Virus record (IMG/VR): IMGVR_UViG_3300023292_000002
Coordinates: 1 to 46,925 of that record
Source: a virus
Reading direction: 5' to 3' (one strand)
Length of the DNA stretch: 46,925 nucleotides
In this document: positions 1-46,925 of the stretch, one piece after another
Position numbering within the stretch: the first letter of the stretch is position 1
How the letters are laid out: each line of letters starts with the position of its first letter
Translations under genes and position numbers: made by a program
Notes under the pieces: generated by a model
What the model was told of the DNA's origin: nothing
Database searches by the model: none
What the model saw: the letters and a program-made list of their open reading frames with translations, nothing else

Positions 1-127
1 GCTTTGACAAATCCTTTTGGTTCAAATATTGATATTGATGATAATAGATATATTCAGTATAAGGCAACATGGACTACGACAGCTACGGCAAAAGATTATG
101 TAACTATAGATGATATTAAGATAAATT
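1..127. repeat. Terminal direct repeat, left copy (assembly overlap)
   Basis: These 127 bases are identical to 46799-46925. The fibre gene that starts at 44309 continues through the overlap in the same frame and stops at 630. This is what a circular assembly cut at an arbitrary point gives. The length of 127 is a common assembler k-mer size, so I read the repeat as an overlap artefact rather than a physical terminal repeat. Confidence 0.93.
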
Positions 128-630
128 TTGATGATGTTGAAAGTACAAGTTTAGCTTTGGCTAAGGATTATACTGATGCTTATCATCCGGATCTTTCTGC
201 TGGAGATATTTTACATAACCAAAGTGATGGGCTAACGTCGCTTGTAGGAACTTCATACGTTAAAGTTAAAGAATTTACAATTATAAAAGATGGAACATAT
301 CGTATTAAGTTTTCACTTACAGGAGCTGATGGATATGGTAGGATTTATCGTAATGGTGTGGCAGTAGGAACAGAGAGAAATGTATCAACTTCTCCTGCTT
401 ATACAGAATATAGCGAAGATATAAGCGGATGGTCAGAAGGGGATTTATGTCAATTATATGTTCACGATACTGCTGGAAATGGGTGTATTTCAAAGAATTT
501 CAGAATATATAGTGATATATCAGAATTAAGATATGGTGTCTCAAAATTTAATACAGCTATTGAAGGTTCTACATCGCCATTAACTGCATCACAACTTACA
601 GCAGTTTTAGAAGGTCTTGGATTTTTATAA
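1..630 (+). CDS. C-terminal part of the junction-spanning tail fibre/adhesin
   Basis: This is the last 209 codons of the gene that begins at 44309; joined across the circle the product is about 1039 residues. This part is beta-rich and Ser/Thr/Gly-rich. It contains a segment (KVKEFTIIKDGTYRIKFSLT) that resembles a jelly-roll or carbohydrate-binding fold, and ends in a short helical tail (LTASQLTAVLEGLGF). A TTG at 4 is only an apparent start created by the cut. The product is inferred to be a host-recognition fibre, because it follows the tail hub and precedes further fibre-like genes. The fold and the receptor are not determined. Confidence 0.8.
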   Translation, partial: ALTNPFGSNIDIDDNRYIQYKATWTTTATAKDYVTIDDIKINFDDVESTSLALAKDYTDAYHPDLSAGDILHNQSDGLTSLVGTSYVKVKEFTIIKDGTYRIKFSLTGADGYGRIYRNGVAVGTERNVSTSPAYTEYSEDISGWSEGDLCQLYVHDTAGNGCISKNFRIYSDISELRYGVSKFNTAIEGSTSPLTASQLTAVLEGLGFL

Positions 631-643
631 CAAAGGAGAAAGC

Positions 644-1435
644 ATGAAAAAGTATTTATTTATAATTTTAGCGTTAATGATAGCTGTTCCGGTATTAGGA
701 GCAAATCAATGGGATAAATTAGAAATTAAATCAGCGACGGAGATAAACAACTATGATGTTGTCATTCCAACAAACAATGAGGCGCTTGATAGGCTCTTAA
801 CGAATTATCGGCAAGGCGTTAAGATTATTTATAGTAGCGCAAGTGCTATCAAAGTTGAAGATGGGGAAATTGTATGTAGCAATTCCGGTGGAACGATAAG
901 ACGTTTTAGAAAGAATACTACGGCAACAACTACGGTTGATTGGGATGATATTGATACAGGATCAGAGGCGGCAGATACGACGTATTACGTTTATGCGGTT
1001 GCTGATACTGATATTACAGGGTTCACGTTTAAGATTTCAGAGAGTGCAACTTCTCCCGACGGTGCTACATATTTCAAAAAGATAGCTACTTTTTATAATG
1101 ATGATGATTCTGATATTACTTATGATGACATAGTTAATTATCAATTAGAAGAAAAGTCATTTGGAGATTGGGAAACTAAAAGCGCTAATACTACATATCA
1201 AGCCACAACAGATGGATTTGTTGTTGCGGTTAGATCAGCAAATGGGAGTAGTTCTTTTAATGTTTTAACAGATTCAGCAACGCCTCCAACAGAAGTAAGA
1301 GGTAGTCATGGAGATAGCGGGGATGATGCAGATGATAGTAAAGGTTCATCCTCTTCGCCAGTAAGGGCAGGAGATTATTATAAAGTAACATATTCAGGTG
1401 GAGCGCCAACGGTTTATTGGGTTCCACATAATTAA
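644..1435 (+). CDS. Exported fibre-like or fibre-associated protein with signal peptide
   Basis: 263 residues. The ATG at 644 is preferred over an in-frame upstream start at 617 because AAAGGAG lies just before it and translation then begins with a clean Sec signal (MKKYLFIILALMIAVPVLGA). The mature part looks beta-rich, with Thr/Asp-rich repeats such as TTYYVYAVADTD and a C-terminal low-complexity Gly/Ser/Asp stretch. That composition is typical of tail-fibre and tail-accessory proteins. It follows the large fibre by 13 bases. No family is recognised. A signal peptide on such a protein is unexpected for a phage that assembles in the cytoplasm. Confidence 0.7.
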   Translation: MKKYLFIILALMIAVPVLGANQWDKLEIKSATEINNYDVVIPTNNEALDRLLTNYRQGVKIIYSSASAIKVEDGEIVCSNSGGTIRRFRKNTTATTTVDWDDIDTGSEAADTTYYVYAVADTDITGFTFKISESATSPDGATYFKKIATFYNDDDSDITYDDIVNYQLEEKSFGDWETKSANTTYQATTDGFVVAVRSANGSSSFNVLTDSATPPTEVRGSHGDSGDDADDSKGSSSSPVRAGDYYKVTYSGGAPTVYWVPHN

Positions 1436-1450
1436 AAAGGAGAAGGTGAA

Positions 1451-1849
1451 ATGAAAAAATTTATCGTAATAGCATTTTTATTTTTGTCATTAATTTGTGT
1501 TGAGGCTAACGCTGAGGTTTTCGTACTTATCAATTCTTCTACGCTTGATATTCAAGATATAAGCGTTAGGGATGATGCAGTTGTTGAGGAAGGATTTGAA
1601 AAGGTTATCCTTAAAGGTTCTATTTCTGATTATGCTTTAGATGAAAAAGCACAGAATTATAAGTTTATCGACGGGAAATTCATTTATAATTCAGAAAAGA
1701 TAAATGCTGAATATCAAGCTAAGGAAGATGCAAAAAAAGTAAAAGAAGATATGGTTTTGATTGAAAAGAAAATGAAAGAATTAGCGTATGATGCACTTGA
1801 AGCTGATGGCGTGAAAATGAAAAAAATTACAAAAGATATGCTTAAATAG
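1451..1849 (+). CDS. Small exported protein with C-terminal coiled coil
   Basis: 132 residues. It starts with a Sec-type signal (MKKFIVIAFLFLSLICVEANA, predicted cut after ANA). A short beta-like region follows, then from about residue 85 a Lys/Glu-rich segment (QAKEDAKKVKEDMVLIEKKM) likely to form a coiled coil. An AAGGAGAAGG ribosome site lies just upstream. Its position directly after two fibre-like genes suggests a fibre-associated or chaperone-like role, but the function is not recognised. Its end overlaps the 3' end of the antisense HNH gene by 8 bases. Confidence 0.65.
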   Translation: MKKFIVIAFLFLSLICVEANAEVFVLINSSTLDIQDISVRDDAVVEEGFEKVILKGSISDYALDEKAQNYKFIDGKFIYNSEKINAEYQAKEDAKKVKEDMVLIEKKMKELAYDALEADGVKMKKITKDMLK

Positions 1850-2372
1850 TTCTTTTACTATGAAAGGTGTTTTGATGGAAAGATTCAGTAGGACACAATT
1901 TAAGGTTTTCGATCCTATTATCATGTCTAATTTTATTGATATGGTGAATCCTTTCTTTTTTAGTAAGAAAGCGTCCGATATGTTTTTCCATTACAAGGCG
2001 ATGTTCTTGAACATAGCCATATTTACAGCATCCCGGATGAGAAGGGATAAGTATTTTAATATATCCTTGACCAGTACCAATTCTCCCGGTTTTGAAATTA
2101 CACGCATCTTTTCCTTTTGGCATTGGGTTCTTTTTCAAATACTTTTTTCTTCCAATGCTTATATTGACTTTTGCTTGTGGTGTTTTAGGCTTATTTATCA
2201 AAGATTTACTAATTTTATTTTTATGATATTCAGAAAGTGGCTTTCCTTTTTGTGTATTATGATAACACTTAGAAGAGCAATATTTTCTTATATGTTTTTC
2301 ACATTTAAAAACATAGAAAGATTTTCCACAGATACAACATTTATTAACAAGTTTTTTAGGTTTATATTGCAT
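1842..2372 (-). CDS. HNH homing endonuclease (antisense)
   Basis: 176 residues and the only convincing minus-strand gene. The N-terminus has a Cys-rich zinc-binding region (CCICGKSF, then CEKHIRKYCSSKCY). A basic linker follows, and the C-terminal third carries the HNH pattern typical of phage endonucleases: QEHRLVMEKHIGR, then IHHINKIRHDNRIENLKL. It is probably a free-standing homing endonuclease that cuts at or near this intergenic site. Its orientation against the late operon fits a selfish insertion. The overlapping + strand frame at 1860-2399 reads as nonsense and is left out. No promoter is obvious. Confidence 0.85.
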   Translation of the reverse strand: MQYKPKKLVNKCCICGKSFYVFKCEKHIRKYCSSKCYHNTQKGKPLSEYHKNKISKSLINKPKTPQAKVNISIGRKKYLKKNPMPKGKDACNFKTGRIGTGQGYIKILIPSHPGCCKYGYVQEHRLVMEKHIGRFLTKKERIHHINKIRHDNRIENLKLCPTESFHQNTFHSKRTI

Positions 2373-2395
2373 ATAAATATTATAGGAGAAATTGC

Positions 2396-2452
2396 ATGAT
2401 AGTCAATAAAAATTATAAATTTAAAAAACTCAAAAAGGAAGATTTGAAATGA
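2396..2452 (+). CDS. Possible 18-residue ORF upstream of the cupin-like gene
   Basis: A very short basic ORF (MIVNKNYKFKKLKKEDLK) preceded by a good AGGAGA site. Its stop overlaps the next ATG (ATGA). It may be a real leader peptide that couples translation to the next gene, or the remnant of a gene displaced by the HNH insertion. The evidence is the ribosome site and the stop-start overlap only. Confidence 0.3.
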   Translation: MIVNKNYKFKKLKKEDLK

Positions 2453-3318
2453 TAGCTGAGGTAACAGTAAAAAAGAATATTATTCCGGCTCCTGTTAAGC
2501 CAATGAACAACAGATTAAAAGAATTAATTGTTGACTTTGAGGCTATAATCAGAAATGCAAATACTGCTATTGATGCAGATGATATGCCAGTAAGACATAT
2601 ATTTGCAGAAGGGCTTTACATTAGAGAAATTTTTATGGCAAAAAATATGGTTATTGTAGGAAAACTACATAGACATTCTTATTATAGCATGATGATCTCA
2701 GGCGATATTTCTTGTTTGACAGAGAACGGAATAAAACGAATGACCGGATCTAATCAAAGTATTGCTCCCCCGCTAGTAAAAAGATTTGGATATACGCATG
2801 AAGATACTATATGGCAAACAGTACATCCTAATCCTGATAATATTACAGATATAGATGAACTTGAGAAAATGTTTATTATTGAAGAGCCTATTCCTGTTTC
2901 TACTGGCAGAAACAACGAATATTTAAGTCTTTTCTTACATAAAGTGTTTCTTGATAAATATAATCCTTTAAAATTTAGAGCATTGACGAAAGAAATATAC
3001 GACCATGAAAAGGTTGGACATTGGAGTGATTGGACAGAAGAACAGCAAGAGCTTTATATGAGTGGTGATTGGGAGGCATTTTCAGTAAGTCGTGGATATA
3101 GTGCAGAGGAAATTGAAGCATTAAGACAATGGATAGAAATGAAAGAATTTGCAGAAGAACATGGGCTTGAACCGCTTGAAGATGTAAGGGATTTGTCAAT
3201 TAAGGCTTATGAAAGAAATTTATCTAATGATAAAAATGGGGAGATATTACTTTCTTCTCATATACCTACGAGTAAAAAGATACCGTACAAAAGGAGGGCA
3301 ATTTGTCATCAGCAATAA
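2449..3318 (+). CDS. Cupin-like phage protein of unknown role
   Basis: 289 residues. The middle part (about residues 70-135) resembles a cupin barrel: GKLHRHSYYSMMISGDI has the G...HxH...G spacing, followed by a second His-containing strand (HEDTIWQTVH). The C-terminal part is helical and acidic, containing WSDWTEEQQELYMSGDWEAF. It sits immediately upstream of the ejection-protein genes and overlaps the next by 16 bases, so it is likely co-expressed with virion proteins. The cupin assignment rests on motif spacing only; a sugar-binding or structural role is possible. Confidence 0.6.
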   Translation: MIAEVTVKKNIIPAPVKPMNNRLKELIVDFEAIIRNANTAIDADDMPVRHIFAEGLYIREIFMAKNMVIVGKLHRHSYYSMMISGDISCLTENGIKRMTGSNQSIAPPLVKRFGYTHEDTIWQTVHPNPDNITDIDELEKMFIIEEPIPVSTGRNNEYLSLFLHKVFLDKYNPLKFRALTKEIYDHEKVGHWSDWTEEQQELYMSGDWEAFSVSRGYSAEEIEALRQWIEMKEFAEEHGLEPLEDVRDLSIKAYERNLSNDKNGEILLSSHIPTSKKIPYKRRAICHQQ

Positions 3319-4007
3319 CAGCAGCAGTTATAACCGCCGGAGCAGGAGTATATTCTGCTAGTCAGGCAGGGAAAGCATCTTCTAGGGTTGGAGGACAATA
3401 CCCTGATTATGTTGAGGATGAGAATTTTAACGAATCTCAAGAAAGACTTAGCGGATTAGGTGAGAATATTCTTGAAGGGGACGTTCCTGATTTCTTTAGT
3501 GATATTGGGAAGCCGGGAGGTCAGTCATTCGAGAAATTTCTTAATATGAGTAACGCTGATATTTCAAAGGGAATACTTGAAAGTGCGGCGGCTACTGGAA
3601 GAAGTGGTGGTGCTGTTCAGTCAATGACGGCAGAAGCGATTGGGAAAAATGAAACAAGTCTTAGATATAAAGATTATCTTAATTCAGTAGAGGGTAAGAA
3701 ATGGCTTATGAATATGGGTGTTGATATTACTTCTGGTGTTCGTACGTCAGCATTTGGAAGAGAACAAGGAATAAATAAGTTTGCTATTGGCGAAACAAAT
3801 TACAATCTTAAAAGAGACCAGTATTTAGATCAATCAGATTTAATGTTAGGGAAAATGGAAGGTGATGCGTGGGGTGATGTAATTGGTTCTATTGCTGGAA
3901 TTGGTGGAATGATGGGTGGTGGATCAACGCCATCAACAGTAGGTGCTTCAACGGCTCCCGGAGGTTTTCAAAACTTTAATATGTCATCAGGATTAGGAGG
4001 AATATAA
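3303..4007 (+). CDS. Putative internal virion (ejection) protein
   Basis: 234 residues, TTG start at 3303 supported by AAGGAGG six bases upstream; no better start exists. The N-terminus is Ala/Gly-rich and hydrophobic (SSAITAAVITAGAGVYSASQ), and the C-terminus is Gly/Met-rich with a weakly hydrophobic stretch (GSIAGIGGMMGGG). This pattern is common in small ejection proteins of short-tailed phages, which must cross or enter membranes. It overlaps the cupin-like gene and is followed after one base by another ejection candidate. The role is inferred from composition and position. Confidence 0.6.
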   Translation: MSSAITAAVITAGAGVYSASQAGKASSRVGGQYPDYVEDENFNESQERLSGLGENILEGDVPDFFSDIGKPGGQSFEKFLNMSNADISKGILESAAATGRSGGAVQSMTAEAIGKNETSLRYKDYLNSVEGKKWLMNMGVDITSGVRTSAFGREQGINKFAIGETNYNLKRDQYLDQSDLMLGKMEGDAWGDVIGSIAGIGGMMGGGSTPSTVGASTAPGGFQNFNMSSGLGGI

Positions 4008-4008
4008 A

Positions 4009-4692
4009 ATGACAATGAGAAGCGCGGCAAAGATGTCAGCCATTATGAATGGCTTAAAATCAGGGCGTGAAGAGCGTCGTGATATAGCTGAGAAACGAAT
4101 ACAGAATCAGAGAGAAACAGAAGATTACGAATATAAGAAGAAAACCCATAAACTTGACTTAGAGAATAAAAGAAGAACTGGTCAGATTTCTGATATGGAG
4201 TTAAAGGTTGAGACAGAAAGACTTGCTCCTTTATTTAAGGCGATTGAAGCTAGGGATAAATTAAAAAGGTCTCAGATTGATGATGCAGAAAAAAATAATA
4301 CAGAAAAAAGAAAGTTTGGCGAAAACGCATTGGGACAGATTGTTAGAGAAGAAGCACTTATGCGTGCGAATGAAGATGTTGCAAGAATGATTCCTAGCCT
4401 TTCTAAAGATAAGAAAACTAAACTTAAAGACACAGATGATTATGCAGTATTTGAAGCAGCGAATAAGATGGCTAAAGATGACCTTTATGGGAAAGGAACA
4501 CATAGTCAAAAGGTTGAAAAGTATCTTCCTGAAGCTAGAAAACTTTTAGGATTAGGAGAAGTCGAAACAAAAAAATCTAAATCTAAAACAAAATCAGAAA
4601 CAATAAGAATGAAGGATTCTAATGGAAAAATTTGGAACATCGACGCAGATAAAGTCTCAAACGCAGAAGGACGAGGAGCAACAAGACTTTAG
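4009..4692 (+). CDS. Putative internal virion protein, coiled-coil rich
   Basis: 227 residues, highly charged. The first 90 residues look like a long helix or coiled coil (REERRDIAEKRIQNQRETED). The C-terminus ends in a pattern often seen closing phage internal proteins (KDSNGKIWNIDADKVSNAEG), which argues the reading frame is real to its stop. The last 71 bases also encode the start of the 1958-residue protein in another frame. Likely an ejection or core protein acting with its neighbours. Confidence 0.6.
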   Translation: MTMRSAAKMSAIMNGLKSGREERRDIAEKRIQNQRETEDYEYKKKTHKLDLENKRRTGQISDMELKVETERLAPLFKAIEARDKLKRSQIDDAEKNNTEKRKFGENALGQIVREEALMRANEDVARMIPSLSKDKKTKLKDTDDYAVFEAANKMAKDDLYGKGTHSQKVEKYLPEARKLLGLGEVETKKSKSKTKSETIRMKDSNGKIWNIDADKVSNAEGRGATRL

Positions 4693-7600
4693 TGATCTTG
4701 GGTTTCCTGAAGATAGTGTTTTTGAAAGCGCATATACACGCACAGCTTCTTATGAGGGTGGGTATACTGAGGATATTGGGGGAAAGACTAACTTCGGTAT
4801 TACTCAAGAATTATTAGATAGTTATAATAAACTAAACGGCTTGCCATACAAAGATGTAACTAATCTCAAACAGGAGAGAGCGAAGGAAATACTTAAAGAT
4901 GAATTTTGGGAAAAACCTAAACTTAATACTTTAGAACCAGATGTTTCAGAAGTTTTGTTTGATTATGGCGTTCAATCAAGTCCTGAGCGAGCTATTAAGG
5001 CTTTTCAAAATATTATAGGAACAAAAGTTGATGGAAAAATAGGAGATAATACACGTAAGAAGCAAGATGAATATATTGAAAAGAATGGAAAGAAACAACT
5101 TCTTCAAGAAAGTGTTGACCAAAGAGAAGAATTTATTAAGACAACTCCGGCGTATAAAAATACAGACCAAAAAGATGGGCTAATGGAGAGAATAAGAAAA
5201 ATAAAAGCTGATTTTGATTTAAGCTCATTGAATCCTTTTGGTAGTGATGCGTATGCGGCTGAAACAGATGATTTTTCAGACTTAGGCACTCCTGAGGAAT
5301 CCGACTTCTCTGACTTGGGAACACCCGAAGATGATTTCTCTGATTTAGGCACACCAGAAGAAGAACTCCACGTTCCTGAAGACCCAAGAGACAGTTTAAG
5401 TTTTTTCCAAAAGGTATTGACAAGCAAAGCATCAGAAAATGTATTTGAAAGTGCATCGCAATCTGCTAGTGCATTAAAAACAGCAGGACAGGCAATAACA
5501 AAACTTCCTGCTAATATAGGAATTGCTATATTAAAAGCACATCAAGGAGCAGAGGGGGCAAGTGTAGTAGATAAAGGATGGATAAATAAAACATTAAAAA
5601 ATGCACAAGAAAATTCAAATGAATTTGTAAAAGATATTTATAAAAAATATAATGATAAACAAGTGATAAAAGGAATACCTATTAAAATAACAGATATTGC
5701 TGAATTACCAAGAAATATAGCTTTTTCAGTAGCATCTATGGGCGCAGGGTTAGCGGCAGGAGTTCCTATTTCTTTTATTCCTGTACCCGGAGCCAGAGTT
5801 GCCGCATGGACAACAGGAACGGCTGCATCAGGTAAAGTTGCCTACGAGATGTCTACATATGAAATAATGCAAGAATATTTAGAGGCTAAAAATGAAGAAA
5901 GCATAGAAAACACAGGTAAGGGCATTACATCTGAAGAAGAGAAGGAATTAAAGACAATATTCGGATATGAAGCCGCTAAATATGGATTATGGGAAGCTGT
6001 ACCAGAAGCATTAAGTAATTTAGCTTTTGCGAAGATTTTAACTGCGCCTCTTGCTAAAATAGCTGGGAAAAACATTGCAACTCGTATTGTAGCAAAACTT
6101 TCAGGTTTATATGGAGAAGAATTGCTGACAGAAACAATTACACAAAAAGGTCAAGCTGGAATTGAAAAAGAAGCAGGATTAAGAGAAAAGGATATAACTT
6201 GGGGTCAGGCATTAAAAGAGGTGGCTCCGCAAACCTTTTTATTAACAAGTGTAATGGGTGGTGCTGGCGCAACTGCTATTTCTATTAAAAATAAAGTTAT
6301 GCCATCGTTGGCAAATGAGCTTAAAAATAAAAAAATTACACCTGAACAAGAACAAATAATTAGACAAGAGTTAGAAGAACATATTAATAAAGTTTTTGAA
6401 GAAGCGCAAGAAAGTGGATTTATAAAAGAAGAAATTACTAAAGAAAAGCCTGTTAGCGAAAAAGTGATAGAAGAGCAGAAAAGCGGCTTAGAAGAAAAAG
6501 CCCCTGAGAAGCCTGTAGAGGCACAAGCTCAAAAAAAGGTAGAAGTAGTCGTAACACCTGAGAAAGTCGCACAGGAGGCGAAAGAAGCCACAGGAGATGG
6601 CAGTCTGATTGAAGAAGCTAAAAAATATAAGAGTGCTGAGGAGTTTGTGAAAAGCCAGACACTTGTTGTTGCTAACAAAGGTGCTGATGGAAAGATATAT
6701 TATGGAGAGCCTGGTGAAACTCATGGACATTTAAGTATGAATTATGCAGAGAAAATAAGAAAATCTGCTAATTTAAAAGAGGGAGAAGCTACTTGGACAG
6801 AAGTAGGATTTGCATATCCTGGTAAAGAAATAATGAGTAGAGAAAAAGCGTTGGAAGTAACAAAAGTAAAACCTTCTACAACAGATGGTGAATTAGACGC
6901 TTTAGATTATAAAGAACAAGAAGGTTCTAGTGTTAATAGACGTAATAAATTAATTGACATCTACAACAAAGCTAAGGTAGATAAGGTAGTAGAGAAGAAA
7001 GAAATAGCTAAAATTCCAAAGACAGAACAAAGAAAAGATATATCATTTTATTCTGGCGGTAAAAATATGATTGTTAAAGTTGGCGATTTAGAAAATTTCT
7101 TTTTGAAAGATATGGGGATTAAGGCTGATGTAAAGCAAATTAAAGAAGGAATAATGGTAGATACGCAAACACATCAATCAACAACTGCTATTCAAAGAAA
7201 ATTAAGTGAATATGATATTGTTTCTATGCAGAAAGGTAATGAAGGAGAACAAAGACTTGTTATTGGTGGAAGAAAAACAGACGCTCAAGATTATTCTCAT
7301 TTATTGCAAGTAGAATATGAGCCAAAAGGAAAAGAAATATCAGGCGCAAAAGCTGGTTCAATGGCAGCAGAAAAAACAATTAAAGGCGGAGGTTATGGAA
7401 CAGTAGAAAATAGCGAGAAAGCCACAAAAGAACGTCCACCTAAAACAGATTATTCTCTCGTCGCTGAAGGATTGCCTAAACAGAATTTTAGCGTTATTGA
7501 TGAAGCTCTTAAATTATCTGCTCCAGCAGTAAGGGGAGAAACAGCTAGATTAGGTGCAAGGATTATCCGCAAGAACATATCAGAAATGGCTCATAATGAC

Positions 7601-10498
7601 GTAGTTGCATCAGAAGCATTAAAGAAAGCTCATAGTGCATTTATGTGGATGAGCATTGATGATTCACACGCTTTTATTGATAAGATGGAAAATGGCGAAA
7701 ATCAAGAAACACCTGAGCTTGATAATATAGCAGAAATTTTTCGTACTCAATTAGATGAACGTAAGGCTACGGTTCAGAAGTTTGGCAAAGGAAAACTTGA
7801 AACATTTTATGAGAATTACTTTCCTCATATTTGGCAAGACCCGACAAAGGCTAAGAGTGTTATAAGTCAGATTATGGGGCGAAAGCGTCTTGAAGGAACA
7901 AAGTCTTTTCTTAAACAACGTAAGATTATGACTGTTAAAGAAGGGCTTGAGCGTAAATTAGAATTAGTAAGTGACAATCCTGTTGATTTGGTTCTGTTAA
8001 AATTGCATGAAATGGATAGATATATTATGGCGCAAAACGTCATAAAGGATTTAAAGGAACGTAACCTTTTAAAATTCGTTTACTCACGAAGTCAGACACC
8101 AGAAGGATATGTTCGGATTAATGACAATGCTTTTACTGTTTTCATGCCTCCTGAAATTACAAAGAAAGAGGCTTATGATACTGTATTAGTAGATCAGATG
8201 ATGGATGTTTCACGAAGTATTGGAATAGACACAAAGCGATTTGTTAGCTTTGGTAGAAAACAGGCTCTTGGATATGCACAAGGAATGTACGGAGAAACAG
8301 GCGGAGAGAAAGTTAGGACTAAATTTGCATCCCCTGAAAGCGTATTAGCTCACGAAATTGGTCATGTTTTAGGTTACCGATATAAATTATATGATTTATT
8401 GAGAAGGACTAACGATGGAGAATGGACGACTTATTCAAAAGGAGCAAAAAAAGGACAACAGAAGTTTGTTCCTGATAGAAATGCTATTGATTGGAGAAAG
8501 AAAATTGATGTTGAATGGCGAGCTTTAGCAGATGCTCGTGGTGGTCCGCAAGCATACGTTAGAAATGCACGAGAAAAAGAAGCTGTAATGCTTCAGGCAA
8601 TGATCCACGCACCAGAGACTTTTAAGAAATTAGCACCTACATTATATAAGTCTTTCAAATCTTTCTTAAATGATAATGCTGAATTACGTCCTTTATTAGA
8701 CCTTCAGCCATCATTACAGTTAAACGCATCAGAAGCTAAAATAGCTATTCCGGGATTTACTACGTTAGGGTTCTTTGTCGCTCCTGAACAAGTTGGATTG
8801 ATGCTTAATAATTATTTATCTCCGGGATTGCGTAATAGCCAAAACAAACTAATTGGTGGCGGATATAATCTGCTTCGTGGAATGGGAAATATCATTAACC
8901 AAATACAGCTTTCATTGAGTTGGTTTCATGGATTAAACGTAACAACTGATATGACGGCATCTACTTTTGGATTAGGATTAAGAAAACTTACAACAAAGGG
9001 TCAACGATTATCTGGTGTTCAGGATATTGTTGCTTCTCCTATTGCTTCACTTCCTACAATATGGGAAGGAATGAGGCTTAGAAAGGCGTACACAAAAAGT
9101 CTTGATAGTATTACGGATCCACAAACAAAGACAATGGTTGAAGCGATTATCAACGCAGGCGGACGAGATCGAATGGACACGATGTATTATAACCAGCAAG
9201 TTAAGGCTCTTGAAAAGACGTTTGCTGATATTATGAAAGGCGATACGATTAAGAAATTAACCGGAGTTGCAAAATTGCCGTTTAATATTACTGGTTCATT
9301 TTTTGAAGTTATGGCAAAACCTTTAATGGAATGGTATGTTCCTTCCGGTAAAATAGGATTATTCTCAAAGATGGCTCAACATGAAATGCAACGCGCTGAA
9401 AATGGAGAAATAGATTCAGATCAGCTTATGGAACGCCTTGTTTCAACATGGGATAGTGTAGATAATAGAATGGGCCAGTTAATTTATGACAATTTATTTT
9501 GGAATAAAACATTTAAAGATACTCTAATGCTTGCTATTAGGTCTGTTGGTTGGAATTTGGGAAGTTGGAGAGAATATGCTGGATCAGCAACAGATCTTGT
9601 AACAACAAAAGCTAGAATAGATCGTGGAGATAAATTTTTAAGTCATAAAATGGCATATACGATAGGCGCGATAACATTATATGCTATTTTAGGTGCTGTT
9701 ATTATGAAAACTTTAACTGGAAAATCTCCTGAAGAGCCAAAAGATTATTTTTTTCCAAAAACAGGACAAAAAAATGCTGATGGTTCTGATGAAAGATTAT
9801 CATTACCTACTTATGCGAAAGATTGGTTTGCATACAGCACTCAGCCAGTTAAAACAGTTATTCATAAAGGGCATCCAATGTGGGGTATATTAGGCGATTT
9901 AACGAGCAATAAGACGTTTTTCAACGTAGAGATACGCCATGAAGGAGATAATGCCTTACAACAGGCACAGAGCATGATTGAGCATATAGGAAACGAGCTT
10001 AGACCAATGTCATTTAAGAATTATGAGCGATTTAGTAGGGCTTCTGATAATAAATGGAAAAATATGCTTACATCAATTACTGGTATTTCTCCGGCTCCAA
10101 GCTATATTACAAAAAGTCCAGCGCAAAAGTTGATGACAAGATATATTGTAGAAAATATTCCTCAAGGCTCAAAGACAAAAGAAAAATTTGAAAAGTCATT
10201 ATATCGCAGAACATTAATTAATAAAAGGCGCAAAGGTGAGCCAGTTGACCGTAGAGAAGCTATTCAAATGTTAGGTATTCAAGGATTCACTAAAGCTATT
10301 AAAGAAGCAAAGTTGGATCCATTCGCAGCCTCATTTAAAAGATTATCATTTCAAAAGGCGTTAGACGTTTATGCTATTTCTTCAGATAAAGAGCGTAAAG
10401 TTGCTCTTCCTGTTCTTATTAGTAAAATGGAACGGTCTAGGACTAAAACACAAGAAGATATTGATTATTTTAAAGAATTAATTAAAAAGGACAAATAA
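4622..10498 (+). CDS. Giant ejection/polyvalent protein with GH108 muramidase and HEIGH metalloprotease motif
   Basis: 1958 residues. Residues about 33-115 match an N-acetylmuramidase of the GH108 type (YEGGYTEDIGGKTNFGIT, probable catalytic Glu45), followed to about 175 by a peptidoglycan-binding-like region (RAIKAFQNIIGTKVDGKIGD). DFSDLGTPE-type repeats occur at 22 and 217-246. Weakly hydrophobic segments lie near 367-410, 539-557 and 1677-1700. A zinc-protease motif HEIGH begins at residue 1244. The C-terminal third resembles the large polyvalent-protein domains of phage virion proteins (LPD38-like). By analogy with T7 gp16 and N4 vRNAP-like ejected proteins, it probably enters the host, opening the wall on the way. 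The start is fixed by AAGGA at 4612 and the lack of later in-frame starts before the first repeat. Confidence 0.82.
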   Translation: MEKFGTSTQIKSQTQKDEEQQDFSDLGFPEDSVFESAYTRTASYEGGYTEDIGGKTNFGITQELLDSYNKLNGLPYKDVTNLKQERAKEILKDEFWEKPKLNTLEPDVSEVLFDYGVQSSPERAIKAFQNIIGTKVDGKIGDNTRKKQDEYIEKNGKKQLLQESVDQREEFIKTTPAYKNTDQKDGLMERIRKIKADFDLSSLNPFGSDAYAAETDDFSDLGTPEESDFSDLGTPEDDFSDLGTPEEELHVPEDPRDSLSFFQKVLTSKASENVFESASQSASALKTAGQAITKLPANIGIAILKAHQGAEGASVVDKGWINKTLKNAQENSNEFVKDIYKKYNDKQVIKGIPIKITDIAELPRNIAFSVASMGAGLAAGVPISFIPVPGARVAAWTTGTAASGKVAYEMSTYEIMQEYLEAKNEESIENTGKGITSEEEKELKTIFGYEAAKYGLWEAVPEALSNLAFAKILTAPLAKIAGKNIATRIVAKLSGLYGEELLTETITQKGQAGIEKEAGLREKDITWGQALKEVAPQTFLLTSVMGGAGATAISIKNKVMPSLANELKNKKITPEQEQIIRQELEEHINKVFEEAQESGFIKEEITKEKPVSEKVIEEQKSGLEEKAPEKPVEAQAQKKVEVVVTPEKVAQEAKEATGDGSLIEEAKKYKSAEEFVKSQTLVVANKGADGKIYYGEPGETHGHLSMNYAEKIRKSANLKEGEATWTEVGFAYPGKEIMSREKALEVTKVKPSTTDGELDALDYKEQEGSSVNRRNKLIDIYNKAKVDKVVEKKEIAKIPKTEQRKDISFYSGGKNMIVKVGDLENFFLKDMGIKADVKQIKEGIMVDTQTHQSTTAIQRKLSEYDIVSMQKGNEGEQRLVIGGRKTDAQDYSHLLQVEYEPKGKEISGAKAGSMAAEKTIKGGGYGTVENSEKATKERPPKTDYSLVAEGLPKQNFSVIDEALKLSAPAVRGETARLGARIIRKNISEMAHNDVVASEALKKAHSAFMWMSIDDSHAFIDKMENGENQETPELDNIAEIFRTQLDERKATVQKFGKGKLETFYENYFPHIWQDPTKAKSVISQIMGRKRLEGTKSFLKQRKIMTVKEGLERKLELVSDNPVDLVLLKLHEMDRYIMAQNVIKDLKERNLLKFVYSRSQTPEGYVRINDNAFTVFMPPEITKKEAYDTVLVDQMMDVSRSIGIDTKRFVSFGRKQALGYAQGMYGETGGEKVRTKFASPESVLAHEIGHVLGYRYKLYDLLRRTNDGEWTTYSKGAKKGQQKFVPDRNAIDWRKKIDVEWRALADARGGPQAYVRNAREKEAVMLQAMIHAPETFKKLAPTLYKSFKSFLNDNAELRPLLDLQPSLQLNASEAKIAIPGFTTLGFFVAPEQVGLMLNNYLSPGLRNSQNKLIGGGYNLLRGMGNIINQIQLSLSWFHGLNVTTDMTASTFGLGLRKLTTKGQRLSGVQDIVASPIASLPTIWEGMRLRKAYTKSLDSITDPQTKTMVEAIINAGGRDRMDTMYYNQQVKALEKTFADIMKGDTIKKLTGVAKLPFNITGSFFEVMAKPLMEWYVPSGKIGLFSKMAQHEMQRAENGEIDSDQLMERLVSTWDSVDNRMGQLIYDNLFWNKTFKDTLMLAIRSVGWNLGSWREYAGSATDLVTTKARIDRGDKFLSHKMAYTIGAITLYAILGAVIMKTLTGKSPEEPKDYFFPKTGQKNADGSDERLSLPTYAKDWFAYSTQPVKTVIHKGHPMWGILGDLTSNKTFFNVEIRHEGDNALQQAQSMIEHIGNELRPMSFKNYERFSRASDNKWKNMLTSITGISPAPSYITKSPAQKLMTRYIVENIPQGSKTKEKFEKSLYRRTLINKRRKGEPVDRREAIQMLGIQGFTKAIKEAKLDPFAASFKRLSFQKALDVYAISSDKERKVALPVLISKMERSRTKTQEDIDYFKELIKKDK
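5270..5359 (+). repeat. Three tandem DFSDLGTPE peptide repeats (a fourth copy near residue 22)
   Basis: Within the giant protein, DFSDLGTPE occurs at residues 217, 228 and 238, and a variant (DFSDLGFPE) at residue 22. Codons differ between copies (gacttaggcactcct, gacttgggaacaccc, gatttaggcacacca), so the peptide rather than the DNA is being kept. The repeats flank the muramidase and peptidoglycan-binding unit, suggesting a linear docking or processing motif. Confidence 0.75.
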
Positions 10499-10794
10499 TG
10501 CTAGAGCCTATTAAATATGATTATAAAGAATTCACACTTGCTAATGGTGAAACGAATTATGATGTTAAAGAGAATGTTCTTGGATTATTTCTTTATGTTG
10601 CGGTTGCTAAAAATGTTCAGATGAAAACGAATAAGAATATTACATTCAAGTTTAATCGTACAAGTTTAGAGGCAGTTGATTTTGGGATAGGGGATAGTCC
10701 TGCTCAAATATCAGATGGATTCATGGACATAACAAATATTTATTTAACTAATGCGTCAGGCGTGGATGCGACAATACAAATATGGCTAACTTAA
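10498..10794 (+). CDS. Small beta-rich virion-associated protein
   Basis: 98 residues. Its ATG overlaps the stop of the giant protein by one base (TAATG), indicating coupled translation. The sequence alternates hydrophobic and polar residues (NVLGLFLYVAVAKNVQMKTN, then TNASGVDATIQIWLT) and looks like one compact beta sandwich. Small proteins of this kind often act as fibre-adaptor or head/tail accessory proteins. No family is recognised. Confidence 0.6.
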   Translation: MLEPIKYDYKEFTLANGETNYDVKENVLGLFLYVAVAKNVQMKTNKNITFKFNRTSLEAVDFGIGDSPAQISDGFMDITNIYLTNASGVDATIQIWLT

Positions 10795-13109
10795 AGAAAA
10801 TTATAATTTCATTAATGTTGTTGAGTTTAACAATTCCTTGCTATGCTCAGTTTGCAAAGAATATCATTATATATGATGATGGTGTTCATGTTGATGGTGG
10901 GGGAAGACAACTTAATTTTGCTACTGGCGATTCAGTTACATTTAATGATACAACACAGCATTATGATATTATTAGTGATTTAGATTTAAGTGGCTACGTT
11001 CCTTATACAGGAGCAACTGCTAACGTTGATTTAGGTGCGTTCGATCTGTTAGCATCAGATATTACTTTATACAATGTTGCTGATACTAACCTTACCCTTT
11101 CATCTGCTTATGGTGATGAAGGTGGAGGAGTAAATACTTTTGATATGATAGAGAGTGGTGCAAGTGCTACTGCTCACGAATTTGGCACAGCCTACAACTT
11201 TGGGTTTAGATGGTTATATGACCCAGACACAAATAATCTCTCGCTAAGCACAGGAGAACACACCACAGTTACAGAGTTACTAAGTATAAATTATGCTACT
11301 AAAGATTTTGATTTTATAGATAAAAATATTATTACATTAGGCGATGTTGCTGCTAGTACATTTAACAGTGGAACATTGTCAGGAAACAACTCCGGCGACC
11401 AGAAATACAATGGTATCCTTGACCCTGATGGCAACTCTACGCTGGATTTTACAACATATACAAATGATTGGGTAACAACATTTGCCGGAACAGCTCACAA
11501 TCAAGCATTTCATACAATCACAAACAATAGTAATTCTGGTACGTACACTCATTATGGATTAAAAATCAACTATCCTAATATTGGCAATAATTCAAATTCT
11601 GCGTATATATCTTGTCAAGACCAATACAGAGAAGTATTCAGAGTTAAAGGGAGAGGACGGGTTATTGCGGGAGCTGGACTTGAAGTTAATTCTACTGGGT
11701 GGGGCGACGCTACAGGCAATTTTTTAGTAAAAACAGATACGTCAAATATAATTTCCACTGATGCCGCTAATGACTTGCTTTATCTTGGCGGTACAACAAA
11801 CGGTATACGTATAGGAATTGGAGGTGCATTAACTCTTATAGGAACAAATGGCGATTGGGATTTGAATGCTTCAAGTGTAACAACAACAGGAACAGCAGCA
11901 GTAGGAGCTTTATCTGCAATAACTGCTATTGGTGCGGTTACAGTTGATAGTGCTTCTCATGTATTAACAACTGGGAAAGGTGGGAACCATGATGGTTCTG
12001 GTGGGGATGCTGGTGATGGTGGAGATATAACATTAACCGCTGGTGATGGTGGTGATGGGTATTATAACGCCACAAGAGGTTCGGGTGGGGACATTATATT
12101 ACACCCTGGGCTTATGGGTGGTTTGGGTGACAGCGGTGGCTCTCCAAGAGATGGTATAGTCAATGTTCAATCAACACTTGAAGTTAATAGTGCTGATGGT
12201 CCAACAGCAGAGAACGCCCCAGCTGCAGTGGTAATTAATGCAGGGGACGGTGGGATAGGTGTGGGTATTGCAAGAATACCTGGCGGAGATGGCGGGATAA
12301 TAACATTCACTACGGGGGACGGTGGAGAAGGCGAGGCCCCAACAGCCAATGATGGGAGTGGTGGAGATTTAACACTTGCCACTGGTGCAGGTGGTACTAC
12401 ACATGCAGGTGGTAACGGCGGCGATATTATATTGTCTCCTTCTGCCATAGGTAGTGGTGTTGACGGGAAAGTTTTACTTAACGCAGCTACAGAAATAACA
12501 GGAGATTTAACAGTAGAGGGAGATATTACATTAGGTGATGGAAGTGCAGCAGACCCACGCATAACCTTCGACTCAGGTAATGACGGATATATAGAATGGC
12601 AAGAAGATGAAGAACAGTTTCATATTGAAGGTGGAGTAGAAATTTCTACTTGGCTTACCATTGGAACAGTTTTAACAACTCAGGACCTTATAATAGGTGA
12701 CGCAGGTGAAATTGAATTAGATGTTGTTCCAGCAAGTGACCACACAGGAACTGGTATTATAGCTACCATGACAGTAGATGCTAATACATATGGGGTAGCT
12801 TCTGCTTTACATTTAGATACTGATGGGAATTGGATTGAAGCAGATGCTGATGCAGCGACAACAATGCCATGTACTGCTTTAGCTTTAGAAACTGGAACAG
12901 GAAGTAAAAAGGTATTATTTCAAGGAATTGTGCGTGATGATACATGGAACTGGACAGTAGGTGGAATTGTTTATATAAGCACAACAGTAGGACAACTTAC
13001 TCAGACAGCACCTTCTGGAACTGGCGATCAAGTACAAGTTGTAGGAATAGCAACTCACGCTGATAGAATATATTTTAATCCAAGTCTAGTCTTAGTGGAG
13101 GTTTCATAA
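10782..13109 (+). CDS. Gly-rich tail-fibre-like adhesin with signal peptide
   Basis: 775 residues. It begins with a Sec signal (MANLKKIIISLMLLSLTIPCYAQ). Around residue 75 it has YVPYTGATANVDLG, a motif common in phage fibre and adhesin proteins. Residues about 400-560 are Gly/Asp-rich with repeated GGDITL or GGDIIL units (GDGGDITLTAGDGGDG), suggesting a polyglycine-type or beta-helical shaft. The C-terminus (VLFQGIVRDDTWNWTVGGIV) resembles a small beta-barrel trimer or decoration-like fold. It is probably a receptor-binding fibre. The signal peptide is unexpected for a cytoplasmically assembled part. Confidence 0.75.
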   Translation: MANLKKIIISLMLLSLTIPCYAQFAKNIIIYDDGVHVDGGGRQLNFATGDSVTFNDTTQHYDIISDLDLSGYVPYTGATANVDLGAFDLLASDITLYNVADTNLTLSSAYGDEGGGVNTFDMIESGASATAHEFGTAYNFGFRWLYDPDTNNLSLSTGEHTTVTELLSINYATKDFDFIDKNIITLGDVAASTFNSGTLSGNNSGDQKYNGILDPDGNSTLDFTTYTNDWVTTFAGTAHNQAFHTITNNSNSGTYTHYGLKINYPNIGNNSNSAYISCQDQYREVFRVKGRGRVIAGAGLEVNSTGWGDATGNFLVKTDTSNIISTDAANDLLYLGGTTNGIRIGIGGALTLIGTNGDWDLNASSVTTTGTAAVGALSAITAIGAVTVDSASHVLTTGKGGNHDGSGGDAGDGGDITLTAGDGGDGYYNATRGSGGDIILHPGLMGGLGDSGGSPRDGIVNVQSTLEVNSADGPTAENAPAAVVINAGDGGIGVGIARIPGGDGGIITFTTGDGGEGEAPTANDGSGGDLTLATGAGGTTHAGGNGGDIILSPSAIGSGVDGKVLLNAATEITGDLTVEGDITLGDGSAADPRITFDSGNDGYIEWQEDEEQFHIEGGVEISTWLTIGTVLTTQDLIIGDAGEIELDVVPASDHTGTGIIATMTVDANTYGVASALHLDTDGNWIEADADAATTMPCTALALETGTGSKKVLFQGIVRDDTWNWTVGGIVYISTTVGQLTQTAPSGTGDQVQVVGIATHADRIYFNPSLVLVEVS

Positions 13110-13369
13110 TGGCACTTGGAGTTGAATTATGTACTAATCCAGGATTTTATCCGTTACTTACGCCTTGGGTGATTGAAGGTTTTGAATGGGCTCATTCTTT
13201 TGACGTAGTGGAATATACAGATTATGGTGTAGACGATACTTTTTATCAAACTATAAGCATTACAGAAAATAGTTCATATTCAATAACTGTTAATGGAGTA
13301 GCAACAGCAAATATGGCAAAAGTAAATAGCGTTGCGAAAGCAAATATAAAAGAGATTAATCAAACATAG
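13109..13369 (+). CDS. Small fibre-associated protein, possibly a truncated binding module
   Basis: 86 residues, overlapping the preceding stop by one base. The first two thirds (NPGFYPLLTPWVIEGFEWAH, then DTFYQTISI) look like the beginning of a carbohydrate-binding jelly roll of the NPGF-W-W type, but the protein stops long before a full module. The tail has a short Ala/Asn/Lys repeat (ATANMAKVNSVAKANIKEIN). It may be a shortened binding domain; no function is shown. Confidence 0.55.
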   Translation: MALGVELCTNPGFYPLLTPWVIEGFEWAHSFDVVEYTDYGVDDTFYQTISITENSSYSITVNGVATANMAKVNSVAKANIKEINQT

Positions 13370-13378
13370 GAGAAAATA

Positions 13379-13405
13379 ATGGCTAAAAAAGGTTCATGCG
13401 GTTGA
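13379..13405 (+). pseudogene. 8-codon remnant of the MxKKGSCG small basic protein
   Basis: ATG, with AGGAGA upstream, encodes MAKKGSCG and then stops. The 31-residue basic protein at 14142 begins MASKKGSCGG, and the two share the DNA string aaaaaaggttcatgcgg. The short copy therefore looks like a truncated duplicate. It could also be a minimal leader peptide for the GTG-start gene that follows. Confidence 0.35.
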
Positions 13406-13438
13406 TAGTAATATAATAGACAACTAAGGAGATACAAC

Positions 13439-13663
13439 GTGAATAAATTAGAATTAACATCAGATGAAGTAGAAGAAATCAAAGACGACGCTGTATTTAA
13501 GTATAAAGTAATACAATCGCTTAAAACATTGGCGGGTCTTCCTTGCGAGGAACGCGCAAAAGATATGAAGAAAATTGAAATATGGCTTAAAGGAATAACA
13601 ACACAAGTATATTTCCAATGGGGGGTATTAGCTGTAATATTATTTACAATAATAAGGAAATAA
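13439..13663 (+). CDS. Small protein with C-terminal membrane helix, lysis cassette
   Basis: 74 residues, GTG start at 13439 with AAGGAG nine bases upstream. The first 50 residues are charged and helical; the last 20 (VYFQWGVLAVILFTIIRK) form one transmembrane helix with a basic end. It opens a run of small membrane genes that ends in a spanin-like pair, so a holin, antiholin or membrane-anchored lysis regulator is plausible. No family match is claimed. Confidence 0.6.
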   Translation: MNKLELTSDEVEEIKDDAVFKYKVIQSLKTLAGLPCEERAKDMKKIEIWLKGITTQVYFQWGVLAVILFTIIRK

Positions 13664-13678
13664 TAAAAGGAGGCAACC

Positions 13679-13870
13679 ATGAACGATTGGCTAAAGCCTA
13701 GAACAGTATTCGCAGCATTTTTTTATTATACATATTTAGTGATGATTTCATGCGGGATTGAAACGCCATCACTTTTAAATAAAATAGTAATGGGATTATT
13801 TATTTTTTATTATACAAATAAAGCAATTAAAAAATTAACGCAAGGAGCAGGCAATGTTTCAAAAAATTAA
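13679..13870 (+). CDS. Holin-like small membrane protein
   Basis: 63 residues with two hydrophobic helices (TVFAAFFYYTYLVMISCGI and LLNKIVMGLFIFYYT) and a basic C-terminal tail, the layout of small class II-type holins. AAAGGAGG precedes its ATG and it overlaps the next gene by 17 bases. Position in the lysis cassette supports a hole-forming role in the inner membrane. The role is inferred. Confidence 0.6.
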   Translation: MNDWLKPRTVFAAFFYYTYLVMISCGIETPSLLNKIVMGLFIFYYTNKAIKKLTQGAGNVSKN

Positions 13871-14138
13871 GGAATGGTTTCTCGGGCTTATTCTTCCAGC
13901 ATTAAAACAATTCTTCAAAGCTGTATTTACTAAGGCAAAACAAGAAGTGATTTCAGCATTACAGGATATTGCGGTTAATGCGGTAATGGAGGCAGCAAGC
14001 ACAGATTTATCTAATGAGGAAAAACGCAAGATTGCTTTTGATACGATTAAGAAGTATGCTCAAATAAGAGGCATTGAAACAAGGGATTCTATAATTAATT
14101 TAGTGCTAGAAATGGCACTCCAAGCTGTAAAGGGGTAA
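13854..14138 (+). CDS. LLH-type holin-like protein
   Basis: 94 residues. One N-terminal hydrophobic helix (EWFLGLILPALKQFFKAVF) is followed by a helical cytoplasmic part containing LSNEEKRKIAFDTIKKYA and RGIETRDSIINLVLEMA. That order (single helix, then the S/T-x-E-E-K-R-K-x-A segment, then a terminal helix) resembles LLH-superfamily phage holins. It may work with the two-helix protein upstream as holin and antiholin. Confidence 0.6.
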   Translation: MFQKIKEWFLGLILPALKQFFKAVFTKAKQEVISALQDIAVNAVMEAASTDLSNEEKRKIAFDTIKKYAQIRGIETRDSIINLVLEMALQAVKG

Positions 14139-14141
14139 ATT

Positions 14142-14237
14142 ATGGCAAGTAAAAAAGGTTCATGCGGAGGTAGCCCTCGTGTAGGAAGCAAAGGCGATCC
14201 TAAACCAAAAAGAGGCAGTGGAAGAAGAAGGAGATAA
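14142..14237 (+). CDS. 31-residue Arg/Gly-rich basic protein
   Basis: The ORF runs from ATG at 14142 to TAA, product beginning MASKKGSCGG and ending KRGSGRRRR. It is strongly basic, with one Cys and no predicted fold. It lies three bases after the holin-like gene and two before the next, so the spacing fits a translated gene. A nucleic-acid-binding or membrane-active peptide is possible. Its N-terminus is duplicated at 13379. Confidence 0.5.
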   Translation: MASKKGSCGGSPRVGSKGDPKPKRGSGRRRR

Positions 14238-14239
14238 TT

Positions 14240-14449
14240 ATGGCAAGTAAGCCCGGATGGGGAACAGCCGTTGGATGGATATTTTCTATCCTTCCAAGTA
14301 AAGAGGAGTCAAGGAGGAATAAGTATGCAAAACTCAAAAAGAAACGAGAAAAGATATTTAAAAAAGCTGATACCGAAGCTAATCGTCGTAAGCTTGTTGA
14401 TATTGATAGGCGGATGCTCGTTATTGAGCGTAAAGCGATTAACCAATAG
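14240..14449 (+). CDS. Spanin-like inner component (weak) hosting a nested lipoprotein gene
   Basis: 69 residues. A short hydrophobic N-terminal stretch (GWGTAVGWIFSILP) is followed by a charged helical region (YAKLKKKREKIFKKADTEAN, then RRKLVDIDRRMLVIERKA). A lipoprotein gene begins inside it in another frame, the arrangement seen in lambda Rz/Rz1. The membrane segment is weaker than in typical i-spanins, so the assignment rests mainly on the nesting and position. Confidence 0.55.
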   Translation: MASKPGWGTAVGWIFSILPSKEESRRNKYAKLKKKREKIFKKADTEANRRKLVDIDRRMLVIERKAINQ

Positions 14450-14561
14450 AAAGCCAGCTATGATTGGATGGGGGGAGAAGGGCGTTGCTCCTACTTCTGT
14501 CTACGAAAATTATTCGTGGGAGATTAAGGCTCGATGTTATCCTGAATGTGAGGTTGAATAA
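14325..14561 (+). CDS. Spanin-like outer-membrane lipoprotein (Rz1-like)
   Basis: 78 residues. The start at 14325 has AAGGAGG eight bases upstream; an in-frame upstream ATG at 14271 has no such site. A basic N-terminus and hydrophobic core (LIVVSLLILIGGCSLL) contain the lipobox LIGGC, so the mature protein should start at the lipid-modified Cys. It begins within the preceding gene in a different frame, as o-spanins often do. It would join inner and outer membranes to complete lysis, which implies a diderm host. Confidence 0.7.
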   Translation: MQNSKRNEKRYLKKLIPKLIVVSLLILIGGCSLLSVKRLTNRKPAMIGWGEKGVAPTSVYENYSWEIKARCYPECEVE

Positions 14562-15028
14562 TGAAAATTCTAAAATCTGTATGGATAGCATTATTTACAA
14601 TGATTTTTGGGATGAGTGGAGGACAAGGCAAAATTGGAGGAAAAGCTCCTAGACGCTTTGGAATAGGCATTTTTTCTTTTATAACAGCTATTTTCCATGA
14701 TGGATTCGATTGGAAAGATTGCACGTTTCTCTTATTAATACCATTTCTTATTATGGGATATGGAGAAAACTCTTTTCTTATGGGCTGGTTAGGCTCTGAA
14801 TGGCTTGTGCGAGTAGTATATGGGCTTCTCCTATCATTACCGTTCTTTTTCTTCGGGTGGCGTAGAGGGGCATTTGCGGGTATTTTATTGGCTATTGCTT
14901 TTTCTGTTCATTTAGGCAGTTTTGGGAATATAGCAGGATTTGGGGATCTCTTAGGTGAAGATGCTGTCCGGTACGGAATATTGGGGATATTAATAGCCTT
15001 CAATATTTTCTTTCCAAAGAAAAAATAA
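14561..15028 (+). CDS. Multi-pass membrane protein closing the late operon
   Basis: 155 residues with about four hydrophobic segments (FGIGIFSFITAIF, FLLLIPFLIMGYG, VVYGLLLSLPFFFFGW, GILGILIAFNIFF) and a basic C-terminus (FPKKK). It overlaps the lipoprotein stop by one base. Small polytopic proteins of this kind often follow spanin genes in phages, but its function is unknown to me. A strong terminator follows 26 bases after its stop. Confidence 0.65.
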   Translation: MKILKSVWIALFTMIFGMSGGQGKIGGKAPRRFGIGIFSFITAIFHDGFDWKDCTFLLLIPFLIMGYGENSFLMGWLGSEWLVRVVYGLLLSLPFFFFGWRRGAFAGILLAIAFSVHLGSFGNIAGFGDLLGEDAVRYGILGILIAFNIFFPKKK

Positions 15029-15054
15029 TTTACCTTCTCACTCCCATGAGACGA

Positions 15055-15086
15055 AACGTCATTCTTTTTAGAGTGGCGTTTTTTTA
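15055..15086 (+). terminator. Rho-independent terminator ending the late operon
   Basis: AACGTCATTC pairs with GAGTGGCGTT (ten pairs, two of them G-U) around a six-base T-rich loop, followed by a run of Ts. It lies between the last late gene and the early promoter. Confidence 0.85.
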
Positions 15087-15100
15087 TTTATTCTTTTTTC

Positions 15101-15122
15101 TTGACAAGTCTTGTCTGGTCAA
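15101..15122 (+). promoter_or_regulatory. Operator-like palindrome inside promoter P1
   Basis: GACAAG-T-CTTGTC (15103-15115) is a near-perfect palindrome spanning the -35 box and spacer, and an outer inverted pair TTGAC/GTCAA extends it to 15101-15122. The first gene downstream encodes a ribbon-helix-helix-like protein, so repression by its own product is an attractive inference. The other two promoters lack this sequence. Confidence 0.65.
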
Positions 15123-15129
15123 CTATACT
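15101..15129 (+). promoter_or_regulatory. Early promoter P1 (sigma70 type)
   Basis: Consensus -35 TTGACA, exactly 17 bases, then -10 TATACT. It directly follows the late terminator and precedes the first early gene by 31 bases. The initial transcribed stretch contains TAAGTAACA, which recurs just downstream of the promoter at 28581. Confidence 0.88.
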
Positions 15130-15160
15130 CTAAGTAACAAATCGGAAGGAGGAAAAATTT

Positions 15161-15313
15161 ATGGGAACAAAATTTTATAAAAGTATTGGATTAAGGATTG
15201 ATACCGACGAGGCGCAAAGAGTAGAAAACATTACAAACAAGGATGTCAGCTTGATTGATATATTCAGAGCGGGCATAAAATATTTTGAACGTAAATTAAA
15301 AAAGGACGCATAA
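15161..15313 (+). CDS. Ribbon-helix-helix DNA-binding protein (probable autorepressor)
   Basis: 50 residues, first gene of the early operon, with AAGGAGG upstream. The layout fits a ribbon-helix-helix (CopG/Arc-type) dimer: a short strand (FYKSIGLRID), a helix (DEAQRVENIT), then a second helix (SLIDIFRAGIKYFERKL). Such proteins bind palindromic operators through the paired strand, and one overlaps the promoter 30 bases upstream. It could silence early transcription once made. Family by pattern, target by proximity. Confidence 0.65.
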   Translation: MGTKFYKSIGLRIDTDEAQRVENITNKDVSLIDIFRAGIKYFERKLKKDA

Positions 15314-15471
15314 TGGATCAGATTAAAGTCGACGGAAAAAAAAGACGAGTTAGATGGTTTGGAAAAGTTAAAGTTCTTTCTGAAAAAGGAGACGTTAAAA
15401 AAATTGTCCGTAATAGCGGATATATGTTTGTGAAGAATGAGCCAAAAACTATTTATACCAATGAGATATAA
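15313..15471 (+). CDS. Small basic early protein, unknown
   Basis: 52 residues, start overlapping the previous stop by one base (TAATG). It is Lys/Arg/Val-rich (VDGKKRRVRWFGKVKVL) with alternating hydrophobics, suggesting a small beta barrel such as an SH3- or OB-like nucleic-acid or protein-binding fold. No family is recognised. Early position suggests host-takeover or regulatory use. Confidence 0.55.
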   Translation: MDQIKVDGKKRRVRWFGKVKVLSEKGDVKKIVRNSGYMFVKNEPKTIYTNEI

Positions 15472-15485
15472 GGAAAGGTAAAGGT

Positions 15486-15596
15486 ATGAAATTATTAATT
15501 GAAATACTTGCAAGGGTAAGTGTCGCACTAGATAAATTCTATGCGAAAGTTTACTACAGGATGCAGGAATTAAGAAATGGGGGCAACCATGAGTAA
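15486..15596 (+). CDS. 36-residue early protein, unknown
   Basis: A short amphipathic helical product (MKLLIEILARVSVALDKFYA) with an AAGGAAAGG ribosome site. It overlaps the next gene by 8 bases, a spacing typical of translated phage genes. Function unknown. Confidence 0.45.
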   Translation: MKLLIEILARVSVALDKFYAKVYYRMQELRNGGNHE

Positions 15597-15738
15597 ACAC
15601 GGATTAAGTTGTTGGGGCTGTAACCATCCAATTAGTGAAGGAAGAGACACAGTATTTTGGGATGATTCAATCCCGCCTAAACCATTATGTAAAGAATGTT
15701 TTGAAAACGTACAACAGGAGGGAAATGATGAAAGTTAG
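15589..15738 (+). CDS. Small zinc-ribbon protein
   Basis: 49 residues with two Cys pairs, CWGC near residue 8 and CKEC near residue 34, spaced as a treble-clef or zinc ribbon, and a short acidic tail. The start at 15589 has a GGGGG ribosome site just upstream. It overlaps the start of the ERF gene by 14 bases. It probably binds zinc; the partner is unknown. Confidence 0.6.
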   Translation: MSKHGLSCWGCNHPISEGRDTVFWDDSIPPKPLCKECFENVQQEGNDES

Positions 15739-16378
15739 AGAAGCATTAGAAAAAATTCAAACAGAGCTAATTGCTCCAAAAAGCCAAAAGAATACTTTTG
15801 GAAATTACAATTTTAGATCATGCGAGGATATTCTTAAAGCAGTAAAGCCACATCTTAAAGAATGTAATTGCATATTAACAATCACAGATGAATTAGTTGT
15901 TAGCAATGCGCTAGAAACAGAAATTATTATCGTCGCTAAAACTCCAAGAGAAGTACAGACACAAAGAGTTTATATTAAAGCAATCGCAACAATATCAGAT
16001 GTAGACGGAGAATCAATTTCAACATCAGGGTTCGCAAGAGAATCTTCCTTAAAGACAGGCATGGATTCAAGCCAGCTAACTGGGGCAACTTCTTCTTATG
16101 CTCGTAAATATGCTTTAAATGGCTTATTTGCAATCGACGATACAAAAGATTCAGATTCAACAAATAAGCATGGGAAGGAAGAAGTAGAGACCTCAACAAA
16201 GCCTGATGTTGGTATGCCTGAGAAGAAAACAACAACTCAGACAACGGAAAAAAAAGAAAACCCTGAGCTTTTAGTTTGTTCGAAATGCCAAGAGGAAATC
16301 AAGAAGAATGTTTATGATTATAGTATGGGTAAATTTAATAAACCTCTCTGTTTCGACTGCCAAAAGAAGGTTAAATAA
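15725..16378 (+). CDS. erf: ERF-family single-strand annealing protein
   Basis: 217 residues from ATG 15725 (ATGATG, with GGAGGG upstream; a longer frame from 15635 would run through the zinc-ribbon gene and is rejected). The region KNTFGNYNFRSCEDILKAVK, and later SQLTGATSSYARKYALNGLF, are hallmarks of the ERF recombinase family, with the G-x-x-x-x-Y-x-R-K-Y-x-L core. A C-terminal zinc knuckle (CSKCQEEI, CFDCQKK) follows a Thr/Lys-rich linker. It anneals complementary single strands in phage recombination, presumably with the exonuclease encoded next (one-base overlap). Confidence 0.88.
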   Translation: MMKVREALEKIQTELIAPKSQKNTFGNYNFRSCEDILKAVKPHLKECNCILTITDELVVSNALETEIIIVAKTPREVQTQRVYIKAIATISDVDGESISTSGFARESSLKTGMDSSQLTGATSSYARKYALNGLFAIDDTKDSDSTNKHGKEEVETSTKPDVGMPEKKTTTQTTEKKENPELLVCSKCQEEIKKNVYDYSMGKFNKPLCFDCQKKVK

Positions 16379-16971
16379 TGAACCAAGTAACATTTGAACC
16401 AGTAGAGCATAAGTATTTTGATGAGAATGGAAAAGACTTTCCTTCTGTAACAACATTACTTAAACATTTCGGAATGAGTCCAGACTTTGCTAAGTGGGGA
16501 AACGACGCTTCACGAAATTTTGGTTCTGCGGTTCATAGGGCATTGGAGTTGTTTGATAATGATGTTTTAGATCAGTTTAATTATGATGCTGAAATTGAAC
16601 CTTACCTTAACGCATATAAAAGGTTCTTAGATGAATTTAAGCCTGTATGGGAGTTTGTCGAGATACCTATGTTGTCAAAGGTGTGGGGATTTGCTGGTTG
16701 TGCGGATAGAGTGGGAGTGATAAAAGGAAAGAATGTTGTTCTTGATTTTAAAACTGGTTCTCCTGACGCTTCACATGAATTACAAACGGCAGGGTATCAG
16801 GTGTTAGTTGAAGAAAATTCAGCATTAAAAATAAAAGAAAGATACTCTTTGTATTTGAAAGCTGATGATTTTAGACTTTCACCTCCTCATGTAAATAGGA
16901 GTGATAGGTCAATTATGATTGGACTTTCACAAGCGTATCAATTCAAAACAAAACATAAACTAATTAAATAA
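16378..16971 (+). CDS. RecB-like PD-(D/E)XK exonuclease
   Basis: 197 residues. It carries the RecB-nuclease pattern: His53 in GSAVHRALELF, Asp110 in GCADRVGVI, Asp123-x-Lys125 in VLDFKTG, and Gln136-x-x-x-Tyr140 in LQTAGYQ. It likely degrades one strand of dsDNA ends to give substrate for the ERF protein; the pair resembles a lambda Red-like or Cas4/RecB-type system. All catalytic positions are present. Confidence 0.85.
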   Translation: MNQVTFEPVEHKYFDENGKDFPSVTTLLKHFGMSPDFAKWGNDASRNFGSAVHRALELFDNDVLDQFNYDAEIEPYLNAYKRFLDEFKPVWEFVEIPMLSKVWGFAGCADRVGVIKGKNVVLDFKTGSPDASHELQTAGYQVLVEENSALKIKERYSLYLKADDFRLSPPHVNRSDRSIMIGLSQAYQFKTKHKLIK

Positions 16972-16982
16972 GGAATAATAAA

Positions 16983-17594
16983 ATGCAAAAGTACATGATT
17001 TTCGACACAGAAACAAACGGATTATTTGATTTTTCTAAGCCTGCTGATGCTGACGGACAGCCTCGCCTAGCAAGTTTGGCAATGATTATTCTTGATGGAG
17101 ATCTCAAAGTTGAAAGTGCTGAGACTTATTTTGTCAAACCTGATGGATGGAAAATGACAGAAGGAGCAACGGCTGTAAATGGTTTAACTGATGAGTATTT
17201 AGAAGCTAATGGAATACCTATTGAGGAAGTTCTTCTTAAATATTCAGAGATTGTTGACGCAGGGATAGACCTATATGCTTTTAACGCTCAGTATGACACG
17301 AAGGTCATGCGTTCTGAGTTTAGGAAGCTAGGTCTTGATGATAGGTTTGAGCAAACAAAAAACACCTGCATTATGAAAGCTTTAATTGATGTGTGTCAAA
17401 TCCCTAGAAAGAGTGGAAAAGCGTTTAAATATCCGAAACTTGTTGAGGCTTGCGCTCATTTCGGAATTGACTTTCCTAATCAGCATACGGAAATGGGAGA
17501 TGCAACAGTAACAATGGAGCTTTTAAAGAAGTTGATTGAGTTGGATATGCTTCCTGAGCCTGAAGTTCATTATGCGAAAAAAAGACCAGTATAA
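16983..17594 (+). CDS. DnaQ-like DEDDh 3'-5' exonuclease
   Basis: 203 residues with the exonuclease motifs in order: FDTET (Asp8, Glu10), NAQYDTKV (Asp105), and HTEMGDA (His168, Asp173). This is the RNase T/pol III epsilon type. No phage DNA polymerase was found, so it may proofread with the host polymerase, trim recombination intermediates or degrade host nucleic acid. It is transcribed with the ERF and RecB-like genes. Confidence 0.87.
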   Translation: MQKYMIFDTETNGLFDFSKPADADGQPRLASLAMIILDGDLKVESAETYFVKPDGWKMTEGATAVNGLTDEYLEANGIPIEEVLLKYSEIVDAGIDLYAFNAQYDTKVMRSEFRKLGLDDRFEQTKNTCIMKALIDVCQIPRKSGKAFKYPKLVEACAHFGIDFPNQHTEMGDATVTMELLKKLIELDMLPEPEVHYAKKRPV

Positions 17595-17627
17595 TAATTA
17601 TTAAATTATAAACAAAAGGAATTAATC

Positions 17628-18317
17628 ATGGAAACTAAAGAAATAGCAACAATCGAAAAAAATGCGGTTAATGCAGTTAATAATGCAAACGCGCTGATCA
17701 TTGGTAATCAGAAAGATTATGATGGTTGCGCTAATATGCTAAGAGCAATTAAAGGATTGAAGAAAGAAATTGACAATTCTTTTGATGAATCAATCAAAAA
17801 GGCTCATGAAACGCATAAGACAATGGTTGCCGCTAAAAAGAAACATTATGATCCACTTAATGAAGCTGAGAAGATCATTAAGGGTAAAAGCCTTGTTTGG
17901 TATAATGAAGAGCAACGTAAACAAAGAGAGGAGCAGAGAAAACTTGATGAACAAGCTAAAAAAGCAGAGGAAAAACGAAAAAAGGTTCTTGAAGATCAAG
18001 CAAAACAGCATGAAGCTAATGGCAATGCTGATAAAGCAGAGGAACGACGGGCAATGGCAGAGGAAGTATTTGTACCAGCCCCAATAGTTGAAGAGAGAGC
18101 AACAAAGGCAGAAGGTCAGGCAGTTGTTACAAGATGGTCGGCTAAGGTAACGGATCTGTTCGCTTTATGTAATGCGATCGCAAAAGGGGACATTCCTGAA
18201 TCTTGTGTAAAGCCGGATATGTCTCAGTTAAATGCTTTAGCTCGAACATGGAAAGATAAACGTAAGTTCGAGGGAGTTAGTTTTGTTAAAGAACAATCAA
18301 TGAGCGTAAGGGGGTAA
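17628..18317 (+). CDS. Coiled-coil recombination-module protein
   Basis: 229 residues. Helical N-terminus, a long Lys/Glu/Arg coiled coil around residues 90-140 (REEQRKLDEQAKKAEEKRKK), and a compact C-terminal domain (CVKPDMSQLNALARTWKDKR, then FEGVSFVKEQ). Proteins of this layout commonly sit beside ERF or RecT genes in phages, but I know no established biochemical role. An AAAGGAA site precedes the start. Confidence 0.65.
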   Translation: METKEIATIEKNAVNAVNNANALIIGNQKDYDGCANMLRAIKGLKKEIDNSFDESIKKAHETHKTMVAAKKKHYDPLNEAEKIIKGKSLVWYNEEQRKQREEQRKLDEQAKKAEEKRKKVLEDQAKQHEANGNADKAEERRAMAEEVFVPAPIVEERATKAEGQAVVTRWSAKVTDLFALCNAIAKGDIPESCVKPDMSQLNALARTWKDKRKFEGVSFVKEQSMSVRG

Positions 18318-18318
18318 T

Positions 18319-18546
18319 ATGAATAAATATTATATTACATTCGGCCAAGTCCATGTTCATTCCGTAAATGGAAAGACGTTTGATAAGGACTGTGTTTGTG
18401 AAATAGAAACTATTGATAGAGGAACAGCTCATTCAATAGCGATGGATATATTTAATGGAAAATTTCATAATACGCTTGATAAGGTAGATATGGAGAAAAG
18501 TTTACATTATTATCCAAGAGGAATTATAAAACTGGAAGGAAGATAA
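18319..18546 (+). CDS. Small early protein, unknown
   Basis: 75 residues, alpha/beta pattern (KYYITFGQVHVHSVNGKTFD, then DCVCEIETIDRGTAHSIAMD). The start is one base after the previous stop, with a GGGGG-type ribosome site inside the preceding gene's last codons. No family is recognised. Confidence 0.55.
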   Translation: MNKYYITFGQVHVHSVNGKTFDKDCVCEIETIDRGTAHSIAMDIFNGKFHNTLDKVDMEKSLHYYPRGIIKLEGR

Positions 18547-18549
18547 ACA

Positions 18550-18903
18550 ATGAATCTTAACATTGATTACCAATTCGCTTTAGATTGGGAGCATTGTGAG
18601 GATATTCATCAAGCTAGATCGAGACTTTCTCAGCTAACGAATATCTTAAATCACATTATCATAATCCGGCAACGTGCAAAAAAAGAGTTGTTAGCAGAGT
18701 GTTCTAATTGGTCCGGGGCAAATCTTCATAAATTGTCATGGGATAATAAGCTGGTTAGACTCTCAGAGCTAACAGGATCAACAGAGAAAGCCGATCTATG
18801 GCAAGATGCAGATATGGCTTATAAAAGCGTAAAGAATAAGCAGGATCAGCTTGTAGAGGATCTTTATGCACTTAAAAAAATTATTGATGTAACACCAAGA
18901 TAA
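18550..18903 (+). CDS. Small helical early protein, unknown
   Basis: 117 residues, largely helical, with heptad-like spacing at the end (AYKSVKNKQDQLVEDLYALK). A GGAAG ribosome site precedes it. No motif is recognised. It lies between unknown genes in the early operon. Confidence 0.55.
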   Translation: MNLNIDYQFALDWEHCEDIHQARSRLSQLTNILNHIIIIRQRAKKELLAECSNWSGANLHKLSWDNKLVRLSELTGSTEKADLWQDADMAYKSVKNKQDQLVEDLYALKKIIDVTPR

Positions 18904-18911
18904 GGAGAATC

Positions 18912-19154
18912 ATGAAAAAATTATTAATATCGTTAGCAGTTTTAGGGGTTTTCGCAGCCGTAGCGTTCGCGTCAACAGATTATAAATGTATGAGCGATTG
19001 TTCTGCTCAAGGTTATATGTATTCATATTGCAAAAGTCAATGTAGTTATGGTAATGTTCCTGAAAGAAAAGGCAGGAGAGATTATCAATGTGTGACTGAT
19101 TGTACCGCTAAAGGATATATGTATAGTTACTGCAAAGATCTATGCAGTTATTAA
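18912..19154 (+). CDS. Secreted Cys-rich protein with two CX3C-X9-CX3C repeats
   Basis: 80 residues. It has a Sec signal (MKKLLISLAVLGVFAAVAFA) and then two near-identical 24-residue units: KCMSDCSAQGYMYSYCKSQC and QCVTDCTAKGYMYSYCKDLC. Each has four Cys in the pattern C-x3-C-x9-C-x3-C, the arrangement of disulfide-linked helical hairpins. Export would allow oxidation in the periplasm. It may act on the host envelope, exclude other phages or inhibit a periplasmic enzyme. AAGGAG precedes the start. Confidence 0.7.
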   Translation: MKKLLISLAVLGVFAAVAFASTDYKCMSDCSAQGYMYSYCKSQCSYGNVPERKGRRDYQCVTDCTAKGYMYSYCKDLCSY

Positions 19155-19178
19155 TCAGAAAGAATAATGGGGGAGATT

Positions 19179-19412
19179 ATGAAATGTTCAGCTAAAACAA
19201 GATTGTGGTATTGGCTTATCGGTCAAAAGAACACAGGGAATGATATAATATTAACTAGCTCGATTTTATCTTGGGGATCAACGCACTTCTCGAACAGAGC
19301 CTGTAGGAACGCTAGAAATTTGTGCGCAGAAGGAAAAATTAGAAGAATCCCAAAAGCCGAGGCTTTGGCAATGGGACTTCATACAAAAGAAATGGCTTAT
19401 AAAATACTTTAA
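19179..19412 (+). CDS. Small winged-helix-like or basic protein, unknown
   Basis: 77 residues from ATG 19179, which has GGGGGAG upstream; the in-frame ATG at 19167 lacks a site. The product is basic and mixed helical (SNRACRNARNLCAEGKIRRI, then EALAMGLHTKEMAY). The pattern of helix, turn and R-rich segment could be a small DNA-binding domain, but no family is recognised. Confidence 0.5.
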   Translation: MKCSAKTRLWYWLIGQKNTGNDIILTSSILSWGSTHFSNRACRNARNLCAEGKIRRIPKAEALAMGLHTKEMAYKIL

Positions 19413-19447
19413 AACTACGTATAACTACTTAATTAATGGGGGGAAAC

Positions 19448-19741
19448 ATGGCAAAATGTAAAGAATGTAAAAAGGTTTTATCAGTTTATAATAAGGGAGT
19501 ATATTGTTTTACTTGCGCTGGATCATGTACTATTAGGGATGATGAATTAGTTGTAAACGCAAAACTTTGTATTGTATCAGCAGAAAATTATTTAAAGCTG
19601 CTTACAAGCCCTGAGAGGATCGCAAAAGAAATACTAAAGTATAAGAAAATTATTGCGAAGAAAACAAAACTTATTGATAAAATCAAAAAATACGTTAAGT
19701 GTATTGTCGATACTGATCCAGTAGAGGATATTGAAATTTAA
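19448..19741 (+). CDS. Zinc-finger protein with helical tail
   Basis: 97 residues from ATG 19448 (GGGGGGAAAC upstream; ATG at 19436 is less likely). An N-terminal zinc-binding unit uses CKECKK and CFTCAGSC; a Lys/Ile-rich helical tail follows (ILKYKKIIAKKTKLIDKIKK). It is the last gene before the second promoter. Role unknown. Confidence 0.55.
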   Translation: MAKCKECKKVLSVYNKGVYCFTCAGSCTIRDDELVVNAKLCIVSAENYLKLLTSPERIAKEILKYKKIIAKKTKLIDKIKKYVKCIVDTDPVEDIEI

Positions 19742-19746
19742 AGTGT

Positions 19747-19775
19747 TTGACAAATAAAATAATGTGTGAGATAAT
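19747..19775 (+). promoter_or_regulatory. Promoter P2 (sigma70 type) for the replication genes
   Basis: Perfect -35 TTGACA, 17-base AT-rich spacer, -10 GATAAT, in a 179-base non-coding gap. Same -35 and spacing as P1. It should transcribe the structured leader and the replication genes. Confidence 0.85.
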
Positions 19776-19789
19776 TTAAGAAGTTAAAA

Positions 19790-19905
19790 GGCTAGATACA
19801 CTATGAAAAATCAAAAACAAAAATTAAATGTTAATCAATCCTCCTCGGGGAACGCTGTTTCTCTAACCAGAAATGTGTGTCTAGCCGACAGAACCGAGGG
19901 GGATT
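19790..19905 (+). ncRNA. Structured leader: interleaved 12-bp stems (pseudoknot) ending in a terminator-like T run
   Basis: Two 12-bp helices interleave. GGCTAGATACAC (19790-19801) pairs with GTGTGTCTAGCC (19875-19886), and AATCCTCCTCGG (19837-19848) pairs with CCGAGGGGGATT (19894-19905). Each helix has exactly one G-U wobble. The order A-B-A'-B' is a pseudoknot. The second helix is followed directly by TTTCT, so it could also act as a terminator hairpin, with the first as a competing or stabilising fold. It starts about 15 bases after the P2 -10 box, so it is the 5' leader of the GIY-YIG and replication transcript. It might control readthrough or be released as a small RNA. Confidence 0.6.
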
Positions 19906-19920
19906 TTTCTATGGTGGATT

Positions 19921-20265
19921 ATGGATAGTGAAAATATATATTTAATTAAAATTACAAATAAAAATGAAGAATTTTATAAAATTGGTTTAACTGTTCATAA
20001 ATTTTGTAGATTTTATCAAATAATGAAATTTGGATATGATATTGAAATTATTTATATGACTTTTGGTTTAGATTGTTACGAAGCCTTTGAAGCAGAAAAA
20101 ATATTACAAGGATTATTTAAACCATATATTCCAAAAAATTGGTTTGGTGGATATACTGAGTGTTTTAAATTTGTAAATAAAAATGTATTTAAAAATGAAT
20201 TGTATAAAATAATAACAAAAAAAATATATAAAGTAACTGAAGGAGTAAAAATAACATGGCGTTAA
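19921..20265 (+). CDS. GIY-YIG-like nuclease-domain protein (T5orf172 type)
   Basis: 114 residues. The N-terminus IYLIKITNKNEEFYKIGLT fits the GIY-YIG core in its T5orf172/MUG113 variant, followed by CYEAFEAEKILQGLF and a basic tail. Probably a homing-type or phage accessory nuclease. It follows a structured RNA leader and overlaps the replication gene by 10 bases. Its codons are more AT-rich than the neighbours', consistent with later acquisition. Confidence 0.65.
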   Translation: MDSENIYLIKITNKNEEFYKIGLTVHKFCRFYQIMKFGYDIEIIYMTFGLDCYEAFEAEKILQGLFKPYIPKNWFGGYTECFKFVNKNVFKNELYKIITKKIYKVTEGVKITWR

Positions 20266-20990
20266 GAGATCAACCATACATACCTTTATATATTCAGGAT
20301 TTTCTTACTGATGAAAAACTAATTGAGTGTTCAGCAGAATCATGTGGAGTATATATAAGGTTACTGTGTCTTATGCACAAATCAAATGAATATGGTACAA
20401 TTTTGCTAAAGCAAAAAGACAAGCAAACGTTAAAGCAAGTAGAAAATTTTGCGTGTAAGCTTGTTAAACAGATGCCATATGATAAAGAAACGATACATAA
20501 ATCATTGCATGAGCTTATTGATGAAGGTGTAATACAGCTTATAGAAGATAAGTTATTGCAGAAGCGTATGATAGAAGATAATCGTATTAGTTTATTACGT
20601 TCTAAAGCCGGTAAAAAAGGAGGTTTTGCTACACAATTTGCTTTAGCAAAAGATGAAGCAAACTCTGAAAATGAAGATGTAATTGTAAATGAAAATAGAG
20701 ATGTAAATAAAGATACAATAATAAAGGAAGAGCAGTTCTTATCGTTATGGAAACAATACCCAAACAAAGATGGAAAGAAACAAGCATTTAAGCATTTTAT
20801 AGCAAGCGTGCGTACAGATTTAGATATTAAAAATATTCAAAAAGCACTTAAAAATTATATTGGATGTAAAAAAGTTAAAGAGGGATTTATTAAAAATGGA
20901 TCTACTTGGTTTAATAATTGGGAAGATTGGGTAGAATATGAAGAAAACAAAAAAGAAAGTGATCCATATGCCTCAATCCCGAAATTATGA
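20256..20990 (+). CDS. Phage replication initiator-like protein (DUF1376-like N-terminus)
   Basis: 244 residues. The N-terminal region PYIPLYIQDFLTDEKLIECS is typical of the DUF1376/replisome-organiser family with a winged-helix core. The C-terminal part (LWKQYPNKDGKKQAFKHFIA, then FIKNGSTWFNNWEDWVEY) is the conserved tail of such proteins. It probably binds the replication origin and loads the DnaB-like helicase encoded downstream, as lambda O and P or DnaD-like proteins do. The linker is Asn/Glu-rich. Confidence 0.8.
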   Translation: MALRDQPYIPLYIQDFLTDEKLIECSAESCGVYIRLLCLMHKSNEYGTILLKQKDKQTLKQVENFACKLVKQMPYDKETIHKSLHELIDEGVIQLIEDKLLQKRMIEDNRISLLRSKAGKKGGFATQFALAKDEANSENEDVIVNENRDVNKDTIIKEEQFLSLWKQYPNKDGKKQAFKHFIASVRTDLDIKNIQKALKNYIGCKKVKEGFIKNGSTWFNNWEDWVEYEENKKESDPYASIPKL

Positions 20991-21213
20991 GCAAGAAGAT
21001 TTAGAAGAGATACGGTTTTTATCAATACATCTTGAGAATTGGAAGTTTTTATCAATAGATGCGAGTATGGCTAATAAAAAAGAAGCTAAATTATATAAAG
21101 AAATATGTAAAAATATACAAGAATGTTTAGATACAGAAAGGATGTGGTATGCCAGATTTCACAACAGAAATAGGAAAGATGGGACATCTATCAGATTATT
21201 TGAAAAGAACTGA
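20938..21213 (+). CDS. Small helical protein between initiator and helicase
   Basis: 91 residues from 20938, or 81 from ATG 20968; neither has a strong ribosome site, so the start is uncertain. Mostly helical and charged (NYEQEDLEEIRFLSIHLENW). It overlaps both the initiator and the helicase gene, suggesting coupled translation. A helicase-loader role is conceivable from position only. Confidence 0.5.
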   Translation: MKKTKKKVIHMPQSRNYEQEDLEEIRFLSIHLENWKFLSIDASMANKKEAKLYKEICKNIQECLDTERMWYARFHNRNRKDGTSIRLFEKN

Positions 21214-22051
21214 AAATGTTATGTTGGCTAGGAAAGAAGCACCTGAATTACCAATAACATCAATGCCTGCTCTAAATAAGAAGATATGGGGGTTACCAAA
21301 GGGGAAAATGACAGTTGTCGGAGCGCGGACAAGTCAGGGAAAAACATCTTTTGTATTGCAACTTGCTATAGATATATTAATGAAAGGAAATTCAATCCAC
21401 TATTTTTCATTCGAAATGACAAAAGAGCAGATTGTCGAGAGAATATTTTGTAATATGTATAAAATAGACAATTATGCCTTGTTATCAGGTAAATTCACTG
21501 AGTATTATTCACTATGGGATGATTTTAAAGAGCAGTTAAGTAATTTAAGAATTGTAATGAGCAATGATTTCGGTCAGTCATGGAAAGATATTGAAAGATT
21601 CTTGGATTCTTTGACAGTCAAGCCGGATGTAATTATTGTTGATTATATCCAAGCGGTAGCAAAGGCTTCTGTTGAAGGTAAAGGGTTTATTGATGAATAT
21701 ATAAGGAAATTTAGGGAAATATGTATAAATCATAATATTGCAGGCGTCATTGTTTCACAGCTAAATAGACAAACAGTATCAGAGGGGAACAATGTTCCTA
21801 ATTTACATAATCTTAAAGGATCTGGTTTCTTAGAAGAATTGGCAGATTTAGTTATTTTGCTTGAATGGACAGGTAAACAACAACAAAAACAAGATTTTAT
21901 AGTTAATGTCGCAAAGAATAGAAATGGGCGGACAGGGTTTATAAAGGTTAAGTATGAGGCTGAATATTATAAATTTTCGGATTTCCCTGTTGAAGATATG
22001 GAAGAAAAAGAAAAATACGAAAAATTCTCAAAAGTAGGTTCTAATGACTAA
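21149..22051 (+). CDS. DnaB-like replicative helicase (C-terminal domain only)
   Basis: 300 residues. Walker A GARTSQGKTSF (residues 58-68), Walker B VIIVDYIQ (Asp165), then VSQLNRQ and NVAKNRNGRTG match DnaB/RecA-type hexameric helicases. The usual N-terminal primase-interacting domain is missing: the protein is about 150 residues shorter than full DnaB. It presumably unwinds the phage fork with help from the initiator and the host primase. Confidence 0.87.
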   Translation: MPDFTTEIGKMGHLSDYLKRTENVMLARKEAPELPITSMPALNKKIWGLPKGKMTVVGARTSQGKTSFVLQLAIDILMKGNSIHYFSFEMTKEQIVERIFCNMYKIDNYALLSGKFTEYYSLWDDFKEQLSNLRIVMSNDFGQSWKDIERFLDSLTVKPDVIIVDYIQAVAKASVEGKGFIDEYIRKFREICINHNIAGVIVSQLNRQTVSEGNNVPNLHNLKGSGFLEELADLVILLEWTGKQQQKQDFIVNVAKNRNGRTGFIKVKYEAEYYKFSDFPVEDMEEKEKYEKFSKVGSND

Positions 22052-22151
22052 AGATAAAGAATACGAAAAGTTAAAAGCAAAGTATAATAAAGAAAAGCAT
22101 GGAGATTACACGAAGTATTGTAAGAAAATCGCTAAAAAGGTGGGGATATGA
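22044..22151 (+). CDS. 35-residue Lys-rich protein, unknown
   Basis: Short basic helical product (MTKDKEYEKLKAKYNKEKHG) whose ATG overlaps the helicase stop and whose stop overlaps the RusA start (ATGA), a spacing that favours real translation. Function unknown. Confidence 0.5.
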   Translation: MTKDKEYEKLKAKYNKEKHGDYTKYCKKIAKKVGI

Positions 22152-22528
22152 AGATAATATTAAAAGGACGCATACCAAGTAAGAAGAACAGCCGGAATAT
22201 TTTTAAGAGCAGGGGCAGGGTTGGGAATATTCCAAGTAGTGCATATAAAGAATGGCAAAAAATAGCAGAATTACAGATTTTTGCTCAATGCTTTAAGACT
22301 AAGTTTGTTAAGAATATATCTCAGGTTGAAATAGTTTTTTGGATGCCTGATAATAGAGGTGCTGATTTAACAAATAAAGCTGAAAGCATTATGGATCTGT
22401 TAGTTGATTGTAAAATAATTGAAGATGATAAATGGCAGATTATACCTTCTATTTTATTACATTGTGAAGGAATTGATCGCACTAACCCAAGAGCAGAGAT
22501 ATGGATAAAGACGAAGAACGAAGATTAA
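22148..22528 (+). CDS. rusA: RusA-family Holliday junction resolvase
   Basis: 126 residues. KGRIPSKKNSRNIF at the start and PDNRGADLTNKAESIMDLLV followed by IIEDDKW are the RusA signature, with catalytic-type Asp residues near 68, 73 and 93/94. It resolves four-way junctions made during recombination or replication and clears branched DNA before packaging. It overlaps the HNH-type gene by 28 bases. Confidence 0.88.
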   Translation: MKIILKGRIPSKKNSRNIFKSRGRVGNIPSSAYKEWQKIAELQIFAQCFKTKFVKNISQVEIVFWMPDNRGADLTNKAESIMDLLVDCKIIEDDKWQIIPSILLHCEGIDRTNPRAEIWIKTKNED

Positions 22529-22776
22529 TATTTAGTTTAGCGCATGGATATTGTATGTGTTCACCTGATTGCACAGAAAAAGCGACAGATATACACCATT
22601 TATTGCCTAATACAAAAGTAAATAAAAGATTATATCCATTCTTTATAGAAAGCATTTTTAATAAGTTACCAATTAACAACGGATGCCACTTGAATAAGCC
22701 AATACCAACAATTAAACCACATCAAGCTCAAATTTACGAGATATGGCTTAACGCTCAATGGATTAGGGAGGTTTAG
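22501..22776 (+). CDS. HNH-like zinc-binding protein of the recombination module
   Basis: 91 residues. CMCSPDC, then DIHHLLPNTKVNKRLYPFF, then NNGCHLN give the C..C/HH/N/H layout of small HNH nucleases found next to RusA genes in many phages. It may nick DNA during recombination or packaging. The start lies inside the RusA gene with no strong ribosome site, so coupling is likely. Confidence 0.7.
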   Translation: MDKDEERRLIFSLAHGYCMCSPDCTEKATDIHHLLPNTKVNKRLYPFFIESIFNKLPINNGCHLNKPIPTIKPHQAQIYEIWLNAQWIREV

Positions 22777-22935
22777 ATGAAACATACTAAAGAAATACAG
22801 GATTTAATTAACGACTACAAAGAACTCTTACAATCTTGGAATGGCGAGAGTCTCGTAACAGAAGAGAAAATACAAGATTTAGCTGGGGAATTAGAAGAAT
22901 TAGGTGTTAACCTTGATGATTTGGAGGTGGAATAA
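22777..22935 (+). CDS. Small acidic helical protein
   Basis: 52 residues, acidic, two helices (HTKEIQDLINDYKELLQSW and EEKIQDLAGELEELG). GGGAGG precedes it and its stop overlaps the next start (TAATG). Function unknown; acidic small proteins of this type can mimic DNA, but no evidence is seen here. Confidence 0.5.
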   Translation: MKHTKEIQDLINDYKELLQSWNGESLVTEEKIQDLAGELEELGVNLDDLEVE

Positions 22936-23090
22936 TGCTTAACATTGTAATTTGGTCATTAATATGTATAAATCTGTCAGGTATTATTTGTTACCACATG
23001 GGGATTGATGCGGGGAAAGTATCTGAGGCTGAAAAGTGGATGAAGAAATGTGAGAAGTGTGGGAAAGATGGAGTAAATTCTATTGATTAA
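22935..23090 (+). CDS. Small membrane-anchored zinc-knuckle protein
   Basis: 51 residues: an N-terminal hydrophobic helix (IVIWSLICINLSGIICY), then a soluble tail with one CEKCGK pair. GGAGGTGG upstream. Probably inserted in the inner membrane. Last gene before the tRNA-like cluster; function unknown. Confidence 0.5.
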   Translation: MLNIVIWSLICINLSGIICYHMGIDAGKVSEAEKWMKKCEKCGKDGVNSID

Positions 23091-23104
23091 TTGTTCTTTG
23101 AATA

Positions 23105-23177
23105 TGCGTGTGGTGGCGGAGCATGGTTTAACGCCCCCTAGCTAGGTGTTCGTAGGTTCAAATCCTGCCCACACGCA
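23105..23177 (+). tRNA. tRNA-like element 1 with collapsed anticodon arm
   Basis: A perfect nine-pair end stem (TGCGTGTGG/CCACACGCA), a normal D-arm (GCG-AGCATGGTTTAA-CGC region with GG in the loop), and a canonical T-arm (GTAGG-TTCAAAT-CCTGC). The anticodon stem is CCTAG directly followed by its complement CTAGG, so no seven-base loop and no anticodon remain. All other parts fit a tRNA. It could be a decayed tRNA gene, a tRNA-like decoy or a substrate with another purpose. Confidence 0.5.
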
Positions 23178-23184
23178 GTAGATA

Positions 23185-23262
23185 TGCCGTAGGTAGACAG
23201 TGGTTCGATTCCACAATCTCGGGAGATATTCCCCTTTTAATGGGCGTTGTTTACCTACGGCA
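23185..23262 (+). ncRNA. tRNA-like element 2 with arms in non-canonical order
   Basis: The ends form a long stem (TGCCGTAGGTAGACA with TGTTTACCTACGGCA, 15 pairs including one G-U). Just inside the 5' strand lies a textbook T-arm (GTGG-TTCGATT-CCAC), then a small hairpin (ATCT-CGGG-AGAT), then CCC-CTTTTAAT-GGG whose loop matches a lysine anticodon loop (CTTTTAA). In a normal tRNA the T-arm comes last. The order suggests a permuted or otherwise rearranged tRNA-like RNA. Confidence 0.4.
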
Positions 23263-23273
23263 GTAATATTCCT

Positions 23274-23352
23274 TGCGGTGTGGTAGTCCATCAAAGCCTC
23301 TAGTTGCTGGCGACTAAGCTCAAATCGAGCAGGTAGAAATCCTGCCACCGCA
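23274..23352 (+). tRNA. tRNA-like element 3, class II-like and degenerate
   Basis: A seven-pair acceptor-like stem (TGCGGTG/CACCGCA) and a T-stem (GCAGG/CCTGC), but the T-loop is TAGAAAT instead of TTCRANT. A possible anticodon stem TAGT/ACTA encloses an eight-base loop, followed by a hairpin GCTC-AAATC-GAGC that resembles a long variable arm. The D-arm is poor and the variable arm competes with the T-stem. Probably a decayed or repurposed class II tRNA. Confidence 0.4.
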
Positions 23353-23382
23353 GGGATTAACCGTTATACAGAGGAGGGGAAG

Positions 23383-23559
23383 ATGATTAGATTTCTTATT
23401 AAAAGAAAATGGGGAGATAATGTAGTTGGTGGAAATGGTAGTTGTTTTTATACTATTGATGGAGATATTACTGAACTTGAAGAATGTTTAAGAAAAGGCG
23501 GGACAGGCGAATATGGATATGAAATACATGAATTAATTGGGTGTGAAGTTGTTGATTAA
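23383..23559 (+). CDS. Small accessory protein, unknown
   Basis: 58 residues, GAGGAGGGG upstream. Begins MIRFLIKRKWGDN and has an alpha/beta pattern with three acidic clusters (DGDITELEECLRK). No family is recognised. First of a run of short accessory genes after the tRNA-like cluster. Confidence 0.5.
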   Translation: MIRFLIKRKWGDNVVGGNGSCFYTIDGDITELEECLRKGGTGEYGYEIHELIGCEVVD

Positions 23560-23592
23560 CCAACCAAAGGAAAGGTGTGATAAGGAGCAACC

Positions 23593-23652
23593 ATGAATAA
23601 GAAATATGTAGTTAAACTATTGGAGGTTAAGGATGGAGAACGCACTACTTGA
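23593..23652 (+). CDS. Possible 19-residue ORF
   Basis: MNKKYVVKLLEVKDGERTT, with AAGGAG upstream. An overlapping 14-residue ORF follows at 23633-23677. The start of the product resembles the first strand of small phage proteins, so this may be the remnant of a longer gene. Low certainty. Confidence 0.25.
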   Translation: MNKKYVVKLLEVKDGERTT

Positions 23653-23678
23653 ATATAAAAAACGTAAGGGAGAATAAG

Positions 23679-23726
23679 ATGGATGATAAATGGATAAGCG
23701 TTGAGCCACTAAAGGAGAGAGGATGA
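23679..23726 (+). pseudogene. Remnant of a DUF551-like small protein
   Basis: MDDKWISVEPLKERG then stop. The W-I-S-V-x-x-x-L pattern is the start of DUF551-type phage proteins, which are normally about 60-100 residues, so this is probably a truncated copy. It overlaps the next start by 4 bases. Confidence 0.35.
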
Positions 23727-23881
23727 AATTAGATGAAGCTATAGCGTGGTTAAAAGGGGAAAGAAGCTGTTTCAATTATACTGTTGGGGAAGACAAGGTA
23801 ACAGAAATAGATGCAAATTTAACGCAACAGGCATATTGGGTAGTTAAAGCTCATAAAGAAGGGTTAATTAAGGGGGAATAA
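23723..23881 (+). CDS. Small accessory protein, unknown
   Basis: 52 residues; GGAGAGAGG upstream and overlap with the preceding stop. Helix (LDEAIAWLKGERSCF), short strand, helix (QQAYWVVKAHKEGLIKG). No family is recognised. Confidence 0.5.
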   Translation: MKLDEAIAWLKGERSCFNYTVGEDKVTEIDANLTQQAYWVVKAHKEGLIKGE

Positions 23882-23882
23882 G

Positions 23883-24158
23883 ATGGATGATTTAGAGAAA
23901 GAGAAACAGAGTGAGTTGAAGGGAAAAGTTGTTAGGTGGAGATGTGGAAAGTGTAAAAAAGAAATACAAGCCAATTCTAACATTGTTTTAGGATTTGCTC
24001 AGACATGGAAAGATTCAATAGATACATATTGCGAAGAATGTTGGGAAAAACACATAAAGAAATGTTTTAACTTTGCCGTACCTTTTGATTTACACGCAAG
24101 TTTTGAAAAGGTAGAAATACACAAAAGACCATCTGAATTAGGAGGGCATAATGGATAA
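23883..24158 (+). CDS. Zinc-ribbon accessory protein
   Basis: 91 residues with CGKCKK near residue 20 and CEECWEKHIKKC near residue 50, a four-Cys zinc-binding unit. GGGGGAA upstream; overlaps the next gene by 8 bases. Function unknown; a nucleic-acid or protein-binding adaptor is plausible. Confidence 0.55.
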   Translation: MDDLEKEKQSELKGKVVRWRCGKCKKEIQANSNIVLGFAQTWKDSIDTYCEECWEKHIKKCFNFAVPFDLHASFEKVEIHKRPSELGGHNG

Positions 24159-24444
24159 AGAGTTGAGAGAGATTATAGAAGAAAGTGCATCAGGGTTTAA
24201 TGATTGTAAAGACCACAGTTTTCATAATATTGAAGTAATATGTACAATATGTTTAGCCAAAGCAATCCTCAAATGGCATAACAAGGAAGTATTGGAAGCT
24301 AGTATTGAACAGAATAATTGGATTAAGATGCACTTAACTGATTTATTAATTCAGAATAACCTATCATTAGACTGGCAGTTAAGAGGCTGTCCTATTGGTG
24401 GAATGTCAGGAGAACACGATGTTGATGAATTTTATAAAGAATAA
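24151..24444 (+). CDS. Accessory protein with ILKWHNK motif
   Basis: 97 residues, helical and Cys-rich (CTICLAKAILKWHNKEVLEA). The same AILKWHNK helix recurs in the 62-residue protein at 25880, so the two are probably paralogues or share a domain. GGAGGG precedes it. Function unknown. Confidence 0.55.
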   Translation: MDKELREIIEESASGFNDCKDHSFHNIEVICTICLAKAILKWHNKEVLEASIEQNNWIKMHLTDLLIQNNLSLDWQLRGCPIGGMSGEHDVDEFYKE

Positions 24445-24491
24445 ACTCCAACAACAACTCAAGGAGTCATAATGGAACAGAGGAAATATAA

Positions 24492-25049
24492 ATGAATATG
24501 AGCATAGAAAAGTTATTTGCTAAACATTTAATAATTAATAAAAATATGATAGCTTGTGATGAAGTTTCTCATTATGGGCATAGAGCAGATGTTCTTGCTG
24601 TGGATAGGAACAAAGAACTTATATTTGAATATGAGTTTAAGCGTTCATCAAATGACTTGAAAGTTGCTGAATATAAAAAGGAAAAATACTATGAACAGAA
24701 AAGGAGATATAAAGATAAGAGTGGGTTTTATACAGGGGATGGAAAATATCACTATGGACATTTAGTGAGAAAGATGCCCTGTATTCCCCATTACTTTTAT
24801 TTTGTTGTTCCAAAAGAATTGTATGAGAAGGAAAAGAAGTATCTTCGCGAATTGAAATGTGGAGTTATGACTTGGGAAAAAAGACAAAATTTAAAGTATG
24901 CGTGTCATATAGAGGACTTACAATTTTATATCGTGAAAAGAATAACAGCAAGAAAATCTAATTTACAGAAATATCCAATAGCGTTAAGAAATATAGCAAA
25001 AAGATTATCTAATGTATTTGCATGGGGAGGAAACAATGAGGAAATATAG
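24492..25049 (+). CDS. MmcB-like PD-(D/E)XK nuclease-fold protein
   Basis: 185 residues. HYGHRADVLAVDRNKELIFE, then YEFKRSSNDLKVAEYKKEKYY, then HYFYFVVPKEL resemble the MmcB DNA-repair family and related PD-(D/E)XK proteins, with Asp in RADV and the E-x-K pair in EFKRS. A phage homologue could process DNA ends or act as a repair or defence-related nuclease. Start 24492 or 24498 cannot be told apart. Confidence 0.6.
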   Translation: MNMSIEKLFAKHLIINKNMIACDEVSHYGHRADVLAVDRNKELIFEYEFKRSSNDLKVAEYKKEKYYEQKRRYKDKSGFYTGDGKYHYGHLVRKMPCIPHYFYFVVPKELYEKEKKYLRELKCGVMTWEKRQNLKYACHIEDLQFYIVKRITARKSNLQKYPIALRNIAKRLSNVFAWGGNNEEI

Positions 25050-25266
25050 AGGGCAGAGAGAGCCATTAGAAAAAGCCGAAGTTCAAGCAAGAAAAATAGG
25101 GAGAGAAATAAAAAAGCATATTCCAGAAGGATGGTGTTTTACATTAGTTTTAGCTTCAAAAGGGGTGGGTGGCTACTCAACATACATAAGTAATATTGAA
25201 AGAGATAGTGCAATAAGAATGTTAGGTGAAACTGTTTTATCAATGATTGACCGAAAGGAAATATAA
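25036..25266 (+). CDS. Small conserved-looking phage protein
   Basis: 76 residues from ATG 25036 (GGGAGG upstream), rather than the track-length in-frame start at 25012. Helix (EPLEKAEVQARKIGREIKKH), then a beta-alpha unit (GWCFTLVLASKGVGGYSTYI). This layout recurs in many phage accessory proteins, but I know no function. Overlaps the previous gene by 14 bases. Confidence 0.55.
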   Translation: MRKYRGQREPLEKAEVQARKIGREIKKHIPEGWCFTLVLASKGVGGYSTYISNIERDSAIRMLGETVLSMIDRKEI

Positions 25267-25403
25267 TGAATTCAGATACAGGAGAAATTTTAGGTATGGA
25301 AGAGGTTAAAAAACTTACACCAGAAGAACAGAAAAAGTTTATTCAAATACCTTTAGAAGAGGAAAAAGAAGTTTTTGCATTGGGGGTTCACAGAGGTTTA
25401 TGA
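25266..25403 (+). CDS. 45-residue acidic protein
   Basis: Begins MNSDTGEILGMEEVKKLTP. The opening N-x-D-T-G-E-I is common in small phage proteins with a conserved start and variable tail. Glu/Lys-rich helix after that. Stop-start overlaps on both sides (TAATG and ATGA). Function unknown. Confidence 0.5.
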   Translation: MNSDTGEILGMEEVKKLTPEEQKKFIQIPLEEEKEVFALGVHRGL

Positions 25404-25519
25404 AGTGGTTAATAGATAATAACTTTCCTGATGGGTTCAGGATTCTTTGTCATAATTGCAACATGGCAATAGGAATATACGGGAGGTGTCCGCATGAAAT
25501 TGGAACAGCAAGTAACTAG
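25400..25519 (+). CDS. 39-residue zinc-ribbon protein
   Basis: The core FRILCHNCNMAIGIYGRCPH matches a widely seen short phage zinc ribbon (L-C-x-N-C-N, then C-P-H). It overlaps the next gene by 26 bases. Probably structural zinc binding, with possible nucleic-acid contact. Confidence 0.55.
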   Translation: MKWLIDNNFPDGFRILCHNCNMAIGIYGRCPHEIGTASN

Positions 25520-25889
25520 CTTGGAGTTGAGTAAGCAGCTTAAAAAGTTGGGGTTTGAGCAAGATAGTTTGTTTTATTGGAATAAAATAAAAGAAGTTAT
25601 TAGAATTGAAACATTCATGGCATATGAAATGAATGGAAATACGTCTTGCTCAGCTTTCACAAGTAGTGAGTTAGGGGAGATGTTGCCAGAGGGTTATTTT
25701 ACTTATGCAATACAGAAAATACCTAAGACATGGCAAGTTGGAGATTATAGGTATGAGAATCACAAGCCAGTTGATAATATTTATAAAGAATTGAATATAT
25801 GGACATTTGGTTCAAACACAGAAGCCAACGCAAGAGCCAAAATGCTTATTTATTTGAAAGAGAATGAATTACTAAAGGAATGGAAATGA
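25494..25889 (+). CDS. Common phage accessory protein, unknown
   Basis: 131 residues. The opening QVTSLELSKQLKKLGFEQDS and the later SAFTSSELGEMLPEGYF form a pattern I have seen in hypothetical proteins of many phages. Alpha/beta, no catalytic motif visible. AGGTG upstream. Start lies within the zinc-ribbon gene. Confidence 0.55.
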   Translation: MKLEQQVTSLELSKQLKKLGFEQDSLFYWNKIKEVIRIETFMAYEMNGNTSCSAFTSSELGEMLPEGYFTYAIQKIPKTWQVGDYRYENHKPVDNIYKELNIWTFGSNTEANARAKMLIYLKENELLKEWK

Positions 25890-26068
25890 CAGATTTAAAG
25901 AAAGAAATACTAGATGTCGTAGAACGCAATAGGCTTGAAGTAATAGCTTGGGTTAATAATGGAACGCCATCTAGATGCCCTTCATTGTCAGAAGCAATAC
26001 TCAAATGGCATAACAAACGATTAGCAGATGCAGTTGCAGAAGCATTTGAGAAAGGATTGATGAGTTAA
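25880..26068 (+). CDS. Small protein with ILKWHNK motif (paralogue of the 24151 product)
   Basis: 62 residues, helical. SLSEAILKWHNKRLADAVAE matches the helix in the product of the gene at 24151. AAAGGAATGG upstream and a 10-base overlap with the previous gene. Function unknown. Confidence 0.55.
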   Translation: MEMTDLKKEILDVVERNRLEVIAWVNNGTPSRCPSLSEAILKWHNKRLADAVAEAFEKGLMS

Positions 26069-26118
26069 AAACGTTGGAGAAGATATACGCAAAGCACTAG
26101 AACAACTAAAGGATAAAT

Positions 26119-26175
26119 AATGTGGTTAAACCTTAAACTATTATACTGGGGATGGGTTATATCAAAGGAGGAATA
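26119..26175 (+). CDS. Possible 18-residue hydrophobic leader ORF
   Basis: MWLNLKLLYWGWVISKEE ends exactly at the base before the ATG of the glycosyltransferase gene, and its last codons contain that gene's AGGAGG ribosome site. It may be a leader peptide for translational coupling. Confidence 0.3.
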
Positions 26176-27561
26176 ATGGAATACATTTGCATAATATTAT
26201 TTACACTTATTGCGTGGTGGCGCGTTATTTATGCTGGATACGTTGTTGACGATGCTATGCCTGAAAAACGAGGAGGAAAAGTTTATACGTTAATACAGCA
26301 GTTTAAGAAGAACCATGATTGGAAAGAGGTGGTTACAAGGGTAAGAGGTGTATTTTACGGAACAAGTATGTTTAAGAATATATGCGGAGATCACATTGCG
26401 TCTTTATGTATTCATATAATTGTGTCATGTTTGATTTATCGGTGTTTGGGGAATAACAGAGTAGCTTTCATATCCGCGCTCCTATTTTGTGTAAATCCCA
26501 TCACTAATCAGGTGTCTTGTTGGTGTAATGGTAAAAGATACGGCATCGCAGCGTGTTTATCTTTACTTCTCTATGCCATTGCTCCAGCAGGCATCTTGAT
26601 TTATTTATTAATACCTTTCTCTCATGCAAGCGCCATATTAGCGCCTCTTTTGCTTTTGTATAAAGGGTATTGGTGGATTCTATTTGTTGCTCCTATTCTT
26701 GGGGTATTCGGGTATCCGTTTATGTATAAATGGTATCTTGCACGTAAGAAGATGATAGGATATTCTTATTTCTTTGAATTTGATATGCGCAAGGTTGTCA
26801 TGTGTGTTAAACGCTTCAATTTCTTCTTGTGGCACATCATTATGCCTAAATCATGCGGTATGTATCTTGGGTATCAGCATTATTTTGGAACGCGGAAAGA
26901 TGAAACAGACAAGGCTTTATCAGTAAATAGTGAGTTTTTGCTATCACTATGTACGCTGTTAGTAGTTTTAATAACAATGATTTATATGTGGAATACGCCT
27001 GTAGGCTTTGGTTTGTTCTGGTATTGCCTATTCATAGCGCAATGGTGCGGAATGATAACTGTCACACAAACGATCGTAGAGCGAGTTATGTACCTTCCGG
27101 CTATTGGTTTATGTTTAGTCATGGGCTATTTTATATCAATATTCCCTATTCTGTTTATTCCAATGGCAACAATATATGTAATGAAATCATGGGATGTGTT
27201 AAAGCAGTATGGATCCGTTCAGGATATGCTCGATTATAATATATTTAATAATCCCGATTCTCCGCATTGTTTTATCAGCAATATTACAAACGCTTATGAT
27301 GCAGGGATGCTTGAAGAGGGGTTTACTTGGGCTAAGAAAGCTGTTATTGCCTTTCCTGAAGATGCTTACATCAATCTCTTATACACAGCAGGGCTTGTTG
27401 GCATAAAAGACTTTACTGAAGCAAAGAAATGGATATTAAGATCACAAATCAAGATGAGACAGACAGGTATTAAGCCGGATATTAGTGAGAAACTTTCAAG
27501 AGAACAATATTTATTTGGCGTGTTATCATTGGCAATCAAAAAGGATAGAAATGGAAAATAA
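26176..27561 (+). CDS. GT-C membrane glycosyltransferase with C-terminal TPR (TMTC-like)
   Basis: 461 residues from ATG 26176 (AAAGGAGG upstream). About 9-10 membrane segments. The first periplasmic loop has VVDDAM, the acidic pair used by GT-C enzymes. ALLFCVNPITNQVSCWCNGK and VERVMYLPAIGLCLVMGY match signature stretches of TMTC/O-mannosyltransferase-like proteins (hPxxxxxVxWxxGR and ERxxYLPxxGxxL). The last 120 residues form two to three TPR-like helical repeats (DAGMLEEGFTWAKKAV, DFTEAKKWILR). Such enzymes transfer lipid-linked sugars to protein or glycan on the outer face of the inner membrane. In a phage it may modify the host surface or the exported phage proteins. Confidence 0.75.
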   Translation: MEYICIILFTLIAWWRVIYAGYVVDDAMPEKRGGKVYTLIQQFKKNHDWKEVVTRVRGVFYGTSMFKNICGDHIASLCIHIIVSCLIYRCLGNNRVAFISALLFCVNPITNQVSCWCNGKRYGIAACLSLLLYAIAPAGILIYLLIPFSHASAILAPLLLLYKGYWWILFVAPILGVFGYPFMYKWYLARKKMIGYSYFFEFDMRKVVMCVKRFNFFLWHIIMPKSCGMYLGYQHYFGTRKDETDKALSVNSEFLLSLCTLLVVLITMIYMWNTPVGFGLFWYCLFIAQWCGMITVTQTIVERVMYLPAIGLCLVMGYFISIFPILFIPMATIYVMKSWDVLKQYGSVQDMLDYNIFNNPDSPHCFISNITNAYDAGMLEEGFTWAKKAVIAFPEDAYINLLYTAGLVGIKDFTEAKKWILRSQIKMRQTGIKPDISEKLSREQYLFGVLSLAIKKDRNGK

Positions 27562-27730
27562 AGATATTGTTGGTCAAAGCGGGATTTGCCAAAAAGGTCA
27601 TAATTGGGAAGCCGGAAAGTTTGAAGTAATGGGAGAGCGACAATTCAGTTATTATTTAAAGCATGAGAAGGAAGAGTTTTCAGGGTGGTACGCTAAATCA
27701 ACGGTAAAATTTTGGCTACAGAGGAGCTAA
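27551..27730 (+). CDS. Small accessory protein, unknown
   Basis: 59 residues from ATG 27551, inside the end of the glycosyltransferase gene; a longer in-frame start at 27485 is unlikely. ICQKGHNWEAGKFEVMG suggests a lone Cys/His zinc contact or simple beta fold. The last 40 residues are aromatic-rich (QFSYYLKHEKEEFSGWY). Function unknown. Confidence 0.5.
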   Translation: MENKDIVGQSGICQKGHNWEAGKFEVMGERQFSYYLKHEKEEFSGWYAKSTVKFWLQRS

Positions 27731-27731
27731 T

Positions 27732-28526
27732 ATGAAAAAGAAATTTATATGTAAAATAGAATCTGATGGGAAAGAATGTGATGGAAAAATTATTGTTACG
27801 GAAGGAAAGTTAGAATTAAAACTAGAACTTATAGATGAGCCAAAAGGCATAGACACAATAGGTACTGAGTTGGTTGAGCCAAAAGAGGAAACATTAAAAG
27901 ATGCAGTTACTTATGGGATAGGCATAGAACAAGACGGAAAGACAATCCCGCCAAAAGAGTTTTATCGTGAGGAAACCTGTGAGCATGAAGTTAAGAATAC
28001 TGATTGTATCTGTAAGCATTGTGGTGCTTGTATGATTAAAGATTGTGATGAAAATGAAACAACCTGCAGTTATATTGCAGACAAAAAAGAGGAAACACTT
28101 GAGGAGAAGCTAGATGCTTATTTTGTTGTTACTAAGACCAGAGATTCAGTAATAAAAATTACCAAAAAACATTATCAAGATCATCCAGAGGAACTTAAAA
28201 AGGATATAGACTATTCATGTAGAGTGGACTCTGGATATTGGTCTGTGTTCAAAACAGGGATTCCTTTCGCAGCAGAAGAAATGTTAAATGAGTTTAATCT
28301 AATGAAAGAAGAAAGAAAAGGTTTAGTATCAATAGACAAGGTGCTTGAGGTATTTGATGAAGCAAAAGTAATTTGTGCAAGCTCTACTGGCAGCAATAGT
28401 GTTTGGACAAATCCAGATATGTTGTGGATACGAAGAGCAATCGAAGGAATGAAGAACGGTGATTATTTAAAATCAGATACTAAATGGTATATTAAGGATA
28501 AAATTCCATACAGTGAGGATGTTTAA
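27732..28526 (+). CDS. Multi-zinc-motif accessory protein
   Basis: 264 residues. Cys-containing start (FICKIESDGKECDGK), a linker, then a Cys/His cluster CEHEVKNTDCICKHCGACMI around residues 88-108 that fits a treble clef or zinc ribbon. The C-terminal half is alpha/beta (IDKVLEVFDEAKVICASSTG). Last early gene before the third promoter. No family is recognised. Confidence 0.55.
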   Translation: MKKKFICKIESDGKECDGKIIVTEGKLELKLELIDEPKGIDTIGTELVEPKEETLKDAVTYGIGIEQDGKTIPPKEFYREETCEHEVKNTDCICKHCGACMIKDCDENETTCSYIADKKEETLEEKLDAYFVVTKTRDSVIKITKKHYQDHPEELKKDIDYSCRVDSGYWSVFKTGIPFAAEEMLNEFNLMKEERKGLVSIDKVLEVFDEAKVICASSTGSNSVWTNPDMLWIRRAIEGMKNGDYLKSDTKWYIKDKIPYSEDV

Positions 28527-28580
28527 ATGACTAAATAGAAAGCAAGTAAGAATCTAATTAAATAATAATAATAAAATCAT

Positions 28581-28609
28581 TTGACATTTAATAAAAATCA
28601 CTTCATTAT
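28581..28609 (+). promoter_or_regulatory. Promoter P3 (sigma70 type) for packaging and late genes
   Basis: TTGACA, 17 bases, CATTAT; an overlapping better -10 (TATAAT at 28607) would need a 20-base spacer. The TAAGTAACA that follows is identical to the initial transcribed stretch of P1, and its placement fits the 17-base reading. It lies in the 152-base gap before the terminase genes. Confidence 0.75.
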
Positions 28610-28620
28610 AATAAGTAACA

Positions 28621-28665
28621 GGGGATCGTTTTACTAAAACAGTAATTCGGTCCCTTTCTTTTTTT
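28621..28665 (+). terminator. Leader hairpin with T run (attenuator-like) before terS
   Basis: GGGATCG (28622) pairs with CGGTCCC (28648), with an inner TTTTACTAAAA hairpin, followed by a long T-rich tract (CTTTCTTTTTTT). It lies between P3 and the TerS ribosome site, so it would stop or slow most transcripts unless bypassed. Confidence 0.65.
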
Positions 28666-28678
28666 ATAAAGGAGATTC

Positions 28679-29167
28679 ATGCCAAAGCGGGAATTAACAA
28701 ATAAACAAAAGATGTTTTGTAAGGAATACCTCGTCGACCTCAATGCGACGCAGGCATATATTCGTGCAGGTTATTCTAAAAAGACAGCAAATCAATGTGG
28801 TTATTTACTCCTTGTAAATCCTTGTATTCAAGAATATATACAAAAGAATATGGATAAACGTGCTGAAAAGATTGAGCTTACATCAGAATATGTTTTAAAT
28901 AATATTATTGAAATTGGTGAGCGTTGTATGCAGAAGGAACAAGTAAAAGATAAAGATGGTTTTCCTACTGGTGAGTGGGAGTTTAAAGAAGGTGGCGCAT
29001 TAAAAGCGCAAGAGTTATTAGGACGTAATTTACAAATGTTTACAGATAAAGTTTTACATACTGGGGACAAAGATAATCCAGTGGTTATTCAAGACTACGA
29101 TAATTTAAGTACAAAAGAAAAGTTAAGAATATTGAATGAACGAATCAGCAGGGGCAAGACGAAATGA
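28679..29167 (+). CDS. terS: Terminase small subunit (TerS)
   Basis: 162 residues. The N-terminal helix-turn-helix (LNATQAYIRAGYSKKTANQC) is characteristic of terminase_2-type small subunits. The central part forms oligomerisation helices, and the C-terminus (YDNLSTKEKLRILNERISRG) probably contacts TerL. It recognises phage DNA for packaging. AAAGGAG upstream; overlaps TerL by 4 bases. Confidence 0.88.
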   Translation: MPKRELTNKQKMFCKEYLVDLNATQAYIRAGYSKKTANQCGYLLLVNPCIQEYIQKNMDKRAEKIELTSEYVLNNIIEIGERCMQKEQVKDKDGFPTGEWEFKEGGALKAQELLGRNLQMFTDKVLHTGDKDNPVVIQDYDNLSTKEKLRILNERISRGKTK

Positions 29168-30972
29168 GTGTTATGACATTACCTGACATATCCTTTGATT
29201 ATCCTAAAGACCTTGAAGGCAACATAGCCTACAGGGACAAGATGATTGCGTTAGCGGAGAATGATGAAGTGATACAGGAGCTTCTAAAGGCTCATTGTAG
29301 AGATAACAGGCTCTTTTTCTTCAATGTATTCTTATTCACATATGATCCAAGACGTATATTTGCTCGTAATATCCCATTTATAACCTATCCTTTCCAAGAT
29401 GAGAGCATACTTTGGGATGCAAGCATAGCTGATAGAGGCAAGGACAACCTATTTGAGAAGTCAAGAGATATGGGAGTGACGTGGATTTGTGTAGGGAACG
29501 ACATACATGATTTCTTATTTAAGCAGGAAAAGATTGAAATACGATGGGGATCACGTAAGGAAGATTATGTTGATAAACGTGGTGACATGGATGCTATCTT
29601 TGAGAAGTTTCGTCATGCCATTAAAAACCTTCCAATATGGATGATGCCTAAAGGATTTAGCTGGAAAGAACATGACAATCATATGCGTTTAATCAATCCT
29701 GAGACAGATTCAAGCATATCAGGAGAGGCTACAAACGATAACTTTGGGCGTGGTGGACGTAAATATAGGATAAGATTTGATGAATTTGCGTTCTGGGCCT
29801 GCGATCAAGCCGCTTGGCAAGGGTGTGCGGATGCTACTTTGTGCCGTACAGCGCTTTCTACGCCAAATGGTCCGGGTAATAGATTCGCTACACTAGCTAA
29901 GAGCGACAATATTGAAATGAAAACACTTCATTGGACATTACACCCTGACAAAGTCAAAGGTGCTTATATCATACAGAAGGATGGGACAAAGGTTCCGATT
30001 GATGTTGAACAAGATTCACAAGCTGCTTTCAATGTATGGCTGAAGAATAGGGGAGAGATAGCCCCTCCGGGCATGATAGGTGGCGTTATAAGATCAGAGT
30101 GGTATGACAATGAGTGTGAGAGGCGAGATAAAGATAGTGAAGTTGCTGAAGAATTAGATATTGATTATTTGAGGTCCGGGTTCCCATTTTTTGATCTACG
30201 AGCAGTCTCAAGACAAGTCAAATACACCTTAGCACAAAGATTGACTCCGTTAGAATCAATTCCACATATGCGGTATATCCGGGCCTCATTAGTTGATGTT
30301 GATAATAAGATAGAGATACGCGAACAGTCACATGGATGGTTAAAGATATTCGAAATGCCTTTAAAGCATGGTCAATACGTCCTGTTTGGAGATACAGCAG
30401 AGGGATTGGCTAAAGGGGATGAGGCTTTTGCAGTTGTGAGAGATAAATATACACGCAATGTCATGGCAACGTGTCATGGAGCATTTGACCCTGATGACTT
30501 CGCTTTAAAGTTACAGAAGATAGGAGCGCTTTACAATAAGTGTTTAACGGCTCCTGAGAACAATAATCATGGATATTCAGTATGTTCAGACTTAAAACAG
30601 CTTGATTGCAACTTGTACTTCACACGTAGGAAGGATTCAAAGGGTAAGCACGTTAAGATTAAGGCAGGATTTACGACAACGACAACAACAAGACCACAGA
30701 TGCTCGATCAGGCTAATGAAGATATATCAAAGGACGCTTGTGAGGTCAGGGATCCTGTAATCATATCGCAGATGGAAACATTTGTACGTAATGAGAAGAA
30801 TGGTAAACCGGAAGCAGATGGAGATTTCCTTGATGATGGTGTGATAGCCTTTGCAGGGGCAGGCATAATCATACAAGAATACCCATATAATCATAAGAAA
30901 ACCAAGACTCAAGACATGACTAAATTCATTAACAGACCTAGAAATGGGTCATTCAGGTTTAAACGGAGCTAA
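29164..30972 (+). CDS. terL: Terminase large subunit (TerL): ATPase and nuclease
   Basis: 602 residues. A Walker A-type motif KSRDMGVTW (residues 99-107), Walker B YRIRFDEFAF (Asp206, Glu207), and an RNase H-like nuclease domain starting with LFGDTAEG (Asp410) and continuing to DGDFLDDGVIAFAG near residue 565. It drives DNA into the procapsid and cuts the concatemer. It overlaps TerS and is followed by the portal gene after two bases. Confidence 0.92.
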   Translation: MSVMTLPDISFDYPKDLEGNIAYRDKMIALAENDEVIQELLKAHCRDNRLFFFNVFLFTYDPRRIFARNIPFITYPFQDESILWDASIADRGKDNLFEKSRDMGVTWICVGNDIHDFLFKQEKIEIRWGSRKEDYVDKRGDMDAIFEKFRHAIKNLPIWMMPKGFSWKEHDNHMRLINPETDSSISGEATNDNFGRGGRKYRIRFDEFAFWACDQAAWQGCADATLCRTALSTPNGPGNRFATLAKSDNIEMKTLHWTLHPDKVKGAYIIQKDGTKVPIDVEQDSQAAFNVWLKNRGEIAPPGMIGGVIRSEWYDNECERRDKDSEVAEELDIDYLRSGFPFFDLRAVSRQVKYTLAQRLTPLESIPHMRYIRASLVDVDNKIEIREQSHGWLKIFEMPLKHGQYVLFGDTAEGLAKGDEAFAVVRDKYTRNVMATCHGAFDPDDFALKLQKIGALYNKCLTAPENNNHGYSVCSDLKQLDCNLYFTRRKDSKGKHVKIKAGFTTTTTTRPQMLDQANEDISKDACEVRDPVIISQMETFVRNEKNGKPEADGDFLDDGVIAFAGAGIIIQEYPYNHKKTKTQDMTKFINRPRNGSFRFKRS

Positions 30973-30974
30973 TA

Positions 30975-33113
30975 ATGCCAAAAAACAAGTTAAAAGAGCT
31001 TGAAGAAGCAATAGAAGATACGCAAATCATTGAGCGTACAGATATTGAAATGGAAGATTCAGAGCCAAAGGATGAAGATGGTCCTGACCAAGTGCTGATT
31101 GACTTACCTACTGAAGCGATTGAGCGTTTAACTGATGGAGTATTTAGGTTGTTTGAGTCTTTAAAGGCTGACAGAAAAGAGAATGACGATAAGTGGGATA
31201 ATTATGAAGCGCAGTATGAAGGGGCAATGGAAGAAAATAGCATGATGGAGTTCAGTCTCAATGTGCCAGTAACAATGGTCAAGTGTGATTCTGTTGAAAG
31301 ATTGGCATTACAAGCGTTTTTAGAGAGTGATCCTAAGTTTACAAGCCGATTAAGACCAGAACATATGAAGAAGGGCATGAAAGATGATGAAATTGAAGCA
31401 GTTCAGCAGAAACAAGAGGATTATTTAGACTATCAGCTTGATGAACGCATTAATATAGCGAGTCCATTACGTCAAGTATTACATCAATCCACTGTTTTAG
31501 AAGGTGGGCTAATGAAAGTTCCTTATGAATTTAAGCGTAAACGAAGGACAAGAGTAGAGTTTTATTCAGGTAAGCGTGTCATGGATGATAAGGTAGGGCT
31601 TGAAAGGGCAGAAGGATTGCCGGAGTTTATTAGGAATTATCCAAAGGCAGCATTGCCGGGTAGAGAAGGGAACAAATACTACAATCAGCTAATGAAGTTT
31701 GAGGATGTGAATGTAGAAGCGACGTATTGGGAAGTCAAGTATGATGATGCGGCTCCTAAGTTTGTTGATGCGCGAGACTTTTATGTAAGAAAGAGTTGTG
31801 AAGGTTACGCTGGTCTTGAAGAGGAACAGATCAAGATTGAACGTGAAAGGTTTACATTTTGGGAGTTAGAAGCTCTTGAACGTGCTGAGAAGATGATAAA
31901 CACAGATGACATGAAGTTTGCAACGGCAGAGGAAGCTAAAACGCTTAGTGTTGATAAAGAATATGACTTAAAAGAGCATGATGTTCTTACGATAGATTAT
32001 TATTTCAAGCTGGATAAAAGGGATGAAGACGAAACGCGCATTATTTGTTGGTTTGGAGAGCATAACAAGGTATTTTTAGGGGCAATCATCTATCCGTATC
32101 ACACAGTTGATAGTATTTATGTACCTTTTTACATTAAAGATAAGAAGAAAGGGTTTTATAAAGGTGGTATGGCAGAGGTTTTGACAGACAGTAATATAGC
32201 ACAGAACGCTATTTTGAATATGATGTTGACTGAATCATGGTTACAGTTGATTAATACACCAGTAATTCGTGAGGGTTCAAGTGTAGCAGATCAGATATTG
32301 AGTGGTAGATGGGGTCCGGGTGTACCTTTAGTTGTAGATGCAGAGGTTGAAAGTGTCGCTGAAGACATCACGTACCTCAATAAGCCTACAACAGGCGTGG
32401 CAGGGCAAATGATTAATGTGTTATTATTCCTCAGCCGTATGGATGATGACCGTACAGGCATTAACGCAGGGTTATCGGGTAAAGAATCTCCTACGGATCC
32501 AGAGGCTCCGGCAGCTAAGACAGCAATGTTATTAAAGCAATCAGGTATTAATGTTAAGGAATACATTAACTGTTTGCTTCCGTCTTTCAATAAGGTTGGG
32601 GAAATTATATTACAGTTGACGTATCAGATGAGTAATTCAAGCCGAAGGTTCAGGAATAACCGCATGAGAGCCGTTGTTGGTGGGGATGCTTTTGGAGAAA
32701 TCAGCCGAGATGAAATGATATTACAATCAGTAATAGAATCTAGGGCATCCAGCTTTGATTTCGATAAAATCAATGAGAAGAGAGAAAATCTTGCTATTTA
32801 TCAGTTGTTAAGGCAAGAACCTATTGTTGCGCAGAATCCAAAGGCCGTACATGAAATGGTTAGGATGTTGTTAAAGAGTTGGAGTCCATCATGGAAAGCA
32901 AAGGCAGATAAGCTGGTATTGACAAATGAAGAGTTTGACGCGGAATTAACGTCATTAGGCGTACAGGCTCTTGTTCAATATATGAAAACAGTTAAAGCAA
33001 AGGAAGAAACAACAGGTGTCAAGGCTCCAGTAGACATTCAGGAGTATCTAGGAATGGCGTATCAGATGATAAACCAAGTTATTAACCCTCCTAAAGAAAC
33101 GGAGAAGAAATGA
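30975..33113 (+). CDS. Portal protein
   Basis: 712 residues directly after TerL, the expected place and size for a podovirus portal. Acidic N-terminus, a central domain with KWDNYEAQYEGAM and VTMVKCDSVERLALQAF, then a conserved stretch (ALPGREGNKYYNQLMKFEDV) and a helical C-terminal half that would form the wing, stem and crown. The tail is Lys/Glu-rich. Assignment by order, length and general pattern; P22-type or T7-type cannot be decided. Confidence 0.88.
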   Translation: MPKNKLKELEEAIEDTQIIERTDIEMEDSEPKDEDGPDQVLIDLPTEAIERLTDGVFRLFESLKADRKENDDKWDNYEAQYEGAMEENSMMEFSLNVPVTMVKCDSVERLALQAFLESDPKFTSRLRPEHMKKGMKDDEIEAVQQKQEDYLDYQLDERINIASPLRQVLHQSTVLEGGLMKVPYEFKRKRRTRVEFYSGKRVMDDKVGLERAEGLPEFIRNYPKAALPGREGNKYYNQLMKFEDVNVEATYWEVKYDDAAPKFVDARDFYVRKSCEGYAGLEEEQIKIERERFTFWELEALERAEKMINTDDMKFATAEEAKTLSVDKEYDLKEHDVLTIDYYFKLDKRDEDETRIICWFGEHNKVFLGAIIYPYHTVDSIYVPFYIKDKKKGFYKGGMAEVLTDSNIAQNAILNMMLTESWLQLINTPVIREGSSVADQILSGRWGPGVPLVVDAEVESVAEDITYLNKPTTGVAGQMINVLLFLSRMDDDRTGINAGLSGKESPTDPEAPAAKTAMLLKQSGINVKEYINCLLPSFNKVGEIILQLTYQMSNSSRRFRNNRMRAVVGGDAFGEISRDEMILQSVIESRASSFDFDKINEKRENLAIYQLLRQEPIVAQNPKAVHEMVRMLLKSWSPSWKAKADKLVLTNEEFDAELTSLGVQALVQYMKTVKAKEETTGVKAPVDIQEYLGMAYQMINQVINPPKETEKK

Positions 33114-33343
33114 TGAAAGCATTTATTGGTTCAAATATTGTTCGGGCAAAGCCAATGGGAGAGAATGATTATTTTAGGAGAATCAGGAATAAGAAAGAAA
33201 CTCTTAAAACTCATGGCAAGAATGGTTATTTAGTGCAATATCCTGAAGGAAATTTGGCATGGTCGCCAAAAGATGTGTTTGAAAAGAATTATAGGGAAGT
33301 ATCAGGGGGCGAGAAGCTCGTAATTCAAAGGGATGAAGGGTAA
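33110..33343 (+). CDS. Small conserved phage protein (GYLVQYPEG type)
   Basis: 77 residues. The segment NGYLVQYPEGNLAWSPKDVF followed by EKNYREV is shared by many short phage and prophage proteins of unknown role, probably one small beta domain. Its ATG overlaps the portal stop (ATGA). Function unknown. Confidence 0.6.
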   Translation: MMKAFIGSNIVRAKPMGENDYFRRIRNKKETLKTHGKNGYLVQYPEGNLAWSPKDVFEKNYREVSGGEKLVIQRDEG

Positions 33344-33354
33344 GGGGGAGAGAA

Positions 33355-33660
33355 ATGAGCAAATTCGGCTTTAAGAAAAAAGGCGAGAAGGTATTAGAGC
33401 AAGGAATGACAGAAGTACAGGAGAAGTACGCTGTAGCGCTTGAAAACGCAAAGAGGTGTCTACATATGCCTGAGTTCAAAGAAACGGCACAGGCGTACTC
33501 TGAGCTTGAAAGGATGACTATTAATAAACTGCTTGCTTATGCCAAAGCAGAGATTGACCCAATGAGGTTTGCTTTTGGTGCTAAAGACTTGTTAAGTAAG
33601 ATTGAAACGATTAGGGCGTTAGTTTTGACAGTTAAGGCAAAGGCGGGGGAAAAGGAATGA
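33355..33660 (+). CDS. Small helical head-module protein
   Basis: 101 residues, all-helical (EVQEKYAVALENAKRCLHMP, then LLSKIETIRALVLTVKAKAG). GGGGGAG ribosome site. Position between portal and scaffold suggests a head-assembly or DNA-packaging accessory role, not shown by sequence. Confidence 0.55.
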   Translation: MSKFGFKKKGEKVLEQGMTEVQEKYAVALENAKRCLHMPEFKETAQAYSELERMTINKLLAYAKAEIDPMRFAFGAKDLLSKIETIRALVLTVKAKAGEKE

Positions 33661-34055
33661 AGAATAGAATCAACAATATGAAGCAGAAAATGGACGTAAA
33701 AGACGACTTCGATCATAAGAAGACATTAAATATAATGATTAAGGCTATTTGGGTATCTCCTATTCATCAAGAAGTAAAAATGATAATGACATATCGGTTG
33801 AATGGTCCATCCCCGAAGTTTTGGTGTCCTATGACAATCGTACAGACAGCAGAGAAATTGTTAGGGCATTATCCTAATGCAGAAGAGCTTGTTGGGTTTA
33901 TAAAATTAGAGAAGTTTGGGAAAGAGCAGGTTGAGTTGTTTATGAAGCAATATAGCAATCAAGACATAATTCATATGTTTAATGAAGAATTCAAGAAGAA
34001 TATGGGTCATATGTTTGCATCAACTGAGTTTGAAAAAAAGGATTTTAAAATCTAA
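33657..34055 (+). CDS. Head-module protein, unknown
   Basis: 132 residues, alpha/beta start (KKTLNIMIKAIWVSPIHQEV) and helical end (QVELFMKQYSNQDIIHMFNE). A second ATG at 33678 is possible. Overlaps the previous and following genes by a few bases. No family is recognised. Confidence 0.55.
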   Translation: MKNRINNMKQKMDVKDDFDHKKTLNIMIKAIWVSPIHQEVKMIMTYRLNGPSPKFWCPMTIVQTAEKLLGHYPNAEELVGFIKLEKFGKEQVELFMKQYSNQDIIHMFNEEFKKNMGHMFASTEFEKKDFKI

Positions 34056-34189
34056 TGGATTTAAAGCCTTTTAAATGTTTTAAATGTGGGAAAGTATTAT
34101 TTAGGTTCATGGGTAAGGTTATGATTTCGATATTCTGCCATCATTGCGGAGCAGAAAACAGAGCGGGAATAGGGGCAAGAGAGAAATAG
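34055..34189 (+). CDS. Com-like zinc-finger protein
   Basis: 44 residues. FKCFKCGKVLFRF and FCHHCGAENRAG give two C-x2-C pairs about 20 residues apart, the layout of phage Com proteins. In phage Mu, Com binds mRNA and activates translation of mom. Here it overlaps the previous stop (TAATG) and lies just upstream of a structured non-coding stretch, so an RNA-binding regulatory role is possible. No mom gene was seen. Confidence 0.6.
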   Translation: MDLKPFKCFKCGKVLFRFMGKVMISIFCHHCGAENRAGIGAREK

Positions 34190-34216
34190 CAGTAGACATA
34201 GAACACTTGGGAAAGC

Positions 34217-34259
34217 AATCCCTCGAATGGATGGAAACAGCATCCGCGGGGGATTTTTA
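34217..34259 (+). terminator. Terminator-like hairpin between Com-like and scaffold genes
   Basis: AATCCCTCG pairs with CGGGGGATT (nine pairs, one G-U), with an inner GGATG/CATCC stem, followed by TTT. The 3' side closely resembles that of the leader at 19894 (GGGGGATTTTT). It lies in the 165-base gap 34190-34354, which also has a small hairpin CCGAT-AAT-ATCGG at 34320-34332 and no clear promoter. It may set the level of scaffold and coat expression. Confidence 0.65.
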
Positions 34260-34354
34260 TATAAAAGAGTAAAGGCGAACCAGAATAATCTGCAAGCCAC
34301 AAACAAACGCAAGTCAAACCCGATAATATCGGCACGACACTATAGGAGGATGAA

Positions 34355-35473
34355 ATGAAACCAGACGGAACAGAAATCTTAAATGTTGCACCCGAAAACT
34401 TTGAAGGGGAGATAACTCCTGAACAACAGAGTGTTCTTGATGCCAACGCTAAAAAGCCTTGGGACGGAGAGGATGTTGTTGATGAGAAGAAGAAACCTGA
34501 AGAGAAAGAGGAAACCGACAAAGACGAAGATTCCAAAGACGAAGATGATTCCTCCGAAAAGAAGGAAGATGACTCTGAAGATGATTCTAAGGATGACGAT
34601 TCAAAGAAGGATGAGGATGAAGACGATTCCAAAGATGATGATTCTAAAGAGGAAGAATCCGAAGAAGAGCAATTAAGAAAGATTGCCGAAGAAGATGGGA
34701 TGACTGTTGAAGAGGCGAAAGAAGCTATTGCCAAAGATAAGGCTGTAGTTGAACGTCATGGCAGTGATCCTGTAAAGATAGCGCGTGCTTTAAGAAAAGA
34801 GCAGAGTGAGTACGGAAAACTCAAGAACGAGAACGAAAAGCTGGTAAGTTACAAAGAAGGCATTGAAAATCAACAGAAGGCATTTAATGAGAGTCAATTT
34901 GTTTCTCATTGTGACAATAACAGGGATGAATTTGTTGAGAAGTACACTAAATACCATCCTGAACAGTCTGAGTTAAGTGAAGATGTTTTGTTTGAACGAG
35001 CCAAAAATGAGTTAAGGGAAGTTATTAAGACACAAGCCACTGAGAAAGAGAATAAGTTAAAAGTCTCTTCTGAGAGTAGACGGCAAGAGTTACTTGATAC
35101 AATCCCTGAAGAGTTCAAAGAGGTTGTTCCTGAAATCAAAGCGATTCTTAAAGAGGTTGATAATAGCCATGTGTTGACAAAGGATTTTGATATTATGCAC
35201 ATAGCTCATTATGCACGCGGAAAGAAGTATACACCTGAATATGTTAAGTCCTTGATTGCAGAAGCGTCGAAGCGAGCGAAAGAGGAACCCAAGATTAAAG
35301 AGAAGAACACTATTCCTGCTGGTGGTAGAGGCGGGAGTAAGGGTAAAGTCAGCGTTCTTACACAAGATCAGAAGGATAGAGCGCATGAAATCTACTCTAA
35401 TGAAGATTGGGATGAAGCTAAGATATTCAGTGAATACGAAAAACATCATAAAGGTAAAGACTTTAATGATTAA
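34355..35473 (+). CDS. Scaffolding protein
   Basis: 372 residues. Very acidic low-complexity stretch around residues 45-108 made of Asp/Glu/Ser/Lys (DDSSEKKEDDSEDDSKDDDS), then helical and coiled-coil segments (VARHG-type SDPVKIARALRKEQSEYGKL), and a basic C-terminus (GGRGGSKGKVSVL followed by QDQKDRAHEIY) that could bind coat protein. Charge layout and position just before the coat genes fit a phage scaffold. AGGAGG upstream. Confidence 0.78.
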   Translation: MKPDGTEILNVAPENFEGEITPEQQSVLDANAKKPWDGEDVVDEKKKPEEKEETDKDEDSKDEDDSSEKKEDDSEDDSKDDDSKKDEDEDDSKDDDSKEEESEEEQLRKIAEEDGMTVEEAKEAIAKDKAVVERHGSDPVKIARALRKEQSEYGKLKNENEKLVSYKEGIENQQKAFNESQFVSHCDNNRDEFVEKYTKYHPEQSELSEDVLFERAKNELREVIKTQATEKENKLKVSSESRRQELLDTIPEEFKEVVPEIKAILKEVDNSHVLTKDFDIMHIAHYARGKKYTPEYVKSLIAEASKRAKEEPKIKEKNTIPAGGRGGSKGKVSVLTQDQKDRAHEIYSNEDWDEAKIFSEYEKHHKGKDFND

Positions 35474-35498
35474 TAGATAAAGTTTAAGGAGGATTATT

Positions 35499-35963
35499 AT
35501 GTATGACGGACAAATGCTTAGATACGGACGCATTAACGAATCAGCCGCAGGCGCAGGGATAGTTCCTGTTCCAATGGAAGCGTCACAGGTTGTTACTGCT
35601 CAAAGTGGGCGTTTTGTGTTTATGAACACATCTTCACAGGCTGAGTTGTGTGATGATGATTCTGCTACTATTTTCGGATGGTTACAGACTCATGCACATA
35701 CGCCTACAGATGGAGATACGCTTGCTTGTGAAGTCGATTTAACAGCAATCTATCGTGTTCCTATTATCACAGGTACGTTTGTGAATGGAATGATTGGGGA
35801 TTTGGTTGACCTTGATATTTCAAGCGATGTGCAGGGTGTTGATTTAACGGCTTCAATCCATGATCTATTGATTATTGTCGCTGGTGACACGACCAATAGC
35901 AAGTGGGTTAATGTTATGATGAATCCTGAAGAGTGGGGAACAGCTACAGGAGCAGAAGCGTAA
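35499..35963 (+). CDS. Capsid decoration-like protein
   Basis: 154 residues between scaffold and coat, beta-rich and Thr/Asp-rich (VPMEASQVVTAQSGRFVFMN, then AIYRVPIITGTFVNGMIGDL). The pattern of a small beta barrel with an N-terminal arm resembles head decoration and stabilisation proteins. TAAGGAGG upstream. Role by position and fold impression. Confidence 0.65.
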   Translation: MYDGQMLRYGRINESAAGAGIVPVPMEASQVVTAQSGRFVFMNTSSQAELCDDDSATIFGWLQTHAHTPTDGDTLACEVDLTAIYRVPIITGTFVNGMIGDLVDLDISSDVQGVDLTASIHDLLIIVAGDTTNSKWVNVMMNPEEWGTATGAEA

Positions 35964-35999
35964 TTGAGCTATTATGTTCAATTTTAGAGGATATGACTA

Positions 36000-36623
36000 A
36001 TGGGTTATACGCAACAAGGCGAATGTCGTAATACTGGTAGGACGCATTTAAAAAAAGGACACAAATTATGCGTTGGCAGAGTTTTGTCTGAAAAAACAAA
36101 GGCTCTTATTGGTAAAGGCGTAACAGCTAGGACTAAAATACAAGGTGGTCCTATGCTAGGAAAAAAACAAACGCCAGAAGCGAGAAAGAAAATCAGTGAG
36201 GCGGTTAAGAAACAAAAAAACCGCGGAAGCAATAAAGGACAACATTGGTCATTAGAAAGAAGAAATGCTCAAGATGAAAGAAAAAGGCTTGGGAAAAAAA
36301 ATAAACGATTCGGTAAAATAAGAATAATTACTAAATATAAACCAATAAAACATAAATGTGGAGATTATCATCCAGCATGGAACGAGATTAGAAAAGTAAT
36401 TTATAAAAGAGATGGATGGACGTGTCAAGTTTGTGGGGTACATTGTAAAGGTAGTGTATCTAAAAAAACACGATCTATAATTACTTGTCATCATATTGAT
36501 TATGATAAAAAGAACAATGATCCATTAAATTTAATTACTCTTTGCAGGTCTTGTCACATGAAAACTAATTTTGATAGATTAGATTGGATAAATTTTCTCA
36601 AAACACAGAAAGGTTCAAAGTAA
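36000..36623 (+). CDS. HNH homing endonuclease with NUMOD3 motif
   Basis: 207 residues, inserted between the decoration and coat genes. The N-terminal half has NUMOD3-type DNA-binding motifs (GKKQTPEARKKISEAVKK). The C-terminal half has the HNH nuclease with zinc Cys pairs: CQVCGVHC, then CHHIDYDKKNNDPLNLITLC and RSCHMKTN. It is much more basic and AT-rich than its neighbours, consistent with a recent selfish insertion. It does not interrupt either flanking gene. Confidence 0.88.
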   Translation: MGYTQQGECRNTGRTHLKKGHKLCVGRVLSEKTKALIGKGVTARTKIQGGPMLGKKQTPEARKKISEAVKKQKNRGSNKGQHWSLERRNAQDERKRLGKKNKRFGKIRIITKYKPIKHKCGDYHPAWNEIRKVIYKRDGWTCQVCGVHCKGSVSKKTRSIITCHHIDYDKKNNDPLNLITLCRSCHMKTNFDRLDWINFLKTQKGSK

Positions 36624-36626
36624 ATC

Positions 36627-37634
36627 ATGCCAGGAATTAGTTCAGAACAGATGGCTTTATATAAGAATGAAATGTATGAAGTCTCAAGGGAATCTTACAA
36701 ACTGAAGCCTACACAGTTTGATAAGATATATAAAGTTAATACGAAGGCAAAAGGGGCTGGGGATAAGTACACTCAGCTATTAGGGGCTGACAAATTGACC
36801 AAGAAATCGGTACAGGGTCAAGGGTTCACGTTCCGTAGTCCGGTACAGGGTTGGACGACACTTGTGTGTTACCAGACCTACTTTGACGCGGTTAAATTCG
36901 ATAAAGAAGAAGTCGAAGATAACGTGAAGAGTGGGGCAATCGGAAAAACATTGAAGGATTATGCTTCAACTTGGGGAGACGCTTATCGTGTTTCCAAAGA
37001 AGAGTTTGCGGCTAGTTTCTTCATTTATGGTGGTTTAACAGGTGGAGATTCTATCTTTGACGGATCTTGGGGCGATAATACTGATGCTTCAGGTGATGAT
37101 CTTTATGATAGCATCCCATTTTTCACATTAACGGGTGTACCTCGAACCACGAAAGACGGTTCAACGTATTATAACGCAGTTACATCAAGCGCGTTAAATC
37201 CGACTAACTTCGGTACTCTTTATGACTTGATGGCTGTCACGAATGGGTACAATGAAGTTGGTGTGAGAGTTGAGAATAAACCTGATACGCTTCTGACACA
37301 AGATGGTTCAGATTATCGGGCAGCTCGTAAGTTGTTAGAATCGGATAAGTTGCCGGGTGGGGAATTGAACGATATTAACCCATACAAGGGCATTTGTAAA
37401 CCTCTTGCATGGTCTTATTTAAGTGGTGGTGCTTGGTATGTATTAAAAGCACAAGATCCTACGTTGCAGTTTGACGATAGGCAAGCTCCTGTGATTGATT
37501 TTTACAGGAATAAAGAGACTCGTGGATATATGTCTACCATTGATTCAAGGTTTGGTGTCCATTTAAAGCCGGGTGTATGGAGAAAGATTGCTCGTAACGG
37601 TGGAAGTGCTGCCGCTAATAGAGCAGCAATGTAA
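36627..37634 (+). CDS. Major capsid protein
   Basis: 335 residues following scaffold and decoration genes, the expected place and length for an HK97-fold coat. N-terminal helix (SSEQMALYKNEMYEVSRESY), then SPVQGWTTLVCYQTYFDAVK and a long beta/alpha body ending RNGGSAAANRAAM. The start lies four bases after the HNH stop; AAAGG upstream. Named by position and general pattern. Confidence 0.8.
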   Translation: MPGISSEQMALYKNEMYEVSRESYKLKPTQFDKIYKVNTKAKGAGDKYTQLLGADKLTKKSVQGQGFTFRSPVQGWTTLVCYQTYFDAVKFDKEEVEDNVKSGAIGKTLKDYASTWGDAYRVSKEEFAASFFIYGGLTGGDSIFDGSWGDNTDASGDDLYDSIPFFTLTGVPRTTKDGSTYYNAVTSSALNPTNFGTLYDLMAVTNGYNEVGVRVENKPDTLLTQDGSDYRAARKLLESDKLPGGELNDINPYKGICKPLAWSYLSGGAWYVLKAQDPTLQFDDRQAPVIDFYRNKETRGYMSTIDSRFGVHLKPGVWRKIARNGGSAAANRAAM

Positions 37635-37636
37635 TT

Positions 37637-37921
37637 ATGACAGACTCAGCTAATAGTCTAATTGGGAAATGCCCTATCTGCTCCGCTCCAAGCGGGGCGG
37701 ATGCGGCAGATATATCAGATGCTTATGTAACTGAAACTCTGGTGGATAGTGATGAACTGATGCCTTTATTATGGTCAGAGCATTATCAGAACCACGTTTG
37801 TCGTTCATGCTTAGAGTTAGGGAAAGATGAGGATTTTGATGATCTCCGAAATGATGAAGATGTTCTTGGAGAACAGGAGCGTCAAAAGATGGGTTTTGTT
37901 AAGAATTACACAACTAATTAG
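37637..37921 (+). CDS. Small acidic zinc-ribbon protein after the coat gene
   Basis: 94 residues. CPICSAPSG near residue 13 and CRSCLELG near residue 56 form a four-Cys zinc site. Rich in Asp. Starts two bases after the coat stop. In the head operon it might be a head-completion or capsid accessory protein; unknown. Confidence 0.55.
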   Translation: MTDSANSLIGKCPICSAPSGADAADISDAYVTETLVDSDELMPLLWSEHYQNHVCRSCLELGKDEDFDDLRNDEDVLGEQERQKMGFVKNYTTN

Positions 37922-37932
37922 GAGGAACGGAA

Positions 37933-38253
37933 ATGGTAACGAAACGAGAGACAGCGTTGACAAACTTTATAAAGAAAATTAAAGAGTGTAAATCGCTAAA
38001 AAAGTTAGATGATCTCGCAGAGGCAATCGACAAAGTTTATAAAAAAGAAGGTGGATTAGTTCCTGATGAGTTACTTGCTATTGGTGAAGCTAAGGCAAAA
38101 GAGCTTGAAAAGAAAATTGCTAAGCCAAAAGTTAATTCTGCTGATCCTTCAGAGTGGCGAGTTGTCACTATGGAAGAGAAGGACAAAGCCGAGGCTGATG
38201 GCAAACTTGCTGGTTGGAATCAGAGGACTATGGAAGCATTAATTAATAAATAA
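37933..38253 (+). CDS. Small head-module protein, unknown
   Basis: 106 residues, helical N-terminal two thirds (FIKKIKECKSLKKLDDLAEA), then a C-terminal motif (SEWRVVTMEEKDKAEADGKL) with alternating charge. Its ATG is preceded by TTAGGAGG. No family is recognised. Confidence 0.55.
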   Translation: MVTKRETALTNFIKKIKECKSLKKLDDLAEAIDKVYKKEGGLVPDELLAIGEAKAKELEKKIAKPKVNSADPSEWRVVTMEEKDKAEADGKLAGWNQRTMEALINK

Positions 38254-38263
38254 GGAGGATTTG

Positions 38264-38779
38264 ATGCGAAGATTCAAAGGATTAGGATTGATTATCGCTT
38301 TAGTGATGTTATTCATTCTTCCTGTTTTTGCGTCGACTATTCAGTCAACGCTAGGTGGACAGGATTCAAGTGGCAATTATCATTTTACAGTTGATTCAGA
38401 TGGAGTTTTAGCTGGTGCTTCTGGTTCGGTAACGAATGTATCACGAGCATATGAAGCAATATCAGCGACGGAAGAAACTTTAGTTGTTGCCGATAATGGT
38501 AAAATTCTTGTTGCGACAGCTACTTCTACAACTACGTTTACACTTCCTACAGCAGTTGTTGGTATGGAGTTTACGATTGTAGCAGGAAAAGGTCAAACTA
38601 TTAGCGTTGATCCAGCTTCAACAGCAGATACTATTGCGTATCTTACGTTAGATGCAGGAGATGAAATTGATAGTGCTGGTGTAACAGCTGATTCAGTTAC
38701 GCTTAAATGTTATACAGCGAACACGTGGATTCCTGTAAATATGGGTTCATCGGCGTGGAGCGATGGCGGATCCAGTTAA
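38264..38779 (+). CDS. Exported protein with signal peptide in the structural operon
   Basis: 171 residues from ATG 38264 (TAAGGAGG upstream; TTG at 38261 is less likely). Sec signal (FKGLGLIIALVMLFILPVFA), then a beta-rich Thr/Ala/Asp body (ISATEETLVVADNGKILVAT) with strands like TFTLPTAVVGMEFTIVAGKG, a pattern seen in fibre tips and small adhesins. It ends in Ser/Gly. Overlaps the O-antigen ligase-like gene by 17 bases. Confidence 0.65.
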   Translation: MRRFKGLGLIIALVMLFILPVFASTIQSTLGGQDSSGNYHFTVDSDGVLAGASGSVTNVSRAYEAISATEETLVVADNGKILVATATSTTTFTLPTAVVGMEFTIVAGKGQTISVDPASTADTIAYLTLDAGDEIDSAGVTADSVTLKCYTANTWIPVNMGSSAWSDGGSS

Positions 38780-39980
38780 GATGTCAATAATTAAGTTAAT
38801 AGGCTTAGGGCTATGGGTATCTCCGTTTGTCTTTATGCCAAGCGGTACAAGAGGACCAAAGGAAATCTTTGTTCTTTCGATATGTATTGCTCTAGGTTTA
38901 TTAGCTATTTATCGTGGAGAAATAAAAAGGTTCAGGAACACGTGGATTTTGTTTCTTATTGGATGGTTTGTAATTAATCTTATAATGGCTCCAAGATTTG
39001 ATGTTATGTTGTTAGGTACAGATGCCTCAAACTTTTGGATATGGAAGCCGTTTATATTCTGTGTTGCTTATTTTTTAGCGATATTAGCTATTTCAAGCGC
39101 AAATATCACATCAAAAGATTGGGCTAAACTTCTAAAAATGTTTATTTATCCGGCATTGATTATGAGTATTTATGTTATTTTTCAATGGTTCGGTTACGAT
39201 CAGATATTTGGAGTTAAAGAAGTAGCTATTATTGGTAGAGTAACTAATCCTCATATTGCAGGGACAATGGGACAGCCAACGATTGTTGCTCCGTTTATTG
39301 CAATGTGTGTGCCGTTTGCTATTTATGGAAGGAAATATGTAATTACATTAATAATGATTGTTGCGGTAATTATGACAAAGAGCATGGTAGCTATTGGCGC
39401 ATTGAGTTTAGCTATCATTATATTGTTAAGTTTTTTAAGAATGAGAAAGATGGGGTTTATCGGGGTAATCATATTAGGGCTTATGCTTGGATGTATGATG
39501 GTTCCGCAAACAAGAAACATTATTATTAATAAGGTAATAGGGGAATCGAGTGGGCGATTTAAAGAATGGCCGAGAATAATTAAGGACAATAATAGTCCAG
39601 TATTAGGAGGAAAGAAAACATATCCGTTTACTGGATTTGGTGCGGGATCGTTTAAATATGTATATGCTTCAAGAATGATGAAAGGTTCTACTCCGTGGAA
39701 ACAAGCTCACAATGAGTACATAGAGATTTTATACAACTTCGGAATTTTCGGATTGTTTTTATTTTTAGCATCTATATTCTATTTTGTGAAACGTGCAATT
39801 CCAAAAGCGTTAGCATTTGGGGGAGATAGAATCATAGCAATCTTATGTAGTTTATTATGTATTTCGATATGTGCAGGAGGTACTTTTGTATGGCAAATAG
39901 GAACTACGGCTTTTTATACAGTTGTTCTCGTCGGGTTTTTGCATAATACAGATTTTTTAAAAGGAGATAATAATGGATGA
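38763..39980 (+). CDS. O-antigen ligase/polymerase-like membrane protein (WaaL/Wzy_C type)
   Basis: 405 residues (an ATG at 38780 is also possible). Ten or more membrane segments. A large periplasmic loop carries the family signature: SSGRFKEWPRIIKDN (Arg265), GFGAGSFKYVYASRMM, and WKQAHNEYIEILYNFGIFGL, where His316 aligns with the essential His of WaaL ligases. This is the Wzy_C/O-antigen ligase fold. It would ligate or polymerise glycan on lipid carrier in the host periplasm. Location between two virion-operon genes is unusual; it suggests remodelling of the host surface, such as superinfection exclusion, late in infection. Confidence 0.8.
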   Translation: MADPVKMSIIKLIGLGLWVSPFVFMPSGTRGPKEIFVLSICIALGLLAIYRGEIKRFRNTWILFLIGWFVINLIMAPRFDVMLLGTDASNFWIWKPFIFCVAYFLAILAISSANITSKDWAKLLKMFIYPALIMSIYVIFQWFGYDQIFGVKEVAIIGRVTNPHIAGTMGQPTIVAPFIAMCVPFAIYGRKYVITLIMIVAVIMTKSMVAIGALSLAIIILLSFLRMRKMGFIGVIILGLMLGCMMVPQTRNIIINKVIGESSGRFKEWPRIIKDNNSPVLGGKKTYPFTGFGAGSFKYVYASRMMKGSTPWKQAHNEYIEILYNFGIFGLFLFLASIFYFVKRAIPKALAFGGDRIIAILCSLLCISICAGGTFVWQIGTTAFYTVVLVGFLHNTDFLKGDNNG

Positions 39981-40806
39981 AATAAAAAAAGAAATAGAAA
40001 TATTGAAAGAGGAGGCAATAGCTTTAAAGCAACAGCATGACAGAGAGTATAAAGAGTACGGAGTTAAAATTACATCTTTTTCTTGTCAGGTTAAGTCGTT
40101 GAAAGAAGAAGTAAAAAGTCTTGAAGAGTATTTAGCTGGTAAGGTTGTTGCAGAAAAGAAAAAGGTTAAAGAGGCTGAAGATAAACAGATTAAACAGTTA
40201 AACAAAGCTGATGAATTAGTTAATGAATCTTTAATAAAACGTCAAGATGCTGAAAAGGTTCTTGAGGATGCTAAAGAAAATAAGGATATATATGAGAAAG
40301 GCATTAACAAGAGGCTTGATGATGTAAAGAATAGAGAAGAAGCCGTTATTATTCGTTCAGAAAAGGTTTCGCAGAAAGAATCCGGAGCGAATGTTAAATT
40401 AGCTGAATTAGATGCGCGGGAAAAGCAACAGGATCTTCGATCAACACAACTTCATCAAGAATCACACGATGGAGTTAAAAAACTTAAAGAAATTATTATA
40501 AAAGAAAAAATAGTTAAAAAAAATCTTGAGGCGATTGAAGCAAAACTATTAGAGGCGCAGAAATTGGTTAGAGAAAACAATCTTATCTTAGAGAAAAAGG
40601 AAAAGATGCTCAAGGAAATAGGAGAAAAGCAATATATTATAAGCAGGAAGGAAGAGGTTATTGCTGATAAAGAAAGGAAATTAGAGGTTGAGCAAGGGAA
40701 ATTGAAAATAGCATCTTCTCAAGTAAAATCTACAATTATTAAACTTGATGCTAGAAGAGAAAATCTTAATACAATGTATAAGAAGTTTAAAGAAGGAGGC
40801 AATTAA
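39973..40806 (+). CDS. Long coiled-coil protein in the tail operon
   Basis: 277 residues, almost entirely coiled coil with Lys/Glu heptads (EEVKSLEEYLAGKVVAEKKK, then LEAIEAKLLEAQKLVRE). It starts 8 bases before the ligase stop and ends at the next ATG. It may scaffold tail assembly or act as a structural rod. No membrane segment or signal peptide is seen. No family is recognised. Confidence 0.6.
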   Translation: MDEIKKEIEILKEEAIALKQQHDREYKEYGVKITSFSCQVKSLKEEVKSLEEYLAGKVVAEKKKVKEAEDKQIKQLNKADELVNESLIKRQDAEKVLEDAKENKDIYEKGINKRLDDVKNREEAVIIRSEKVSQKESGANVKLAELDAREKQQDLRSTQLHQESHDGVKKLKEIIIKEKIVKKNLEAIEAKLLEAQKLVRENNLILEKKEKMLKEIGEKQYIISRKEEVIADKERKLEVEQGKLKIASSQVKSTIIKLDARRENLNTMYKKFKEGGN

Positions 40807-41192
40807 TGTTAAAAGAAGGAGTTGAAACATTAGCAAATGCTGATGGAACACTATCACTTGATTGTGGTGGTTCGGATAATGAAGCAAGTAGGATATTTGA
40901 GTTAAGTACAGTTCGTAAGATTGGTTTTGATTTGTTAGCTGTTTCTGAAGGTGTTGTTGATATTCTTGTTGAGTTAGAAGTATCAAACACACTAACAGCG
41001 ACGGAGTTTGCCGAGCAAACATCATATTCTGACTTGGTTAATCTTGTGAATACAACAAGGTATCGTAAAACAGTTGTTGATGCAAGTATACCGGGGTTTA
41101 AATATGGACGCATTAAAGCTACTGGACAGGGTACTAATGCGGCAGGGAACACTTTAACAGGGACGATAAATCTTATCCGCGAAGAGGAGTAA
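40806..41192 (+). CDS. Small beta-rich tail/head accessory protein
   Basis: 128 residues, all beta by pattern (FELSTVRKIGFDLLAVSEGV, then GFKYGRIKATGQGTNAAG). Cytoplasmic, no signal. GGAGG upstream. It directly precedes the head-tail adaptor, so a minor structural protein is likely; exact role unknown. Confidence 0.58.
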   Translation: MLKEGVETLANADGTLSLDCGGSDNEASRIFELSTVRKIGFDLLAVSEGVVDILVELEVSNTLTATEFAEQTSYSDLVNLVNTTRYRKTVVDASIPGFKYGRIKATGQGTNAAGNTLTGTINLIREEE

Positions 41193-41195
41193 AAC

Positions 41196-41894
41196 ATGAC
41201 TTTAGGCGAATTTAGAACAATTATTCGCGTATTGGTTCCTTCTGCCAATAAAGGTGCTGTCAGTGATACGACTATGGATTTACTTATAAATAGTGGTGTT
41301 CGATTAGTCAATACAATGGCAAAAGCCTATCGCGGAGAAGAGTATTTTAATGTTGAAGATGAGACAAATAGTTATAATTTGAGGGATATTAATTCAGATT
41401 TCACATTAATTGGTAAAGGTGGATTATGGATGAATAAGGGAACAACCGCATCACCTCAATGGAAAAAGTTAGATGCAGTTGATCGGGCTTATTTAGACCG
41501 GAAGTTTCCTAATTGGATGGATCAAGATTCAGGTGTTCCTCTGTATTATATCGTAGAAGCAGGTAAAATCATTGTTCATCCATCACCAAACGCTGATTTA
41601 ACTGATGGGTTTTGGATGCCTGATTTTGTTGTTAAACCAACGAAAATGACAGCAAATACACATTATCCATTTACAGGAACAACGGAAGAAATAAGTGATT
41701 TAGAGCCGTTAGATGATGTAATTGTTGATTATGTACGTTGGCATCTAAAACACGCTGTAGGTAGGGAACAGAGTGGACTTGTAACAAGAAAAGAGTTTGA
41801 GATAGAATTAAGGCGTAAAATAAAAACAATCAATCGTAGACCTGATATTTCGTCAAATTGGCGTGCTTTACGAATGAAAGGTAGAAAAGGGTAA
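41196..41894 (+). CDS. Head-tail adaptor (tail tubular A/gp4-like)
   Basis: 232 residues. The N-terminus MTLGEFRTIIRVLVPSANKG and the body YNLRDINSDFTLIGKGGLWM, then DQDSGVPLYYIVEAGKIIVH and a helical tail (VDYVRWHLKHAVGREQSGLV), follow the pattern of podovirus adaptor/tail tubular A proteins, which sit under the portal. Immediately upstream of the tail hub gene, as in T7-like and P22-like orders. Confidence 0.75.
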   Translation: MTLGEFRTIIRVLVPSANKGAVSDTTMDLLINSGVRLVNTMAKAYRGEEYFNVEDETNSYNLRDINSDFTLIGKGGLWMNKGTTASPQWKKLDAVDRAYLDRKFPNWMDQDSGVPLYYIVEAGKIIVHPSPNADLTDGFWMPDFVVKPTKMTANTHYPFTGTTEEISDLEPLDDVIVDYVRWHLKHAVGREQSGLVTRKEFEIELRRKIKTINRRPDISSNWRALRMKGRKG

Positions 41895-41895
41895 T

Positions 41896-44325
41896 ATGAT
41901 AAAGAAAATTATAAGTTTTCTATTCATTTTTATGTGTATTTCGAGTGTTTCTTTTGCTCAATGGGATTCTGTGCATGAAATAAACGACTTTTCAAAATTG
42001 TTAAGTAGTCATGTGAACCCTTATTTGATTAAAGAAGGCGCATCGCTTGAAGCTAATAATCTTCGTGCGAATGATACATATGGAGCATTATCTAAGCGTT
42101 CTGCTATGCTTTCATACGGAACTGTAGGAAGTTATGCTGTTACAGGGCTTCACAGGTATTATAAATCTGCTGGAGATAAGCACCTTATTGTATCAGGAAG
42201 CACTTATTTGAAGGGTGCTAAAAATGATTCAAGCACGTTTATTATACTTCGTGATGAGCTTACAGATGGGAGCCGATGGCAATTTGTTACGTTCAAGAAT
42301 AAGGCTATTGGAGTAAATGGCGCAGATAACCCGCAAAAGTATGATGGTAAGGTTTTAATTACAGATAATACGGATGGAGCGAGAACAACAAGTATTTTAA
42401 CTGCTGATCTTGGCGCTCCTTATGCGGAACTTAATACAGGGGCAAATTTAGACGCTTCACGTTGGTATCAATATAAAATGGGATATTATGACGGTTCTAC
42501 TTATTATTACAGTACAGCAAGGTCAAATCCTATTTTAACAGGGGCAACCGTACGAGATATATCACTCACGGACATTCCTTTGGGTCCTAGTGGCACGACA
42601 GCGAGATATGTGTACCGAACGCTTGGAAACACGACTAGAGCCAATGCAGAGGCAGATACAGCGTTTTGGCTTGTCTCAACGATAGCAGACAATACAACGA
42701 CAACACTTAATGACACTATGACTGATGATACGGCTGATAACGGCGCTACGCCACTTTTGGCGACAGTTGTAGCAGGGTCGAATTTAACTCCTCCAATATC
42801 TAAATTTATAATGATTCATAAGAAAAGGTTATGGATGGCACATAATCCAACTAATGAATCTGATGTTTACTGGTCTTATGCTTTTAAGCCGGATATATTT
42901 GATGCTGCTGATTATGAAGAATTTAGACCTGATGATGGGGATGAGATAACTTTCATCAAAAATCAGCTTGGCGTGGTTGTTATTGGTAAGACAAATAGCA
43001 TTATAAAATTTAGCACAATAAGCAGTAGCGATACATTATGGTCAATTCATGGACCATATTCATTTGTAGGGTGTCAAGCGCCATATTCTGCCGTTAATTC
43101 TCCGGTAGGTATCATATATTTGTCAAAAAATGGGCTTTATGCGTTCAATGGTCAATCTTCTTCTCTTATTTCTGATGCTGTAACGTCTGAATTAAGAGAC
43201 GTTTTATGGACAAATCGTAATAATGTTGCAGGTGTATTTCATCAAAACGAATATCAGATGGCTTATACTTCGGTTGAATCAGGGGAAGCAGTAAATAATA
43301 AGGTCATTGTATTTGATATTCAGAGGGATGCGTATTCGATTGATGATAAAAGTGTCAATGTATTTGAGGTTTTAGATTCAGGTTCAGATGAAGGAACGCT
43401 TTATTCAGGGACAAGTGATACAGATGGATATGTTCATGCTCATACATTTGCGACTAGCGAGCTTGTTTATAGGTCAAAGAGCGATTTAAAGACAGGAACA
43501 ATGAGTTCTGTGGGCGTTTTAGGTACAGAGGTATCTCCTTCAATGGAATTATCTTGGGGGTTTGGGTGTGATGATGCGGCAGTTACAGGAAGAACAACGG
43601 ATTCGGTATTGTTTGCAGGGGCAATAACTGATCGACCTTCTACTTCTGGTTGGTGGTGGGGACCTATTGTTCAGATAAATGCTGATGTTTTGGACAAATT
43701 ATACTGGTCTGAATCTCTTGGTGGATTTGGGGATATTACGTTAGCGGTAAGGTTCGGGGCAAGCTCGGCGGCTGTATCGGCGGCTTCATGGTCAAGTGAA
43801 TACACTAATCCGGCTGGTTCTGATATTTCAGGAATAACAGCTAATGATTGGGCGCAAATAAGGGCAACATATACATCAACGGATATTAATTACACTCCTA
43901 CAATATGGAACGCTGAAAACTATGCAATTAGATTAGCATACAGCAAAGAAGGAGCTATTGCAGAAACGATTATTCCTACTGTTTGGAAAAAAGGGTGGAT
44001 GAATTTCGGAAAACAGAAAAAGAAACGTATTAGTGAGATTGAGTTTTTCTATGAAGCGACAGAAGGAGATATTAACTTTACGCTTGAGAATTTAGCAGGA
44101 AACATATCAAAGACGTTCGAGATTGATTTTACTGTTGATCCTGATGATGATTTAGAAGATGGATATACAGGGAATAAAGCGTCAAAGTCTTATTTATGGA
44201 GAGCGCCAGTTGAAGAAGATACTCCAATAGGGGAGTTTTTTCAGTACACGCTTGAAGATGATGGAATAACGGCATGGAAAATATTTAAAATTAAAACAAG
44301 GTATTCTCTTGAAAATATTTATTAA
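41896..44325 (+). CDS. Tail hub/nozzle-like beta-propeller protein with signal peptide
   Basis: 809 residues. After a Sec signal (MIKKIISFLFIFMCISSVSF, cut after FAQ-type site), the sequence INDFSKLLSSHVNPYLIKEG, then LEANNLRANDTYGALSKRSA, is the GGLN-type opening of podovirus tail hub or stabilisation proteins that form beta propellers. Repeated strand units follow (IIYLSKNGLYAFNGQSSSLI). In known short-tailed phages this protein is added in the cytoplasm and carries no export signal, so the signal peptide here is anomalous. It overlaps the fibre gene by 17 bases. Confidence 0.75.
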   Translation: MIKKIISFLFIFMCISSVSFAQWDSVHEINDFSKLLSSHVNPYLIKEGASLEANNLRANDTYGALSKRSAMLSYGTVGSYAVTGLHRYYKSAGDKHLIVSGSTYLKGAKNDSSTFIILRDELTDGSRWQFVTFKNKAIGVNGADNPQKYDGKVLITDNTDGARTTSILTADLGAPYAELNTGANLDASRWYQYKMGYYDGSTYYYSTARSNPILTGATVRDISLTDIPLGPSGTTARYVYRTLGNTTRANAEADTAFWLVSTIADNTTTTLNDTMTDDTADNGATPLLATVVAGSNLTPPISKFIMIHKKRLWMAHNPTNESDVYWSYAFKPDIFDAADYEEFRPDDGDEITFIKNQLGVVVIGKTNSIIKFSTISSSDTLWSIHGPYSFVGCQAPYSAVNSPVGIIYLSKNGLYAFNGQSSSLISDAVTSELRDVLWTNRNNVAGVFHQNEYQMAYTSVESGEAVNNKVIVFDIQRDAYSIDDKSVNVFEVLDSGSDEGTLYSGTSDTDGYVHAHTFATSELVYRSKSDLKTGTMSSVGVLGTEVSPSMELSWGFGCDDAAVTGRTTDSVLFAGAITDRPSTSGWWWGPIVQINADVLDKLYWSESLGGFGDITLAVRFGASSAAVSAASWSSEYTNPAGSDISGITANDWAQIRATYTSTDINYTPTIWNAENYAIRLAYSKEGAIAETIIPTVWKKGWMNFGKQKKKRISEIEFFYEATEGDINFTLENLAGNISKTFEIDFTVDPDDDLEDGYTGNKASKSYLWRAPVEEDTPIGEFFQYTLEDDGITAWKIFKIKTRYSLENIY

Positions 44326-46925
44326 CATATTATTTGCTTTACTTATTGGTTGTGGTGTAAATACTCCTGTATTTGCAGAGGGCGAGGTGTGGCCAGATAA
44401 CGCTTATCTTGAACATAGATTATTTGATATGGAAAAAAGGATTGTTGATATTGAGAGTTTATCAGCAGGACAAGATCATAAAGTATTAACTTCTGCAACA
44501 GATGATTCAGCTAGTTATCTTGATGATTTAGTTGATGGTACAACTTTGGTTGTTTCGGCAGATACTTTGGTTGTTAACTCAATTACAGCAGATAATATTG
44601 ATGTAGATAATCTTTCGGCAATATCCGCTAATTTGGGAACAATAACGGCAGGAACAATAACCGGAGCAACGATTCAAACAGCAACAGGAAATCCTAAAGT
44701 CGTTATGGATGGCGATGGATTAACGGCGGCAGATGGGGATGGAAACTTTATTTTTGAGGTTGAGACAACTGGAACAGACGTTGGGGATATTACGATCGGC
44801 GATTATGAAGGAACTGGTGGAGCAAGATGGGATGATTCAGAGAACTTGTTCACTATCAATGGTGTTTTAAATGCTACAACTGGAACTATTGGTGGATTTA
44901 CAATAGGTTCAACGTCATTATCGGCAGGAAGTGGTGGAACTGGTGTTGGTCTTGCTCCCGGAACGTATCCTTTCTATGCAGGTTCAGAAACACCGGGAAC
45001 TGCTCCGTTCAGAGTATCTAATGCTGGTGCAATAACAGCTTCATCAGGAACAATAGGCGGAAGTGTTTTAGGAGATACATATATTAGGTCAAGTGATTTT
45101 GTTTCTGGTGCGTTAGGGGCAGGATGGCAGTTAGGAGCTAATCTTGCAGAATTTAACAACATACGGGCGCGCGGAAAGATTACGACAGCCGTATTTGCGC
45201 GAGACGTAATTTCTTCAATAGGAGGGAATTTCCTTGTTTCTGATTCTGATATTTTAGATGCTGATATGACAGCCGCAGATGCTTCAACAATGACGATTTT
45301 AGGAGATACGACTTTTGTTGCTAATGATATTTTAAGAATAAAAGATGGCACAGATGATGAATGGTTTACTGTTACAAATGCAGGGAGCGCTCCGGTTTAC
45401 ACAGTTACAAGGGATAGGGCAGGGGATTACACAGCAAATGCAAATCCTATTTGGAAAAAAGGAACGGCAGTTGTAAGTTATGGAGCAAGTGGAGAAGGTC
45501 TTATTTTTATGACAGCCTCAGAGGCAAATGCTCCGCATATTGATGTTTTAACTCATGCAGGATCGCCTTGGACAACAACAACGACAGAAATGCGTATGGG
45601 AAACTTAAACGGCTTTTTAGGGTATTCTACAGATAAATACGGAATAGCAATAGGAGAAACAGATAATTATTTGAAGTATGACGCTACAAATGGATTGAGT
45701 ATAAAGGGAGTTGTTTCATTAGAAAGTGGTTCAACTGGTGCATCAGAGGCTACTGGATGGGCGGCAACCGAAGATTCTACTTTAATTGATGGTGGAAATA
45801 TCTACACAGGAACTATAACAGCGCAGTCAATAGCAGTAGATAGCATCACAGGCGATCATATTAAGGCTAATACGATTGAGGCATCTTCTATCATTAGTAT
45901 TCCTTTTGGTAAAATAACAGCAGGAACGCTTGAATCCGTTGAAATAATTTTGGGTGATGGCGGAGTTTTTAAGAGTGCGAATTATGTTGAAAGCACAACG
46001 GGATTTATGCTTAATGATACAGATGGTCTTGAAATTAATTCAGGTGCAGTTAATGCTGATGTTGTTTTAATTGAAGGTGCAAGATTAAGAGATCAGTTTG
46101 AAGTAACTGCTCATTCAATCATTGAGGATGAAGATTCGGGAGAATGGGACCAAGGAACAGATAGTGGAACAAAAAGTTCATCAGATGTATTAGAACTTTC
46201 TGATATAAATACGGCAGGAAATTTCACAAGTCAGATTTTAGATGCAGGAACTTCTCCTGAGTTTGGTACGATTCAATGGACAGAGACATATACGAATGTT
46301 GAGAATGAAGTAGGAACGGATGGCACTCCAACTAAATATATTGGTACTGGAAGTGCTACGAGTGCTACAAATATTAATGATAGTAATGATTCTACTAGCG
46401 TAAATTGGGGAGATGGAACGAATTATTGGGGCAATCATGCAATAGGAGAAATTGATTTAGGTTCAGCAAAATCTATAACAGGATGGCGAGTTGTTTGTGG
46501 TTCATCAGGCACTATTCCGGTTAAAGGATGGAAATTACAATATTCTGATAATGGTAGTCCGTCAGGAACATGGACAGATTTAACAAGTCAATATTATACG
46601 ACTACGGCTTCTGATACAATTTCAGCATCTTCTCATAGATATTGGCGGTGGTATGGTGGCGTGAACGCAGAATATTATGATAATTGGTTTTTATCTTCTC
46701 TTGAATTATTTACAACAGAAGCAGTTGATCCAGACGTAACGCTTCAAGTAAGAACAGATGACGATTCAGATATGTCCTCTCCAACGGCGTATTCTTCTGC
46801 TTTGACAAATCCTTTTGGTTCAAATATTGATATTGATGATAATAGATATATTCAGTATAAGGCAACATGGACTACGACAGCTACGGCAAAAGATTATGTA
46901 ACTATAGATGATATTAAGATAAATT
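44309..46925 (+). CDS. Junction-spanning tail fibre/host-specificity protein, N-terminal part
   Basis: Opens at TTG 44309, giving a Sec/lipoprotein-type start (MKIFINILFALLIGCGVNTP) with LIGC as a possible lipobox, and stays open to the window end; it continues at 1-630. An internal ATG at 44429 is possible but would lose the signal. Next come repeats typical of J-like and fibre proteins (LSAISANLGTITAGTITGAT, ASSGTIGG, then SITGDHIKANTIEASSIISI). Around 46330-46720 lies a discoidin (F5/8 type C)-like module (GEIDLGSAKSITGWRVVCGS, then YWRWYGGVNAEYYDNWFLSS). Probable receptor-binding fibre. Confidence 0.8.
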   Translation, partial: MKIFINILFALLIGCGVNTPVFAEGEVWPDNAYLEHRLFDMEKRIVDIESLSAGQDHKVLTSATDDSASYLDDLVDGTTLVVSADTLVVNSITADNIDVDNLSAISANLGTITAGTITGATIQTATGNPKVVMDGDGLTAADGDGNFIFEVETTGTDVGDITIGDYEGTGGARWDDSENLFTINGVLNATTGTIGGFTIGSTSLSAGSGGTGVGLAPGTYPFYAGSETPGTAPFRVSNAGAITASSGTIGGSVLGDTYIRSSDFVSGALGAGWQLGANLAEFNNIRARGKITTAVFARDVISSIGGNFLVSDSDILDADMTAADASTMTILGDTTFVANDILRIKDGTDDEWFTVTNAGSAPVYTVTRDRAGDYTANANPIWKKGTAVVSYGASGEGLIFMTASEANAPHIDVLTHAGSPWTTTTTEMRMGNLNGFLGYSTDKYGIAIGETDNYLKYDATNGLSIKGVVSLESGSTGASEATGWAATEDSTLIDGGNIYTGTITAQSIAVDSITGDHIKANTIEASSIISIPFGKITAGTLESVEIILGDGGVFKSANYVESTTGFMLNDTDGLEINSGAVNADVVLIEGARLRDQFEVTAHSIIEDEDSGEWDQGTDSGTKSSSDVLELSDINTAGNFTSQILDAGTSPEFGTIQWTETYTNVENEVGTDGTPTKYIGTGSATSATNINDSNDSTSVNWGDGTNYWGNHAIGEIDLGSAKSITGWRVVCGSSGTIPVKGWKLQYSDNGSPSGTWTDLTSQYYTTTASDTISASSHRYWRWYGGVNAEYYDNWFLSSLELFTTEAVDPDVTLQVRTDDDSDMSSPTAYSSALTNPFGSNIDIDDNRYIQYKATWTTTATAKDYVTIDDIKIN
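46799..46925. repeat. Terminal direct repeat, right copy (assembly overlap)
   Basis: Identical to bases 1-127. The fibre frame runs through it without change, so the two copies represent one locus of the circular map. Confidence 0.93.

Follow-up and report, generated by a model that had tools for sequence, protein, structure and literature searches.

Predicted Sec-type signal peptides on nozzle, fibre and other external virion proteins in a clade of short-tailed phages

Signal-bearing genes of the window

The window analyzed here is the whole of IMG/VR record IMGVR_UViG_3300023292_000002 (46,925 nt), from an uncultured dsDNA tailed phage of the short-tailed type with terminase (TerL), portal and capsid genes. 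The record is circular, with a terminal repeat of 127 bases (46799-46925 repeats 1-127), and a fibre gene that the preliminary description had drawn across the join does read through it, as a protein of 1039 aa. Sec-type signals are predicted on six virion-type proteins, at 41896, 44309, 644, 1451, 10782 and 38264, from inspection of their N-termini and by rule (predicted cuts are marked ^):

41896..44325, + strand: predicted nozzle/hub, 809 aa, Sec-type signal peptide, predicted cut after residue 21 (MIKKIISFLFIFMCISSVSFA^QW); fold match, adaptor-adjacent, signal in 21/21 clade members
41896..41958, + strand: predicted nozzle signal peptide MIKKIISFLFIFMCISSVSFA, rule score 14.6
44309..46798, + strand: junction-spanning tail fibre, 5' part (1039 aa in all, TTG start), continuing at 1-630; predicted cut MKIFINILFALLIGCGVNTPVFA^EG
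44309..44377, + strand: predicted fibre signal peptide MKIFINILFALLIGCGVNTPVFA, rule score 13.8
1..630, + strand: junction-spanning fibre, 3' part, by read-through across the circular join
644..1435, + strand: fibre-like protein with the Mtd second domain (PF21916), predicted signal cut after residue 20 (MKKYLFIILALMIAVPVLGA^NQ)
1451..1849, + strand: small, putatively exported protein, 132 aa, predicted cut after about residue 21 (MKKFIVIAFLFLSLICVEANA^EV), from the signal rule
10782..13109, + strand: Gly-rich fibre, 775 aa, predicted cut after residue 22 (MANLKKIIISLMLLSLTIPCYA^QF), from the signal rule
38264..38779, + strand: head-proximal appendage-type protein, 171 aa, predicted signal cut after residue 23 (MRRFKGLGLIIALVMLFILPVFA^ST), rule score 17.1

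Signals were called by a home-made rule whose calibration set was 12 E. coli signals and the genes of P22 and T7. The rule recovered 11 of the 12 E. coli control signals and passed 0.5% of random N-termini of window composition. Among P22 and T7 genes its passes were limited to spanins and small membrane-type proteins, and no virion protein of either phage had a signal. Seven of the 51 window genes were strong positives, namely the six virion-type proteins and a small Cys-rich protein at 18912. The six N-termini were all as first described, and each combines a K/R n-region, a hydrophobic core free of acidic residues and an A-x-A-type site. The range originally assigned to the feature, 13109-38264, corresponds to the non-virion arc, and the signals lie on the other one, from 38264 through the join to 13109. 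A possible lipobox (LIGC) pointed out in the fibre at 44309 is present only in the window's own protein and is missing from its homologues, and the lipoprotein (signal peptidase II) reading of this fibre was rejected because the lipobox is not conserved.

Several of these proteins have signal-bearing counterparts or family matches. The junction-spanning fibre matches a phrog tail protein (4.7e-4). Protein 644 matches PF21916 at 27.7 bits (cut-off 24.6) and has a homologue in relative L015 (6e-7); near the equivalent position in L026 lies a signal-bearing Phage Tail Collar protein. Small signal-bearing proteins like 1451 occur downstream of the L011 and L015 fibres; L010 also encodes one. The C-terminal PHROG of the Gly-rich fibre (phrog_12121) is also that of a signal-bearing 1153-aa protein of L026, and the place of 38264 is taken by signal-bearing genes in L012 (7604) and the L026 genome (14279, 707 aa). 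The start of 10782 has no clear Shine-Dalgarno sequence and overlaps the preceding gene. A disulfide reading was rejected, the mature exported-type proteins having few cysteines (0-3 each).

Scored by the same rule, the TerL, portal, scaffold, capsid, adaptor and ejection proteins of the window had no signal. These controls, the one exception among the outer proteins and an accessory gene are:

41196..41894, + strand: adaptor, control, no signal by rule
36627..37634, + strand: probable major capsid protein (from position; homologue in the L026 genome, 12777), control, no signal
30975..33113, + strand: portal, control, no signal by rule
3303..10498, + strand: ejection-type internal proteins 3303, 4009 and 4622 (GH108 domain in 4622), controls, no signals by rule
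2449..3318, + strand: match to PHROG tail-fibre families (phrog_12032, 4e-27), no signal, exception
38763..39980, + strand: O-antigen ligase/O-oligosaccharyltransferase-like membrane protein (PF04932 Wzy_C, 33.9 bits)

The lack of such ends on neighbouring head and adaptor proteins, reported earlier, was thus borne out and extends to the ejection-type neighbours; internal proteins never carry signals. Specificity for surface-exposed parts held for the six outer-type proteins but not for 2449-3318. Overall, a restriction of the predicted signals to external virion parts is supported. The Wzy_C gene, which sits in the virion block, is also present in L005, L011, L012 and the L088 record and is absent from that of L026. 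A glycosylation link was rejected, the gene being accessory: the 49-kb L026 record and most others, many of them fragments, lack it. With respect to PglL-type protein O-glycosylation, the enzyme was found not to be a constant companion of signal-bearing tails.

Nozzle assignment of 41896

Judged by its predicted fold and its position, the product of 41896 is a podovirus tail nozzle. All of the 23 top-ranked Foldseek hits in the PDB come from podovirus tails or portal-tail complexes (E from 2e-12 to 3e-5), among them T7 gp12, P22 gp10, Sf6, SU10 and the crAss001 muzzle. The model was built from a 10-sequence alignment and is of modest quality (mean pLDDT 52.6), with low global TM-scores; a first model from 6 sequences was useless (pLDDT 38.7). 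The gene directly follows the adaptor (41196-41894), an order kept in L010, L011, L012, L014, L016 and L026, and a profile comparison linked its product to an annotated phage stabilization protein (95% probability). Nothing was found by hhalign against single sequences of P22 gp10 or T7 gp12, and a PDB sequence search returned nothing useful.

Conservation of the signals among relatives

The preliminary description proposed looking for conservation in related phages, and among 40 distinct nozzle homologues we found a signal in 21/21 members of one clade and in 0/19 of its sister clade. On the nozzle tree the change falls as a single event on a branch with 100/100 support, showing one evolutionary origin of the predicted export-signal trait. 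The trait extends beyond the nozzle: the gene that follows it has a signal in 16/16 clade loci where it is visible versus 0/15 sister-clade loci, and other signal genes occur at 0.457 versus 0.054 per kb. The 49-kb L026 record contains 15 signal-bearing genes, including that of the Phage Tail Collar protein (3.5e-23), and in both L026 and L073 signal-bearing proteins with outer-membrane-like sequences lie among the tail genes. In an unrelated lineage, L041, a signal is found on a Peptidase_S74 / tail spike protein (2.3e-51). An origin of the trait through the central fibre domain was rejected; the same domain is signal-less in many other phages, and the signal therefore belongs to the clade and not to the domain.

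The signals have diverged more than the proteins that carry them (mean identity 0.26 versus 0.56 for the mature nozzle), and still remain signals. Those of the relatives' nozzles have drifted to 17-38% identity and all remain signals, whereas simulated random replacement down to 40% identity kept a signal in just ~8-10% of trials. Of the 21 clade nozzles, 18 have A at -1 of the predicted cut site and 11 have Q at +1. Signals are 18-24 residues long (17 tallied), with no acidic residues in those tallied, and have an n-h-c layout in which -1 and -3 are small residues, the sequence pattern of Sec/signal peptidase I substrates. Homologues starting past the hydrophobic stretch, as envisaged at the outset, do exist, but only as the 19-member sister clade, whose nozzles begin near the predicted mature N-terminus of the signal-bearing ones; inside the clade, for 5 of 7 nozzles checked (L010, L011, L012, L014, L016) no usable restart backed by a good ribosome site lies within 45 codons, although weak downstream GTG/TTG codons are present in some.

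Outside the clade, megablast and a portal tblastn against phage isolates gave no match. Two scans of genome contigs for a host-linked relative within the clade found none, their sole yield being a 37% fibre match, without a signal, in a Caldithrix MAG.

Interpretation and comparison with known systems

On this sequence evidence the predicted N-termini are probably real export signals. That they are genuine and cleavable is favoured by their drift-resistant conservation, the A at -1 in 18/21, the acid-free signals and the starts of the sister-clade proteins. We put at somewhat better than even a full model in which outer tail parts are Sec-exported, cleaved and joined late to filled heads. Late in infection, nozzle, fibre, collar-type and head-appendage proteins would cross SecYEG, have their signals removed by signal peptidase I and reach their folded state in the periplasm. 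The cytoplasm would meanwhile be the place where heads, complete with portal, adaptor and ejection proteins, are made and packed with DNA. Tail parts and heads would then meet at lysis on failure of the inner membrane, or where heads reach the periplasm. We infer here the cleavage, location and timing, and the entry of exported copies into virions. The chances seem evenly balanced that the clade's tails, nozzle included, are built of Sec-exported, processed subunits, with virions assembled in two compartments and finished outside the inner membrane. Certain observations sit against export. The nozzle normally helps to seal the DNA-filled head, so with an exported nozzle the pressurized DNA would have to be retained by the adaptor or some plug. 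Untethered exported parts would become dilute after lysis, the signal-less sister nozzles indicate that the fold works without export, and the tail-fibre-family protein 2449 carries no signal.

The preliminary description had offered either uncleaved docking ends or an exported tail part. The former, in which the hydrophobic ends stay uncleaved and hold nozzle and fibres at the inner membrane as the site of head docking and tail construction, appears unlikely. Such anchors also need a basic n-region and a hydrophobic core, the nozzle models show N-terminal helices, and dilution of exported parts would be avoided. However, an anchor needs no cut site, yet A-x-A-type sites survive strong divergence; the signals are also short, and the signal-less homologues begin close to where the mature protein is predicted to start. 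Conservation and cut sites thus favour cleavable export signals.

A dual fate, in which leaky signals export some tail proteins to mask receptors or act as decoys and the virion is built from cytoplasmic copies, is likewise improbable. Such decoys could serve superinfection exclusion or free progeny from debris. Envelope proteins of a phage's own do occur among tail genes, lambda Lom being one example (PMC12309495), and L026 and L073 encode the outer-membrane-like proteins noted above, but a mask requires just receptor-binding proteins and the structural nozzle bears a signal in every clade member. The signals also appear strong rather than leaky.

Less probable again is an unusual host or infection compartment, for example a membrane-bound assembly site, altering assembly topology relative to a standard diderm. 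The limitation of the trait to one clade, perhaps with a single host group, together with the separate lineage L041 would suit this, but the genome scans gave no host-linked clade relative. That the exported proteins are envelope-modifying factors (moron- or Lom-like) and not virion parts is very improbable: a lipoprotein, outer-membrane-like proteins and Wzy_C lie nearby and some genes of the block could fit, but the nozzle (by fold and adaptor synteny), the Phage Tail Collar protein and the S74 spike do not. A start-site artefact, with the hydrophobic stretch read by chance ahead of the true start, is scarcely credible and was rejected despite the sister-clade starts and weak GTG/TTG codons, since usable restarts are lacking in the five nozzles named above and signal character is kept in 21 lineages against a chance of ~0.5%.

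In the textbook account, tailed-phage assembly is wholly cytoplasmic. The clade's conserved Sec signals suggest, to the contrary, that the virion is partly built beyond the inner membrane; on nozzle, fibres, collar-type and appendage proteins they would break the cytoplasmic-assembly rule and raise the question of how filled heads are sealed until tailed. The signal-bearing and signal-less sister clades offer a natural comparison for the benefit of export, candidates being periplasmic folding, modification, receptor masking and delay of tail addition until lysis. Filters that drop signal-bearing proteins as non-virion would miss such virion parts.

Virion proteins made as Sec precursors are familiar from filamentous phage (M13 pIII, pVIII). 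These phages, described as hijacking the secretion machinery (PMC4823517), have ssDNA and are assembled at the membrane and extruded; filamentous-type extrusion goes with ssDNA and no terminase, whereas the window phage is a dsDNA tailed phage with TerL, portal and capsid genes. Among tailed phages, SAR/Sec endolysins, spanins, lambda Lom and superinfection-exclusion lipoproteins likewise place Sec signals near late genes, but these are lysis or host-envelope proteins, and the window's signals are on nozzle and fibres. In the literature searched, no signal-bearing nozzle or fibre was described for a tailed phage, the signals described being those of spanins, endolysins, Lom and one internal virion protein. 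The P22 ejection protein gp7 is a virion protein that loses its first 20 residues to a host protease (record note), but the protease is OpdA and gp7 fails the signal rule, unlike the window's signal-bearing proteins. Protein 644 has its second domain in common with Bordetella phage Mtd (PF21916); signal peptides are reportedly absent from the target proteins of phage DGRs, and a missing signal peptide has been used to support a phage origin of fibre-like proteins (PMC6199706), but 644 is predicted to have one. Among PDB entries the predicted fold of 41896 is closest to the nozzle family of T7 gp12, P22 gp10, Sf6 gp8, crAss001 muzzle, SU10 and cyanophage A4; P22 gp10 and T7 gp12 are without a signal peptide, whereas all 21 nozzles of the window's clade are predicted to carry one.

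Virion gene arc and the nozzle

The record of 46,925 bases ends in a 127-base terminal repeat, so the window is circular. The preliminary description had placed Sec-type signals on virion-type proteins at 13109-38264; these coordinates belong to the opposite arc, and every gene it named sits on the virion arc:

29164: TerL, start of the arc
30975: portal, followed by capsid genes
38264: gene between the capsid genes and the Wzy_C gene
38763-39980: O-antigen ligase / O-oligosaccharyltransferase-like membrane protein (Wzy_C), within the virion gene block
41196: adaptor, directly before the nozzle
41896: nozzle (809 aa), directly after the adaptor
44309 to 630: fibre crossing the circular join, 1039 aa
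644 and 1451: genes downstream of the fibre
3303, 4009 and 4622: ejection-type proteins, 4622 with a GH108 domain
10782: last gene listed on the arc

HNH-like (homing-endonuclease-type) genes lie on the minus strand in the virion blocks of the window (1842-2372) and the related record L015 (3182-3613), where they adjoin or overlap Mtd-like or small exported genes.

The 41896 product has weak PHROG matches to structural proteins, and a profile comparison links it at 95% probability to a phage protein annotated as a stabilization protein; together these point to it as the hub. We modelled it with AlphaFold from a 10-sequence alignment (pLDDT 52.6, modest). The 23 best PDB matches are all podovirus tail or portal-tail entries, including cyanophage A4, Pa223, VP1, GP4, HRP29, the crAss001 muzzle, T7 gp12, SU10, P22, Sf6 and others. 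Global TM-scores are low because the modelled domain orientations are unreliable; the ranking of podovirus tail entries is unambiguous. The predicted fold and the position after the adaptor argue that this product is a podovirus nozzle, and a reading of the signal-bearing proteins as envelope factors outside the virion is nearly excluded for it.

Signal peptides on outer virion parts

Signals were called with a purpose-written n/h/c rule, calibrated on known and random N-termini, that accepted 11 of the 12 established E. coli signals tried and 0.5% of random N-termini of window composition. Among the genes tested in P22 (35) and T7 (54) it accepted only spanins and small membrane-type proteins, and no virion protein. 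Seven of the 51 window genes passed strongly. Six are those listed in the preliminary description (nozzle, fibre and the products of 644, 1451, 10782 and 38264), all of which proved real. The seventh, 18912-19154, lies outside the virion block and encodes an 80-aa Cys-rich repeat protein (signal MKKLLISLAVLGVFAAVAFA^STDYKCMS) that resembles a secreted protein of host origin.

By the same rule, the window TerL, portal, scaffold, capsid, adaptor and 3303, 4009 and 4622 products have no signal. The proposed specificity to outer parts is supported. The 2449 product, which matches PHROG tail-fibre families, is signal-less, one exception that counts against a perfect rule.

Single origin and conservation of the signals

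IMG/VR searches yielded 40 distinct nozzles whose N-terminus could be read, 21 with a signal and 19 without. Excluded from these counts was the related sequence L017, whose nozzle frame (1-200) has a signal-like stretch, TNKRLITLTLSLLLIASPVFS^QQQD, but runs off the contig before any start codon is reached. In a maximum-likelihood tree of the mature parts, all 21 signal-bearing nozzles fall on one side of a branch with 100/100 support, and a single change suffices for the signal label. The homologue comparison proposed earlier finds the signal in 21 lineages of one clade, with a single origin on the nozzle tree. Since the more distant nozzles of C72C1, ct52p938, P22 and T7 have no signal, gain on the clade stem would be the simpler history.

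Identity over 21 pairs was 26% for signals versus 56% for mature parts. The signal is kept in all 21 lineages, against survival in about 8-10% of trials when random replacement was simulated down to 40% identity. Its last residue is A in 18 nozzles and G in 3, the +1 residue is Q in 11 of 21, and 17 nozzle and fibre signals contain 0 acidic residues. Conserved signal-like N-termini with cut sites are confined to external virion parts.

The distance from Met to the anchor column is about 15 residues in signal-less nozzles, versus a median of 13 from predicted cut to anchor in signal-bearing ones; the former start near the predicted mature N-terminus of the latter. Homologues starting past the hydrophobic stretch at a good ribosome site had been named as evidence against the signals. 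Sister-clade homologues do start there, but of the seven clade nozzles checked, five (L010, L011, L012, L014 and L016) lack any in-frame start codon past the cut that could serve as a restart and has a good ribosome site, over a span of 45 codons; the window and L026 nozzles have only weak GTG or TTG candidates. A start-site artefact is nearly excluded for the nozzle.

The signals belong to a suite of genes, not a single gene. The gene downstream of the nozzle carries one in 16/16 visible clade loci (15 called by rule, L091 by eye) versus 0/15 sister loci, and other signal-bearing genes occur at 0.457 per kb in the clade versus 0.054 in the sister clade. The 49-kb record of the relative L026 has 15 signal-bearing genes, mostly within one late block; one of the 15 encodes a Phage Tail Collar protein (3.5e-23). 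No signal is present on the L026 TerS, TerL, portal, scaffold, capsid, adaptor or ejection-type proteins. The signal-less relative L018 has no signal-bearing gene in the 40 kb read. Wzy_C homologues occur in the L005, L011, L012 (with a second copy) and L088 records and not in that of L026; the gene is accessory to the signal trait.

Three further features were observed in these relatives. L026 5702-6358 and a 210-aa L073 homologue are signal-bearing, outer-membrane-barrel-like proteins with a C-terminal Phe, amid tail genes and similar in idea to lambda Lom. The TerL at L056 4428-6935 (L026 genome) seemingly holds an intein (CLDPNTKVLTSDLKWV ... SHN) that bears an insert resembling a homing endonuclease. 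Upstream of the L018 portal, 1-1980 is a 659-aa open frame of nearly all Ser-rich (SSSSKSSSS) repeats.

A second occurrence of signal-bearing tail parts is likely in L041, an unrelated phage lineage, where a Peptidase_S74 tail spike (2.3e-51 to PHROG tail spike) and three neighbouring proteins carry signals (four in all, 9089-17897). Isolates with fibres matching L041 have none, and the central domain of the window fibre also occurs, with no signal, in many other phages.

Proposed export of tail parts and known systems

We consider it probable that tail parts are exported by Sec and cleaved by signal peptidase I. The nozzle and other outer parts would pass Sec, lose their signals and wait in the periplasm, with heads being filled with DNA in the cytoplasm; the two would join late, once the inner membrane fails. 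The whole scheme, late joining included, we favour by a small degree. Nozzles usually help keep packaged DNA in the head, so the adaptor or another plug would have to hold it until joining, which is the main difficulty. Rivals to export with late joining are membrane-anchored assembly, a dual fate in which exported proteins serve as decoys or in masking, and an unusual host compartment.

In the literature covered, the signals described in tailed phages sit on spanins and endolysins, on Lom and on a single internal virion protein, and phage DGR proteins are stated in one paper to be without signals (PMC6199706). We found no described tailed phage working like this one, in a literature coverage that was partial, such that absence of precedent is not proof. 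The window nozzle is podovirus-type by fold and place, with a mode of working that would be unlike that of the tailed phages described in the literature found. The nearest idea is coat export in filamentous phages, a group outside which the window phage lies.
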